Shown here one piece after another: positions 1 to 54,351 of a stretch of DNA of 54,351 nucleotides. Numbering within the stretch: the stretch's first letter is position 1; each line of letters begins with the position of its first letter. Made by a program: the position numbers and the translations under genes. Origin of the DNA: an uncultured Bacteroidales bacterium (GTDB lineage: Bacteria; Bacteroidota; Bacteroidia; Bacteroidales; Paludibacteraceae); contig CACXYM010000013.1 of NCBI GenBank assembly GCA_902771935.1, positions 1 through 54,351 of the forward strand, in the 5' to 3' direction. The notes under the pieces are model-generated. The model worked only from the letters and a program-made list of their open reading frames with translations, ran no database searches and had not been told where the DNA came from.

Positions 1-2
1 CC

Positions 3-755
3 GCTCCGGTTGATTTTTGCTATACGGAGGTATGGGACCACTCTAATACTAACGGATATGCAATCTTCTCTGATATCATCACCAATAATGCCAATTGGTC
101 TTCCGGAAAACAAACGGTACTCGCAGCGTATCTTAACTATAATTTAGGTCTCAAGGGCAGAGGGTATTTTAACACTCCCGGTATCCTTATGGCGACCGCT
201 GCGGCTTCTGCGTGGGGTGGAACTATCCTGCAAATGGGTGAACATATGCTATGCCATGAGTATTTTCCTGATGACAACCTCACTATGACCGGAGAGCTCA
301 AACGAGCAATGATTAGCTATTACGATTTTGCTGTTGCTTATGAGAATCTTCTGCGCCCTGATGTCCCAGGAGGAGGCGTTAACTCGGATTGGTTTGGTAT
401 CGACGTAACTTCCACCAATACCGCGTGTGTCTTCAACCAGTGGGGACCGCAAAAGAACCAAATAGCTACCGTTGGACGTCATGTTGGAACTCGCGATGTT
501 ATCCACTTGCTCTCCTACCGCAAGGCTACGCATCTTGATTGGTGTGATACAGATGGTGACCAAGCCGCACAGACGCTGATTAGAGATATTCCTATCTCGT
601 TCGCAGCCAGCACCAAACCTTCGCGTGTATGGGTCGCTACACCGGATTACCAGCAAGGCACCGCACAAGAAGTAGAATGGAAATACGAAAGCGGTATAGT
701 GTCTCTGACAGTGCCCGCACTCCAATATTGGACCATGGTAGTCATTGAAAAGTGA
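3..755 (+). CDS. GH66 dextranase / cycloisomaltooligosaccharide glucanotransferase-like protein, C-terminal part
   Basis: The frame is open from the left window edge, so the gene is 5'-truncated by the window; the internal ATG at 189 is probably not the start. About 250 residues remain. They match the C-terminal half of GH66 enzymes as I recall them: an FNTPGILMATAAASAWGG stretch, then LLRPDV, then a beta-sandwich containing IHLLSYR, HLDWCDTDG, DIPISF and the final ALQYWTMVVIE. GH66 enzymes cut alpha-1,6-glucan (dextran) or cyclise it; the catalytic Asp and Glu lie upstream of the window. The GH97 gene begins 19 nt downstream, which fits a dextran or isomalto-oligosaccharide locus. Family call fairly sure; exact specificity unknown. 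Confidence 0.8.
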   Translation, partial: APVDFCYTEVWDHSNTNGYAIFSDIITNNANWSSGKQTVLAAYLNYNLGLKGRGYFNTPGILMATAAASAWGGTILQMGEHMLCHEYFPDDNLTMTGELKRAMISYYDFAVAYENLLRPDVPGGGVNSDWFGIDVTSTNTACVFNQWGPQKNQIATVGRHVGTRDVIHLLSYRKATHLDWCDTDGDQAAQTLIRDIPISFAASTKPSRVWVATPDYQQGTAQEVEWKYESGIVSLTVPALQYWTMVVIEK

Positions 756-759
756 ATAG

Positions 760-2943
<2,184 letters not shown>

Positions 2944-2959
2944 CAGAAAAGACTTAATT

Positions 2960-5900
2960 ATGAGAAATTCAATGAAATCGTTTACTCTTTTGACGAAACC
3001 CCTCGTCCTTTTCGTGCTGCTGTTCGCTTTGGGTGTAGGGCAGATGTGGGCTGGAAATAGACGAATATATTTCGACTATTCATTAGTAACGATGTGGGAT
3101 GACTATACTAATTTGAGCGGCGGAGCAGGTTTTGCATGTGTTCACTGTTGGGGAGGTAATGAAGGAGCTGCGGACTATACCATGTCGGTTGTTGAAGGAA
3201 AGTCGTATCTCGCATGCTGTGATATTGATGATGAATGGACACATATGTGTTTCTACAGAAAAGGAAGTGATGGCACATGGTGGACGAAGACATTTGACTA
3301 TGATAATTTCGGATCCAAAAACTATTTCAAAATTAAAAACGATTCGGAGAAAGATGGCGGTATAGATAAGTATAAATGGGATAGTGCCACGCGTTGGGTT
3401 CCTGGTGTTTGCATTGATGGTTTGATTAATGTGAATAATCCTCACCTCCAACCATTTACGTTTGATGATAACGATGGTACATACGAGGTTACTTTAAGCG
3501 CTCACACAACGTATCAGTTCTGCATTTTGGATGGTTCTACAAGATACACTGTGGACAATAATGTGTGGTCTGGTACGATTCCCGGATATACCTTAGGAAC
3601 AACGGGTTATGATATTCGTTTGGCTACAGCCGGTGCGGGAACCTATAAATTTGAGTATAACAAGAGTACGCATGTAATGAAGGTGACTTATCCAACCGTT
3701 AATCACCCCAATATCGATTATTGCTATTTATACAAATTCAATGATTGGACGCATCATTATTTGCATATTTACGATAGTGAGAGTAGTATTGAAGGAACAA
3801 CATATCCGGGTACTGAAATCGAGAATTATTTTGAAATTGGAGATGATAAATACTATTATTTCGCTCCGGGTGATTATGCGAATTGTCAACCGAATGATAA
3901 TAATGATAGTCGAAAAGTGAATCCTGCAGCATCTACGTCTGCGGGTCTTGGTAAATTCCAAAAATATATAACCGACAGTTGGGGTTGGCGTACCTTCACT
4001 GTCCGAATCCAATTGGAGAACGAGGATGCAACAAGTGCCGGTACAGAGTACCAGGATATAGCCTTCAACTCCGCTGTCCTGTCGGATATTACATGCTCTT
4101 CGAAGACGCATTACGATTTCCAAGGCTATTATACAGGAGATGGCGGAACCGGTACGCAAGTCATCGACAAAGACGGTCACTGGATCGCTTCTGTAGCTGA
4201 TTATACGGATGCCAGCAAGCATTGGATTCATGCAGGTATGTCAACTACTCTGTACGCCAAGTGGACGGAGCACGAGTATTCGCTCACAATCAATGTAGAA
4301 CCGGCAGGTGCCGGTACGGTAAGTCCATCACCGACCACAGTCAAATATGTAACCCCGACGGCACTCCTAACAGCCACACCCTCCACCGATGCTTATATCT
4401 TCAAAGAGTGGCGGTATTCCACTAATTTAGGACCTGTCAGCGGAACCGGTTTGGATAATACGGTGCAAGTAACTGCTTCACAGAATGGCACATTAACAGC
4501 CGTCTTTGAACCCCGCTTTACCTTGGTAGGTTCAATTCACGATAACTCCGGAAATGGTGGCATGCCGGGATGGGACGATTATACGGCTGTATTTACGATT
4601 AATACCGTTAGCCCCCTCAATGCGACTTGTACGCGCAAGTTAGACCCGAATACCACCTTCAAATTCGAAGTCCACGACAAGACAGGTTCGGGACGCAATC
4701 TGGGCCATTCACCGGCGGGAGAATATATTGGAAACAATTCGTGGGAATGTAATACGCAAAACAGCGATATATATCTCCGTGCAACAGGTCACGGTGATTA
4801 CACCTTCACCATCTCGGCTGTACGAGCCGATAACGGTAATTACTATCCAACTGTCTCTGTCCGCGGTCCGGATTCGCACTTGATGAACTTAGGTTGGGGA
4901 CATGCCGAGATAGATAATCCGAGTTCTGTTACACATGGTAAGGATAACGGAGGCACTGTGTCTGCGAGAACTACCGAGAGCGGCGATAACTATGATATTC
5001 ATAATGGCGAGTATGTAGCCCACGGAGGAACGATTACCTATACGCCCAATGCCGCAAGCGGTTATTCGTTTGACGGATGGTACTCATCCAATGCGTATTC
5101 AGGAGATCCATTTAGCCGCAATAACCCTTGGGAGCATACCAATGTGACTAGTGACGATAATGTCTATGCTAAGTTCTTAGAAAACTCCACCTCTGTCACC
5201 CTTGCCAACGACGGGCACGGAAAAGTGCAGATAAACGGTGTGGATAAAACCAGTACCACTTGCGGTATTGCAACCCATCGCAACTTAACTGCAGTGCCTG
5301 CCGACGGATATATGTTCAGCAGTTGGACCAAGACTTCCGGCGACGATATAAACATTTCCAGCACCAATACCAACCCGACCACCTTAAGCGGTAATGGTGC
5401 CGGCGCCTCGTCTGGCCAAACAGTTACAGCCAACTTCACACAACGTTGGGTTTTGAAAGCCGAGTCAGTAGGATGGGGAAGTGAGACCTTCACTATCAGT
5501 AATATCACAGATATTAGCGGCAAAGCCGTCGGCTATGTAGATATAGAGTTAGCTGCCAATACGAACTATCAGTTCACGATGAAAGATCTCCAGACTAATG
5601 CTATCTACAAGAACAACGATGTGGCGGTACAATACATGACCTATACAAACCATACCGATTGGGGATTCGCTACGAATATGACCTACAACTGCGGTATCAC
5701 AACGGCCGGTAAAGGTACTTATCGTTTCTCTTGGAACATCACGGACAAGACCATGACCGTCACCTATCCGACGTCCTATCAAGTCAACTACGGTGCTTCG
5801 GTTGGCGGTAGTGTCACGTCTGTAGTAGATGGTCAAGGTAATGCCGTTCCGAATGGCGGATATGTTGTTGCTGGTGGTTCGGTTACCTATACCGCTGCGG

Positions 5901-6865
5901 CAAATAACGCTAACTATACCTTCGTTGGATGGTGTAATAACGACTCGTACGGAAATACGTTCACAAACTATAATCCGTGGACCAATAGCAACGTACAAGC
6001 TACTTCCAATGCCTACGCCAAGTTCAAATCCACCAACTTCGTCATCTATCGCACCGGCGATATGTCCTCTGACCCGCGGCGGGCTTATGATGATGTAGAA
6101 TCCTTTGCCGGCGGTGCGGTGAGCGAGACTATCGAGTTCCGTATGAAAGTGAGCCGACTCGACCAGTGGTATACCCTCTGCCTGCCGTTCACAGTCAGTG
6201 CCGTCAAAGTCTGGGACGAGGATGACCAGGAATATTACGACATCAAACCGTATTATCGTGCCTCTATGTCAGATCCTCTCAGTGGCGGACATTATATCAT
6301 CCGTACACCGTCCGGCACCACTGACTTCCCCATCGCCAACTTCGACGATTGGAGAGACCCCACAAGCCAAACCGGCTATCTCCCAACCAAGGGCGCACCC
6401 TATATCATCCAATGGCATATGGACTATTTCCGGAATAGGTATGTATCCTTCTTTGGAAATGCACAAACTATTGCTTCTGACTTCAATGCGGGTGCTGACG
6501 CATCAATCGATAATGCTGTTAATGTGTATGGAAACAATACTATGCATACTGGTTCTGTCACCGGCGCATACCTGCTTGACCCGGATTATGGAAGCAGTGG
6601 CGCTTGGTTGCGCGATGAGAATGTGAGCGCTAATCGTACCATCCTGCCTTTTGAGTGCTTTATTCGTGCTAATAGTGCCACAAGAGCCAAGTATCGTGTC
6701 ATTCGTCCCGACATGGAAATCGAAGATATAAATACCGGTGGCTTACCTGTAACCGATAAAACGTTATCCATCACCCGCAAGATAATCATCAATAACCAAT
6801 TGTACATCATCCGCGAAGGTAGAATATACACTGTTCAAGGAACATTAGTGAAGGAGGCGGAGTGA
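2960..6865 (+). CDS. Large secreted protein with bacterial repeat domains and a C-terminal sorting-like tail
   Basis: 1301 aa with a signal peptide (about residues 1-31, cleavage near QMWA/G). Two modules of similar sequence, about residues 165-245 and 835-937, each end in a TYKFEYN/TYRFSWN strand followed by a K-x-M-x-VTYPT strand, resembling starch-binding modules of exported Bacteroidota proteins. An InlB/Listeria-Bacteroides-type repeat lies near residues 365-435 (GYYTGDGGTGTQVID). Four glycine-rich bacterial repeats follow near 435-520, 640-725, 727-800 and 938-1025, with motifs such as GYSFDGWYS and YTFVGW and an N-A-Y-A-K-F ending. The last 30 residues form the NQLYIIREGRIYTVQG tail shared with three other proteins here. 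Context suggests a surface or secreted glycan-binding partner of GH66/GH97; no catalytic domain was recognised. Confidence 0.8.
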   Translation: MRNSMKSFTLLTKPLVLFVLLFALGVGQMWAGNRRIYFDYSLVTMWDDYTNLSGGAGFACVHCWGGNEGAADYTMSVVEGKSYLACCDIDDEWTHMCFYRKGSDGTWWTKTFDYDNFGSKNYFKIKNDSEKDGGIDKYKWDSATRWVPGVCIDGLINVNNPHLQPFTFDDNDGTYEVTLSAHTTYQFCILDGSTRYTVDNNVWSGTIPGYTLGTTGYDIRLATAGAGTYKFEYNKSTHVMKVTYPTVNHPNIDYCYLYKFNDWTHHYLHIYDSESSIEGTTYPGTEIENYFEIGDDKYYYFAPGDYANCQPNDNNDSRKVNPAASTSAGLGKFQKYITDSWGWRTFTVRIQLENEDATSAGTEYQDIAFNSAVLSDITCSSKTHYDFQGYYTGDGGTGTQVIDKDGHWIASVADYTDASKHWIHAGMSTTLYAKWTEHEYSLTINVEPAGAGTVSPSPTTVKYVTPTALLTATPSTDAYIFKEWRYSTNLGPVSGTGLDNTVQVTASQNGTLTAVFEPRFTLVGSIHDNSGNGGMPGWDDYTAVFTINTVSPLNATCTRKLDPNTTFKFEVHDKTGSGRNLGHSPAGEYIGNNSWECNTQNSDIYLRATGHGDYTFTISAVRADNGNYYPTVSVRGPDSHLMNLGWGHAEIDNPSSVTHGKDNGGTVSARTTESGDNYDIHNGEYVAHGGTITYTPNAASGYSFDGWYSSNAYSGDPFSRNNPWEHTNVTSDDNVYAKFLENSTSVTLANDGHGKVQINGVDKTSTTCGIATHRNLTAVPADGYMFSSWTKTSGDDINISSTNTNPTTLSGNGAGASSGQTVTANFTQRWVLKAESVGWGSETFTISNITDISGKAVGYVDIELAANTNYQFTMKDLQTNAIYKNNDVAVQYMTYTNHTDWGFATNMTYNCGITTAGKGTYRFSWNITDKTMTVTYPTSYQVNYGASVGGSVTSVVDGQGNAVPNGGYVVAGGSVTYTAAANNANYTFVGWCNNDSYGNTFTNYNPWTNSNVQATSNAYAKFKSTNFVIYRTGDMSSDPRRAYDDVESFAGGAVSETIEFRMKVSRLDQWYTLCLPFTVSAVKVWDEDDQEYYDIKPYYRASMSDPLSGGHYIIRTPSGTTDFPIANFDDWRDPTSQTGYLPTKGAPYIIQWHMDYFRNRYVSFFGNAQTIASDFNAGADASIDNAVNVYGNNTMHTGSVTGAYLLDPDYGSSGAWLRDENVSANRTILPFECFIRANSATRAKYRVIRPDMEIEDINTGGLPVTDKTLSITRKIIINNQLYIIREGRIYTVQGTLVKEAE

Positions 6866-6866
6866 G

Positions 6867-7253
6867 ATGAGACGATTATTATGCATATTGTTTTGCTCAT
6901 GGGGCCTCGCTGTTTATGCTGCGGACTATACAGCCTGTGAGTCTTTAAAACCGCCTACAATCGCTATACAGTCAGTCAATAATACGGAATACATGACCAC
7001 TGGTAGCACATACAGTTCCGAAGTCTATGACGTAGGCTCAAATAGTCCGACAACGCGCTCCTCATCCGTCCGCAAAGCCGGAGGTCCGGGCGGTGGAGAT
7101 AACAGTGGCTATGACCCCAATAACCCGCAATTTGCTCCCCTAGGCGATGCCATCCTGCCGCTCTTGCTCTTGGCTCTCGCTTTCATGGGACTGATCTATC
7201 TGCGCAAATCAAAAAATATAAATCATCAAACATCAATCACAAATGACAAATAA
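6867..7253 (+). CDS. Small exported protein with C-terminal membrane anchor (PLGD motif, TM helix, basic end)
   Basis: 128 aa, starting 1 nt after the stop of the large secreted gene, with a purine-rich GGAGGCGGAG just ahead. It has a signal peptide (1-18, ending VYA), a Ser/Thr-rich middle, and a Gly-rich stretch (AGGPGGGDNSGYDPNNP). Near residues 91-113 it has APLGDAILP followed by a hydrophobic helix, then LRKSK. This order (short conserved motif, one helix, basic cluster) recalls the PEP-CTERM class of C-terminal anchors; I believe similar PxGDG-helix-Arg tails occur in Bacteroidales proteins. Function unknown. The stop lies in a tandem of ACAAATG-type heptamers that also forms the start of the transporter fragment. 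Confidence 0.65.
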   Translation: MRRLLCILFCSWGLAVYAADYTACESLKPPTIAIQSVNNTEYMTTGSTYSSEVYDVGSNSPTTRSSSVRKAGGPGGGDNSGYDPNNPQFAPLGDAILPLLLLALAFMGLIYLRKSKNINHQTSITNDK

Positions 7254-7566
7254 CAAATCCAATTTCCTCCCCATCGCGGTAATGTTTGCGCTATTCTTCA
7301 TGATAGCCTTCGTTACTAATTTCGCGGGCTCAATGGGCATTATCGTAAAGCACCAGTTTCACGCAAGCAACGCCCTCTCACAACTCGGCACGTTTGCCAA
7401 CTTCATCGCCTATGCCTGCATGGGGATTCCTGCGGGTATCCTGCTCAAGCGCAAGGGCTATAAGTTCACATCCTTAACGGCTGTCACGGTCGGACTTGTC
7501 GGAGTCGGTATCCAATGGCTCAGTGGCTACGCAGGGTCTTTTGCCATTTACCTCGTCGCAATTTGA
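7243..7566 (+). pseudogene. MFS sugar-type permease, truncated after 107 residues
   Basis: Begins at ATG 7243, overlapping the preceding gene by 11 nt. It encodes the first three or so transmembrane helices of a major facilitator of the fucose/glucose permease type: FAGSMGIIVKHQF, then FIAYACMGIPAGILLKRKGYK, then helix GLVGVGIQWLSGYAG. A full family member has about 400 residues and twelve helices, but the frame stops right after FAIYLVAI. No continuation is visible in the other frames downstream, where a terminator and the repeat island follow. Most likely a remnant left by a deletion or rearrangement at the island edge; an assembly break is the main alternative. Confidence 0.7.
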
Positions 7567-7608
7567 AGGATATACACAATAAGGATTATTCCGATGTGTA
7601 AAACATTC

Positions 7609-7638
7609 AGAGTGGGGCTTATGCCTCGCTCTTTTTTC
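7609..7638 (+). terminator. Rho-independent terminator after the truncated permease
   Basis: A 9-bp stem (GAGTGGGGC / GCCTCGCTC, two G-U pairs) with a TTAT loop is followed directly by TTTTTTC. It lies 43 nt downstream of the permease stop and would end transcription of the glycan locus. Confidence 0.75.
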
Positions 7639-7862
7639 TTCACTTTCCACTTTCCGCCTTCCATTGCTTATACCTTGTGTCTTTCCCACCTTATCCCAGC
7701 TTGTCTCTTTTTTCTTGCCGTTCTCACACAAAAAATAGACAACCAATTACCCACCTTCCTCTCATCCACCTTCTATATGTCATACCTATACCTTGTATAA
7801 ATTTCTTTTTCCCTTTTTTATACAATCCTCCTGGTATCTATCTTATATTCAATCACTTACAT

Positions 7863-7927
7863 AGTAGCATGTATCTTTTTTTCTCCAACCAACACCACAA
7901 ACCACACAAAAATAAATACATGCTCCT
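7863..7927. repeat. Stem-loop repeat, copy 1
   Basis: The left half AGTAGCATGTAT and right half ATACATGCTCCT pair at 11 of 12 positions around a loop rich in T, then CCAAC/ACCACAAACCAC, then A. First of three full copies in the island. Confidence 0.7.
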
Positions 7928-7957
7928 CTCTATCCCCTTTATTTACTACCATCCTCC

Positions 7958-8021
7958 AGTAGCATGTATCTTTTTTCTTCCCACCAACACCACAAACCAC
8001 AAAAAATAAATACATGCTGCT
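7958..8021. repeat. Stem-loop repeat, copy 2
   Basis: Perfect 12-bp inverted halves AGTAGCATGTAT / ATACATGCTGCT, with a loop nearly identical to copy 1. The spacer ahead (CCTTTATTTACTAC, then CCTCC) also recurs after copy 3, so the repeated unit is longer than the hairpin. Confidence 0.75.
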
Positions 8022-8171
8022 CTCAATCTATTCCATTCACGCACTTCACACATAATTGTGTCTTCTTTTTCCACAAATCGGTGTTCGTTCCACTCACGTC
8101 TATTATATAAAAATCTTTCTTTTTCCCCAATAAGGAGTGCTTCGCACGACTGATATATAATCTAAAAAAAC

Positions 8172-8202
8172 TTGCCCATGTCCCCAAAAAGTAGTAATTT
8201 TG
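8172..8202 (+). promoter_or_regulatory. Promoter-like site upstream of the left murI stub
   Basis: TTG at 8172, 20 nt, then TAATTTTG ending at 8202. The murI start codon lies only 8 nt further, so any leader is a few bases long, as at several other promoters in this window. Confidence 0.55.
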
Positions 8203-8210
8203 CCGGCGAA

Positions 8211-8258
8211 ATGAAAATTGGCGTTTTTGATAGCGGTTATGGCGGGTCGTGCCTGTAG
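8211..8258 (+). pseudogene. murI: 5' stub of glutamate racemase gene (left copy)
   Basis: Sixteen codons: MKIGVFDSGYGG is the conserved N-terminus of MurI (the family continues with LTVL or similar), but here it runs into SCL and a TAG stop inside GC-rich repeat sequence. MurI makes D-glutamate for peptidoglycan, so a working copy is expected elsewhere if this sequence is right. The stub is also the outer end of the left inverted-repeat arm. The peptide match is short but distinctive. Confidence 0.65.
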
Positions 8259-8358
8259 CCCCCGCCGCCTCCGCCTGCTCTCCGCCCCCGCTCCCAGACC
8301 GCCGACCTCCGCCCCCGCTCCCAGACCGCCGACCTCGCCCCCGCCACCGGAACAATCT
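8211..8358 (+). repeat. Left arm of large GC-rich inverted repeat
   Basis: 148 nt, from the murI ATG to GGAACAATCT. Apart from an internal 27-bp tandem duplication (8282-8308 and 8309-8335, unit beginning CCGCCCCCGCTCCCAGACC) it is the exact reverse complement of 9086-9248, giving a shared 121-bp core. Looser similarity continues inward as inverted AGGCTCTCTCC and TCGGTCTCTCTTT motifs up to about 8404. Confidence 0.85.
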
Positions 8359-8452
8359 TTTCTTTTAGGCTCTCTCCTTTATTTCTTTTCGGTCTCTCTT
8401 TAATTCGGTGTACTTTGTACGTCTATAAATAAGTGCTGTGCACTTTTGAGGC

Positions 8453-8477
8453 CCCCGCAGATTTGTTATCTGTGGGG
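8453..8477 (+). other. Strong hairpin inside the island
   Basis: CCCCGCAGAT and ATCTGTGGGG form a 10-bp stem (one G-U) around loop TTGTT. No U-run follows, so this is not a typical terminator. Role unknown. Confidence 0.45.
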
Positions 8478-8597
8478 AGAGCGGAGGCACGAGTTGCGTC
8501 TACGATTTAGCAGAGCGGTATCGTCTTTGCAATCTCGTTGCCGAACGTGACAGTCTCTCTTTCAATTAGGTGTACTTCATACGTCTGTATATATAAC

Positions 8598-8664
8598 AGT
8601 AGCATGTATCTTTTTTCTTCATCTACTACTTCTTGCTACCTAAAAAAAATAAATACATGCTGCT
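8598..8664. repeat. Stem-loop repeat, copy 3
   Basis: Perfect 12-bp halves AGTAGCATGTAT / ATACATGCTGCT with a diverged loop (CATCTACTACTTCTTGCTACC). It lies between the inverted-repeat arms. A lone left-half remnant (CCAGTAGCTTGTTCC) follows near 8690. Confidence 0.75.
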
Positions 8665-9085
8665 CGTGAATACCTTTATTTACTACATTTCCAGTAGCTT
8701 GTTCCATTTTTGACCTTGTATCCTACTTGTATTGCGGTTGTATTGTACTTGTATCATATTGGTCATCTACGCGGCTCCCAATGCCGCATACTTCGCCTAA
8801 TGCCAAAGACAAAGAACTTTTACGTCCCGTCTGTTGCATAATACAACCAAATAGAAACACAGCGAATGGCAAACAATAACTCACGAATAAGCGCAACAAA
8901 ACAACACTCCCATGCAAAAGTAAAACGAACAACACCACCAATAAAAGCGCAACCAACACTATCCGCATTAAAGGTGCAACAAAAAAACACCATCCGCATT
9001 AAAGGCGAATGGTAAAAATAAAGAGAGACCGATTTTTCTTTAAAAAAGAGAGACCGATTTATTTTGGAGAGAGCCTTTAACCTTG

Positions 9086-9248
9086 AGATTGTTCCGGTGG
9101 CGGGGGCGAGGTCGGCGGTCTGGGAGCGGGGGCGGAGAGCAGGCGGAGGCGGCGGGGGCTACAGGCACGACCCGCCATAACCGCGCGGAGGCGGCGGGGG
9201 CTACAGGCACGACCCGCCATAACCGCTATCAAAAACGCCAATTTTCAT
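9086..9248 (-). repeat. Right arm of large GC-rich inverted repeat
   Basis: 163 nt, the exact reverse complement of the left arm except that it lacks the 27-bp duplication and instead carries a 42-bp perfect tandem duplication (9143-9184 and 9185-9226, unit beginning GCGGAGGCGGCGGGGG). Its outer end is the ATG of the second murI stub, overlapping the nucleosidase stop. The arms are separated by 727 nt. Confidence 0.85.
9201..9248 (-). pseudogene. murI: 5' stub of glutamate racemase gene (right copy)
   Basis: The same sixteen codons as the left stub (MKIGVFDSGYGG, then SCL stop) on the minus strand. The ATG overlaps the nucleosidase stop as TAATG, the same tight junction used by several intact gene pairs in this window. 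That suggests nucleosidase-murI is the ancestral order and that murI was cut at about codon 12 here. Confidence 0.65.
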
Positions 9249-9727
9249 TATTGTACGCCGTTGGTTAACTGATGATAGTCATGCAAGGATAGGTTGTCAG
9301 ACACTATCTTAAGAGCACTAACAGAGGCAAATCCGAGTGAGGCAATAAATGCGAGTTCCATATCAAAGACGCAATCTTTGTAGTCGGATTGCATGACGAA
9401 ATCGCAGTTAGAGTAACAAACCGCTTTTTGTTGTGCAATCGGCCAGAGACCATCGTCAAAGGGCGTGAGTTCCAACTTAGGCTCGGGATAAGTGACATTC
9501 GGATGGTTCAGTCTCACCTCCGTTACCTCCACTACGGTACCGATGTCAAAATTAGCACTTCCTGCATAACCAATATTGAGCAAACATGCCTCTCGAGGCA
9601 CCTCGTTCAGCGCTTGGATGATATTGATGGCTCCTACACCGGTAACGATAACCGGCCAGTTGCAATTTGGTAAGTATTTCGCGATTAAATCGCGTTCGCC
9701 TTCTTCGGCAATGCAGATGTAATTCAT
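9248..9727 (-). CDS. Nucleoside phosphorylase / nucleosidase family protein (MTAN-like)
   Basis: 159 aa, short for the PNP/UDP phosphorylase superfamily but with its landmarks: VTGVGAINIIQAL near 28-40, NIGYAGSANFDIGTVVEV near 51-68, MELAFIASLGFA near 122-133 (nucleoside-binding Met-Glu), and VSDN near 141 with the Asp expected to protonate the purine. Members hydrolyse or phosphorolyse nucleosides such as methylthioadenosine; I cannot assign the substrate. Start ATG 9727 lies just downstream of a TTG-N19-TATTTTTG promoter. The stop overlaps the murI stub (TAATG). It diverges from the IS1096-passenger-like gene. Confidence 0.75.
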   Translation of the reverse strand: MNYICIAEEGERDLIAKYLPNCNWPVIVTGVGAINIIQALNEVPREACLLNIGYAGSANFDIGTVVEVTEVRLNHPNVTYPEPKLELTPFDDGLWPIAQQKAVCYSNCDFVMQSDYKDCVFDMELAFIASLGFASVSALKIVSDNLSLHDYHQLTNGVQ

Positions 9728-9738
9728 AATTTTTGGTG

Positions 9739-9768
9739 CAAAAATACAACAAAATTTGGATATATCAA
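9739..9768 (-). promoter_or_regulatory. Promoter of the nucleosidase gene
   Basis: On the minus strand: TTG, 19 nt, TATTTTTGC. Its -33 region is one half of the near-palindrome TTTGGATATATCAAA, which the divergent plus-strand promoter also uses. Confidence 0.7.
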
Positions 9769-9786
9769 AATAAAGTATTACTTTTG
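9756..9786 (+). promoter_or_regulatory. Promoter of the IS1096-passenger-like/miaA run
   Basis: TTG, 20 nt, TACTTTTGC, 29 nt ahead of the start codon at 9816. It overlaps the divergent nucleosidase promoter back to back, so one factor at the shared TTTGGATATATCAAA could affect both. Confidence 0.7.
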
Positions 9787-9815
9787 CAGCAAATTTAGTA
9801 AAAAAAAGAGGAATT

Positions 9816-10370
9816 ATGATTTATCAAATTGCATTTTCGTGCGAGGAAGGTGATAATTTCCGTCGCGTTTTTGAGGCCGATAGTGACGCTACTTTCTTGG
9901 AGCTGCACAAGGCTATACTGGAGTCGGTTAGTTATCCGGATGACCAGATGACGTCCTTCTTTATGTGCAACGATCGCTGGGAGAAAGAACAGGAAGTGAC
10001 TTTGGTGCCGATGGGCTCAAGTTTTGAGTATGACAACATGGTGATGGAGTCAACTCGTCTGAGCGATTTGTTGGAAGAGCAAGGCCAACGTCTTATCTAC
10101 ATCTTCGACCCGATGTTTGAACGTTATTTCTTCGGTTCGCTGAAGGCCATCTTGCCTGGCACGATGGAAGGTGTTCGTTGCGTAGAAAGCAAGGGCAAAG
10201 CTCCTCAACAGCTGCACACAGAAGATCCTGCTGATGGCTTGATTGGAAAAGACGGTAAGGCTGATTGGGAAGGTGATGAGGACTTCTATGGAGACAGCGA
10301 ATATGACGAAGGTGATATCGATATGGAAGGCTTTCAAGACTTGTCGTTCGATGACGGAAGCATGTTCTAA
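9816..10370 (+). CDS. IS1096 passenger TnpR / pRiA4b ORF-3-like protein
   Basis: 184 aa. The fold-family pattern is visible: an N-terminal IAFSCEEGDNFRRVFEADSDATFLELH strand-helix unit, then SFFMCNDRWEKEQE and LIYIFDPMFERYFF. This resembles the plasmid pRiA4b ORF-3 family, which Bacteroidota carry as a chromosomal gene. The last 40 residues are strongly acidic (DWEGDEDFYGDSEYDEGD). Despite the family name there is no sign of a transposon here. The stop overlaps the miaA start (TAATG), so the two are probably translated together. Function unknown. Confidence 0.7.
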   Translation: MIYQIAFSCEEGDNFRRVFEADSDATFLELHKAILESVSYPDDQMTSFFMCNDRWEKEQEVTLVPMGSSFEYDNMVMESTRLSDLLEEQGQRLIYIFDPMFERYFFGSLKAILPGTMEGVRCVESKGKAPQQLHTEDPADGLIGKDGKADWEGDEDFYGDSEYDEGDIDMEGFQDLSFDDGSMF

Positions 10371-11278
10371 TGCATAAACTGCTCGTTATAATAGGTCCGA
10401 CTGGTGTGGGCAAGACGGAGTTGACACTTCGTCTGGCAGAGAGCTTGGGAAACGAGATTGTGAATGCGGACTCACGGCAGATTTATAAGGAAATTCCTAT
10501 CGGCACGGCAGCCCCGACGAAAGAAGAACAAGCGCGTGTGAGGCATTGGTTTGTGGGAACGAAGTCCGTAACGGAGAACTATTCCGCCGGAGACTATGAA
10601 CGCGATTGTTTAGAAGTGTTGGAAAAATTGGGTGATAGAGCGATTTTGTCGGGCGGAAGTATGTTGTATATTGATGCCGTATGCAACGGTTTGGATGATA
10701 TTCCGAAGGTGGATGAAGCACTACGTAGTCAAGTGCGAAAGGATTATGAACAAAAGGGTTTAGAGTGGTTACAGTCGGAAGTACAACGCTTAGATCCAGC
10801 CTATTGGGCAGCAGTGGACAGACAAAACCCACAGCGGCTTATTCATTGCGTAGAGTTGAGTATGGGGACGGGAAGACCCTATTCATCGTACCGCAAACGT
10901 GATGTGAAAGCACGCAATTTTGAAGTGGTGAAAGTGGCGTTGGAACGCCCGCGAGAAGAACTATACGAACGCATCAACAATCGTGTAGATAAGATGATAG
11001 CGAACGGCTTGGAAGAAGAAGCACATGCAGTCTACCCATTACGGCAGTTCAATAGTTTGCAAACAGTAGGGTACAGGGAGATGTTCCTCTATTTTGACGG
11101 GGAGATAAGTAGGGAAGAAGCAATACGATTGATAAAACAGAATTCGCGCCATTATGCCAAACGGCAAATGACTTGGTTCGGCGCAGATAAAACGATACGT
11201 TGGCTTGATGCCAAAATGGATTATGAGAAACAAATGGATACTATTATTGGTTGGCTGCGTGCTGATAGCGTGCGATAA
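10370..11278 (+). CDS. miaA: tRNA dimethylallyltransferase MiaA
   Basis: 302 aa, full family length. It transfers a dimethylallyl group to N6 of adenosine 37 in tRNAs reading UNN codons. Visible: P-loop GPTGVGKTE (residues 8-16), ADSRQIYKEIPIGTA near 34-48 (prenyl acceptor region), the GGSMLYIDAVCNG core near 98-110, and RNFEVVKVALERPREEL with HYAKRQMTWF in the C-terminal half. Its 3' end overlaps the start of the next lipoprotein gene by over 50 nt. Confidence 0.95.
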   Translation: MHKLLVIIGPTGVGKTELTLRLAESLGNEIVNADSRQIYKEIPIGTAAPTKEEQARVRHWFVGTKSVTENYSAGDYERDCLEVLEKLGDRAILSGGSMLYIDAVCNGLDDIPKVDEALRSQVRKDYEQKGLEWLQSEVQRLDPAYWAAVDRQNPQRLIHCVELSMGTGRPYSSYRKRDVKARNFEVVKVALERPREELYERINNRVDKMIANGLEEEAHAVYPLRQFNSLQTVGYREMFLYFDGEISREEAIRLIKQNSRHYAKRQMTWFGADKTIRWLDAKMDYEKQMDTIIGWLRADSVR

Positions 11279-12275
11279 GCAAACAATCAATTTTTCGTAT
11301 GCACCGGTTCAACCAAAAGCGGGTGAATCGATACAGTTTACTAACTTGAGCACTTCCGGCGAAGAGTGGGAGTGGACTTTTGGTGATGCCTCTACATCAA
11401 CAGGAAAAAACCCGACTAAGATTTACAAACAAGCCGGCACCTATACCGTAACACTGAAAGTAGATGATAAGGCCAATAAAACGGTGTCTAAATCTATCAC
11501 TATTTATGATACGATACCTAATTTTACTTGCTCACTAAAAGAAGCCGCTACGAATGGTATTCCTATCTTTGAGGATGTAACGTTTACAGCGATGGTGTAC
11601 AACCCTTATAACTATACTGTGGAATATAGTTGGAGTATAATAGGTACAGACGGATACAAAATATTGTCTCCCACACAAACCAAATCGGAGCTGAAAGTGT
11701 ATTTCTCAAAGGCTGTTGACAACGTGACCGTTCGCATGAAAATAACTCTCAATGGCGAAGTACGCGAGACGGATAATATCTTTAAGATACACGATGTCAA
11801 AACGAATTCCGTGATGATGATGACTAAGGATTCCGCGTGCTGGTATCAGCGCGTCTTTGGTAATCGTGCAGAAGCGATGAGGCCGCTGACGGATAGTGAG
11901 TTGCAGAAGGAGTTGAAACTGACGCAGGACACCGTACAGATATATAACGGTAAGACATTTACGTTGGCTGATTTGCAAACCGTTAAACCTGGAGTACGCG
12001 GTTTCGTCATTGCGGCCAGAAAAGTGTATTTCCGTACCGCGAATGGTATCTTCGTTGCTAATATTGATGGTAGCTTTGAAGAGCCGATATGGTTAGGAAC
12101 GGTATTTACAGAGTGCGCCGATGTAGTCAACAATCGCCTTTATTGGGCTGTGAAAGACAGCGTGATGTATATGCCGCTGATTGGCTCTGAGAATAATAAG
12201 TTTACGACAACTCCGTCACTATTAAACAAAATGGATAGCGTGATGAATTTACTGATTGATAAGGATAAACGATGA
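11223..12275 (+). CDS. PKD-domain lipoprotein
   Basis: 350 aa from ATG 11223 (MRNKWILLLVGCVLIAC). Upstream in-frame ATG 11208 and TTG 11205 are possible but add a poorer signal. Lipobox VLIAC gives lipidation at Cys17. A PKD domain follows at about residues 22-90, with the diagnostic WEWTFGDASTST and YKQAGTYTVTLKVDD; a second Ig-like stretch lies near 95-190. The C-terminal part (residues 190-350) is unfamiliar but includes KPGVRGFVIAARKVYFRTANGIFVANIDG, possibly a beta-propeller-like repeat. It overlaps miaA upstream and pepD downstream (ATGA). Likely anchored to the periplasmic face or cell surface; role unknown. Confidence 0.75.
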   Translation: MRNKWILLLVGCVLIACDKQTINFSYAPVQPKAGESIQFTNLSTSGEEWEWTFGDASTSTGKNPTKIYKQAGTYTVTLKVDDKANKTVSKSITIYDTIPNFTCSLKEAATNGIPIFEDVTFTAMVYNPYNYTVEYSWSIIGTDGYKILSPTQTKSELKVYFSKAVDNVTVRMKITLNGEVRETDNIFKIHDVKTNSVMMMTKDSACWYQRVFGNRAEAMRPLTDSELQKELKLTQDTVQIYNGKTFTLADLQTVKPGVRGFVIAARKVYFRTANGIFVANIDGSFEEPIWLGTVFTECADVVNNRLYWAVKDSVMYMPLIGSENNKFTTTPSLLNKMDSVMNLLIDKDKR

Positions 12276-13726
12276 ATAATATAGAACCGAAGCAAGTATT
12301 TGCTATCTTTGAACAGATAACGAAAGTGCCTCGTCCGTCCAAGCACGAGGAGAAGATTAGTCAGTGGTTGGTTGATTTTGCAGCAGAGCATGGTATTGAA
12401 TGTGTGCGTGATGAAGCGTTGAACGTGATTATGCGTGCACCTGCAACACCCGGTTACGAGAATAAAGAGGGCGTTATTCTGCAAGGCCATATGGATATGG
12501 TTTGTGAGAAAAATGGTGACGTCCAGCACGATTTTATGTGTGATCCGATAGAGACTTATGTGGATGGTGATTTCCTCAAAGCACGTGGCACAACACTTGG
12601 CGGTGATGACGGAATAGGTGTTGCTATGAGCTTGGCGGCCATCACGGATAAGAACCTTGCCCATCCTGCTATAGAGTGCCTCTTCACCGTGGACGAAGAA
12701 ACTGGACTCACAGGCGCTTTCAAATTGAAAGATGGCTGTCTTAATGGTAAGCGACTAATTAACTTGGATTCGGAGGATGACGGACAAATCTTCATCGGCT
12801 GTGCGGGTGGAATAGACACTTTAGCAAAAATGCATTATACGCAGGTCACTTTGCCGGATGGTCAGTGGTTTGCAGCACATATCTGCGTCAATGGCCTACA
12901 AGGTGGTCACTCCGGCGACGATATCAATAAGGGTCGTGCAAACGCCAATAAAGTCATTGTGGAGTTCCTCCAGCAGTTATACAAGGAGACCGAACTATAT
13001 ATCGCTTCTCTCGAAGGTGGTAACCTACGTAATGCAATCGCCCGCGAAGCAGAAGCGCTGATAGTGGTGCCTTTCGCTTATAAAGAGCAGCTCCGCGTGC
13101 TGTTTAATCGTTATTGCGCGCAGGTGGAAGAGCGTTTTGGTGAAGTGGAGAAAGATATGCGTTTGGAATTGGAGTCCGAGACTGTTCCTACTGAAGTGAT
13201 AGAACCTGACAAAGCGCGTAAGCTTATTGATGCTTTGTGCGAATGTCCTCACGGCATGATTGCCATGTCGGCCGATATGCCCGGTTTGGTAGAGACCAGC
13301 ACCAACTTGGCTTCAATGAAGATGAAAAAGGATGAACAAGGTCTGTATGTCGAAATCAACACTAGCCAACGTTCCTCTGTTGAAGCAGAAAAACACCGTA
13401 TCAAAGATGCGGTCGAAGCTGCTTTAGCAAAAGCGTGTGATGAAGTGACGCATGGTGATGGCTATCCAGGCTGGAAACCCAATGTTCATTCACCGTTAAA
13501 GGAAATAACCCGTGCTGCTTATAAGCGTCTCTTTGGCGAAGAACCGCAAGTGTTGGCAATCCACGCAGGCTTGGAGTGCGGTTTATTCCTCGAGAAATAT
13601 CCCTACTTGGATATGGTGTCTATCGGCCCGCAAATGTATGGTGTACACTCACCACAAGAGCGATTGAGTATTTCTTCTACTCAACGCTGTTGGGCTTGGT
13701 TGTGCGAAGTGTTAAAGAATCTGTAA
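12272..13726 (+). CDS. pepD: Aminoacyl-histidine dipeptidase (Xaa-His dipeptidase, M20C)
   Basis: 484 aa, full length for PepD. It hydrolyses Xaa-His dipeptides such as carnosine with two zinc ions. Metal-site motifs are in order: GHMDMVCEKN near residue 73-82, TLGGDDGIGVAM near 109-120, VDEETGLTG near 139-147 (catalytic Glu pair), and HAGLECGLF near 430-438. QGGHSGDDI near 210 is the lid-domain motif. The start overlaps the lipoprotein stop as ATGA, and aroA follows with no gap, so this is one transcription unit. Confidence 0.93.
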   Translation: MNNIEPKQVFAIFEQITKVPRPSKHEEKISQWLVDFAAEHGIECVRDEALNVIMRAPATPGYENKEGVILQGHMDMVCEKNGDVQHDFMCDPIETYVDGDFLKARGTTLGGDDGIGVAMSLAAITDKNLAHPAIECLFTVDEETGLTGAFKLKDGCLNGKRLINLDSEDDGQIFIGCAGGIDTLAKMHYTQVTLPDGQWFAAHICVNGLQGGHSGDDINKGRANANKVIVEFLQQLYKETELYIASLEGGNLRNAIAREAEALIVVPFAYKEQLRVLFNRYCAQVEERFGEVEKDMRLELESETVPTEVIEPDKARKLIDALCECPHGMIAMSADMPGLVETSTNLASMKMKKDEQGLYVEINTSQRSSVEAEKHRIKDAVEAALAKACDEVTHGDGYPGWKPNVHSPLKEITRAAYKRLFGEEPQVLAIHAGLECGLFLEKYPYLDMVSIGPQMYGVHSPQERLSISSTQRCWAWLCEVLKNL

Positions 13727-14755
13727 ATGACGCATATTCAATTACCTATATCAAAGAGCATTGCCAACCGCTTACTGATCTTGCAAGCCTTGAGTGGAGA
13801 ACCTTTGTTAGACGTATCAGATCCCTCTATTCCGGACGATACACGTGTTATGCACAACGCGCTTCAGGCTATCCAAAATGGTGCGCCGGAAGTAAATGTA
13901 GAGAACTGTGGTACTGCCATGCGCTTTCTGACAGCTTATTGCGCTCAGTTGGAAGGACAGAGTGTCGTGATTAACTGTAGTGAGCGAATGAAGAAGCGTC
14001 CGATAGGGCAACTTGTCAATGCACTTATTCGTTGCGGTGCAGATATCTGGTTTGAGAATGAGGTCGATTTTCCGCCTTTGCGTATTCACGGCAAAAAACT
14101 GGCAAATCCAGTACTCAGTCAGATTTCCGGTGACCCCCTCATTATACCCTCTGCGGACTCTTCCCAGTATATCTCAGCGATGATACTTGTCGGTCTCAAT
14201 GCGGATACGGATCAATCCTCTCCTTATATTCATATGACGCGCGCTATGTGCGAAGCATGGAAAGCCGGCGAACGTCACTTTGAGGAAAAAGACTGGAGTT
14301 CGGCTGCGTTTTGGTACGAATACGTGGCGCTTCACGGCGGTAAACTGTATTTAGACGGATTGACTGACTCTGATTTGCAAGGCGACTGCGTGATAGCTAA
14401 GTGGTTCAAGCGCTTGGGAGTCGAGACTACGATTGATGCGCAGGGCGTTACGATAGAGAAAAAACGGCGCGCTATGCATTTGCCGTATATACTTAGTTTC
14501 GCCAATAATCCGGATCTATACCCGGCGGTTGCTATCACATGTAAACAATTGCACGTTCCCCTTATTGCACGCGGTACAGTCTCGCAACGCATCAAAGAGA
14601 GTGACCGTCTGGAGTCTGTGAAAACTATGCAGACACAAGGAGACCACCGCATAGCTATGTCCTTACTCGCAGCTGACTTACCATGTGATGATGTCGAGTG
14701 TGTGCGTAAGTCCTACCCGGGTTTCTACGAGCAGTTATGTCAATTACGCGGATAA
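13727..14755 (+). CDS. aroA: 3-phosphoshikimate 1-carboxyvinyltransferase (EPSP synthase), compact form
   Basis: Makes EPSP from shikimate-3-phosphate and PEP. Only 342 aa against about 410-430 in relatives, but the active-site elements are present: LPISKSIANR (4-14), NCGTAMRFL (66-74), KKRPIGQLVNAL (PEP/S3P site), SSQYISAMIL, NPDLYPAVAITC (catalytic Asp), RIKESDRLES, QGDHRIAMSL and RKSYPGF. The missing length is mostly between RIKESDR and GDHR, where about 35-40 residues seen in relatives are absent, and at the N-terminus. Start is immediately after the pepD stop. The 3' end overlaps the glycosyltransferase by 19 nt. Other aromatic genes (aroG, aroC) are elsewhere in this window. Confidence 0.9.
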   Translation: MTHIQLPISKSIANRLLILQALSGEPLLDVSDPSIPDDTRVMHNALQAIQNGAPEVNVENCGTAMRFLTAYCAQLEGQSVVINCSERMKKRPIGQLVNALIRCGADIWFENEVDFPPLRIHGKKLANPVLSQISGDPLIIPSADSSQYISAMILVGLNADTDQSSPYIHMTRAMCEAWKAGERHFEEKDWSSAAFWYEYVALHGGKLYLDGLTDSDLQGDCVIAKWFKRLGVETTIDAQGVTIEKKRRAMHLPYILSFANNPDLYPAVAITCKQLHVPLIARGTVSQRIKESDRLESVKTMQTQGDHRIAMSLLAADLPCDDVECVRKSYPGFYEQLCQLRG

Positions 14756-15477
14756 TACCACAACGAGGCATTAACGATGAAGGGAAGGGCAAAAAGTTTG
14801 CTCTTCATAAGCTTATTACTGCCGCTTCTACTGAGTATGTATGGCTTCAGGACGACGATATTATTGCTCCAACTGCAGAACCGCAAGTGTCGGCCGATTT
14901 GCTTATCTTACCCTTACGTATGGGTGGCGGGCAGACACTGCTCGAACGCCTTCAACGCGCCGAATACGCTGCCTTGCAGCAGATAACGGTAGAGACTGCA
15001 GAACGCGGGAAACCTATACTCTGTAGTGGCGCAAACCTTATAGTGCGACGTGAAAGATGGCTCGAGAGTTGGCCCGATTTGCACGAAGAAATTCCCAGTG
15101 GTGACGATATGTTTCTGCTTGAATCCTTTAAACGACGTGGCTTACGAATAGAAGTACTTGATTTGGAAGAATATACAGCTGTTGTCTCCCCGCAAACTAC
15201 TTGGAAAACTTTTTTCCTTCAACGCATGCGATGGGCAGGTAAAGCACCGCATTACAAGGATAAAGATATTCGTCGATATGGGGCATGGGTGCTGATAGCT
15301 AATATGCTCCAACTGCTTTGTCCGCTAATCATTCTCTTTAAGTTTCCGTACGAATACGGACTAATCAAAAAGAGAGACGCGTCCGTCTCTCTCATTGATG
15401 CACTCATTTTGGAATTCTTCTACCCGTTTTATATGCTTATTTGCATTATCGGCGGGTTGTTCCGTCGTGCATGGTAA
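14737..15477 (+). CDS. Family 2 glycosyltransferase lacking the usual N-terminal segment
   Basis: 246 aa. GT2 landmarks: GKGKKFALHKLI (residues 17-28), QDDDI (DxD, about 38-42), GANLIVRRE, SGDDMFLLESF (acceptor-site Asp pair) and QRMRWAGK, followed by two hydrophobic C-terminal segments (about 185-205 and 220-242). Normally some 80 residues holding the first nucleotide-binding strand precede the GKK motif; here they are missing and the start lies inside aroA. It could be a truncated gene, a recent fusion boundary, or a short variant. The acceptor is unknown; membrane glycolipid or polysaccharide synthesis is plausible. Confidence 0.7.
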   Translation: MSITRIIPQRGINDEGKGKKFALHKLITAASTEYVWLQDDDIIAPTAEPQVSADLLILPLRMGGGQTLLERLQRAEYAALQQITVETAERGKPILCSGANLIVRRERWLESWPDLHEEIPSGDDMFLLESFKRRGLRIEVLDLEEYTAVVSPQTTWKTFFLQRMRWAGKAPHYKDKDIRRYGAWVLIANMLQLLCPLIILFKFPYEYGLIKKRDASVSLIDALILEFFYPFYMLICIIGGLFRRAW

Positions 15478-15804
15478 TTACTCCGCTGCTTCTTGATCGA
15501 AGTCTGCTGCAGGAGCCAACGCATCTGCTGCCTCTTGTACTTGGTCGGTAATAGCACTGCTGTCCTCTTGAGTAGCGCCTTGACCTTTGTGAACACCAAC
15601 GGCTAAGATGCTGAGGGCAACGATAATAGCGGCTAATGTCCAGCTGGCTTTCTCAAGAAAGTCTGCGGTCTTCGGGGCACCCATAACTTGGTTACCACTT
15701 GCAAAACCTGCTGCCAAACCACCGCCTTTGCTGTTTTGTACCAGCACAAGAAGGATAAGCAAAATCGCTGCAATAACAATTAGGATAGTCAATAAAATGT
15801 ACAT
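15478..15804 (-). CDS. secG: Protein-export membrane protein SecG
   Basis: 108 aa with the SecG layout: helix 1 (MYILLTILIVIAAILLILLVLVQ), the conserved QNSKGGGLAAGFASGNQVMGAPKTADFLEKA loop, then helix 2 (WTLAAIIVALSILAVGV), with an acidic C-tail. SecG supports SecA-driven translocation through SecYEG, the first step for the exported proteins in this window. Stops back to back with the glycosyltransferase. Promoter TTG-N20-TACTTTTGC lies 55 nt upstream. Confidence 0.93.
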   Translation of the reverse strand: MYILLTILIVIAAILLILLVLVQNSKGGGLAAGFASGNQVMGAPKTADFLEKASWTLAAIIVALSILAVGVHKGQGATQEDSSAITDQVQEAADALAPAADFDQEAAE

Positions 15805-15858
15805 AATATTTTTGTTAAATTGTTTAGTCTTTTGGTTTTATTCAACCGAAAAAGCGCG

Positions 15859-15889
15859 CAAAAGTACAACAATTATTTGATATACGCAA
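15859..15889 (-). promoter_or_regulatory. secG promoter
   Basis: Minus strand: TTTG, CGTATATCAAA core, 20 nt in all, then TACTTTTGC. Confidence 0.7.
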
Positions 15890-15915
15890 ATTTTTTTCAC
15901 ATTTTGTCATTTTTC

Positions 15916-15946
15916 TTGCACATATCAAAAAAAAGCTGTACTTTTG
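15916..15946 (+). promoter_or_regulatory. Promoter of the secreted phosphoesterase
   Basis: TTG, 20 nt containing CACATATCAAA, then TACTTTTGC. It ends 21 nt before ATG 15968 and rules out the in-frame TTG at 15944 as the start. Confidence 0.7.
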
Positions 15947-15967
15947 CAGGCGCAAAAGTTTAACAAT

Positions 15968-17530
15968 ATGAAACGGATACTTTTTTTCTGCTTAGGTTTG
16001 TGCTTGACCTGCTTGATTCAAGCGCAGACTCGTATTGCAGTTATTGCTGACCCGCACGTGTTGGCAGAATCACTTTTTGATGATGGTTCGGCTTTTGAGG
16101 AAGCGAAGAGTGGTAATCCTCGCGTAGTGGAATATAGCCAGCAACTTTTTGATAGTGCTGTGGCAGTTATTGCTGAGCAACGTCCTGACTTGGTGTTTAT
16201 TGTGGGCGACTTGTCGAATGACGGCGAGAAAGTGAGCCATCAGCATATTGTGGCTAAATTGAAGGAACTGCAAATAGCCGGTATCCAACCCATAATTATT
16301 CCTGGTAATAATGATATAGCCAATAAGAACGCCTATCTCTATCAGGGTGATAAAAAAGTCCAAACCGAATCTGTCTCTCAAGCTGAATTTGAGTCCCTAT
16401 ACAGTGATTTCGGCTTGTCTCAGGCTGTGAGCCGCGAGCAAGATAGCTTATCGTATATGGTTTACCCGAACGATAAATTAGCAGTCCTTTGTCTCAATAG
16501 TGCGAAGAAGAATACACCAACACAGCAGTATAACGAAGGCGGAATATACGAATCGACTTTGGCTTGGGCTGAAAAAGCTGTTGCGCAGGCAAAGAAAGAT
16601 AATCGTATGATTCTTGCGCTTATGCACCACCAAGCAACCAATCACTTCAATATGGAGGAGGATATGACTCCGAGTTATGTGGCAAATACTACTGATGAGT
16701 ATCCCGCTTTGGAGGAGCTGCAGACGCGTCTTCTTGCTGCCGGAGTGCAAGTGGTGTTTACCGGCCATTACCACATGACCAGTATCAAGCACACACTTAA
16801 TGAGGGCAGACAACTCTATGATGTTGGTACCGGTTCGCTCTCGTCCTATCCGTCGCCTATTCGTTGGCTCACATTATCCGATGACGGACAACTGAATATC
16901 ACTACGCAGGTTATCGACACCTACCATACCTTAGAGCAAACTCGCAACGAGAACACCGCCCAAGGTATCATCAACCGCGTAGCCGATAAGGCATTCCCTA
17001 AGCTGGAAGAGGTGCAGAATAGTCTCATTTATCAGACGATGCTTAAAAAATGGGGACTTTCTTTTGACGACTTCAACCTGCCGAAGACCAAGTCCCAGAT
17101 GATTGATGAGATGTGTGGCTCGATGCTGCCGTCAATGACGCTTCTGGTCAACGAACTCTCACGCGGCGATGAGCACACTCGTACGCCTGAAGAGCATCTG
17201 CAACAGTGCATGGATGGCTTTGATCATTACATCACCCACACTATCTGTCGGGATAACGAAGAACTTGGTCCGCTATTGTTGGTGCTTGTGGCAGAGTACC
17301 GCGACATGCTGCAGGATATGTGTAAGAGTGTCTTCTTTAACTATGTCGGCAACGATCCGACACAAGTAGTGCCGGATAACACGAATATTTTGCAGATAGA
17401 CGCTCCGGTAACAACTAAGTTGCAGGAAATCAATGACATGCAGCCGGCTGAGAAAGTGCTTAAGGACGGACAACTCTATATTCGTCAAAATAACCAATTA
17501 TTCGACGTTGTAGGAAAGCGGGTAGAGTAA
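15968..17530 (+). CDS. Secreted calcineurin-like metallophosphoesterase with C-terminal sorting-like tail
   Basis: 520 aa; signal peptide 1-18 ending LIQA, with Gln predicted as first mature residue. The metallophosphoesterase motifs are complete: ADPHV (28-32), GDLSNDGE (about 80-87), GNND (about 112-115), MHHQ (about 219-222) and GHYH (about 268-271), so a two-metal site is expected. The substrate is unknown; cyclic-nucleotide phosphodiesterases and sphingomyelinase-like enzymes share the fold. A helical region follows the domain. The last 26 residues (KVLKDGQLYI, then QLFDVVGKRVE) match the tail of three other secreted proteins here. Stop overlaps pcrA start (TAATG). Confidence 0.85.
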   Translation: MKRILFFCLGLCLTCLIQAQTRIAVIADPHVLAESLFDDGSAFEEAKSGNPRVVEYSQQLFDSAVAVIAEQRPDLVFIVGDLSNDGEKVSHQHIVAKLKELQIAGIQPIIIPGNNDIANKNAYLYQGDKKVQTESVSQAEFESLYSDFGLSQAVSREQDSLSYMVYPNDKLAVLCLNSAKKNTPTQQYNEGGIYESTLAWAEKAVAQAKKDNRMILALMHHQATNHFNMEEDMTPSYVANTTDEYPALEELQTRLLAAGVQVVFTGHYHMTSIKHTLNEGRQLYDVGTGSLSSYPSPIRWLTLSDDGQLNITTQVIDTYHTLEQTRNENTAQGIINRVADKAFPKLEEVQNSLIYQTMLKKWGLSFDDFNLPKTKSQMIDEMCGSMLPSMTLLVNELSRGDEHTRTPEEHLQQCMDGFDHYITHTICRDNEELGPLLLVLVAEYRDMLQDMCKSVFFNYVGNDPTQVVPDNTNILQIDAPVTTKLQEINDMQPAEKVLKDGQLYIRQNNQLFDVVGKRVE

Positions 17531-19785
17531 TGGATTTTATCAACAATCTTAACGAATCACAGCGTGAGGCGGTCACCTATTCTGATGGTCCGCAACTCGT
17601 CATCGCGGGTGCCGGCTCCGGCAAAACCCGCGTGCTCACGTATAAGATTGCCTATTTGCTTGAACAAGGCGTGCCTGCGCATAATATCTTGGCGTTAACC
17701 TTCACCAATAAAGCGGCTCGTGAGATGAAAGAGCGCATCGGTGTACTCGTCGGACCTGAAAACGCTCGCTACTTGTGGATGGGTACCTTCCATTCTATTT
17801 GTGCACGTATTTTGCGCAACGAGGCTGAAAATCTTGGCTATTCACGCCATTTCTCCATTTACGATACGCCAGATATGAAATCGCTACTCAAGGCGATTTG
17901 CAAAGAGATGCAGCTCGACGATAAGATCTATAAACCTGCTGCTGTGCTGTCTAAGATTTCGGCAGCGAAGAATATGCTTATCACTCCCGAAGAGTATGCT
18001 ATGCGTGCCGACTTTACTAAGCAGAACCGCATAGATAGAATGTACAACTTGCCCGAAGTGTATAAGACTTATCAACAGCGCCTGTTGGCGGCAAATGCAA
18101 TGGATTTCGACGACCTGCTCATGAATATCTGCGTTCTCTTCCACCGCTATCCCGAGGTGCTTAGGTATTACCAGAATATTTTTCAGTATGTGTTGGTTGA
18201 TGAGTATCAGGATACAAACTATGCACAATACTTGATAGTCAAGCAGTTAGCAGAACCGCAGAATAATGTATGTGTAGTGGGTGATGATGCGCAGTCTATC
18301 TATTCCTTCCGCGGAGCGGATATACGCAATATCCTTACTTTCCAAAACGGTTATCCCAACGTGAAACTGTTCAAGCTCGAACGTAACTACCGTTCCACGC
18401 AGACGATTGTTAATGCTGCGAACTCGCTCATTCATCACAACGAAAATCAAATCTTTAAGAATGTTTTTTCCGAGAAGGAAGTGGGTAATCGCTTGGGAGT
18501 GTATGCTTATATGTCCGATCGCGATGAAGCAAGCGGTATTGCATCACTCATCAAAGATGAGAAAGCGCGTGACAGCCACCTTACATACGACGATATAGCT
18601 GTTCTTTATCGCACTAACGCGCAATCGCGCGTGTTGGAGAACGAGCTGCGTCGACTCAATATCCCGTACCGCATCTATGGAGGTACCTCTTTCTACCAGC
18701 GCAAGGAAATCAAGGATGCCATTGGTTACTTCCGCTTGGCAGCTAATCCTAAGGACAATGAGGCTTTGGTTCGCATAATCAATTATCCGGCGCGTGGAAT
18801 AGGGGACACTACTTTGCGCAAAGTGTCTGAGTATGCAGTTGCGCATAATATAAGTATGTTCGAAGTGGTGCAGAATCCGCTTGAAGCCGGCTTCTCTGCG
18901 TCCACGGCTAAACGGCTTCAGGACTTTGCATCCATGATGGCGCACTTTATCGAAGTGATGGAGACAAAAGATGCTTACGAGTTTGCTGAAACCGTGATGC
19001 GGCAATCGGGAATAATGACTACTGCGGCTTTAGACCGTTCGCCTGAAGGTATTGATCGCAAGCAGAACCTCGACGAACTGCTGTCCGGTTTACACGAGTT
19101 CGTGCAACAACGTATTGACGAAGGTATAGCTTTCACACCTATACAAGACTTTTTGGCCGAAGTCAGTCTGCTAACTGACCAAGACGAGAATATACAGGAT
19201 CATATGGCCCGTGTTACGTTGATGACAGTTCATGCAGCCAAAGGTCTTGAATTCGCTTCTGTGCATATTGTTGGTTTAGAGGAACAACTCTTCCCATCGC
19301 AGTTCTGCCAATCACCTGCTGAGATTGAGGAGGAACGGCGCCTTTTGTATGTGGCTATCACACGCGCTATGAAGAACTGCACGCTCTCTTTCGCGCGTTC
19401 ACGCTTCACCAACGGCTCGTTAGGCTTCACTTCTCAATCACGTTTCCTCAAAGATATCGATCGGCAGTTCTTGCAACTTATGGATAACAGAGCACCGAGT
19501 ACTCAAAGATTCTCTTCTACACCTAATATTCCTAGGACTTCAAGTATTCCTAGGTTTTCTAGTACTCCTAGTACTCCTATGACGCCAAGTTCTCCAACTA
19601 CTTCACCTATTCCCTCTGACTGGAATCCGGGCGACCGAATTATGCACCGCGTCTTTGGTAAGGGGCAAGTTCTTCGCGTTTATCGTGACGAGGGAACGGG
19701 CAATGACAAAATCGATATCTTATTCGATGAAAAAGGCCAGAAGACATTGCTTCTGACCTATGCGAAGTTGGAAAGACTCTCTTAG
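17530..19785 (+). CDS. pcrA: UvrD/PcrA-type ATP-dependent DNA helicase
   Basis: 751 aa superfamily 1A 3'-5' helicase for repair and replication restart. Motif Q and Walker A are AGAGSGKTR (26-34); also TFTNKAAREM, GTFHSICARIL, LVDEYQDTN (Walker B, about 218-226), DDAQSIYSFRGAD (III), LERNYRST (IV), TVHAAKGLEF (V) and YVAITRAMK (VI). A low-complexity Ser/Thr/Pro linker (about 655-700, RTSSIPRFSSTPSTPMTP) leads to a PcrA-type C-terminal Tudor-like domain (PGDRIMHRVFGKGQVLRV). The start codon overlaps the phosphoesterase stop; the 3' end overlaps the convergent membrane gene by 4 nt. Confidence 0.93.
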   Translation: MDFINNLNESQREAVTYSDGPQLVIAGAGSGKTRVLTYKIAYLLEQGVPAHNILALTFTNKAAREMKERIGVLVGPENARYLWMGTFHSICARILRNEAENLGYSRHFSIYDTPDMKSLLKAICKEMQLDDKIYKPAAVLSKISAAKNMLITPEEYAMRADFTKQNRIDRMYNLPEVYKTYQQRLLAANAMDFDDLLMNICVLFHRYPEVLRYYQNIFQYVLVDEYQDTNYAQYLIVKQLAEPQNNVCVVGDDAQSIYSFRGADIRNILTFQNGYPNVKLFKLERNYRSTQTIVNAANSLIHHNENQIFKNVFSEKEVGNRLGVYAYMSDRDEASGIASLIKDEKARDSHLTYDDIAVLYRTNAQSRVLENELRRLNIPYRIYGGTSFYQRKEIKDAIGYFRLAANPKDNEALVRIINYPARGIGDTTLRKVSEYAVAHNISMFEVVQNPLEAGFSASTAKRLQDFASMMAHFIEVMETKDAYEFAETVMRQSGIMTTAALDRSPEGIDRKQNLDELLSGLHEFVQQRIDEGIAFTPIQDFLAEVSLLTDQDENIQDHMARVTLMTVHAAKGLEFASVHIVGLEEQLFPSQFCQSPAEIEEERRLLYVAITRAMKNCTLSFARSRFTNGSLGFTSQSRFLKDIDRQFLQLMDNRAPSTQRFSSTPNIPRTSSIPRFSSTPSTPMTPSSPTTSPIPSDWNPGDRIMHRVFGKGQVLRVYRDEGTGNDKIDILFDEKGQKTLLLTYAKLERLS

Positions 19786-21014
19786 TGGAAGAAAATGTAT
19801 CCTAACACTATTGCCGCTAAGATTCCAAAGAAGTCGGCTATTAGTCCACATACAACGGCATAGCGTGTGTCTTTAATCTTTACACTTCCGAAATAAACAG
19901 CAAGAATATAGAACGTCGTGTCTGTTGAACCTTGCACGATGCTTACTAAACGGCCAACAAATGAGTCGGCGCCGTATTGCATCATCGCATCTACCATCAG
20001 TCCGCGGGCACCGCTACCACTCAGCGGACGCATTAAAGCTGTCGGTAAAGCAGGCACAAAATCCGTGTTCAGTCCGCACAACGCAAAGAACCAAGCCATT
20101 CCGCTTACTAACAGATTCATTGCGCCACTCGCGCGGAACATGCCAACTGCCACTAAGATAGCTATCAGGTAAGGAATAATGCCTACTGCCACTTTGAATC
20201 CGTCTTTTGCTCCTTCAATAAACGCGTCATACACATTAATCTTGCGAACCATTCCCGCTACTACAAACCACACAATTACCGCTAACAGCAGTACAGCTGC
20301 TAAGATAGCCGACCATTTGCTTACGGTCTCTTGTGGCAGACTTAGCGCGCCCCAGATAATCAAGCCTACAAAGACTGTGATGCCGCCTAAAGTGCCTAAA
20401 ACGACCTTGTCTAACAGGTTGATTTTCTGCGCGATTGCAACTGAAATAAGTCCAGCCATGGCTGCAAAGTATGTTGCGAGTAGAATTGGGAGGAATACAT
20501 CCGCAGGATTTGCTGCGCCTAATTGCGCACGGTAGGTCATTATCGACACAGGCACCAGCGTTAAGCCACTTGTTACGAGTACGAGGAACATAATCATCGA
20601 GTTGGAGGCTTTCGTCTTGTCGGGATTAGACTCCTGTAACTCTTTCATCGCTTGCAAGCCCAATGGCGTCGCGGCATTGTCTATGCCTAGCATTGTTGCG
20701 GAGATGTTCATGAGCATCGAACCAAAAGCGGGATGACCTTTCGGTAGTTCAGGGAATATGCGCGTAAAGAAAGGACTCACTACGCGGCTAAACTGATTGA
20801 TTACTCCTCCTTGTTCGCCAATCTTCATTATACCCATCCAGAGTGCCAAAACGCCTGTCAAACCGAGGCTGATTTCAAAGCCGGACTTCGCTGATGTGAA
20901 CGTTGAGTTCAATATCTCCGAGAAGATATCTGTTTGACCAAACGCAAAGAACTGAACGATGCCGACTATTACGGCAATCAGAATCAAACCAATCCAAATG
21001 TAATTCAGAATCAT
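19782..21014 (-). CDS. SpmA-SpmB fusion, nucleoside-recognition (Gate) domain membrane protein
   Basis: 410 aa from ATG 21014; the longer reading to 21068 would place the start on top of the promoter. Two halves correspond to the spore-maturation proteins SpmA (GLTGVLALWMGIMKIGEQGGV; FPELPKGHPAFGSMLMNISATMLGIDNAATPLGLQAMKEL) and SpmB (GAKDGFKVAVGIIPYLIAILVAVGMFRASGAM; SGSGARGLMVDAM; VQGSTDTTFYILAVYFG). About ten membrane segments. The fused form is common in non-sporulating Bacteroidota; the transported or sensed compound is not established. Converges with pcrA. Confidence 0.85.
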   Translation of the reverse strand: MILNYIWIGLILIAVIVGIVQFFAFGQTDIFSEILNSTFTSAKSGFEISLGLTGVLALWMGIMKIGEQGGVINQFSRVVSPFFTRIFPELPKGHPAFGSMLMNISATMLGIDNAATPLGLQAMKELQESNPDKTKASNSMIMFLVLVTSGLTLVPVSIMTYRAQLGAANPADVFLPILLATYFAAMAGLISVAIAQKINLLDKVVLGTLGGITVFVGLIIWGALSLPQETVSKWSAILAAVLLLAVIVWFVVAGMVRKINVYDAFIEGAKDGFKVAVGIIPYLIAILVAVGMFRASGAMNLLVSGMAWFFALCGLNTDFVPALPTALMRPLSGSGARGLMVDAMMQYGADSFVGRLVSIVQGSTDTTFYILAVYFGSVKIKDTRYAVVCGLIADFFGILAAIVLGYIFFH

Positions 21015-21037
21015 TTTTATCCAATAAATTTTGGCTG

Positions 21038-21068
21038 CAAAGTTATAACAATTTTTGCAAGCGTGCAA
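21038..21068 (-). promoter_or_regulatory. Promoter of the SpmAB fusion gene
   Basis: Minus strand: TTG, 20 nt, TAACTTTGC, 24 nt before ATG 21014. It decides the start codon. Confidence 0.65.
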
Positions 21069-21116
21069 ATAAATGTCGAAAAAAATACTTGCGTTATTGC
21101 AGGATCACAGTTATGT

Positions 21117-21160
21117 TGTGTTAATCCTGTGTTAATCCTGTGTTGATTTTGTGTTAATGT
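21117..21160. repeat. 11-bp tandem repeat, four units
   Basis: TGTGTTAATCC twice, then TGTGTTGATTT and TGTGTTAATGT, without spacers. Confidence 0.75.
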
Positions 21161-21191
21161 TGTGGAATTATCGGGATGGGATTTGGAAAAG

Positions 21192-21246
21192 GTTGTGGAG
21201 TGATTGTGGAGTGGTTATGGAGTGGTTGTGGAGTGGTTGTGGAAGG
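21192..21246. repeat. 11-bp tandem repeat, five units
   Basis: GTTGTGGAGTG, ATTGTGGAGTG, GTTATGGAGTG, GTTGTGGAGTG, GTTGTGGAAGG. The unit length is the same as in the neighbouring TGTGTTAATCC array and the array at 47497, although the sequences differ. Confidence 0.8.
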
Positions 21247-21281
21247 AAAATGAAGTTTTTTGTGGAAAGTGACATTTTTAT

Positions 21282-21312
21282 TTGCGTGTATGCAAAAAAA
21301 AGTGTAATTTCG
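21282..21312 (+). promoter_or_regulatory. Degenerate promoter-like site upstream of a strong hairpin
   Basis: TTG, 20 nt with CGTGTATGCAAA, then TAATTTCG (one mismatch to TAnnTTTG). No ORF follows closely; a compound hairpin starts 33 nt downstream. Confidence 0.4.
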
Positions 21313-21344
21313 GACGCCGCCTTGCCAATATAATAACCATCCTA

Positions 21345-21385
21345 GGCGGATGCCGCTCCTTCCGAAAGCGGAAGGACGCTCCGCC
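21345..21385 (+). ncRNA. Candidate small structured RNA (compound hairpin)
   Basis: Outer stem GGCGGA/TCCGCC (6 bp) and inner stem TCCTTCCG/CGGAAGGA (8 bp, AAAG loop) are separated by a small asymmetric internal loop. It is preceded by a promoter-like site, but no clear U-run follows. It could equally be a repeat or a DNA cruciform. The known RNA families I can recall do not match. Confidence 0.35.
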
Positions 21386-21481
21386 CCCGAAAGTACATTC
21401 GCACTAACGTGCCAACGACAATCTTTTTAGCAAAGAAAATCACGCTTAAGCAAGTTTAGACTAATTTTTTTGCTAAAAATC

Positions 21482-21512
21482 TTGCACATTCCATTATTTT
21501 GTTGTAATTTTG
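21482..21512 (+). promoter_or_regulatory. Promoter of the 1182-aa secreted protein gene
   Basis: TTG, 20 nt, TAATTTTGC. The start codon at 21745 is 232 nt away, so the leader is unusually long for this window and contains the 52-bp tandem repeat. Confidence 0.65.
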
Positions 21513-21560
21513 CAGCGAATTTGGTAAAACGATAATAGCACAAACAAAAGCCGTGTGCGA

Positions 21561-21690
21561 GACGTACGAGACGACCGTGTGCGAGACGTACGAGAAAGGT
21601 GCGCGTGCGTGTGACGTACGAGACGACCGTGTGCGAGACGTACGAGAAAGGTGCGCGTGCGTGTGACGTACGAGACGACCGTGTGCGAGC
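21561..21690 (+). repeat. 52-bp tandem repeat, 2.5 copies, in the mRNA leader
   Basis: Units start at 21561, 21613 and 21665 with GACGTACGAGACGACCGTGT, then a second GCGAGACGTACGAGAAAGG and GTGCGCGTGCGTGT; the third copy stops after 26 nt. The two full copies are identical. CGTACG palindromes recur throughout and the segment is far richer in G and C than its flanks. Confidence 0.85.
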
Positions 21691-21744
21691 GTCGTATGAG
21701 GAGCGAGGAATTACCCATAATATAAATCATTAATTTTAGCGTTT

Positions 21745-24700
21745 ATGAGAAGACTTACTTTTATTGTAGCTTTGATAGCTGCGTTTGTGATGGTGGCAAA
21801 TGTTAACGCTGCCTATTTTGTACAGTTTGAGCCTCATCAGCACTCGACCTTTAGTGCCACGTTGAACGGCACTACTTTCTATGGTGGAGTGGTGAATATA
21901 GGTGACGAACTGAGTGTGACATGGAAGTCGAACGCCGGTTGGCTTTTCGATGACAATGATGGCACAGAGTTGTCGATGAAGAGCGCATTAGCTGCTACGG
22001 ATTTTGACTCTGATGATGTGTGTCGGATTAATGAGCCGGGTATGCATCAGGCGAAGCCGAAGGTGATGGTACAATTGCTCTCCAAAACGAGTGCCCAAAT
22101 CATGTGGGATAATCCCGGTGGTACGTTTTCTGCTTATCGTCTTTGGGTTAGTTTAGATAAGCTTTCGGGTAATCCGGACTATTGGAAAGGAACCGTTGAA
22201 ACGGATAAGCAGACTTATACGGCAACGGATTTGTTTGAAGACGAAACGTACTATGTTTACCTTCAGGGCGGAGATCTGAATGGCTACACGAGTGAAATCG
22301 TGATGATGGAATTCAAGACTCACGAGCCGGGCAATCCTTGCGAGTACATCATTGAAATGTCTGATAGATTCGGTGACGGATGGAACGGTAATGGACTTTT
22401 AATTAAAGAAGGCATTTCAGAGACGTTCATCACTTTATTAGAAGGCTCAACAGGTACAGAGAGTTATATCAGTCAAGGTTATGACGTAGAAATATCCTGG
22501 GTAGTGGGAAGTTATGCGGATGAAGTGTCGTTTACTATCAAGAATGGTGACGGCATAGAGATCATGAAAGTGAATGATCCCAACGCTTACTATCTCAGCG
22601 ATGGTGAGGTTCTTTTCAGCGGTAAGATTTGCAATATTCCGACGTGTGCAAGTACGGTTAGCGGTATTAACTGGGAGTTGAATGCTGATAGTACGGAATA
22701 TACTATAACGTGGGCTGGTGTAGGTGCTGCAAGTTACGAAGTTGCAGTAGTTCAGAAGACTCATATGACTCAAGCCGATATAGAAGCCGCAGCTAAGCCG
22801 GCATCTACTGAGCAATTTAAGTTTGCTGGTAAGCCTCACGGCATCTATGATGTGTTTGTTCGCGGTATTTGTGCCGATGGTGTTAAAGGCTTGTGGAATC
22901 ATATTCAGATTTGCGATATACTGATTTCTAAGCCTACTGATGCTCAGATTAAGAGTTATTCTAAGAACATAACGTTGGATTACGAAGAAAAAGCGGACCT
23001 TACAGCGACTGCATATGCAAATGGACCGTCAGCAAGTGAGCTTTATCCGATTGTGATTTATCACTTGGTCGTAGCGGATTCTATGGATGTGGAGTTTGTG
23101 TTTAATCCGTTCGAATACATGAGTTACGGCTTTATTCTTTTCCGTGATACACTTGCCGGTGCTCCACTTGATCTGTTTACTGGGTTTAGCAGTAACGAGG
23201 TTGTTCGTATGAAGGGCGATTATTATATCGTTCTACAAACGGAGAAGTTAGGCGAGTACTCACTTTGCATCCAAAAGCGTAAAGAACTTGTTGCGACACC
23301 AGTTACGTTGCCATTTGAGAAGAGTGGTGCATTTGTTGATGCGCCATTTTATAGTGCTCCTACAATGCCTTATGGTAAGTGCGTAGCTTATAAGTTTACT
23401 CCGACGGATACTGTGGATGTCATGATTTCGACGTTTACAAATAATAGTTATGGTGGCGTTGGTCTAAATGTGTATCAGCGTGTAATAAGCGACAAGACTC
23501 AAAAAATCAGTATCCCTGGAGGTGGTACGGAGATTATGACCTTCCTGAAGGATACGACGTATTATTTGGTACTATTGTCAATTCCGGATTATGGTGGTTC
23601 CCCAGAAACGGATACCTTTGCCATCAAAGCAAAGATTATACCTGCTGCCCCAGTTCCTACTCCAGTAGAAACAATAACCATGGATTATGTGAGCAAAGTA
23701 TCGTTTGACGAAGACGATTACATTCCTGAAGCTTACATGACAGGAAAAGTATTCCGCTACGTGCCAGAGAAAGATATGCAGGTAAGTATTTCTATTGAAC
23801 TGTTGGGCGATAAAGCTGATGACCAAATGTTGCAGCAATATTTAGGGATAGTTATCAATAAAGATAGCCTTACTGGAGATCGTGTTACAGATGCTTGGGC
23901 AAATTACACTTATGGCGAACTCACTCCGGAGTTGAAACAAGGAATTCCTTATTACTTTGTTGTAGGTAGTCGCTCGAATTTGTCTATGACCGGTTATGTT
24001 TCAATTCGTGCATTACCGAATTGGGATGTTGTTGTAGCATCAGCTTCTTCCATTGAGGTAGGTCAACGGCAAGAATTGGCTTTGAATTATTCGGACGATC
24101 CACTCACGAATGAGGGAGCCTATGCAAATAACTATGGCTCTTACCGCGCTTACAAGGTACATCTTGAAAAAGACCAATCTTATAAAATCATATCTCACGC
24201 TTTGTATGAATATTCGAATGAGACATACAATGATAGGAGCTATGAAGTTACGGTATTCAATCCCGCTGTGACGACCGGTTCATTTGAAGATCGTAGACTT
24301 ACATACAGTAATTCCGTTTATGACGGATGGAATGTGATTAATCTGACAGCTTCGGAGACTGCAGACTATACCATTATTGTCGGTGCTCCGTTAGATCTCA
24401 AGTGGCGAGAGGACTATTTCGTTATAGAGTTTGCTGTTGAACCGGTTCAAGATATTGAAGAAGTGATCAATGCTGCACCGCAAATAACTGCGCTTCCGTA
24501 CGTGAAAGAAGGCCAGTTCGTGAACAATGTGATGGCAACAACTAACTCCAGTTTGTATTTCCACCGCAATGCGTCATCCTTTATTGAGGAGTTAGGCGCA
24601 TACAACGTAGAAGCCTGCAGGGTAGAAGTTATGCCAGGCGATACATTGTTCTTCGAGTTTGGTGGCGATGAAGACGCCATGATTCATATCTACAACAATG

Positions 24701-25293
24701 CATTACCAATAGATGACAAGAACCCGATTATTGTGGACGAGGTACACTATGCGTTCCCGTATGAAAAAGGCTTTGTGGTTAACGAGGATATTGATCCGGT
24801 TAAGTTCACTATTGTCGGTTCGTTCGCCAATGTTGAACTTGAGAAAGGCTTGTCTTATACGTTCCGCGTTTCCACCAAGGGCGCTGATCTTGAGCCCGCT
24901 GTTGTTACAGCTGTTGCCAGCAAGACCAGCATTCAAGTGAAAGAAGATGCGACTACGGAAGAAATAATGATGGCACTGGCCGGAGTAACTGTCTCCGCTT
25001 TGGACAAAGATGGCAAAACACTCTTCGGCATAGATGTACTTCCGCACTTGTGGACACTTGACTTGACCACCAATACGGCTCAGTATGAACTCAGCAATAT
25101 TGATTTGCCTGTAGGATATACGTTTGCGACTCCAAAAGTATGGATTAAAGTGGCAATCGAATGGATTCCTACGAGTATTGAGGCAGTTGAGCAAGTTGCT
25201 CCTGCTGCTCCGCGCAAAGTGATTCGTGAAGGACGAATTCTCATTCTGACTCCGAATGGCACATTCGATATGTTCGGCAGAAGAGTCGAGTAA
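21745..25293 (+). CDS. Large secreted FN3-type protein with C-terminal sorting-like tail
   Basis: 1182 aa; signal peptide 1-22 (ending ANVNA). A fibronectin type III domain lies at about residues 103-190 (SAQIMWDNPGG, SAYRLWVS, LFEDETYYVYLQGGD). Next comes a module opening with MSDRFGDGWNGNGLLI (about 205-300), a pattern seen in Bacteroidota surface proteins, then another FN3-like unit (about 305-390). Residues 400-1090 hold repeated beta-sandwich-like units with TYYLVLL, YYIVLQTE and YYFVVGS strands, reminiscent of pre-peptidase C-terminal domains. The end (KVIREGRILIL, then TFDMFGRRVE) matches the shared tail of three other exported proteins. Probably a surface or extracellular adhesin-like protein; no catalytic motif seen. 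Confidence 0.8.
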   Translation: MRRLTFIVALIAAFVMVANVNAAYFVQFEPHQHSTFSATLNGTTFYGGVVNIGDELSVTWKSNAGWLFDDNDGTELSMKSALAATDFDSDDVCRINEPGMHQAKPKVMVQLLSKTSAQIMWDNPGGTFSAYRLWVSLDKLSGNPDYWKGTVETDKQTYTATDLFEDETYYVYLQGGDLNGYTSEIVMMEFKTHEPGNPCEYIIEMSDRFGDGWNGNGLLIKEGISETFITLLEGSTGTESYISQGYDVEISWVVGSYADEVSFTIKNGDGIEIMKVNDPNAYYLSDGEVLFSGKICNIPTCASTVSGINWELNADSTEYTITWAGVGAASYEVAVVQKTHMTQADIEAAAKPASTEQFKFAGKPHGIYDVFVRGICADGVKGLWNHIQICDILISKPTDAQIKSYSKNITLDYEEKADLTATAYANGPSASELYPIVIYHLVVADSMDVEFVFNPFEYMSYGFILFRDTLAGAPLDLFTGFSSNEVVRMKGDYYIVLQTEKLGEYSLCIQKRKELVATPVTLPFEKSGAFVDAPFYSAPTMPYGKCVAYKFTPTDTVDVMISTFTNNSYGGVGLNVYQRVISDKTQKISIPGGGTEIMTFLKDTTYYLVLLSIPDYGGSPETDTFAIKAKIIPAAPVPTPVETITMDYVSKVSFDEDDYIPEAYMTGKVFRYVPEKDMQVSISIELLGDKADDQMLQQYLGIVINKDSLTGDRVTDAWANYTYGELTPELKQGIPYYFVVGSRSNLSMTGYVSIRALPNWDVVVASASSIEVGQRQELALNYSDDPLTNEGAYANNYGSYRAYKVHLEKDQSYKIISHALYEYSNETYNDRSYEVTVFNPAVTTGSFEDRRLTYSNSVYDGWNVINLTASETADYTIIVGAPLDLKWREDYFVIEFAVEPVQDIEEVINAAPQITALPYVKEGQFVNNVMATTNSSLYFHRNASSFIEELGAYNVEACRVEVMPGDTLFFEFGGDEDAMIHIYNNALPIDDKNPIIVDEVHYAFPYEKGFVVNEDIDPVKFTIVGSFANVELEKGLSYTFRVSTKGADLEPAVVTAVASKTSIQVKEDATTEEIMMALAGVTVSALDKDGKTLFGIDVLPHLWTLDLTTNTAQYELSNIDLPVGYTFATPKVWIKVAIEWIPTSIEAVEQVAPAAPRKVIREGRILILTPNGTFDMFGRRVE

Positions 25294-25311
25294 ACCGAGT
25301 GAGTAATTAAG

Positions 25312-25348
25312 GAAAAAAGTGGCTTTTGCGAAAAAAGTCACTTTTTTC
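25312..25348 (+). terminator. Terminator after the 1182-aa gene
   Basis: GAAAAAAGTG and CACTTTTTTC form a 10-bp stem around a 17-nt loop. The U-rich 3' arm serves as tail. It lies 19 nt after the stop. Confidence 0.55.
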
Positions 25349-25364
25349 TTTGCATATATGCAAA
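25349..25364. promoter_or_regulatory. Perfect palindrome TTTGCATATATGCAAA, possible operator
   Basis: A 16-bp perfect palindrome lying 7 nt upstream of the -33 TTG of the next promoter. The same 16 bp recur at 47919-47934, there inside a promoter. Confidence 0.45.
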
Positions 25365-25370
25365 TAAAAT

Positions 25371-25401
25371 TTGTATATGTCGGCAAAAAGCAGTATCTTT
25401 G
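25371..25401 (+). promoter_or_regulatory. Promoter of the AsmA-like/methyltransferase/cob adenosyltransferase run
   Basis: TTG, 20 nt, TATCTTTGC, 29 nt before ATG 25431. Confidence 0.65.
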
Positions 25402-25430
25402 CAGCCGAATTTAGTTGAAGAGTGTTCATT

Positions 25431-27155
25431 ATGACTGAAGGAGTGAAGAAAGGGCTGAAGATCGCCGGGTGGATTGTCGGTATACCGGTGGGATTGTTAG
25501 TGCTGGTTATGGCACTATCGCCAGTGGTTAAAGTGGTTATCAATCACTATGGTCCCGATATCGTGGGACGGGAGATGAGCGTGAAGCATGTGTTTATCGA
25601 TCCGTTCTTCGGAACTGTGCGGCTGACGGATTTTCATTGCAAGGAAGCAAATGGCATTACCGATTTCGTCGCCTTTGACAAACTCTACGTGCGCATGCAC
25701 TGGTCTAAACTCGCAACCAAAGAAGTGGATATACGCAATATCCACCTCACGAACTTTTCCGGCGAGATACTAAATGGCCCTGAAGTGCTTAATTTCTCGG
25801 ATATTATCACACGTTTCTCTTCCAATGATACCTTACCGCGCGATACGACTCCGTCAGAGTGGACAGTTTCGCTCAATGACATCCGTCTCGTCAATGGTGC
25901 ACTCCTTTATCATGACGTTATACGCGATAACCGCTGGGTTATAGATAATATCAACCTTAATATTCCGGGCTTGTATTTTGGTGCCCAACAATCGCGTGCC
26001 GGACTCCAGTTTGATTTGCCAACCGGCGGAAGCGTGAATATCAAAGCGGGTTATGTTATGGCTACTCGCCGCTATACGGTTACGCTTGGCTTGGAGAATG
26101 TGAACTCGAATGTGGCGCTACCGCTGGTGCAAGATTATCTGCGGATCAGCGGTTTGGGTGCACTTATTAACGGCGAACTGTTTATCAACGGTAGTTTGGA
26201 TAATGTGCGCGATATTATTGCTTCGGGTGCGCTGTCCTTAAACGGCTTGCAGATAACCGACGAAGACGATGAACCGATTGCCGGACTGGACGAGATACGA
26301 CTTGTTATACGCCGCGGCGATATTGCGCAGAACAGGTACTTGTTGGATACACTGACTATAAGCGGTTTGACTGGACATTTCGAGCGCAATGAGAAATATA
26401 ATACATTCTCCCGTCTTCGCAAAGAACCGGACGAATTAGAAACGGATACGATAATGGAAATTGAGACGGATACTGCTAAGACACCACCTTTGACTTGGGA
26501 GGCACGCTATCTGCGTATTTCCGGACAAGATGTCAGTTTTGAGGATTATTCGATGCGTAAGAACGTAGAATATTCAATTAAAGACTTCACTCTTTCCGGC
26601 GAAGATGTGACAGCCCAAGGACATAACAGTTTGCGTTTGGTGGCACATGCAGGCAAGCAGGCGACGCTTACTGCGAGTTTTACAGGTGGCACAGATATTA
26701 AACACGGGCAACATACGCTTAACATACGCTTGACTGGAGTCGATATTAGAGATTTCTCGCAGTATGCGGAATATTATTTCGGCTATCCGCTGAACAATGG
26801 TGTTTTGGCCTTTCAGAGCACGGCTACGGTCAATAATGGCAACTTGAATAGTAATAACAAGATAACGATTGACCATCCAGAAGTAGGCAAAAAAATGAAA
26901 CTTCGCAAGCCAAAGATCAAGAATGTGCCTCTTAAGTTGGGTGTTGAAATGCTGACTTCCGCGCAAAATATGATGGTGCTGGAAGTGCCTGTTTCTGGCA
27001 ATGTCAACTCGCCTAAGTTCCGTTTTGGAAAGGTGGTTGGGCGAGCCATAGCCAAAGTGTTCTTTGGTCCCCTAATGGGTATTCGTGACAATCGGGATGC
27101 CATGTCTCAAGACGAAGCAGCAGAGATAACGAAATTAGTGGGTGAAGATGAGTAA
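25431..27155 (+). CDS. AsmA-like / DUF748-type envelope protein
   Basis: 574 aa from ATG 25431 (a GTG at 25422 is less likely). One N-terminal membrane helix (about 10-33, AGWIVGIPVGLLVLVMALSPVV) anchors a long beta-rich periplasmic part. It has repeated patterns typical of AsmA/DUF748 proteins: VFIDPFFGTVRLTDFHCKEA, LYVRMHWSKLATKEVDIRNIHL, SLNDIRLVNGALLYHDV, and a DUF748-like FSQYAEYYFGYPLNNGVLAFQ near 440-465. It ends with KFRFGKVVGRAIAKVFFGPLMGI. Members are thought to bridge inner and outer membranes and help lipid or outer-membrane homeostasis. Overlaps the methyltransferase start by 8 nt. Confidence 0.75.
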   Translation: MTEGVKKGLKIAGWIVGIPVGLLVLVMALSPVVKVVINHYGPDIVGREMSVKHVFIDPFFGTVRLTDFHCKEANGITDFVAFDKLYVRMHWSKLATKEVDIRNIHLTNFSGEILNGPEVLNFSDIITRFSSNDTLPRDTTPSEWTVSLNDIRLVNGALLYHDVIRDNRWVIDNINLNIPGLYFGAQQSRAGLQFDLPTGGSVNIKAGYVMATRRYTVTLGLENVNSNVALPLVQDYLRISGLGALINGELFINGSLDNVRDIIASGALSLNGLQITDEDDEPIAGLDEIRLVIRRGDIAQNRYLLDTLTISGLTGHFERNEKYNTFSRLRKEPDELETDTIMEIETDTAKTPPLTWEARYLRISGQDVSFEDYSMRKNVEYSIKDFTLSGEDVTAQGHNSLRLVAHAGKQATLTASFTGGTDIKHGQHTLNIRLTGVDIRDFSQYAEYYFGYPLNNGVLAFQSTATVNNGNLNSNNKITIDHPEVGKKMKLRKPKIKNVPLKLGVEMLTSAQNMMVLEVPVSGNVNSPKFRFGKVVGRAIAKVFFGPLMGIRDNRDAMSQDEAAEITKLVGEDE

Positions 27156-27951
27156 TTCGGCTCTATATCGCGTTGGTGCGTGGTTGAAACACCAGTTTTG
27201 TTCGTGGAACACAGGTGGAGAGGGAATTCATTCACCTTATCTGTTTCACTTGGTGCGAATGATCATCTCCGACGATAATCGCTACTACTGCTGGGATGCT
27301 ATCGAAGAGCGGCGGCAAGCCATGTTGCATGCTCCCAAACGCATTGAAGTAACCGATTATGGCAGTAAAGGTCAAGGCGCAACTTATTCGTGCCTGGTGA
27401 GCGATGTGGCAAAGACCAGTTTGGAGTCGGCACATAATGCGCAGATATTCTTCCGTATTGTCAATTGGCTCGGTCACGAAGCCGGAAGGCCGTTGAACAT
27501 TATTGAATTGGGAACGAACTTGGGCGTTACAACTGCTTACTTGGCTTCTGCGTCCGGCTCTAACCATATCAAAACTTTCGAGGGAAGCAGGGCGTTGATA
27601 GAGATGGCGCAGCTGAACTGGAAGAAGTTAGGTTTGAAAAATATTGAGGTGGTGGAGGGAAATATAGATGAAACGCTGTTCCAGCAGGTATGCGAGCCGT
27701 TTGACGTGGCATATATAGATGCGAATCACCGTTTCGAGCCGACGTGCCGCTATGTGGAATATTTGTCGGGTCTGGCGCATGAGAAATCGCTGATAATAGT
27801 GGATGACATTCATCATAGTCATGAGATGGAAGACGCCTGGCGATGGATTCAGAATCGCCATGATGTGACAACCACGATGGATTTTTTTGATTTCGGACTC
27901 GTCTTTTTTGATAAGCATTACTTAAAGAAACATTATCGACTTAGAATATGA
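27148..27951 (+). CDS. Class I SAM-dependent O-methyltransferase-like protein
   Basis: 267 aa from ATG 27148 (overlapping the upstream stop; a GTG two codons earlier is possible). Rossmann methyltransferase motifs: IIELGTNLGVTTAYLAS (motif I, about 115-131), IKTFEGS (acidic residue for ribose, near 139), VVEGNIDETL, DVAYIDANHRFEP (about 184-196) and LIIVDDIHHSHEM (about 212-224). These resemble the Methyltransf_24 group. An N-terminal segment (HSPYLFHLVRMII) precedes it. Substrate unknown; it is co-transcribed with the AsmA-like and cobalamin genes. Confidence 0.75.
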   Translation: MSNSALYRVGAWLKHQFCSWNTGGEGIHSPYLFHLVRMIISDDNRYYCWDAIEERRQAMLHAPKRIEVTDYGSKGQGATYSCLVSDVAKTSLESAHNAQIFFRIVNWLGHEAGRPLNIIELGTNLGVTTAYLASASGSNHIKTFEGSRALIEMAQLNWKKLGLKNIEVVEGNIDETLFQQVCEPFDVAYIDANHRFEPTCRYVEYLSGLAHEKSLIIVDDIHHSHEMEDAWRWIQNRHDVTTTMDFFDFGLVFFDKHYLKKHYRLRI

Positions 27952-28457
27952 AAATCTACACAAAAACCGGAGACAAAGGACAAACTTCCTTGGCAACAGG
28001 ACAACGCGTCAGCAAAACAGACAAACGCATTGAGGCCTATGGCACAGCGGATGAACTGAACTCGTTTGTCGGCTTGTTGCGGGTGCAACTGCCTGATAAT
28101 GAAGAGCTTAGCTGGATTCAGAATCGCCTTTTCGATCTGGGTGCTTGTCTGGCAGGCGCAACGCTACGCATCGAAGATGATGCTATTACACAGATAGAGC
28201 GTTGGATAGATCGGATGCAAGACGAAGTACCACCATTAAAGGCATTTGTGCTTCCTGCAGGTAACGAGGCGGCTTGTCGGGCACATGTCTGCCGCACTGT
28301 TGCACGACGACTTGAACGCGCTATATTGGCCTGCGATAATAATGACAAATGGCAAAACGAATTGATATTCGTTAACCGACTCAGCGACTACTTTTTCGTG
28401 CTTGCGCGTTATGCATGCTTGTGTGAAAATGTTCTCGAAGAGGTGTGGAAAAAGTAA
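27948..28457 (+). CDS. pduO: Cob(I)alamin adenosyltransferase, PduO type
   Basis: 169 aa, usual length. It adenosylates cob(I)alamin with ATP to give coenzyme B12. The ATP-binding N-terminus is YTKTGDKGQTSLATG (4-18), with SKTDKRIEAYGTADELNSFVG (21-41); the later KAFVLPAGNEAACRAHVCRTVARRLERAI and FVNRLSDYFFVLARY are hallmark helices. Start overlaps the methyltransferase stop (ATGA). Confidence 0.92.
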   Translation: MKIYTKTGDKGQTSLATGQRVSKTDKRIEAYGTADELNSFVGLLRVQLPDNEELSWIQNRLFDLGACLAGATLRIEDDAITQIERWIDRMQDEVPPLKAFVLPAGNEAACRAHVCRTVARRLERAILACDNNDKWQNELIFVNRLSDYFFVLARYACLCENVLEEVWKK

Positions 28458-28516
28458 TTATGTAACCTTGACTTTGCAAAAAAATCGCAAAAAATGCAAA
28501 AAAATGCATAAAAAGT

Positions 28517-28547
28517 TTGCATATTACAAATAAATGTAGTACTTTTG
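28517..28547 (+). promoter_or_regulatory. Promoter of the DUF2795-porPKLMN operon
   Basis: TTG, 20 nt starting CATATTACAAA, then TACTTTTGC. It ends 21 nt before ATG 28569, leaving a leader of roughly 10-15 nt, and excludes the in-frame TTG at 28545. Confidence 0.7.
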
Positions 28548-28568
28548 CACGCTAATTTTGATAAAGCT

Positions 28569-28790
28569 ATGTATTGGACATTAGAACTTGCATCAAAGAT
28601 AGAGGACGCTCCATGGCCTGCAACAAAGGACGAGTTGCTTGATTATGCAAACCGTATAGGTGCGCCTATGGAGGTGATTGAAAATCTTCAGGAACTGGAG
28701 GATGAGGAGGAAATATACGAGAGTATAGAGGACCTTTGGCCGGACTATCCGACGAAAGAGGACTTCTTCTTTGACGAGGAAGAATATTAA
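28569..28790 (+). CDS. DUF2795 family small acidic protein heading the T9SS operon
   Basis: 73 aa from ATG 28569. Matches the Bacteroidota DUF2795-type protein as I remember it: WTLELASKIEDAPWPATKDE, then LLDYANRIGAPMEVIENLQ, then a very acidic end (ESIEDLWPDYPTKEDFFFD). No signal or membrane helix, so it is cytoplasmic. It is the first gene behind the promoter and porP starts 2 nt after its stop. No biochemical role is known to me; position suggests co-regulation with type IX secretion. Confidence 0.8.
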   Translation: MYWTLELASKIEDAPWPATKDELLDYANRIGAPMEVIENLQELEDEEEIYESIEDLWPDYPTKEDFFFDEEEY

Positions 28791-28792
28791 TA

Positions 28793-29749
28793 ATGAAAAG
28801 ATATGTTGTTCTTTTATGCGTATTGGTCGGATTTGCTGTAGCTGTAAAGGCTCAGTTTGACCCGCAGATAGGACAATATATGTATTTACCAACAGCCTAC
28901 AATCCTGCAGCGGCAGGAGAAGGGGACTTGATGAAAGTGGCGGGCATGCACCGCATGCAGTATGCAAATATCCAGAATGCGCCGATGACCACTTATTTCA
29001 GTTTTAGTTCTCCGTTTGTGATAGGCAAGACAAAACACGGAGCCGGAATCCGTTTTATGAATGACAGATACGGATTGTTTACCAATCAAACGCTACATGC
29101 GCAATATACCTACCGGCACAAGTTGGGAAAAGGTTATTTAAGCGCCGGTGTGGACTTAGGCTTTGTGAATGTCGGATTTAAAGGAGATAGTGTCAACTTG
29201 GACCAATTGTCGGAGTCGGATTATTTCGATGCGAACGATCAAGCCATTCCGAAAGGCGCTAAGTCGGGAATGACGTTCGACATGGGAGTAGGTGTGTACT
29301 ACACGACCGGCGTTTGGTGGGTTGGAGCCAGTTATAGCCATTTGACACAACCCGTTGTAGAGTGGGATGACTACGCGGAAATACACTTGCGAGGAACTCT
29401 CTACGCGGCAGGAGGCTATAACCATAGGTTTAAGTTCCACAAAGAATGGCAACTGCGTGCGTCGCTGATGATGATGACGGATTTTGCCTCGTGGGATATC
29501 AACGCAACACTGCTCTGCGAATACAAAGACCGATATCGTTGGGGCTTGGGCTACCGAATAGCCGGAAGCGTAAACGTGCTGCTGGGAGTGGATATTATAT
29601 CGGGATTGACATTAGGATATACTTGCGAGTTGCCACATAACCACCTCTTGTTAGAGAGTTACGGCACGCACGAGATATACTTGGCCTACGGATTCAATAT
29701 CCTCAAGCCGAAACGAACCAACAAATATAAGAGCGTAAGGTTCTTGTAA
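28793..29749 (+). CDS. porP: Type IX secretion system membrane protein PorP/SprF family
   Basis: 318 aa; signal peptide 1-20 (VAVKA) with Gln as predicted first mature residue. Outer-membrane beta-barrel of the PorP/SprF family: the signature FDPQIGQYMYLPTAYNPAAAGEG follows the signal directly, then QYANIQNAPMTTYFSFSSPF, and alternating aromatic strands continue to the end (YGFNIL). PorP-family proteins work with PorK/N and, in other species, help attach surface proteins. It opens the canonical porPKLMN order, so it is probably the core PorP rather than a substrate-paired SprF. Confidence 0.92.
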   Translation: MKRYVVLLCVLVGFAVAVKAQFDPQIGQYMYLPTAYNPAAAGEGDLMKVAGMHRMQYANIQNAPMTTYFSFSSPFVIGKTKHGAGIRFMNDRYGLFTNQTLHAQYTYRHKLGKGYLSAGVDLGFVNVGFKGDSVNLDQLSESDYFDANDQAIPKGAKSGMTFDMGVGVYYTTGVWWVGASYSHLTQPVVEWDDYAEIHLRGTLYAAGGYNHRFKFHKEWQLRASLMMMTDFASWDINATLLCEYKDRYRWGLGYRIAGSVNVLLGVDIISGLTLGYTCELPHNHLLLESYGTHEIYLAYGFNILKPKRTNKYKSVRFL

Positions 29750-29778
29750 AAACGAAAACAGTAATTAAAAGTAATAAG

Positions 29779-31128
29779 ATGAAAGTCACTAAATTGTTGT
29801 CTGTTATGGCACTGGTTGCTGTCTTTGCAGCATGCAACAAACCTGCCGGTGAATTGGTGGGTGTTGCTAATAGTGCACAGTTTAAGGAAGCGAATCCTTA
29901 TGGTATGGTGTTCATCCGCAAAGGTTCATTTATGATGGGTGCAAACACACAGTCTGCTATTTTCGAACAGCAAGACAATGTGTACATGGCTACCGTTGAA
30001 GCCTTCTGGATGGACGAGACAGAAATCACAAACAACGAGTACAAGCAATTCGTTAACTACGTTCGCGACTCTATTGCTCTCACAAACTTGGTAGAAGCCG
30101 GTATGACCGACTATGCTGTTCAATCTAAGAACGAGGACTTCGACGAGGAGAACTACAGACTGAACTGGAAAATGAAAATTCCATGGAGCAGTGATGACGA
30201 AGAAGTTCAAGAGGCTCTTGCACCCATGTATTTCGAAGGTACAAGTACGCTGAACACGAACCACCTGACGTATCGCTACAGCTGGATTAACTACGACCAA
30301 GCTGTTCTTCCGAGTAACAAATTCGATGTGGCTCGCGGTTGCTATCCTCCAACAGCAATTGCTCGCGTTGATACCGCATGGATTGACGAGAATGGTGCTA
30401 TCCAAGAGAAAACCATTGAGCGCCCGTTGCGTTCTCCGAAAGACCTGCTCACCAACAAGATTATCTGCGTGTATCCCGACACCATGGTTTGGGTACGCGA
30501 CTTCCAATATTCGTTCAACGATCCTTTGATGCAGAAATATTTCTCGCACCAAGGTTATCTGGAGTATCCTGTTGTAGGTGTTACGTGGGAACAAGCTCAT
30601 GCTTTCTGCCACTGGCGCACTAAATTCTTCCAGGAGCACACTCGTGCTAATTCACAAGAGTATCGTTTGCCGACAGAAGCTGAGTGGGAGTACGCAGCTC
30701 GCGGTGGCCGTAAGATGGCTATGTATCCGTGGGGTGGTAACTACGCTCGCGATGCAAAGGGCTGCTTCTTCGCAAACTTCAAACCTTATCGTGGCGCCTA
30801 TAACGATGATACCGGAACCGCTACATGCAAAGTGGCTCAGTATCGTCCAAATGACTTTGGTCTGTTCGATATGGCAGGTAATGTGGCTGAGTGGACAGCT
30901 TCCGCTTATCAACCGGTTGCTAACACTAACGTGCATGACTTGAACCCCAACTACTGCTATATGGCACGTATCGACGATCCGGATATTCTGAAAAAGAAAG
31001 TGGTGAAGGGTGGTAGCTGGAAAGATATCAGTTACTTCCTCCAATGCGGTGTGCGTACTTACGAGTATCAATATCAAACACGTCCATACATCGGATTCCG
31101 TTGCGTTCGTTCGTATATCGGCGATTGA
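29779..31128 (+). CDS. porK: Type IX secretion lipoprotein PorK/GldK
   Basis: 449 aa. Lipobox VFAAC (lipid on Cys19). The body is a formylglycine-generating-enzyme/sulfatase-modifying fold: PYGMVFIRKGSFMMG (40-54), FWMDETEITNNEYKQFVNYV, PVVGVTWEQAHAFCHWR, YRLPTEAEWEYAARGG, DMAGNVAEW and the C-terminal GFRCVRSY. In PorK this fold is structural; the protein forms outer-membrane-attached rings with PorN. Downstream of porP by 29 nt and upstream of porL by 61 nt. Confidence 0.95.
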   Translation: MKVTKLLSVMALVAVFAACNKPAGELVGVANSAQFKEANPYGMVFIRKGSFMMGANTQSAIFEQQDNVYMATVEAFWMDETEITNNEYKQFVNYVRDSIALTNLVEAGMTDYAVQSKNEDFDEENYRLNWKMKIPWSSDDEEVQEALAPMYFEGTSTLNTNHLTYRYSWINYDQAVLPSNKFDVARGCYPPTAIARVDTAWIDENGAIQEKTIERPLRSPKDLLTNKIICVYPDTMVWVRDFQYSFNDPLMQKYFSHQGYLEYPVVGVTWEQAHAFCHWRTKFFQEHTRANSQEYRLPTEAEWEYAARGGRKMAMYPWGGNYARDAKGCFFANFKPYRGAYNDDTGTATCKVAQYRPNDFGLFDMAGNVAEWTASAYQPVANTNVHDLNPNYCYMARIDDPDILKKKVVKGGSWKDISYFLQCGVRTYEYQYQTRPYIGFRCVRSYIGD

Positions 31129-31189
31129 TAAAACCGGAATAATCTAATCTAAGAAAATCATTTATTAACAACATAAAATACTGTTTAGT

Positions 31190-32164
31190 ATGGCAAAAAA
31201 AGAATCAGGCTTCATCCACTGGTATGAATCCTATCAAGGAAAGAAAGTAACCGGTATCGTTTATTCAGCCGGTGCATCCGTCGTAATTATCGGTGCGTTG
31301 TTTAAAATCATGCACTTCCCTGGTGCTGGTCCCGTGCTGATGACCGGTATGATTACCGAGTCCCTGTTGTTTATGATAGGTGTATTGGATAAACCACATC
31401 AGGATTTCCACTGGGAGAATGTATTCCCGCAAGTGTGCGGTTACGGTACAGAACCGGAGTATTTGGCAGAGTTACAATCTCGTCCGCGTCCGACACTGCT
31501 TGGCGCAGGAATGGAAGAAGGCACCGTTGCTCCGACTCCGACTGAGGAGAAAAAGCAAAAAGCTAATGTTCCTGCTCTGACAGATGAAGATATGAAAGCG
31601 TTGAAAGACGGTATCGACGGTTTGGCTAAGACAGCTGTTCAACTCCAAGATCTCGGTAAGGTAGCAGTCGCTTCTAATAAGTTAGGCGAAAAGATGGAAG
31701 CTGCCGGTGAGAAAGTGGAGGCTGCAAGCGACAAGATGGCTGTTATCGGTGAGGCTGCAGCTAAATTCGCTGCTTCTTCTGATGCTGTATCTAAGAAAAA
31801 TGAGGAACTCAGTGCTGCTTATGGTACTATCGTTACCGATATGCAAGGTGTTGTTACTGAAACTAAGAACCTGCAGAAGGGCGTTGAAGGTATCGGCACG
31901 AAACTTAGTTCGCTGAATTCTGTATATGAACTTCAACTCGCTGCTCTGCAAGCACAAGTAGATGCATACAAACTTCAAACGACTCAAGTCACAGCTGCAA
32001 CGGACCAAGTGAAAGCGATGACGGCTGACGTACAAAAGATGCAAGCATCTATCAACGAAGCTGCGAAGGAGCAAGCTGCTTATGAAGCATCCGCTAAGAA
32101 ACTGGCTCAGCAAGTAGCTGACCTGAATAAGGTTTATGGCAATATGCTTAGTGCTCTCGCGTAA
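31190..32164 (+). CDS. porL: Type IX secretion inner-membrane motor protein PorL/GldL
   Basis: 324 aa. Two membrane helices (about 20-40 and 46-64) separated by HFPGAGP, then a long cytoplasmic part predicted as coiled coil (about 120-320, rich in Ala, Lys, Glu and heptads). Helix 2 carries the buried Glu57 (MITESLLFMIG), the position tied to proton-driven rotation in GldL. With PorM it forms the 5:2 motor powering secretion. The N-terminal GFIHWYESYQGKK is conserved in the family. Confidence 0.95.
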   Translation: MAKKESGFIHWYESYQGKKVTGIVYSAGASVVIIGALFKIMHFPGAGPVLMTGMITESLLFMIGVLDKPHQDFHWENVFPQVCGYGTEPEYLAELQSRPRPTLLGAGMEEGTVAPTPTEEKKQKANVPALTDEDMKALKDGIDGLAKTAVQLQDLGKVAVASNKLGEKMEAAGEKVEAASDKMAVIGEAAAKFAASSDAVSKKNEELSAAYGTIVTDMQGVVTETKNLQKGVEGIGTKLSSLNSVYELQLAALQAQVDAYKLQTTQVTAATDQVKAMTADVQKMQASINEAAKEQAAYEASAKKLAQQVADLNKVYGNMLSALA

Positions 32165-32247
32165 CGCGCGCAGGCGCTAGCAATATATAATAATGAATTA
32201 GAGGTAAACAAATCAATTCGTAGTTCCTAATTAAAATTGTATAAACA

Positions 32248-33792
32248 ATGGGTGGAGCAAAAAACTGTCCGGAAACCCCGAGACAAAGAATGATAGGTAT
32301 GATGTACTTGGTGCTCACCGCCATGTTGGCGTTGAACGTCAGTGCTGCCATCCTCAATGGTTATCTGCAGGTGGACGAGAGTTTGCATGCAACCATTGAG
32401 ACTACTGAAAGTGGTAACATTGACGTTTACGAGCGCTTCTCCAATGCATATAGCCAAAACCCCGGCAAAACGCAAGAGTGGTACGATAAAGCCATGCGCG
32501 TCAAGGAAGAGTCGGACAATTTGTACAAATACATTGCTGACTTTAAAGATGCTATCGTTTTTCTCGCTGACGGCGATAAGGCTGTTAAAGGGGCAACAGT
32601 TCGTCAAATCAAGAAACGTGACGATACTAACATTCCTCACCAATATGGTATTAACGAAGGCCATGCGACTGAACTGAAAAATCGTATTGGTGCTTATCGT
32701 GAACTCTTAAAAGAGGTGGCTGATGATCCTGAGGTAAATGAGGATATTGACAAGATGTTCGCTACTGCACCTGGCCAAAATGCTGATGGTAAGCAGATTT
32801 CGTGGGAGCAAACAGTCTTTGAAGAAATGCCGGTTTGCGCAACAATCACTGTGTTGACAAAAATCCAAAACGATATTCGTACCTACGAAGGTAAAACCGT
32901 TCAAGTATTGCTCAACAAGACTGATGCTGGTGACGTACGTGTGAACAAAATGGGTGCTTATATCATTCCTTCATCCGAGTATGTGCTTCGCGGAAGCAGA
33001 TACCGTGCACAAATCATCTTGGCCGGTATTGACTCAACCAAATCTCCTGAATACTACATCAACGGTGAGAAAATCAATGACAATGGTATTTATGAGGTAG
33101 TTGCATCTGGTATAGGTGAGAAACATTATAAAGGACAAATTGCATATCAGCATCTCGGTGAGACGGTTTATCTGCCGTTTGAAGGTAAATATACTGTAGG
33201 TGAACCGACCGCTACTATATCCAATACAGACCTCAATATTATGTATCGTGGATATAATAACCCGTTCAGTATCTCTGTTCCCGGTGTATCAAGCGACAAA
33301 CTGCAAGTGCGTTGTCAGGGTGCATCTATTATGAAGCAGAATGGTCTATGGATTATTAAACCAGGTTCCGGCGGTGGCGATAAGATGACTATTGAAGTCT
33401 TAGCCGAAGTGGATGGAAGAATGAGCGTAATGGGTTCGCAAGTATATCGTGTAAAACGCCTTCCAAAACCGGATGCATACTTTGAAATTAATGGCCATCT
33501 GTCTGAGGAAACGAAGATTGCGCGTGCTGCCTTGCTCAATCCTTCTAACAGAATTGTAGCATCCTATGGCGCAGACGGACTCATCCAGGCTAAGTTTACC
33601 ATTACCGGTTTCCAAGTGAAGCTTCCGACAGGTGCATCTTTCAATATCAAGGGTGACAAACTGGATGCTAAATCACTGGAGGCTATTAAGAAACTGAAAC
33701 AAGGTAACATGGTTAACTTGCAGTATATCAAGGCCGTTGGTCCTGATGGAAGAGAAATCCAATTGCGTGGTCTACCTATTGAACTTAATTAA
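32248..33792 (+). CDS. porM: Type IX secretion motor/periplasmic shaft protein PorM/GldM
   Basis: 514 aa. The opening CPETPRQRMIGMMYLVLTAM and the single helix (about 14-36, ending LNVSAAIL) are diagnostic. A helical D1-like domain (about 40-220) and beta domains D2-D4 follow (GAYIIPSSEYVLRGSRY, EYYINGEKI, NPFSISVPGV). PorM dimers span the periplasm and contact the PorK/N rings. The 83-nt gap after porL is the longest inside the operon. Confidence 0.95.
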   Translation: MGGAKNCPETPRQRMIGMMYLVLTAMLALNVSAAILNGYLQVDESLHATIETTESGNIDVYERFSNAYSQNPGKTQEWYDKAMRVKEESDNLYKYIADFKDAIVFLADGDKAVKGATVRQIKKRDDTNIPHQYGINEGHATELKNRIGAYRELLKEVADDPEVNEDIDKMFATAPGQNADGKQISWEQTVFEEMPVCATITVLTKIQNDIRTYEGKTVQVLLNKTDAGDVRVNKMGAYIIPSSEYVLRGSRYRAQIILAGIDSTKSPEYYINGEKINDNGIYEVVASGIGEKHYKGQIAYQHLGETVYLPFEGKYTVGEPTATISNTDLNIMYRGYNNPFSISVPGVSSDKLQVRCQGASIMKQNGLWIIKPGSGGGDKMTIEVLAEVDGRMSVMGSQVYRVKRLPKPDAYFEINGHLSEETKIARAALLNPSNRIVASYGADGLIQAKFTITGFQVKLPTGASFNIKGDKLDAKSLEAIKKLKQGNMVNLQYIKAVGPDGREIQLRGLPIELN

Positions 33793-33803
33793 ACATAATC
33801 AAT

Positions 33804-34745
33804 ATGAAGAAGTTATGTATTATCGCGTGCTTGATGCTCGGCTTGTCGGTCGCAGAAGCACAACATTATGTTAATCCTTTCTTTGATTCTAAGGGTTCGG
33901 CGCGTATTTCTGTGGAAGAGTACACTCCTGCGAAAGACACCATTATTAAAACGTTCCACCGCAATGAGGACGTTGTATGGGCTCGCTACGTCTATCGCAT
34001 CATTGATATGCGTCAGAAGCAGAACTATCAGCTCTATTTCCCGGCTCAACCGGACGATCCAGACTACCGTTCCCTCTTCCGTGTGATTTTGGATGCTATA
34101 GTTGACGGACTGCCCATTTATGTTAAATCATCTGATGTAGGTGATATCAAACCTTATTTTGATAATGATCCTATGCCTCGTGAAATGGTTCCACCAATTC
34201 TGAACACCGACCGCGAAGGTGAAATGGGTGATGGAGATATTGCTACCTCAGACTATATGTTGCTCAACTACGACTCTACAACTAACGAGATGCGTTTCAA
34301 TAACTACTCCTATGCAGGTTTCGTACGTAATCAGTATAAATATCTGATTCAAGAAGTAGTGTTCTTCGACCGTCACACCTCGCGCATGCACCAGAAAATT
34401 ATCGGTATTGCACCTCTGCAGGCTGATAACGTGGTATATTATGAGGATATGCCTGTGATGGATGCATTGTACGGACAGATTCTGTTCTGGATTGCGTTCG
34501 ACGAATTGCGCCCGTATTTGGCTCAACAGTTCGTTATCCCGTCACAGAACGAAACGAAACGCGTTACCTATGACGAGTTCTTCCAGAAGCATCTCTATAC
34601 CGCATATATTGTGGGTGAAGGAAATATGTATAACCGCATGATTCCTGATGCGCAATACGGATATACGGCTAAAGAAGTGAAACGCGAGCAAGCTCGTATC
34701 GAAGCTGAACTGCTTGATTTCGAACAAGATTTGTGGGAATATTAA
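33804..34745 (+). CDS. porN: Type IX secretion ring protein PorN/GldN
   Basis: 313 aa; signal peptide 1-19 (SVAEA) with Gln next. Family segments: NEDVVWARYVYRIIDMRQKQNYQLYFP (about 53-79), SLFRVILDAI, MLNYDSTTNE-type linker and FDELRPYLAQQFVIPSQNETKRVTYDEFF. PorN pairs with PorK in the periplasmic ring. Last gene of the operon; a terminator follows 8 nt after the stop. Confidence 0.95.
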   Translation: MKKLCIIACLMLGLSVAEAQHYVNPFFDSKGSARISVEEYTPAKDTIIKTFHRNEDVVWARYVYRIIDMRQKQNYQLYFPAQPDDPDYRSLFRVILDAIVDGLPIYVKSSDVGDIKPYFDNDPMPREMVPPILNTDREGEMGDGDIATSDYMLLNYDSTTNEMRFNNYSYAGFVRNQYKYLIQEVVFFDRHTSRMHQKIIGIAPLQADNVVYYEDMPVMDALYGQILFWIAFDELRPYLAQQFVIPSQNETKRVTYDEFFQKHLYTAYIVGEGNMYNRMIPDAQYGYTAKEVKREQARIEAELLDFEQDLWEY

Positions 34746-34753
34746 TCGGGATA

Positions 34754-34782
34754 GGGCAGGACGTTGAACCTGCCCTTTTCTC
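34754..34782 (+). terminator. Terminator of the T9SS operon
   Basis: GGGCAGG / CCTGCCC 7-bp perfect stem with an 8-nt loop, then TTTTCTC. It separates porN from ftsX. Confidence 0.85.
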
Positions 34783-34800
34783 GTATAAGTAGTTCAAATA

Positions 34801-35664
34801 ATGGGAAAACCACGTCGTTTCTTCAATATGTATCTGACCACCACTATTAGCGTAGCGATGGTTCTCTTTCTAATTGGTTTGGAGTGTGTTCTGCTCTTAG
34901 CTACCGGCTCACTCATTAATCAAGTGAAAGAAAATACAGCAGTCGAGATAGTCTTTACCCCTAAAGCAGAAACAAAGGATTTTAATCGTCTGCAAGACAT
35001 GCTTAAGGCTTCGGATTATTGCTTGGACTGCCGTTTTATTTCTGCAGAACAAGCACTGAAAGAGCATATTGAGTATTTAGGAGAAGATCCTTCGAAGTTC
35101 TTGGGATATAACCCTTTAACGGCTTCTTGTGAAATGCATCTGAGGGCCAACTATGCGAATAACGATAGTCTGGCAGTGATAGAACGTCGTTTGATGACTT
35201 TGCCATATGTGGACCAAGTGGTTTATCAGAAAGATTTACTTACTGTGCTCAATCGCAATATCCATGAGCTGTCCATTATCTTGTTAGCGGTGGTGGCCTT
35301 GCTATTATTCATTTCGTGGGCACTGATTGGTAATACAATTCGCCTGCAGATATATGCGCAGCGTTTTCTTATCAATACAATGAAATTGGTAGGTGCTACC
35401 TCGTGGATGATTAAGGCACCTATTTTGCGGAAAAATATAAGTATGGGCTTGATAGCCGGAGTATTGGCGCTTGCTGCCATCGCTTGTGTTTACTATTACG
35501 TAAATGTACACATGAGCGTACAGCTCTTCCCATTGTCATGGCAGAATGTTGCTTTCGTCGTAGGAGTCGTTATTCTTACGGGTGTGGTTATTACTTTTAT
35601 TGCATCTATGTTCGCAACAGGGCGTTATATACGCATGAAGACTAATAGTATGTACGAAATTTAA
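34801..35664 (+). CDS. ftsX: FtsX-like cell-division permease
   Basis: 287 aa with the FtsX plan: N-terminal cytoplasmic start and helix 1 (about 12-35), an extracytoplasmic domain (about 40-155; PYVDQVVYQKDL near its end), then three further helices (about 160-182, 215-240, 255-278) with KLVGATSWMIKAPILRKN between them. FtsX with ATPase FtsE couples division to cell-wall hydrolases; ftsE is not in the window. It leads the ftsX-DUF3098-uppP-truB-queA run typical of Bacteroidota. Confidence 0.92.
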   Translation: MGKPRRFFNMYLTTTISVAMVLFLIGLECVLLLATGSLINQVKENTAVEIVFTPKAETKDFNRLQDMLKASDYCLDCRFISAEQALKEHIEYLGEDPSKFLGYNPLTASCEMHLRANYANNDSLAVIERRLMTLPYVDQVVYQKDLLTVLNRNIHELSIILLAVVALLLFISWALIGNTIRLQIYAQRFLINTMKLVGATSWMIKAPILRKNISMGLIAGVLALAAIACVYYYVNVHMSVQLFPLSWQNVAFVVGVVILTGVVITFIASMFATGRYIRMKTNSMYEI

Positions 35665-35670
35665 GCATAT

Positions 35671-35886
35671 ATGAAGAACTTATCAAAAATAAATCTCATT
35701 CTCATAGGCATAGCCTTTTTGATAGTTATCTTAGGCCTTGCACTGATGGCAGGTGCCCCGAGCACGGATACGTATAATCCTGATATTTTTTCGGTAAGAC
35801 GTATCACTGTCGGCCCTATGATTTCTTTGCTGGGCTTTATATTGATGATTTTCGCTATTTTGTATAAAGGCAAAAAGAAAGAGTAA
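35671..35886 (+). CDS. DUF3098 small membrane protein
   Basis: 71 aa, two membrane helices (about 7-28 and 46-65) joined by a loop with [18 protein letters not shown], the signature of DUF3098. Always small and located between ftsX and uppP in this group. Function unknown. Its stop overlaps the uppP ATG (TAATG). Confidence 0.88.
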
Positions 35887-36692
35887 TGTCTTGGTTGGAA
35901 GCACTTATATTAGGCATTGTGCAAGGGCTGACGGAGTTCTTGCCGGTTTCTTCTTCAGGTCATTTGGAAATCGGACAAGCTCTTCTTGGCACTGCCGGAG
36001 AGGAGAATTTGCTTTTTGCAGTTGTTGTGCATGCTGCAACAGTTCTTTCTACTTTAGTCATCCTTTGGCGTGAGGTAGCCCAACTCTTTAAAGGCACGTT
36101 TACTACATTCAAATGGAACGAGGATAAAGATTATGTAGCTAAAATCCTAGTTTCTATGATTCCGGTGTTTATTGTGGGTATGTTCTTTAAAGACCAAGTA
36201 GAAGCTTTCTTTGGCAATGGCCTGCTCATCGTTGGCATATGCTTGATTGTAACTGCATTGCTTTTGTGGTTAAGCGAGTTCTTGACTAAACGTCTAAATC
36301 GTCAAGGTCACGAAGTGACTTATCGGGATGCTTTGATTATCGGTTGTGCGCAAGCTGTAGCCGTATTACCCGGTCTAAGCCGTAGTGGCACTACTATTGC
36401 CACTGGACTAATGTGTGGCGTAAGCAAAGAGCAAGTGGCTAAGTTCTCATTCCTTATGGTGCTTATTCCCATTTTGGGTGATGCATTGCTTGAGCTTAAG
36501 GATATTCTCTCAGGAGAAGTGGTGGTGACTATAGGTTGGCTGCCGTTGGTGGTTGGTTTCATCGCTGCTTTTGCCACCGGTTGTTTTGCTTGCCGGTTTA
36601 TGATTGATATAGTACGTCGTCAGAAGTTAATATATTTTGCCGTCTATTGTCTCTGTGTAGGCACTTTTGCTATCATATATGGACTTTGTTGA
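35886..36692 (+). CDS. uppP: Undecaprenyl-diphosphatase UppP/BacA
   Basis: 268 aa, multi-pass membrane enzyme recycling undecaprenyl diphosphate to the lipid carrier for peptidoglycan and other envelope polymers. The two catalytic stretches are present: [17 protein letters not shown] (13-29, active Glu and Ser/His) and [15 protein letters not shown] (about 162-176, active Arg). Overlaps DUF3098 by 1 nt and truB by 14 nt. Confidence 0.95.
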
Positions 36693-37377
36693 GGGAGAAA
36701 TATTGGCTTTTGACAAGCCGTATAGATGGACTAGCTTTGATGTAGTGGGAAAGGCGCGATGGTTATTATGTCATCAACTCGGTCTCAAAAAACTCAAAGT
36801 TGGGCATACAGGAACGCTGGATCCATTGGCAACCGGAGTTGTAATCGTATGTACAGGGAGGAAGACAAAACTCATTGAAAAACTCCAATACGATACCAAG
36901 GAATATGTGGCCACACTGCAATTAGGCGCTACGACACCCAGTTTCGACTTGGAAAAACCTATCGACCAAACGTATCCGACAACGCATATTACACGTCAAC
37001 TCATTGATGAAGTCATTCCTACTTTCCTCGGTGAACAATGGCAAGTGCCGCCTATGTTTTCAGCGGTGAAAGTGGATGGTAAACGAGCTTACGAATTAGC
37101 TCGCAAAGGTGAAGAAGTGGAACTCAAACCTAAACTATTGGTCATTGATGAGATAGAAGTCCTTAGTTTTGACCAAACGACCATGCAACTTGTTATTCGT
37201 GTCGTATGCTCCAAAGGAACGTATATTCGTGCTTTGGCGCGTGATATAGGCCAGAAACTCAATAGTGGTGCACATCTCATAGCACTTAGACGCACACGAG
37301 TAGGAGATTATCACGTAGAGGAATGTATAAACTTTGAACAATTTGAACAATTAGTATATGAAATTAAATCAATTTAA
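36679..37377 (+). CDS. truB: tRNA pseudouridine-55 synthase TruB
   Basis: 232 aa from ATG 36679 (TTG at 36667 is in frame but less likely), close to the shorter TruB forms of Bacteroidota without a PUA domain. It isomerises U55 in the tRNA T-loop. Catalytic motif [17 protein letters not shown] (about 43-59, Asp49), [38 protein letters not shown] and [13 protein letters not shown] are all in place. It starts inside uppP and ends inside queA (20-nt overlap). Confidence 0.95.
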
Positions 37378-38461
37378 ATTCAAACTGCCTGAAGAACTGT
37401 TGGCGCAGTATCCTTCCGCTTACCCTGAAGATGCACGCATGCTCGTTTTACACCATAAATCAGGTGAAATCGAACATAAGACAGTGCGTGATATTGTGGA
37501 TTATTTCGGTGAAGGGGACTTGTTCGTTTACAATGATACCAAAGTGTTCCCTGCTCGGTTATACGGACAGAAAGAAAAAACCTTGGCCAATATTGAGATA
37601 TTCCTTCTTCGTGAATTGAATCATGCAACGCGTTATTGGGATGTAAACGTTGATCCTGCCCGTAAAATACGTGTTGGCAATAAATTGTTCTTTGACCAGG
37701 ACCCATCTATCGTAGCAGAAGTGGTAGATAATACTACTTCGCGTGCCCGTACGTTCCGTTTTCTGTCGGATTATAGTGAGGATGAATACGTGGAGCGTCT
37801 TTATGATATGGGTACCACTCCGCTGCCAAAATATATCCGTCGTCCTATGGATGAAGCAACGTTGGCCGCTTATAAAGAAGTCTTCCGTGATGAACCTGTA
37901 GAGAAAATGGATCGCGAACGCTATCAGTCTATCTTCGCGAAATATATCGGTGCTGTAGCTGCACCTGCCTCCTGCTTGCATTTCTCTAAACAACTGATAA
38001 AAAGGATGGAGATTTGTGGTATTGACTATACTACCATTACCTCGCACGTAGGGCTCGGCAACTTTAAGGCTATCGATGTGGACGACTTGGTTAAGCATAA
38101 GGTGGATTCTGAACAAATCTCTATTCGACAAGATGCGGTTGATAAAGTGACTAAAGCACAAGAGGGTGAGCGTCGCGTATGTGCTGTCGGTACGGAAGTG
38201 ATGCGTGCATTAGAGCATGTTGCCGGTACAACAGGACAAATTAAAACATACGAAGGTTGGACGAATAAGTTCATCTTCCCGCCGTATGATTTCACTGTAG
38301 CTAACACCTTCTTCGTTAATCTCTACATGCCGCAGTCCAGTCAGTTGCTGCAAGTAGCTGCTTTCGGAGGCTACGAAAACGTAATGAAAGCATACGAAGT
38401 AGCCGTAGAAGAGAAGTACCGTTTCGGTGACTATGGAGATGCAATGTTGATTGTCAAGTAA
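37358..38461 (+). CDS. queA: S-adenosylmethionine:tRNA ribosyltransferase-isomerase QueA
   Basis: 367 aa, full length. It transfers and rearranges the ribosyl of SAM to make epoxyqueuosine in tRNA. Motifs: [13 protein letters not shown] (8-20), LFVYNDTKVFPARLYG (about 52-67), PLPKYIRRP (about 155-163), YQSIFAKYIGAVAAPASCLHF, THVGLGNF-type SHVGLGNFKAIDV, and FIFPPYDF near 305. The start lies within truB's last codons, so the pair is likely coupled. Confidence 0.95.
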   Translation: MKLNQFKFKLPEELLAQYPSAYPEDARMLVLHHKSGEIEHKTVRDIVDYFGEGDLFVYNDTKVFPARLYGQKEKTLANIEIFLLRELNHATRYWDVNVDPARKIRVGNKLFFDQDPSIVAEVVDNTTSRARTFRFLSDYSEDEYVERLYDMGTTPLPKYIRRPMDEATLAAYKEVFRDEPVEKMDRERYQSIFAKYIGAVAAPASCLHFSKQLIKRMEICGIDYTTITSHVGLGNFKAIDVDDLVKHKVDSEQISIRQDAVDKVTKAQEGERRVCAVGTEVMRALEHVAGTTGQIKTYEGWTNKFIFPPYDFTVANTFFVNLYMPQSSQLLQVAAFGGYENVMKAYEVAVEEKYRFGDYGDAMLIVK

Positions 38462-38467
38462 GGCAAC

Positions 38468-39130
38468 ATGGAGGTCCGTATTGATGAATCTTGGCGTGCT
38501 GTTCTGCAACCGGAATTTGATAAACCGTATTTCGAGTTGCTGACATCGTTTGTGCGAAACGAATACCAAACGAAGCAATGCTTTCCTCCTGCACGACTTA
38601 TCTTTAATGCTTTTGACTCGTGCCCTTTTGACAGGGTGCGAGTCGTTATCATTGGACAAGATCCATATCACGATGTCGGTCAAGCGCACGGACTATGTTT
38701 TTCCGTCAATGACGGAGTGGAGATTCCTCCATCGTTGGTCAATATATACAAAGAGATAAATCGCGATTTAGGTACACCTATTCCCGCTTCAGGCAATCTT
38801 ATGCGCTGGGCAGAACAAGGCGTATTGCTGCTGAACGCAACGCTTACCGTACAAGCCCATCACCCCGGCTCACATCAAAACAAAGGTTGGGAAGAGTTGA
38901 CGGATGCTGCTATCCAAGCACTAAATACACGCCGTAAGAATATAGTTTATATGCTGTGGGGTAGCTATGCACAACGTAAGGGACAGTATATTGACAGACG
39001 CAATAATCTCGTTCTTACCGCGCCGCATCCAAGCCCCTTATCTGCCTATCGTGGATTTATTGGCTGTGGACATTTCTCCCAAGCCAATAATTATCTTGTT
39101 CAACATGGCTTAACACCTATTAATTGGTAA
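38468..39130 (+). CDS. ung: Uracil-DNA glycosylase
   Basis: 220 aa, family 1. Removes uracil from DNA. The catalytic water-activating loop GQDPYHDVGQAHGLCFSV (about 63-80), NLMRWAEQGVLLLNATLTV, MLWGSYAQRKG and HPSPLSAYRGFIGCGHF (about 187-203, minor-groove intercalation loop with catalytic His) are present. Starts 6 nt after queA and ends 4 nt before polA, giving a small repair pair with polA. Confidence 0.96.
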   Translation: MEVRIDESWRAVLQPEFDKPYFELLTSFVRNEYQTKQCFPPARLIFNAFDSCPFDRVRVVIIGQDPYHDVGQAHGLCFSVNDGVEIPPSLVNIYKEINRDLGTPIPASGNLMRWAEQGVLLLNATLTVQAHHPGSHQNKGWEELTDAAIQALNTRRKNIVYMLWGSYAQRKGQYIDRRNNLVLTAPHPSPLSAYRGFIGCGHFSQANNYLVQHGLTPINW

Positions 39131-39134
39131 CACT

Positions 39135-41444
39135 ATGAACAGACTGCTTCTCATTGACGCTTACGCGATGATATATAGGGCTTTCTATGCCTTTATAAAA
39201 GTTCCTCGTATGAACTCCAAAGGAGAGAATACATCTGCCATTTATGGCTTCGTCATCACCTTAGAGGATCTCATCCGGCGTCTTCATCCGTCACATATAG
39301 CTGTGGCTTTTGACCCGCATGGACCCACTTTCCGTCACGAAGCGTATGAGCAGTACAAAGCCCAACGGCCGGAAACACCCGAAGAGATACGCCGCGCTGT
39401 GCCTATTATTAAGGATATCCTTCATGCTATGAATATCACGGTCTTGGAGGTTCAAGGTTTTGAAGCGGATGATGTGATAGGAACAGTTTCTCAATTGGCC
39501 GAGAAAGCAGGCTTTGAAGTCTTTATGGCGACGCCCGACAAGGATTACGGACAATTAGTAACTGAACGTGTACACATGTACCGCCCGCGGCATACAGGCG
39601 GCTTTGAACAAATGGGGCCCGAAGAAGTCTGCGCTAAATACGGTTTGCAGAATAAGAACCAAGTCATTGATTTGTTGGCGCTCATGGGAGATGCTTCGGA
39701 TAATATCCCCGGCTGCAAAGGAGTAGGGGAGAAAACGGCTGTGCAACTGCTGACCCAATTTGGTGATGTGGAGAACTTACTTGCTCATACGGACGAACTG
39801 AAAGGTGCACTTAAAACCAAAGTCGAGACGCAAGTCGACGATATTCGTTTCTCCAAGTTCCTTGCAACAATCAAAACGGATGTGCCAATCGAGTTCAATC
39901 CCAATGCCTTGCTGATGCGCGAAAAGGACTGGACACAGTTGCGCCCGCTTTATGAGGCTTTGGAATTCAATTCTTTCTTACGGAATGCTCCAATAGCAGC
40001 GGCACCGAAAGTGCAACCCAAACCCCAGCAGCAACAACCGACCGGACAACTCGACTTATTTGCAGAGCCTTCTTCAGCAGAAGCGGTTAACGAACAATCA
40101 GCGCCTGCCAACGATACCATCGAAGCACGCTTGTGTTCCTATCTACTCAATCCGGAACTTGCCTTTAATCCTTATAAAGAACCCGACTGGGATGCTCTAA
40201 AAGCGAATCCTGCACTATGGAAATTATACAACGAGGTTGAACTGCCATTAGTTCAGGTACTGCGTAAGATGGAAAAAGCTGGTGTGCGTTTTGATGTACA
40301 GTTGCTCAAACAGGCTGAGGCAGAACTGACGGATGAACTCAGTGCGTTAGAGTCAGAGATATACAATCTGGCAGGCACGACATTCAATATCAACTCTCCG
40401 CGACAAGTGGGTGAGATACTCTTTGACCAACTCCGACTTGACCCGAAAGCCAAGAAATCCAAGTCCGGCCAATACACCACCTCGGAGGAAGTGCTGCAAG
40501 CACTCAAAGAACGACATCCGATAGTGGGTAAGATATTGGATCAGCGCGAACTCAAGAAACTTATCTCAACATATATCTCTGCGTTGCCGGGTTATATTAA
40601 TCCGCAGACGGGTAAGATACATACGACCTATAATCAGACGGTTACAGCCACCGGCCGACTCAGTTCTTCTAATCCGAACCTGCAGAACTTGCCTATTCGT
40701 TCGGAGCGCGGGCAACTCATTCGTCGTGCCGTAATAGCGGATGAGGGTTGTCTTTTCCTCAGTGCTGACTATTCGCAGATAGAACTGCGTCTCTTAGCGC
40801 ATATGTCGCAAGACCCGCATTTACTTGAGGCTTTCCGTAGCGGACAGGATATTCACGCGGCAACGGCAGCTAAGATATTCCGAACGCCGATTGACCAAGT
40901 GACCAAAGACCAGCGTCGTCGTGCCAAAACTGCCAATTTCGGTATCATCTATGGTATATCAGCCTTTGGCCTGTCGCAACAACTGGATTGTCCGCGAGCC
41001 GAAGCAAAGGCACTGATAGATGATTACTTTGCTGCCTTCCCGAAAGTGATAGACTTCATTGAATCGCAGAAACAGTTTGCCCGTGAGCATGGCTTTGTAG
41101 AGACTTTGTTTGGCCGTCGCCGTTATCTGGCTGACATCAATTCACACAATGCTACAGTCCGTTCCTTCGCGGAGCGCAATGCTGTCAATTCACCTATTCA
41201 GGGAACGGCAGCCGATATTATCAAAATGGCAATGATAGCTATCAGTAAGCGTTTACCGGAGTTCAATGACCCACGCTTGCAACTCACCATGCAGATACAT
41301 GATGAGTTATGCTTCAATGTGCCGGAAGCGATTATAGAACAGGTGCAAACAATGGTAGTTGCTGAGATGCAGAATGTGATGCTCTTGTCTGTTCCGCTGA
41401 TAGCAGAAGCCGGTTATGGACGTAACTGGCTCGATGCGCACTAA
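39135..41444 (+). CDS. polA: DNA polymerase I without a 3'-5' exonuclease domain
   Basis: 769 aa against about 930-950 in relatives. The 5' nuclease is intact (residues 1-285; FDPHGPTFRHE, QGFEADDVIGT, TPDKDYGQLV, GDASDNIPGCKGVGEKTA). The polymerase is intact (about 360-769; motif A SADYSQIELRLLAH, motif B RRRAKTANFGIIYG, motif C MQIHDELCF). Between them there is only a Gln/Pro/Ala linker (about 289-330), and LCSYLLNPELAFNPYKEPDW replaces the roughly 190-residue proofreading domain; no exonuclease DxE motif exists. The linker holds GQLDLF (residues 304-309), a good match to the beta-clamp-binding QL[SD]LF motif. Confidence 0.93.
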   Translation: MNRLLLIDAYAMIYRAFYAFIKVPRMNSKGENTSAIYGFVITLEDLIRRLHPSHIAVAFDPHGPTFRHEAYEQYKAQRPETPEEIRRAVPIIKDILHAMNITVLEVQGFEADDVIGTVSQLAEKAGFEVFMATPDKDYGQLVTERVHMYRPRHTGGFEQMGPEEVCAKYGLQNKNQVIDLLALMGDASDNIPGCKGVGEKTAVQLLTQFGDVENLLAHTDELKGALKTKVETQVDDIRFSKFLATIKTDVPIEFNPNALLMREKDWTQLRPLYEALEFNSFLRNAPIAAAPKVQPKPQQQQPTGQLDLFAEPSSAEAVNEQSAPANDTIEARLCSYLLNPELAFNPYKEPDWDALKANPALWKLYNEVELPLVQVLRKMEKAGVRFDVQLLKQAEAELTDELSALESEIYNLAGTTFNINSPRQVGEILFDQLRLDPKAKKSKSGQYTTSEEVLQALKERHPIVGKILDQRELKKLISTYISALPGYINPQTGKIHTTYNQTVTATGRLSSSNPNLQNLPIRSERGQLIRRAVIADEGCLFLSADYSQIELRLLAHMSQDPHLLEAFRSGQDIHAATAAKIFRTPIDQVTKDQRRRAKTANFGIIYGISAFGLSQQLDCPRAEAKALIDDYFAAFPKVIDFIESQKQFAREHGFVETLFGRRRYLADINSHNATVRSFAERNAVNSPIQGTAADIIKMAMIAISKRLPEFNDPRLQLTMQIHDELCFNVPEAIIEQVQTMVVAEMQNVMLLSVPLIAEAGYGRNWLDAH

Positions 41445-41445
41445 A

Positions 41446-42444
41446 CTAATGCTGCATACGGATACTCTCTTCGTGAAGTGCTTCCATAATAACTTTAACG
41501 GTTTCTTTACTTAGGTGGTTGGTCTCTGCCCAAGCTAATCGTTTGCTCATTATTTCTTCGAATCGAGTAGGTTGAATAACATCTATTTGATGGGCTTTTT
41601 TATATTCACCGATACGCCGACTGACTGACATGCGTTGCTCAATAGCATCCCATAGACGGTCGTCCACTTCGTCTATCATCTTGCGCATCCAGCGCAATTC
41701 CAACGGCGTCGTATAAGTCGTTTCTTTCGTTTGCTTGATAGCGCTAAAGTCATCCGGAGTAATTTGTTGTTTGGCGTCGCTCAGAGCTTGTTCGGGATGA
41801 GGATGTACTTCCACCATCAAACCATTATATTGTAGCTCGGCAGCGTCTCGGCAGAGACTCGAAACTCGCTCTGCTTTTCCGCACATGTGGGACGGGTCAA
41901 GCAGTAATGGTACAGATGGCATATCTTGGTGTAACTGATACGCCATTTCCCAGCATGGCTGATGGTTGCATCCACGATGAACTGCATAAATCTGAAATCT
42001 GCATTCTGCATTCTGAAATCGTCTGATATTGCCTTCCCACAGTGCTACATCTTCGTTAACAGGATTCTTGATAAACACACCGCGTAGATGCGTTCGCTGC
42101 GGCGAGGTGATGATAGCATTGGCTATAGCCTGAACTGTAATCGGACTTGCGCACGTCCTCGCACCTAACCACAGATAATCAACTCCTGCTGCCAGGGCTT
42201 TGTTCACCTGTTCGGCATTGGCGACCTCGGTAGCAACTGGCAGACCTACTTCGTTTTGTACACGACTTAACCACAGCAGTCCCTCGTCACCAACGCCTTG
42301 GAATGACTCTGGTCGGGTACGAGGTTTCCATACGCCGGCGCGGAAGATGATTTCCCCCGTTGATGCTAAAGCATGTGCTGCTTCCAGCACTTGCTCTTCG
42401 CTTTCCGCAGCGCATGGGCCTGCTATGTAAATCATATCGCTCAT
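41446..42444 (-). CDS. aroG: Bifunctional 3-deoxy-7-phosphoheptulonate synthase / chorismate mutase (type II)
   Basis: 332 aa. The N-terminal DAHP synthase of the KDO8P-like type (1-245; [57 protein letters not shown]) starts the shikimate pathway. The C-terminal chorismate mutase (about 250-330; [34 protein letters not shown]) works at its branch to Phe/Tyr. Fusion is typical of Bacteroidota. The segment FQNAECRFQ (about 143-151), before AVHRGC, is encoded by an AGAATGC/TTCAG tandem and looks inserted. The start overlaps the valS stop (ATGA). Confidence 0.92.
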
Positions 42445-45065
42445 TTCTTTAGTGCGGCAATATTAGCTTTCAGCGCTGCGATACGTTGTTCGGCATCGGC
42501 TTTTTTCTTGCGCTCTAACTCCACAATCTCAGGTTTGGCATTTGCTACAAACCGTTCATTGTTCAGCTTGGCCATCACGCCGCGCAGGAAGCCTTCTTGG
42601 TGTTGCAAGTCTGCCTCCAATTTTGCCAACTCTTCATCCACATTGATAAATGCATCCAAAGGAATTGCATATTCGGTGGTTCCTACGATGAAACTTGCCG
42701 CATTACCCGGTTTGTCTTCGCTTATTTGGATGTCGCAGTTCGCCAGTTTTTCTACTAACGGATCAAGATTCTTCGGACTAATCAGAGTCAGTCTTTCTTT
42801 CGGTGGAATATTCTTCGACGCGCGCACGTTGCGCACACCGGAAACAATCTCCTTCAGTTCCTCAACGGAAGCTAGAATTTCACCATTAAGCGAAGCGTCA
42901 CCATTTGCACCATTAAGCGTAGCGTTCATTATGCTCTCTCCATCTCTGCGCTCAGCGATATTCTGCCACAGCTCTTCCGTGATAAACGGCATAAACGGAT
43001 GGAGAAGACGCAGCAGTTGGTCGAAGAACTGCATCGTCTGTTCGTAGGTCGCGCGGTCAATAGGTTGTTGGTATGCGGGCTTAATCATCTCCAGATACCA
43101 TCCGCTGAACTCGTCGCAGTAGAGTTTATATATCTCCATCAGCGCTTCCGATAGGCGGTATTTATGCAGCAAGTCAGCCACCTCTGCTGATTTCTCTGCT
43201 AATTTGGCAGTGAACCATTTTGTGGCAATCTTACTGGTCTCTGGTTGCGCGAAATCTTGTACTTCCAGTCCTTTCATCATGCGGAAACAGTTCCAAATCT
43301 TATTGCAGAAGTTACGTCCTTGCTCACAGAGTGAATCATCATATAGAATATCGTTTCCGGCAGGTGCACAGAGCAAAATACCCATTCTCACTCCGTCAGC
43401 GCCGTAGCGATCAATCAAATCCAGCGGATCAGGACTATTACCGAGCGACTTACTCATCTTGCGACCAAGCTTATCGCGAACGATTCCGGTGAAATAGACA
43501 TGCTTGAACGGCATCTTGCCCATGTATTCGTAGCCCGCCATTATCATTCGAGCCACCCAGAAGAAGATGATATCCGGTCCTGTTACGAGGTCTGCTGTCG
43601 GGTAGTAGTACTGTATCTCTTCGTTGTTCGGGTTCTCAATACCGTCGAACAGACTAATCGGCCACAGCCAAGAGCTGAACCATGTATCCAACGCACCTTC
43701 GTCCTGAACGTAGTTTCCTTCAGGTGCCGTCTCACTCACGATAATCTTATCTGCCGGATAGTCCTCCAAGCCCGTCTGCGCCAATAAGTCTGCGTCATAG
43801 TATGCGGGAATACGGTGTCCCCACCACAATTGACGGCTAATGCACCAGTCTTTGATGTTCTCCAGCCAGTTACGATAGGTATTCTTGTATTTGGTCGGGT
43901 AGAACTCAATCTCATCATTCATCACCGGCGGCAGAGCAATGTCGGCAAAGTGTTTCATCTTAATGAACCACTGCAGACTCAGCCGCGGCTCGATAGGCAC
44001 ATTCGTACGCTCGCTATAGCCCACTTTATTGTCATAGTCCTCAATCTTTTCCACGAGGTCTAAGGCCTTCAGGTCTTCCACAATCTGCTTGCGGCAATCG
44101 AAACGGTCCATGCCGTGGTATTTGCGCACGTTGGTTTGCAGTTCTTCCTCCATCGTGTCCATATTCAGATGGGCATCCGGCGTGAAGATATCAATGGTCT
44201 TCAGGTTATATTTTTGTCCGAGTGCGTAGTCGTTCACATCGTGTGCCGGCGTCACTTTCAGGCAGCCTGTACCGAAACCTATTTCCACGTATCTGTCCTC
44301 GATAATAGGAATAACGCGTCCTACGCCCGGCACAATCACATGTTTGCCTTTCAGCCACTGGTTTTTCTCCTCTTTCGGGTTGATGCACACGGCTATATCG
44401 CCGAAAATGGTCTCCGGACGGGTGGTCGCTACTACGGCATACTTGCCCGGCTCTTCCACAACTTTATAACGCAGGTAGTAGAATTTGCTGTGCTCGTCGT
44501 GATAGATTACTTCCTCGTCGGAAAGTGCTGTCTGGCGTTCCGGATCCCAGTTCACCATGCGTAGACCGCGGTAGATAAGGCCTTTGCGATACAGGTCGCA
44601 GAACACTTTAATCACGGCTGCAGAGCGTTTCTCATCCATCGTAAATGCCGTACGGTCCCAGTCGCAGGAGCAACCGAGCGTGCGCAACTGTTTCAAGATG
44701 ATGCCTCCGTGCTCATCCGTCCAAGCCCAAGCGTGCTTGAGGAATTCTTCGCGGGTCAAATCGCTCTTGTTAATACCTTGCTCTTTGAGACGTTTAATCA
44801 CTTTCGCCTCAGTCGCTATCGACGCGTGGTCTGTTCCGGGCACCCAGCAAGCGTTCTTGCCTTCCAGACGCGCGCGACGAACAAGCACATCTTGTATCGT
44901 CTCATTCAGCACGTGGCCCATGTGCAGTACACCTGTCACATTGGGCGGCGGAATAACTACCGTGTATGGTTCACGTCCGTCAGGTTCACTGTGGAAGAAC
45001 TTGTTGTCTAACCAATACTGATACCACTTTGATTCAATGTCTTTAGGATTATATTTTGCTTCCAT
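42441..45065 (-). CDS. valS: Valyl-tRNA synthetase
   Basis: 874 aa from ATG 45065; the TTG at 45074 lies within the upstream gene. Class I synthetase: [13 protein letters not shown] (HIGH motif, about 37-49), [14 protein letters not shown], editing domain with [13 protein letters not shown] (about 215-227), catalytic [16 protein letters not shown] (about 523-530), anticodon domain from about 600, and a C-terminal coiled coil (about 800-874, [20 protein letters not shown]). Lies 1 nt after the secreted protein gene and overlaps aroG, so it is read with both. Confidence 0.96.
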
Positions 45066-45066
45066 A

Positions 45067-46518
45067 TTATTCAACTATTTGTCCTGTTATAGTGTATGTT
45101 TGTCCGCGACGAATGATATACATCTGCCCGTCACGAATGATTTTATTACCGGAGTGCTCGGAAGCACCTTTTGACTTTTGACTTTCGACTAAACCTCCCG
45201 TCGGGTCATACTCTTCCGGCTCATCTTGGTCCCAGGGACGCACGTATTGGTCGTTATTCTTCACATTGCGCACACCGGGTTTCTGCAGATACAGCGGATT
45301 AGTTTTGTCGTTGAGCAGTTCGCCCCACACTTTGACCATTTGTCCAATCAGTTGCGGGTTATCTACCACATTCAGCGCATTGCGGGCATCACCGCTCACC
45401 AGTTCCACGGTCACCACTTTGCTGTAGTCCGTCTCGCCGGCTTGGGCTGCCAGTACAAGCGAGGTCTTGTCGTTGGTGCATACGCCGTCAAACTGGTCGG
45501 TGTTATACCGCTTCACGGCTCCTAATACGTACCCTTTCACCCAATAACGTGTCTCCGCCCAAACAGTGCCTGGATTATTAGCAAGTAGTATCACGTCGCC
45601 TACCGTGTACGGGTCCATCCGTTTGCCGCTGCCTTCCAAATCTAGTGCGCTCACTTCGGCGCCGATATTGATTTTCTTCGTCACTTTCGTGCCATTCTTA
45701 CCTGTAGCGCTCAACTCAATCGTTGCGCTGTACCTTTCGGCTGGAGCACCTTCGCCAAACGATACCGTCAGTTTGCCTCCTTCAGACGATAACGACCGCA
45801 TATTGGCTGCAAAATAGTATCCGTCGTTATTGGTGAAGTTCACCGTGATACCACTGCTCAGGTTTGTTCCCACTACCTGCACGTTAGCATATTGCGTCGT
45901 GTAGTTCTTGCCTAAGAAACCCAGGTCAACTAACGGGCTCGACATCAGTCGAATAGCCGGTTCATCCGGATCCGGCGGCAGTAATGTCACATCGTCTAAG
46001 AAGAAACGATGCTTATTCACCGAGAAGAATTTAATCTTCACGCCGCTGGTCACGTCCGTGATATTCACACGGATATCGGTCCACTTGTTCTTCTTGAGTT
46101 CAAAAGCCGCTTTGTCGGGTGTTCCGCCTGTCACTTGAATGTTCATCAGCGAATCGCCTGTCCAAGGGGCTGCGCGGAAGGTCAGCACCACATCGCCCGT
46201 GCAACTAATGGTCGGCGTTGTCACGTGTCCTGCATACTTGCTGTGTCCCACTTTCACGCACTGATAGGCACCGTAGGCATAACTGTCTGTCCAGTTCTGA
46301 TTATCTGTCAGCACAACACCTTTTGCGATATTGCCGCTGAACTGATTGTCATTACCACCTGTATAACCCATGTCTTCATAGTCATGCGAACCGGGAGTGC
46401 CGTAACCGATACACTGGTCAAACGACTCATAAAACAAAACGACATCCTGAGCCCTCATCGTGCTCCCAAGCACCATACTCACGCATAAAACCACTAATAA
46501 TAATAAGTTCTTCTTCAT
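45067..46518 (-). CDS. Secreted DUF6359-like protein with C-terminal sorting-like tail
   Basis: 483 aa; signal peptide 1-23 (STMRA) with Gln predicted next. Domain 1 (about 25-165) looks like a jelly-roll/cleaved-adhesin type sandwich ([25 protein letters not shown]). Domain 2 (about 180-275) is an Ig-like sandwich ([11 protein letters not shown]). Domain 3 (about 285-405; [41 protein letters not shown]) resembles DUF6359, an OB-fold-like unit. A linker with VESQKSKG, encoded by GTCAAAAGTCAAAAG-type repeats, leads to the shared tail ([14 protein letters not shown], then YTITGQIVE). Function unknown; not usually linked to valS, which follows it directly. Confidence 0.8.
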
Positions 46519-46547
46519 TTTTGCACGTTTATAGTCGAAAAAACGTG

Positions 46548-46577
46548 CAAAAGTACTATAATTATTTGATATATCAA
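46548..46577 (-). promoter_or_regulatory. Promoter of the secreted protein-valS-aroG run
   Basis: Minus strand: TTG, 19 nt, TACTTTTGC, 30 nt before ATG 46518. Uses one half of the perfect palindrome TTTGATATATCAAA (46565-46578). Confidence 0.7.
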
Positions 46578-46595
46578 AATTTTTATATAATTTTG
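46566..46595 (+). promoter_or_regulatory. Promoter of the small lipoprotein gene
   Basis: TTG, 19 nt, TAATTTTGC, 43 nt before ATG 46639. Uses the other half of the same TTTGATATATCAAA palindrome, back to back with the minus-strand promoter. Confidence 0.7.
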
Positions 46596-46638
46596 CGCCA
46601 AGAAAACGAAATGACCATATAAAATTCTATTTACAACA

Positions 46639-47031
46639 ATGAAAAAAGTATTTGTTTTGGCAGCTATGTGCTGCCTCGCGCTCACAGCCGTTTTGTTCAC
46701 ATCGTGCAACAATGAGCAAAAGAGCAGCTATCAGTACATCGTTAAACTCGATGATACGATAGAGCAGGATCCGAGTATGTCTATGCAGTTCGAGTTAAAC
46801 GCGCTGCCTATTATCACGGGCGAGATGCAAAAGACATCTGACCAAGCCGGCTCAATTATTTACAAGGACACCAAAGCTAATGCCGACAAACGCGCTAAAG
46901 ATGCTTTCGCTTCCGGTATTGCCAAACTCCGCGAAGGTGGTATCGGCTCGTATGCCGGACTGGTTGTTGTGCTCCAGACTATGGACAACGAAACCAACAA
47001 ATGGAGCGTCCTGGATAAAGTAACACTCTAA
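46639..47031 (+). CDS. Small lipoprotein of unknown function
   Basis: 130 aa. Lipobox LFTSC (Cys23), then a single small domain (about 30-130) with no recognised motif; segments ITGEMQKTSDQAGSIIY and AKLREGGIGSYAGLVVVLQT suggest an alpha/beta fold. Monocistronic between divergent promoters and a hairpin at 47151. Confidence 0.65.
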   Translation: MKKVFVLAAMCCLALTAVLFTSCNNEQKSSYQYIVKLDDTIEQDPSMSMQFELNALPIITGEMQKTSDQAGSIIYKDTKANADKRAKDAFASGIAKLREGGIGSYAGLVVVLQTMDNETNKWSVLDKVTL

Positions 47032-47150
47032 TATTCATCCAACGTGGCAACCAACTCTTCAACGCACAAGGTGCAAGAGTGAAATAAATCCTCATCCAAG
47101 ATGCAAGAGTAGAGTAACCCACATTTTTGTGTGAATTGTGAAAAAGTGAA

Positions 47151-47180
47151 AGTGCTTGGCTTTGTCCAAGCACTGTTCCT
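47151..47180 (+). terminator. Hairpin, probable terminator
   Basis: AGTGCTTGG / CCAAGCACT, a perfect 9-bp stem with a 6-nt loop, followed by GTTCCTTTC. The U-run is weak on this strand; the opposite strand has TTCACTTTTTC after the stem. Confidence 0.5.
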
Positions 47181-47275
47181 TTCTCCGTCTCTATTTGCAT
47201 TTTTCTCCACCAAAACTCACCTTTCTCCGTCTCCATTTGCATTTTTCTCCACCAAAACTCACCTTTCTTCGTCTA
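47178..47275. repeat. 42-bp tandem repeat, two copies plus a partial third
   Basis: Units start at 47178, 47220 and 47262 with CCTTTCTCCGTCTC, then ATTTGCATTTTTCTCCACC and AAAACTCA; copies 1 and 2 differ at one base. Confidence 0.8.
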
Positions 47276-47446
47276 TTTCAGGCAAATTGAATTTGCCGCT
47301 CTAAAAGCGTCCTTTCCGCCCAATAACCATCCGCTACCTTTCTCATTCCCGCCTAAAAATTCCCCAAAACATACGAATCTTAGCACAAAAAACATACAAA
47401 TCTCAGCACAAATCATACAAAATTTTCCCAAAATCATAAAAAATCC

Positions 47447-47477
47447 TTGCAAATCCCACAAATTTGTATTATCTTTG
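47447..47477 (+). promoter_or_regulatory. Promoter-like site feeding into the 11-bp array
   Basis: TTG, 20 nt, TATCTTTG. No gene follows for 500 nt; transcription would run through the repeat array at 47497. Confidence 0.5.
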
Positions 47478-47496
47478 TACTCAAAAAATGTATGTC

Positions 47497-47595
47497 ATTA
47501 CTATGAAATTAGTATGTGATTAGTATGTGATTACTATGTGATTAGTATGTTATTACTATGAAATTACCATGATATTACTATAATCTTAGTATGTT
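47497..47595. repeat. 11-bp tandem repeat, nine units
   Basis: Consensus ATTASTATGTG (S is G or C), nine contiguous units with no spacers, the last three more degenerate. The unit length is about one helical turn. Confidence 0.85.
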
Positions 47596-47676
47596 AGAAG
47601 CCTGATTCCATCGGAATCCTAGTATAACTCAAATATATTCAATCTGCAACAAAAATGCATAATTTATGCTATTTAT

Positions 47677-47707
47677 TTGCATAATTCCAAAAAAAGTAGT
47701 ACTTTTG
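47677..47707 (+). promoter_or_regulatory. Promoter-like site upstream of a non-coding stretch
   Basis: TTG, 20 nt starting CATAATTCCAAA, then TACTTTTGC. A full match to the window's promoter pattern, but no credible ORF begins downstream before the next promoter at 47920. Confidence 0.6.
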
Positions 47708-47713
47708 CAGCGA

Positions 47714-47890
47714 AATGCTGCCCGCAATGCAAACAAATCGTTGAGTGGAAGGAGCAATAACACCTCACAAAACATATCTTTCATTGTTCTCGCTTCTGGG
47801 CAGTTAAAACTGCTCGTACAGCATGAGAACTTTGTGCGTGTGTCTTCTGAGACGGATCACTTTCATGAACACCGAAAAGTGTAGAAGTAA
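47714..47890 (+). ncRNA. Candidate non-coding transcript between two promoters
   Basis: Starts just downstream of a well-formed promoter. The only ATG near the start (47715) gives nine codons; a 72-codon ORF through this stretch begins upstream of the promoter and has no ATG after it. It contains palindrome GCAGTTAAAACTGC and a weak terminal CACTTT/AAAGTG pairing. It could be a small RNA, a decayed gene, or a long leader for the next gene. Confidence 0.35.
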
Positions 47891-47919
47891 AATTATTTGT
47901 ACAAAAATGCACTTTTTAT

Positions 47920-47950
47920 TTGCATATATGCAAAATAAGTTGTAATTTTG
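47920..47950 (+). promoter_or_regulatory. Promoter of the secreted endonuclease-family gene run
   Basis: TTG, 20 nt, TAATTTTGC, overlapping the perfect palindrome TTTGCATATATGCAAA (47919-47934). It lies 50 nt before ATG 48001 and excludes upstream in-frame starts. Confidence 0.7.
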
Positions 47951-48000
47951 CAGCCGGAAACAAACAAAAGCATATAAATCAAACAATAATACCTGTATTT

Positions 48001-49059
48001 ATGAAACACACATCAATTCTCGTCACCTTGGCGCTATGCCTAAGTATGACGCTTTCGGCGCAGAACGAAACCTTCGTTCGCTGCATCGCTTTCTACAACC
48101 TTGAGAACCTCTTCGACACCATTCATGACGAAGGGAAAAATGACTATGAGTACCTGCCCGACGGCGGTATGAAATGGACTCCGCTTAAGTATGAACACAA
48201 AGTGAAGAACATGGCTTATGCGCTGTCGCAACTCGGTACGGACGAAGACCCGCGAGGTGCTGCTTGTATCGGCGTCTGCGAGGTGGAGAATCTTGGTTGC
48301 CTGCAAGATGTTTGCAAAAAAATGAAAGAAGACTACGGCCGCATCATGGAACCCGTCCTGCTCGAAGGACCTGACCGCCGTGGTGTAGACTGTGGTTTCC
48401 TGTATAACCCGACGCTCTTCAAACTCGTGAGCGCAAAAGGGCATGAACTCCAAGCGCACTATGAAGATGGCGGCGTCGTGAAAACACGTCTGCAACTGGA
48501 GATTACTGGTTATCTCACCGGCGACGGAAAACCCGAGAAACTGCATATCATCGTGAACCACTGGCCAAGCCGTTACGGAGGAGAACTCCGTTCACGTCCA
48601 ACGCGTGACTCTGCTGCCATGTTGACGCTCTCAATCTGCGACAGTATCTATAAACGTGAACCGCAAGCCAAAATCATCATCATGGGTGACTTGAACGATG
48701 ATCCGTACAACCATAGCTGCGCTGAAGTGCTCAAAGCACGAAAAACCCGCGAGGAAGTGGAGCCGCAAGGATTCTTCAATACTCTCTGGCTCAAGCTCGA
48801 CCGAGGTATCGGCTCACTCGCATACAACGGCAGCTGGAACCTCTTCGACCAGATTATTATCTCCGAGCCGATGATGAACGAGAAACTGGAGTCCGGCAAA
48901 TGGACCTACTGGAAGTCGCAAATCTTCAACAAAGACTTCCTCACTATCCAAGATGGCAAGGACAAAGGTACACCGAAACGTACTCACAAAGGCGGAGTAT
49001 GGTTGGATGGTTACGGAGACCACTATCCAACAATGATTTACTTGATTAGAAAGAAATAA
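48001..49059 (+). CDS. Secreted endonuclease/exonuclease/phosphatase family protein
   Basis: 352 aa; signal peptide 1-20 (MTLSA) with Gln next. The DNase I-like fold is clear: AFYNLENLFDTIHDEGKND (27-45, metal site Asn/Glu), ACIGVCEVENLG (catalytic Glu), VNHWPSRYGG, IIIMGDLNDDPYN (about 231-243, Asp/Asn pair) and YGDHYPTMIYLI at the end (catalytic Asp-His). Could be a nuclease or a phospholipid or sugar phosphatase; the family cannot be resolved by eye. Lacks the shared C-terminal tail, so it is probably periplasmic. Stop overlaps the DUF4290 start (TAATG). Confidence 0.85.
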   Translation: MKHTSILVTLALCLSMTLSAQNETFVRCIAFYNLENLFDTIHDEGKNDYEYLPDGGMKWTPLKYEHKVKNMAYALSQLGTDEDPRGAACIGVCEVENLGCLQDVCKKMKEDYGRIMEPVLLEGPDRRGVDCGFLYNPTLFKLVSAKGHELQAHYEDGGVVKTRLQLEITGYLTGDGKPEKLHIIVNHWPSRYGGELRSRPTRDSAAMLTLSICDSIYKREPQAKIIIMGDLNDDPYNHSCAEVLKARKTREEVEPQGFFNTLWLKLDRGIGSLAYNGSWNLFDQIIISEPMMNEKLESGKWTYWKSQIFNKDFLTIQDGKDKGTPKRTHKGGVWLDGYGDHYPTMIYLIRKK

Positions 49060-49343
49060 TGGAACTGATTCGTAGGAACGTTACGCCAATCCGCATGCGG
49101 AATTACGGGCGCATTATCCAAGACACAATTGAGTACGCCTGCACGCTCACTAATGATGCTGAGCGGCAGGCTCTCACTCTGTATATCGCACAATGTATGA
49201 GACAGAAAAACCTCGTCTGGAACAAAGACCAAGAGTCCGGCATTGAGCGTATTAAAAACGATTTACACATCTTATCGAATGGGCGTCTGGACGCAGATAT
49301 CGCGTTGCTTGACGCTGAGTTGATTAAGAAGAAAAAGAAATAA
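49059..49343 (+). CDS. DUF4290-like protein, short form
   Basis: 94 aa, cytoplasmic, helical. MRNYGRIIQDTIEYACTL (13-30) and GIERIKNDLHILSNGRLDAD resemble the opening of Bacteroidota DUF4290 proteins, which as I recall have roughly twice this length. Ends with KKKKK. Function unknown. It sits between the secreted nuclease-like gene and prs with 1-nt overlap and 2-nt gap. Confidence 0.6.
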   Translation: MELIRRNVTPIRMRNYGRIIQDTIEYACTLTNDAERQALTLYIAQCMRQKNLVWNKDQESGIERIKNDLHILSNGRLDADIALLDAELIKKKKK

Positions 49344-49345
49344 TC

Positions 49346-50308
49346 ATGTTACAAGAAGCCTCACAATTCAAGATTTTTGCAGGCAGTCAGGGTGAAGCAC
49401 TCGCACAGCGAATTTGCGATCGCTTGGGCTGCAAGTTAGGAAAATTGACAGTTAGTCATTTCTCTGATGGCGAATTCGCCGCATCATTTGACGACAGCGT
49501 TCGCGGACAATCGGTTTATCTTGTTCAGTCCACTAATCCCAGTAGTGACAACCTCATGGAGTTATTGCTCATGATTGACGCAGCAAAACGTGCCAGCGCA
49601 CATGCTGTAATCGCCGTTATCCCATATTTCGGTTGGGCACGACAGGACAGAAAAGACAAACCGCGCGTTTCTATCGGCGCTAAACTCGTGGCTAACATGC
49701 TGCAAGTGGCAGGTGCGGACCGCGTGATTACACTCGACCTCCACGCTGACCAGATACAAGGCTTCTTTGATATCCCTGTGGATCACCTCTATGGCGGAAA
49801 CGTATTGGCCAACTACATCCAAAGTCTCAACTTGCGCAAACTCATTGTCGCTTCACCCGATGTAGGCGGATCCAAACGTGCTGCGGCTTTCGCCAAGAAA
49901 ATGCATATGCTGACCGATCGCGAAGTGCCGATGGTAATATGCTACAAGAACCGTCCCGACTTCAATAAAGTAAGCGAAATAAGAGTGTTAGGTGATGTCT
50001 ATGGAAAGGACGTTGTCCTTATTGACGATATCGCCGACACGGCCGGAACCATCTGCAAGGCTGCACAGGTGATGAAAGAAGGTGGTGCCAAATCCGTTCG
50101 TGCCATCGTAAGTCATGGAGTTATGTCGGGCGATGCCTGCCAACGAATTATGGATAGTGAATTGGAAGAATTGATATTTACCGACTCTATTCCATTCGAT
50201 ACAACCCGTTGCCCGAAAGTAAAAGTAGTGAGCGTCTGCCAGCCTTTCGCCGATACGATTCAGGCTATTCAGGAGCATCGGTCTATCTCCCAAGTAAACG
50301 TGCGCTAA
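49346..50308 (+). CDS. prs: Ribose-phosphate pyrophosphokinase
   Basis: 320 aa, full length. Makes PRPP from ribose-5-phosphate and ATP for nucleotides, His and Trp. SHFSDGEFAASFDDSVRGQ (about 32-50), YFGWARQDRKDKPR (about 92-105, ATP loop), TLDLHADQIQGFFDIPVDHLYG (about 129-150), and the PRPP loop VVLIDDIADTAGTICKAA (about 216-233) are all present. Followed 1 nt later by the glutaminyl cyclase gene. Confidence 0.96.
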   Translation: MLQEASQFKIFAGSQGEALAQRICDRLGCKLGKLTVSHFSDGEFAASFDDSVRGQSVYLVQSTNPSSDNLMELLLMIDAAKRASAHAVIAVIPYFGWARQDRKDKPRVSIGAKLVANMLQVAGADRVITLDLHADQIQGFFDIPVDHLYGGNVLANYIQSLNLRKLIVASPDVGGSKRAAAFAKKMHMLTDREVPMVICYKNRPDFNKVSEIRVLGDVYGKDVVLIDDIADTAGTICKAAQVMKEGGAKSVRAIVSHGVMSGDACQRIMDSELEELIFTDSIPFDTTRCPKVKVVSVCQPFADTIQAIQEHRSISQVNVR

Positions 50309-50309
50309 G

Positions 50310-51296
50310 ATGATACGTCGTTTAAGTCTCATCGTCATAGCCGTACTGTGTCTGGCGGCTTGCAATAGATCTGCCAAGCCGGTTGCCGTAGAACGCCCTG
50401 CTTTCTCGGCAGATAGTGCATATACCTATATCGAACGGCAAATGGCTTTCGGTCCGCGTGTGCCCAACAGCAAATCACATCTTGACTGTGCTGCTTGGCT
50501 TATTCGCCAACTTCGTAACTCCGGCGCACAAGTGGAATTGCAGAAAGGAACACTGCAAGACTATGCAGGTCGCCTGCAGCCTATTATCAACATCATTGCC
50601 CACTTCGCACCGGATTCGATAGACGCCAAGAAAGAGGCTGTGCTGCTTTGTGCACACTATGATACACGCGCTTGGGCGGACGAAGAACCGCTTTACGATG
50701 ACCGCATGTACAATGTGCCCGGAGCTAATGACGGCGCCAGCGGAGTAGGTGTGCTACTGGAAGTGGCAAGACAACTCTCACTCAAACCAGCTGCACAGCC
50801 GATAGATATCATCTTCTTTGACTACGAAGATCAAGGAACGCCTTCCACCTATACCGGCGTACAACGTGAGAATACGTGGTGTCTGGGCTCACAACTCTTT
50901 GCTGCACATTATGCCGACAGACTGAAGACTGCTGATACACAGCGCCCATATCGATTTGGTATATTGCTGGATATGGTTGGTTCGCCTGATGCTATCTTCC
51001 CTAAAGAGATGTATTCGATTGAGTACGCCCAGAACTATGTCGAACTCATTTGGCGCAAAGCCCACCAATTAGGTTACGGACGATACTTCCTCGACAAAAT
51101 GACTTACCCTATTACAGATGACCACTACTACCTCAATCTTGCCGGTATCCCGTGCGTAGATGTCATCCACTACGACGGAGCTAATGAAACAGGTTTCGCT
51201 TCCTGGTGGCATACACGCCAAGATGATATGCGCAACATCGACAAGTCCACACTTCAGGCTGTTGGCGAAGTGGTAATGGCTGTTATTGAAAACTGA
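50310..51296 (+). CDS. Glutaminyl-peptide cyclotransferase-like M28 lipoprotein
   Basis: 328 aa. Lipobox CLAAC (Cys18) puts it on the periplasmic face of a membrane. The M28-type fold resembles bacterial type II glutaminyl cyclases: QMAFGPRVPNSKSH (about 40-53), LLCAHYDTRAWADEEP (metal His/Asp, about 111-126), VPGANDGASGVGVLLE (about 135-150), IIFFDYEDQG (catalytic Glu/Asp), and TDDHYYLNLAGIPCVDVIHY near 271-290 (metal His). It would turn N-terminal Gln of exported proteins into pyroglutamate. Several exported proteins in this window are predicted to start with Gln. An aminopeptidase is the alternative. Confidence 0.85.
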   Translation: MIRRLSLIVIAVLCLAACNRSAKPVAVERPAFSADSAYTYIERQMAFGPRVPNSKSHLDCAAWLIRQLRNSGAQVELQKGTLQDYAGRLQPIINIIAHFAPDSIDAKKEAVLLCAHYDTRAWADEEPLYDDRMYNVPGANDGASGVGVLLEVARQLSLKPAAQPIDIIFFDYEDQGTPSTYTGVQRENTWCLGSQLFAAHYADRLKTADTQRPYRFGILLDMVGSPDAIFPKEMYSIEYAQNYVELIWRKAHQLGYGRYFLDKMTYPITDDHYYLNLAGIPCVDVIHYDGANETGFASWWHTRQDDMRNIDKSTLQAVGEVVMAVIEN

Positions 51297-51346
51297 ATCC
51301 TGATAACTGAAAACTGAATCCTGATAACTGAATACTGAATGCTGAA
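51296..51346 (+). repeat. CTGAAT/CTGATA micro-repeat that supplies the sufC start codon
   Basis: Seven units of the ACTGAATCCTGATA / ACTGAAA / ACTGAATACTGAATGCTGA type run from the glutaminyl cyclase stop into sufC. The ATG at 51339 is part of a unit. Confidence 0.75.
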
Positions 51347-52088
51347 CGCTTTATTAGAAATACGTAACCTGCACGCTTCTATAGCCGGCAAAGAGATACT
51401 CAAGGGCATTGACCTCACTATCCGTGCCGGAGAAGTACATGCTATTATGGGACCAAACGGTGCCGGTAAATCAACCCTTTCTGCTGTACTGACTGGAAAT
51501 CCCCAATACGAAGTAACCGAAGGCTCTGTGCTGCTTAAAGGAAAAGACTTACTCGCTATGCCGGCTGAACAGCGCGCCCGCGAAGGTGTCTTCCTTTCGT
51601 TCCAGTACCCCGTGGAGATTCCCGGAGTCTCAATGGTCAACTTTATGCGTACGGCTGTAAATGAGAAACGTAAGTATACTGGTCAGGAACCGCTTTCCGC
51701 TACGGCATTCCTCAAACTGATGCGCGAGAAAAGGGCTTTGCTGGATATGGCGGACAAACTCAATAACCGTTCGGTCAACGAAGGGTTCTCGGGAGGAGAG
51801 AAAAAGAAAAACGAGATATTGCAGATGGCAATGTTGGAACCCTGTCTTAGCATCTTGGACGAGACCGACAGTGGCTTGGATATCGATGCGCTGCGCGTGG
51901 TGGCTGAAGGTGTGAATAAACTCAAAACACCAGCAAATGCTTCTATCGTTATTACGCATTATCAACGTCTACTCGATTACATCGTGCCTGATTTTGTGCA
52001 TGTTTTGGCTGACGGACGTATTGTTAAAACCGGCGATAAAAACTTAGCCCTTGAACTGGAAAAGAATGGATACGCTGAGTTTGAATAA
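51339..52088 (+). CDS. sufC: Fe-S cluster assembly ATPase SufC
   Basis: 249 aa ABC ATPase of the SUF system. Walker [10 protein letters not shown] (about 37-45), Q-loop [13 protein letters not shown], signature [14 protein letters not shown] (about 146-159, SufC-specific), Walker [18 protein letters not shown], and switch His in [11 protein letters not shown]. The usual start is MLEI; here MLNA precedes [10 protein letters not shown] because the ATG lies in a micro-repeat and no nearer start codon exists. sufD overlaps its 3' end; sufB is not in the window. Confidence 0.95.
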
Positions 52089-52728
52089 AGGCGAACAGCG
52101 CAATTTGGTGCTGATTGATAAACCTGAACTGGATTTGCATGTCTTGCAGGAAGCAGGTTCTCTGCTCCGTCTTTTCGTCTTTGATTTTCATTCGGCAAAG
52201 AATATTCTTCATATCGACCATAAGGCCGCCAATTGCGTGACGGAGATTTATCACCTCGCTTTTCTGCATGGAGCTGATTCTGTCTTTACGCACACGCGCA
52301 TGCACCATGAAAAAGGAGAGGGTATCAGCCGGCAAATGGTGAAGTTCGTTTTAGACGATGCCGCTAAAGGTGAGTTTTTCGGAGAATTGGTCATCAAACC
52401 CGATGCCCAACATGTGGATGCCCAACAGACCAATCGTAATCTACTGCTCTCTAAAACGGCTACGATGCGCACCAGACCGCAATTGGAGATATACGCTGAC
52501 GATGTCAAAGCGTCGCACGGTGCAACAACAGGACAACTCGATGACTCTGCACTCTTCTATATGCAACAACGCTGTATCGCACCGGAAGAAGGACGCAAGA
52601 TGCTCCTGCGTGCATTTATTATGGATATTGTGGAAAAAGTTCCCGAAGAAGGGCTTTCGACTTTCGGCTCTCGACTTTCGCCTAAAGATTTAATGGTCAC
52701 GATTGACAGCATAATCGAGCAAAGATAA
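52066..52728 (+). CDS. sufD: SufD-like Fe-S assembly scaffold protein, short form
   Basis: 220 aa from ATG 52066, about half of usual SufD. The C-terminal beta-helix core is present: [20 protein letters not shown], then [20 protein letters not shown] (about 150-169), [19 protein letters not shown] and [10 protein letters not shown]. The N-terminal helical domain and part of the helix are missing; residues 1-110 cover only the later strands ([23 protein letters not shown]). Near the end, [12 protein letters not shown] is encoded by a TCGACTTTCG-type micro-repeat. It overlaps sufC by 23 nt and converges onto ispB with a 39-nt overlap. Confidence 0.85.
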
Positions 52729-53676
52729 GAGCGAGTCCTTCGCTGCGCAGTCCCGAAAAACAGAAAGTGCTTGAATGGCACTTTTTTTGTGCTCCGTCAT
52801 TCTTGCTGCTGCATAGCGCACTCCATCGTAACGCAGAACAAACGACTTAATCTCCTGCTCTGCATTAAGTGGGTCAGTCAAATCTTGGTATAAGTCTTCA
52901 GCCAGTTGTTTGATATGATCCGCTTCCTCTTTGGGAGCGCGCTGGAGAGAAATCAGTAGGGGCAAAGTGCATTTGCCGTCACGGATATCGCTCATGGTCG
53001 GTTTGCCTATCTCTTCTGCGTCGGAGTAATCGAAGATATCATCTTTTAGTTGGAAACAGATTCCTAAATGCTTGCCGAACTCGCGTAAAGCAGTAGTCTG
53101 TCGCATAGTTGCTGCGGATGACTCTGCTCCGGCCTCTGCGCATGCGGCAAACAGATGTGCTGTCTTTTGGGTGATGATTTGGAAGTACTGTGCCTCGGTT
53201 ATCCACATAGATTGATTGGCGTGCAACTGAAGAATTTCGCCGCTGCTGAGTGACATTCCAAGGGAGGCAACAATATTGAGTATCTGCGAATTATGTATTT
53301 CTGTAACAGCATGGATAACGCGCGCCAACATGTAATCGCCTACCAGAACAGCCACCTTATTGCTCCACTTGGCTTGTACGGACTTGGCTCCGCGACGCAT
53401 AGGGGACGAATCAACCACATCATCGTGTACCAAACTGGCGTTATGCAGTAACTCCAAGGATACAGCCGTTTGAATCGTCTTCTCTGTAACCCCGCGGCAT
53501 AATTGTGCTGCCAAAAGCACAATCATAGGACGTAACTGCTTGCCTGCTTTTGCATGAATATAATCCAATACCTCATTTAGATGTACATTATCGCTGTGCA
53601 TCGCTGTGGTAAAGGCTTTCTCATACTGCTCAAACGCCTCACGTACCGGATATTTTATGTCCTCAACTGTTATCAA
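52690..53676 (-). CDS. ispB: Polyprenyl diphosphate synthase (trans, long chain)
   Basis: 328 aa. Builds the isoprenoid side chain for quinones. First Asp-rich motif LLHNASLVHDDVVDSSPMRRG (about 74-94), GDYMLARVIHAVTEI, and second motif FQLKDDIFDYSDAEEIGKP (about 206-224). The start codon is TTG 53676, overlapping the aroC stop (TTGA); no ATG occurs before residue 26 and the N-terminus ITVEDIKYPV fits the family. Its last 13 codons overlap sufD on the other strand. Confidence 0.92.
   Translation of the reverse strand: MITVEDIKYPVREAFEQYEKAFTTAMHSDNVHLNEVLDYIHAKAGKQLRPMIVLLAAQLCRGVTEKTIQTAVSLELLHNASLVHDDVVDSSPMRRGAKSVQAKWSNKVAVLVGDYMLARVIHAVTEIHNSQILNIVASLGMSLSSGEILQLHANQSMWITEAQYFQIITQKTAHLFAACAEAGAESSAATMRQTTALREFGKHLGICFQLKDDIFDYSDAEEIGKPTMSDIRDGKCTLPLLISLQRAPKEEADHIKQLAEDLYQDLTDPLNAEQEIKSFVLRYDGVRYAAARMTEHKKSAIQALSVFRDCAAKDSLLSLLDYAVNRDH
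52764..52788 (+). terminator. Terminator for sufCD embedded in the ispB coding region
   Basis: AAAGTGC / GCACTTT 7-bp stem, 7-nt loop, then TTTT, 36 nt after the sufD stop. On the opposite strand the same bases encode KKSAIQALSVF of IspB. Confidence 0.6.
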
Positions 53677-54351
53677 AGTACCTGCTTCAAATCACAAATG
53701 GTCAATGCCGCCATGGCTTCTACTATCGGTACGGCGCGCACAGCAATACACACGTCATGACGCCCGCCGTACTCTTTCATTTTGGTCGCCGTTGCTTTGA
53801 AGCGGCAACGGAACACAATATCATTCCCATCGCTGATGCCGCCAACAATGCCGCAACTCACACTTTGTCCGTTCGCGTCTCGGTCATAGACCTCAAAACT
53901 GCGGCAGCCGTTGATGCTCATTACCGCGTAAGCAAGGCGAGCTTGCAACTTATCGAAGATAGGTTCGCCTAACCCTGGCTTTACTCCTTTGATGTGGCAT
54001 TCAACCACACCGCCAACCGATTCGCCTGCGCGCTGAATATCCTCCAACAACGCCGCAAATTTCGTGCGGTCGGTCTCTTCGCCTATCTGAACCAATCGGC
54101 CCTCAACTGCAATACCGTCTTTTGCCAGTATCTGTTTAGCGATACCTCCTGCCACCACGCGCGCTACAGTCTCTCGCGCCGAAGCACGTCCGCCACCGCG
54201 ATAGTCGCGAATACCGTATTTCTGCTCATAGACACGGTCAGCATGTCCCTCACGATACACATCTTTCAGCGCTTCGTAGTCCTCCGGACGAGCGTTCGTG
54301 TTCCGGATAATGAAAGCAATCGGACTTCCTAATGTCACACCATCCAATAAA
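53673..54351 (-). CDS. aroC: Chorismate synthase, C-terminal part
   Basis: The frame is open to the right window edge; the N-terminal part lies outside. About 225 residues remain. Motifs: LGSPIAFIIRNTNARPEDYE, YGIRDYRGGGRASARETVARVVAGG (FMN/EPSP-binding signature), VECHIKGVKPGLGEPIFDKL, NGCRSFEVYDRD, GIVGGISDGNDIVFRCRFKAT, and GRHDVCIAVRAVPIVEAMAAL (conserved Arg-His-Asp). It converts EPSP, the AroA product, to chorismate, the substrate of the mutase part of AroG. The stop overlaps the ispB TTG start. Confidence 0.95.
   Translation of the reverse strand, partial: LLDGVTLGSPIAFIIRNTNARPEDYEALKDVYREGHADRVYEQKYGIRDYRGGGRASARETVARVVAGGIAKQILAKDGIAVEGRLVQIGEETDRTKFAALLEDIQRAGESVGGVVECHIKGVKPGLGEPIFDKLQARLAYAVMSINGCRSFEVYDRDANGQSVSCGIVGGISDGNDIVFRCRFKATATKMKEYGGRHDVCIAVRAVPIVEAMAALTICDLKQVL

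Follow-up and report, generated by a model that had tools for sequence, protein, structure and literature searches.

A short C-terminal tail as a probable minimal type IX sorting signal in one genus of Paludibacteraceae

Four exported proteins with unrelated bodies end alike beside genes for a type IX secretion system (T9SS) in the window analysed here (54,351 nucleotides from an uncultured bacterium of the Paludibacteraceae), which raises the question of what their shared tail does. The original prediction had offered three readings: a minimal sorting signal, a lineage-specific type of C-terminal domain (CTD), or an anchor. The four proteins were located by an open reading frame check at the positions it had given, and the features needed below are as follows.

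2960..6865, plus strand: 1301-aa cargo with InlB B-repeat-like domains (ORF and domain scan)
6779..6862, plus strand: tail of the 1301-aa exported protein, KIIINNQLYIIREGRIYTVQGTLVKEAE (alignment and HMM match)
15968..17530 (ATG at 15968), plus strand: 520-aa cargo, calcineurin-like metallophosphatase (ORF and domain scan)
17453..17527, plus strand: tail of the 520-aa metallophosphatase, KVLKDGQLYIRQNNQLFDVVGKRVE (alignment and HMM match)
21745..25293, plus strand: 1182-aa cargo without a confident domain (ORF and domain scan)
25216..25290, plus strand: tail of the 1182-aa exported protein, KVIREGRILILTPNGTFDMFGRRVE (HMM match)
28793..29749, plus strand: PorP/SprF-family protein (TIGR03519, 205 bits)
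29779..31128, plus strand: PorK/GldK ring lipoprotein (TIGR03525, 524 bits)
31190..32164, plus strand: PorL/GldL motor protein (TIGR03513, 143 bits)
32248..33792, plus strand: PorM/GldM motor protein (TIGR03517, 401 bits)
33804..34745, plus strand: PorN/GldN ring subunit (TIGR03523, 158 bits)
45067..46518, minus strand: 483-aa cargo (ORF and Pfam/NCBIfam scan)
45070..45144, minus strand: tail of the 483-aa protein (HMM match; three strands in AlphaFold2, core pLDDT 88-90)
47019..47087, plus strand: orphan tail fragment, FIQRGNQLFNAQGARVK, read in a different frame from the small lipoprotein frame whose 3' end it overlaps

Alignment of the four window tails gave an invariant K, I, G, V and final E (4/4), which bears out the predicted likeness of the endings, and the porPKLMN set is in the window as claimed, all five genes scoring above their NCBIfam cut-offs. 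The 483-aa protein is distant kin of the T9SS-dependent surface endonuclease NF052644 (112 bits; cut-off 260) and also carries DUF6359 in the Pfam/NCBIfam scan. When the four proteins were scanned with Pfam and NCBIfam (E ≤ 1), no family had its best stretch on a tail: PF18962 (type A CTD) matched 0/4 proteins, and the four tails were unmatched by TIGR04131 (type B) and by type C (ChiA-like) in NCBIfam, a library that presumably contains a type C CTD model. This absence of matches is what sets the window tails apart from type B and, less surely, from type C, which, according to excerpts of PMC10202324, are C-terminal signals of T9SS cargo, as the tail is proposed to be.

An HMM was built from the four window tails and searched against the 2.06-Mb genome of the same organism (E ≤ 10), the check named in the original prediction. 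The search returned the expected dozens of matches, 72 in all, of which 70 end 0-9 residues before the stop codon; the remaining two are a partial match of 10 residues (E 0.73) and the orphan tail fragment (window 47031-47081, E 0.83). Internal positions, which would have counted against a sorting tag, are absent among the 70, and these tails are spread over 35 body families. A Sec signal was assigned to 64/70 tail proteins by a crude rule used without a control set and to two more by eye; one frame lies at a contig edge, and three lack a signal peptide despite lying away from one. Domain scans of 62 tail proteins (the set leaves out eight of more than 1400 residues) found LRR_5 in 14, Endonuclease_1 in 4, Peptidase_C10 in 3, M6 in 2 and S8 in 1, domains typical of secreted proteins and for this reason counted in favour of a sorting signal. 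Among the 25 most-matched of 50 Pfam families and the 25 most-matched of 86 NCBIfam families in these 62 proteins, CTD families, PF18962 included, were absent. Elsewhere in the genome PF18962 has two matches (one above cut-off) and TIGR04131 one above cut-off, all on proteins other than tail proteins, which gives a tally of about 70 tails versus 2 PF18962, 4 short-CTD and 1 type B matches. By reading, the tail contains neither a hydrophobic stretch nor a lipid-attachment site, which leaves a stand-alone anchor unsupported.

The genome encodes the core machinery for such a signal: in addition to PorP/K/L/M/N it has PorU (1048 bits), an adjoining PorV of 401 aa on contig C7 (430 bits) and SprA (2648 bits). 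PorU and PorV are kept in all three genomes of the tail-rich genus and SprA is present in both genus genomes examined for it (G341 not among them), and PorU occurs in 59/61 genomes of the family. Comparison of 20 PorV sequences gave four genus-diagnostic residues (G46A, R116T, F361V, L381M), too few for a claim of co-adaptation with the tail.

Across 61 family genomes (up to 77 candidates scored per genome), the three genomes of this genus have 72, 73 and 63 tails with 2, 3 and 4 PF18962 matches, and the other 58 have 0-13 tails with 6-77 PF18962 matches. The tail dominates in one genus only, exactly where PF18962 matches collapse. The scans of the order and the phylum scored up to 28 and 21 candidates per genome, respectively, and counts for tail-rich genomes there are to be read as "at least". 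Outside the genus, 13 other genomes among the 295 of the order have 1-3 matches each, several of them partial, and at phylum level the source genome is the sole tail-positive one among 395; abundance of the tail in genomes without porKLMN, named in advance as a refutation, was not found at either level. SprA is present in 14 of the 15 tail-positive genomes of the order (the exception, G290, has a partial match in a 33-aa frame); we rejected this co-occurrence as evidence because 277/295 genomes of the order have SprA.

In sister genera, related cargo is tagged with type A CTDs or with short CTDs (of the Prevotella intermedia type, with motifs in the order B, D, E) in place of the tail, as seen in a few cargo families, some of them compared through paralogues or at domain level. 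For the 483-aa protein, the relatives from two sister genera (46% and 39% identity) have B-D-E short CTDs at their ends. The metallophosphatase carries the new tail in G341 and G298 and a B-D-E ending in G302, G332, G303 and G245, the last from the same genus. Two C10 peptidases and one subtilase that bear the new tail have counterparts in sister genera that end in PF18962 (53-54 bits), a pairing by shared Pfam domains that includes domain-level matches at 22-35% identity. No recognised CTD was seen by eye on three metallophosphatase homologues and on 10/15 distant matches of the 483-aa protein.

We consider it very probable, on sequence evidence, that the tail serves as a minimal sorting signal of the T9SS, one that replaced most classical CTDs in one Paludibacteraceae genus. 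"Minimal sorting signal" and "lineage-specific CTD type", offered as separate options in the original prediction, then become one answer. Cargo would cross the inner membrane by Sec export before the tail acts, and the 25-residue tail would fold as three strands with two-residue turns behind a flexible linker. By analogy with known T9SS, recognition of the folded tail would involve SprA and PorV, the PorU sortase would remove it by a cut in the linker, and the cargo would then be released or attached to the surface; secretion, PorV binding and cleavage of tail cargo are all meant in this sense.

To relate the tail to known CTDs, we compared its three predicted strands, with consensus K-[VFI]-[IL]-R, [ND]-G-Q-L-Y-I and [YF]-[NDT]-x-x-G-[QR]-x-[VI], with profiles of motifs B, D and E. 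The family alignment and motif counts used 69/70 tails (the C15:12510 tail, with an insertion, was excluded), and the type A profile was made from 19 CTDs (17 from sister genomes and 2 from the source genome, a duplicate of L002 having been dropped; sister CTDs L108 and L115 are not in it). Single-tail residue shuffles, whose z-scores are inflated because the tails are related, were replaced by column permutation, for which 65/69 tails were used and four more left out. The type A motif B profile scored best on the last strand in 67/69 tails; permutation reached its score in 2/5000 cases and the B+D+E sum in 0/5000. In hhalign, motif B of type A (probability 35%, which is low; E 4e-4) and that of the short CTDs (probability 78%; E 1.8e-5) both align with this end. 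That motif B is the last strand of the tail is well supported by these comparisons. The claim that the tail lacks a GVYIV-type strand held in part: a GQLYI strand is present, and the final position is taken by YDxxGRxV, normally the first motif.

The type A profiles favour E then D along the tail (permutation reached the motif E score in 172/5000 and the motif D score in 248/5000 cases), and the balance of evidence leans slightly towards strands 1 and 2 being motifs E and D. The assignment is suggestive, with one test against it: with a profile from nine short CTDs, motif E has its highest score on strand 2 instead of strand 1 (327/4000), and motif D is not significant on the tail (1125/4000). 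The chain order would then be E-D-B, the three core motifs of type A rearranged from the B-D-E of known CTDs. Tails follow neither the order B, D, E of type A nor the order cleavage site, B, D, E of the P. intermedia-type short CTD.

Two AlphaFold2 tail models, the core being confident also from one sequence, have three strands (core pLDDT 88-94; whole-model pLDDT 74 and 79; pTM 0.44 and 0.48) joined by two-residue turns. The output gives strands, and their pairing was derived from the turns; on this basis the tail is predicted to form one three-stranded sheet, like the P. intermedia-type short CTD. Foldseek against the PDB with an AlphaFold2 tail returned 152 matches, none with E ≤ 0.001 and with no CTD among the 50 titles listed; a 25-residue query is very short for this search, and a re-ordered sheet would escape it. 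A search of PDB sequences with the tail HMM gave nine matches, all weak (E 0.1 to 9.2) and none of them named as a CTD. A cleavage-like motif, [ST][AGS]I[DEQNS], was found in 17/69 tails (mean of 2000 shuffles 1.2, maximum 6), in 15 of the 17 at 13-15 residues before the K, and in its strict form is absent from 52/69; the 1182-aa protein has a PT/SIE motif of this kind about 15 residues ahead of its tail's K.

Neither the E nor the D assignment is strong by itself, so that motif B may instead be preceded by D and then E (order D-E-B) or by an unrelated hairpin. In the first case a T9SS sorting signal would have arisen by circular permutation of the short CTD, the D-E hairpin having moved before motif B. 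A terminal motif B fits both orders equally, the hairpin KIIRDGQLYIIR of the tail is similar to GIVIQNGKKYLIK of the D-E hairpin, and the short-CTD motif E profile prefers strand 2; against this, the type A profiles prefer E then D, the D-E hairpin as a single unit is not significant on the tail (653/4000), and the two-residue turns imply a central strand 2, a place that in the Ig-like CTD belongs to D and not to E. We regard D-E-B as unlikely. In the Ig-like CTD, motifs B, D and E are strands C, F and G, with F central, so that the order E-D-B leaves each strand with the neighbours and direction that it has in B-D-E; in an antiparallel sheet this would preserve the face presented to PorV.

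It is improbable that the tail is an ordinary P. intermedia-type short CTD that has merely diverged, without rearrangement. The two have much in common, as far as excerpts of PMC11969387 describe the published examples: a C-terminal position on signal-peptide proteins, some 40-55 residues from a PT/GI-like cleavage motif (38-40 residues in those tails that have a cleavage-like motif), one three-stranded sheet in the same phylum, a YxxxG motif B, a basic motif E and Y/I in motif D, and a D-E hairpin is one way to read GQLYIIRDGKTY. In those examples, however, the order is cleavage site, B, D, E, and hhalign places the C-terminus of the tail, not its start, on the motif B that opens them, with the permutation control at 0/4000; moreover, three clear-cut short CTDs of the order B-D-E, separate from the tail family, are retained on contig C23 of the source genome. 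Type A CTDs, which share motif B, cargo families (e.g., C10 peptidases and subtilases) and, by analogy, the PorU, PorV and SprA machine with the tail, differ in length (about 70-80 residues and seven strands versus 25 residues and three strands) and in motif order, and PF18962 does not match the tails; motif B opens both type A and the published short CTDs and closes the tail.

It is very improbable that the tail belongs to some other system of surface sorting or anchoring and is found in T9SS-positive genomes by coincidence: the link of the tail to PorU and PorV is indirect and the ubiquity of SprA makes co-occurrence uninformative, but PF18962 matches are down to 2-4 in precisely those genomes in which the tail has multiplied, PorU and PorV stay in all three genomes and SprA in the two tested, related cargo bear known kinds of CTD, and no membrane or lipid anchor is read in the tail.

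At the DNA level, tails on unrelated bodies are up to 100% identical over 36 bp and 91% over 65 bp, and the orphan fragment has 85-89% identity over 46-54 bp with three cargo tails elsewhere in the genome; this common DNA suggests that the tag spreads as a cassette at the 3' ends of genes. A selfish or neutral cassette inserting at gene 3' ends without a sorting role would account for this identity and for the orphan in the window, but we hold it to be the remotest of the readings, since the 70 matches are in frame, no more than nine residues from the stop codon and for the most part on proteins with a signal peptide, since divergent tails conserve K, G, I, Y/F and G at protein level (K and I being anchors of the count), and since the tail stands where a needed signal would.

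The fullest form of the sorting-signal reading, to which we give an even chance, is that a re-threaded E-D-B meander of 25 residues keeps the PorV-facing surface, moved through the genome as a 3'-end DNA cassette and took over most of the genus's T9SS secretome. We found no prior report of the tail in the open-licence PMC literature, although such endings presumably occur in database proteins of gut Bacteroidales. We know of no shorter T9SS signal and of none with its motifs in another order; if the reading is right, the tail would be the shortest T9SS signal known to us, the first with a changed motif order, and an experiment of nature that points to PorV recognising a surface rather than a sequence order. 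With the tail HMM as a search model, about 70 probably secreted proteins can be picked out in each genome of this genus, the tail system offers a handle on how a whole secretome switches its sorting tag, and a tag of 25 residues that probably folds by itself would make a convenient reporter for T9SS recognition.

The shared ending of the 1301-, 520-, 1182- and 483-aa exported proteins of the window, whose bodies are otherwise unrelated, was borne out, and scans of the four against Pfam and NCBIfam (E ≤ 1) returned no family with its best stretch on the tail. An HMM of the four tails, built as the original prediction had suggested, was searched against the organism's own genome (2,056,016 bases, 46 contigs; cut-off E ≤ 10) and gave 72 matches, 70 of which ended 0-9 residues ahead of a stop codon in the extracted reading frames; of the remaining two, one was a partial match of ten residues and the other, at 47031-47081 of the window, an orphan piece of tail. 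Signal peptides were scored in 64 of the 70 frames by a crude rule without a control set and seen by eye in two more; one frame began at a contig edge and three had none. Across these frames, G6 (66/70), Y/F17 (68/70) and G21 (68/70) were the more constant columns and Q7 (48), L8 (51) and R12 (39) the less constant, while K1 and the central I10 served as anchors of the column count, which partly imposed their 100%.

Single linkage divided the 70 bodies into 35 families (largest, n = 23). Pfam search of 62 tail proteins found LRR_5 (14), Endonuclease_1 (4), Peptidase_C10 (3), purple-acid-phosphatase N-domain (3), alpha-amylase (2), M6 peptidase (2), metallophosphatase (2) and subtilase (1), a set that, judged by domain matches, is an extracellular-proteome profile. 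No CTD model was among the 25 most-hit Pfam or NCBIfam families of these proteins.

PorP, PorK, PorL, PorM and PorN were all found in the window, as predicted; PorU, with PorV immediately downstream, is encoded on contig C7 and SprA on contig C3, and every T9SS part tested is present in the genome. PorL is 83-87% identical to its nearest records, one goat-reticulum Paludibacteraceae MAG and two MAGs labelled Bacteroidales, and the next seven are all labelled Paludibacteraceae. Known CTDs comprised two PF18962 (type A) hits, one above cut-off, one type B protein above cut-off and four short B-D-E CTD matches, three of them adjoining on contig C23. By sequence, the T9SS would thus have few recognised cargo were the new tail discounted. 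The type B protein is a 445-aa frame (G000:C1:65129), for which PorP in the window is possibly the shuttle. The three adjacent C23 proteins (G000:C23:22400-29500; one ends APMFDVLGRKVNADYHGIIIQNGKKFIR) form a relic or special-purpose cluster. The C-terminus of PorU itself looks type A-like by eye.

Reviews name CTD types A, B and C alone (PMC10202324), and PMC12618676 deals with type B. Searches of open-licence literature turned up no account of a CTD with its motifs in another order, or of one from Paludibacteraceae. According to PMC11969387, the short CTDs of Prevotella intermedia form a single sheet whose three strands correspond to strands 3, 6 and 7 of long CTDs, and run in the order cleavage site, B, D, E. 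The tail resembles these in its three predicted strands but differs in carrying motif B last instead of first. AlphaFold2 predicted three strands joined by two-residue turns (core pLDDT 88-90 from five sequences, 88-94 from one sequence), with lower confidence in the preceding linker; since the tool output gives strands alone, we infer from the turns that the tail would be a meander with strand 2 central. Motif profiles built from 19 type A CTDs were scored on 69 tails: motif B was best on the final strand in 67, motif D, with one extra residue, on strand 2 in 59, and motif E on strand 1 in 58. In 5000 column permutations the B score was reached twice, E 172 times, D 248 times and the sum of the three never. 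A profile of nine short CTDs again placed B clearly at the tail end (0/4000 permutations), with motif D non-significant (1125/4000) and motif E favouring strand 2. An independent hhalign run aligned the tail end to motif B in both CTD kinds, at a probability of 35% for type A (E = 4e-4) and of 78% for short CTDs (E = 1.8e-5). Motif B in last position is therefore well supported, as type A profiles, permutations, short-CTD profile and hhalign agree. E-D-B is our preferred reading of the strand order, because strand 2 should be the meander centre, just as the F strand, which bears motif D, lies in the middle of the Ig-like sheet, and because this order explains all of the conserved residues K, G, I, Y and G at once.

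Related cargo carried different tags. Relatives of the 483-aa protein in two sister genera (46% and 39% identity) close with B-D-E short CTDs; 15 remoter matches share mainly its DUF6359 part, and of these four have type A-like ends by eye, one runs past its locus and ten showed no recognised CTD. The metallophosphatase bears the new tail in the organism's own genome (G000) and in two others (G341, G298), and a B-D-E short CTD in G302, G332, G303 and same-genus G245; homologues in G343, G324 and G321 had no recognised CTD. One genus thus holds both tags on this kind of protein, B-D-E in one species (G245:C20) and the new tail in another (G341:C83). For two tail-bearing C10 peptidases and a subtilase, counterparts were found in sister genera (22-35% identity, E = 1e-20 to 4e-10; 92 residues aligned for the subtilase), with the same Pfam peptidase domains on both sides and PF18962 (53 and 54 bits) ending the sister proteins only.

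DNA similarity at E ≤ 1e-3 links 40 pairs of tail regions; some of these sit on related bodies (e.g. C9:51516 and C9:52961), others on bodies unmatched at E ≤ 10 (36 bp at 100%, 65 bp at 91%). Over 46-54 bp, the window's orphan tail has 85-89% DNA identity to the tails of three cargo proteins:

47019-47087, + strand, orphan tail fragment where a small lipoprotein frame (about 46642-47031) has its 3' end, read in a different frame

3'-end copying would be the simplest explanation of this shared DNA, with common codon usage under constraint on the protein a possible alternative. The orphan's last bases are repeated briefly just after it. Tails also occur in very short frames of 28 and 31 aa (G341:C4:22364-22438 and G317:C212:20011-20094), perhaps similar orphan cassettes. 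Elsewhere in the window, a 2.4-kb region with few ORFs (6866-9247) holds a small ORF (6867-7253) whose start is signal-like and which has another hydrophobic stretch further on, a short frame (7243-7566) that by eye looks like the start of a transporter, and an inverted repeat, with AGRACSPRRLRLLSAPAPRPPTS translated from frames at both 8218-8403 (+) and 9077-9241 (-).

By analogy with the known T9SS for every step beyond Sec export, a tail protein would be exported, its tail would fold in the periplasm, and it would pass through SprA and be captured by PorV; PorU would cut the linker near a [ST][AGS]I[DEQNS] motif, and the cargo would then be released or attached. This cleavage-like motif occurs in 17/69 tails (shuffle mean 1.2, maximum 6).

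At least one tail (E ≤ 0.01) was found in 21/61 family genomes, with 72, 73 and 63 in the organism's own genus and 0-13 in the other 58; PF18962 hits numbered 2, 3 and 4 in the genus and 6-77 elsewhere. PorU was found in 59/61; the two genomes that lacked a hit are 82% and 88% complete. Across the order, 15/295 genomes had matches (two of the own genus, the others 1-3 each, several partial), and across the phylum 1/395, namely the organism's own. Because tails abound in the genus where PF18962 hits are few, this distribution points to replacement of type A CTDs by the tail. When PorV from 20 genomes was placed in a tree, a single-gene tree of modest support and no proof, the genus joined genus g192 (90/87), then g191 (97/94), then g212 (92/89), which have 12, 13 and 9, and 9 and 2 tails, respectively; given this order and these counts, the tag may have gained ground step by step in the lineage from g212 through g191 and g192 to the organism's own genus.
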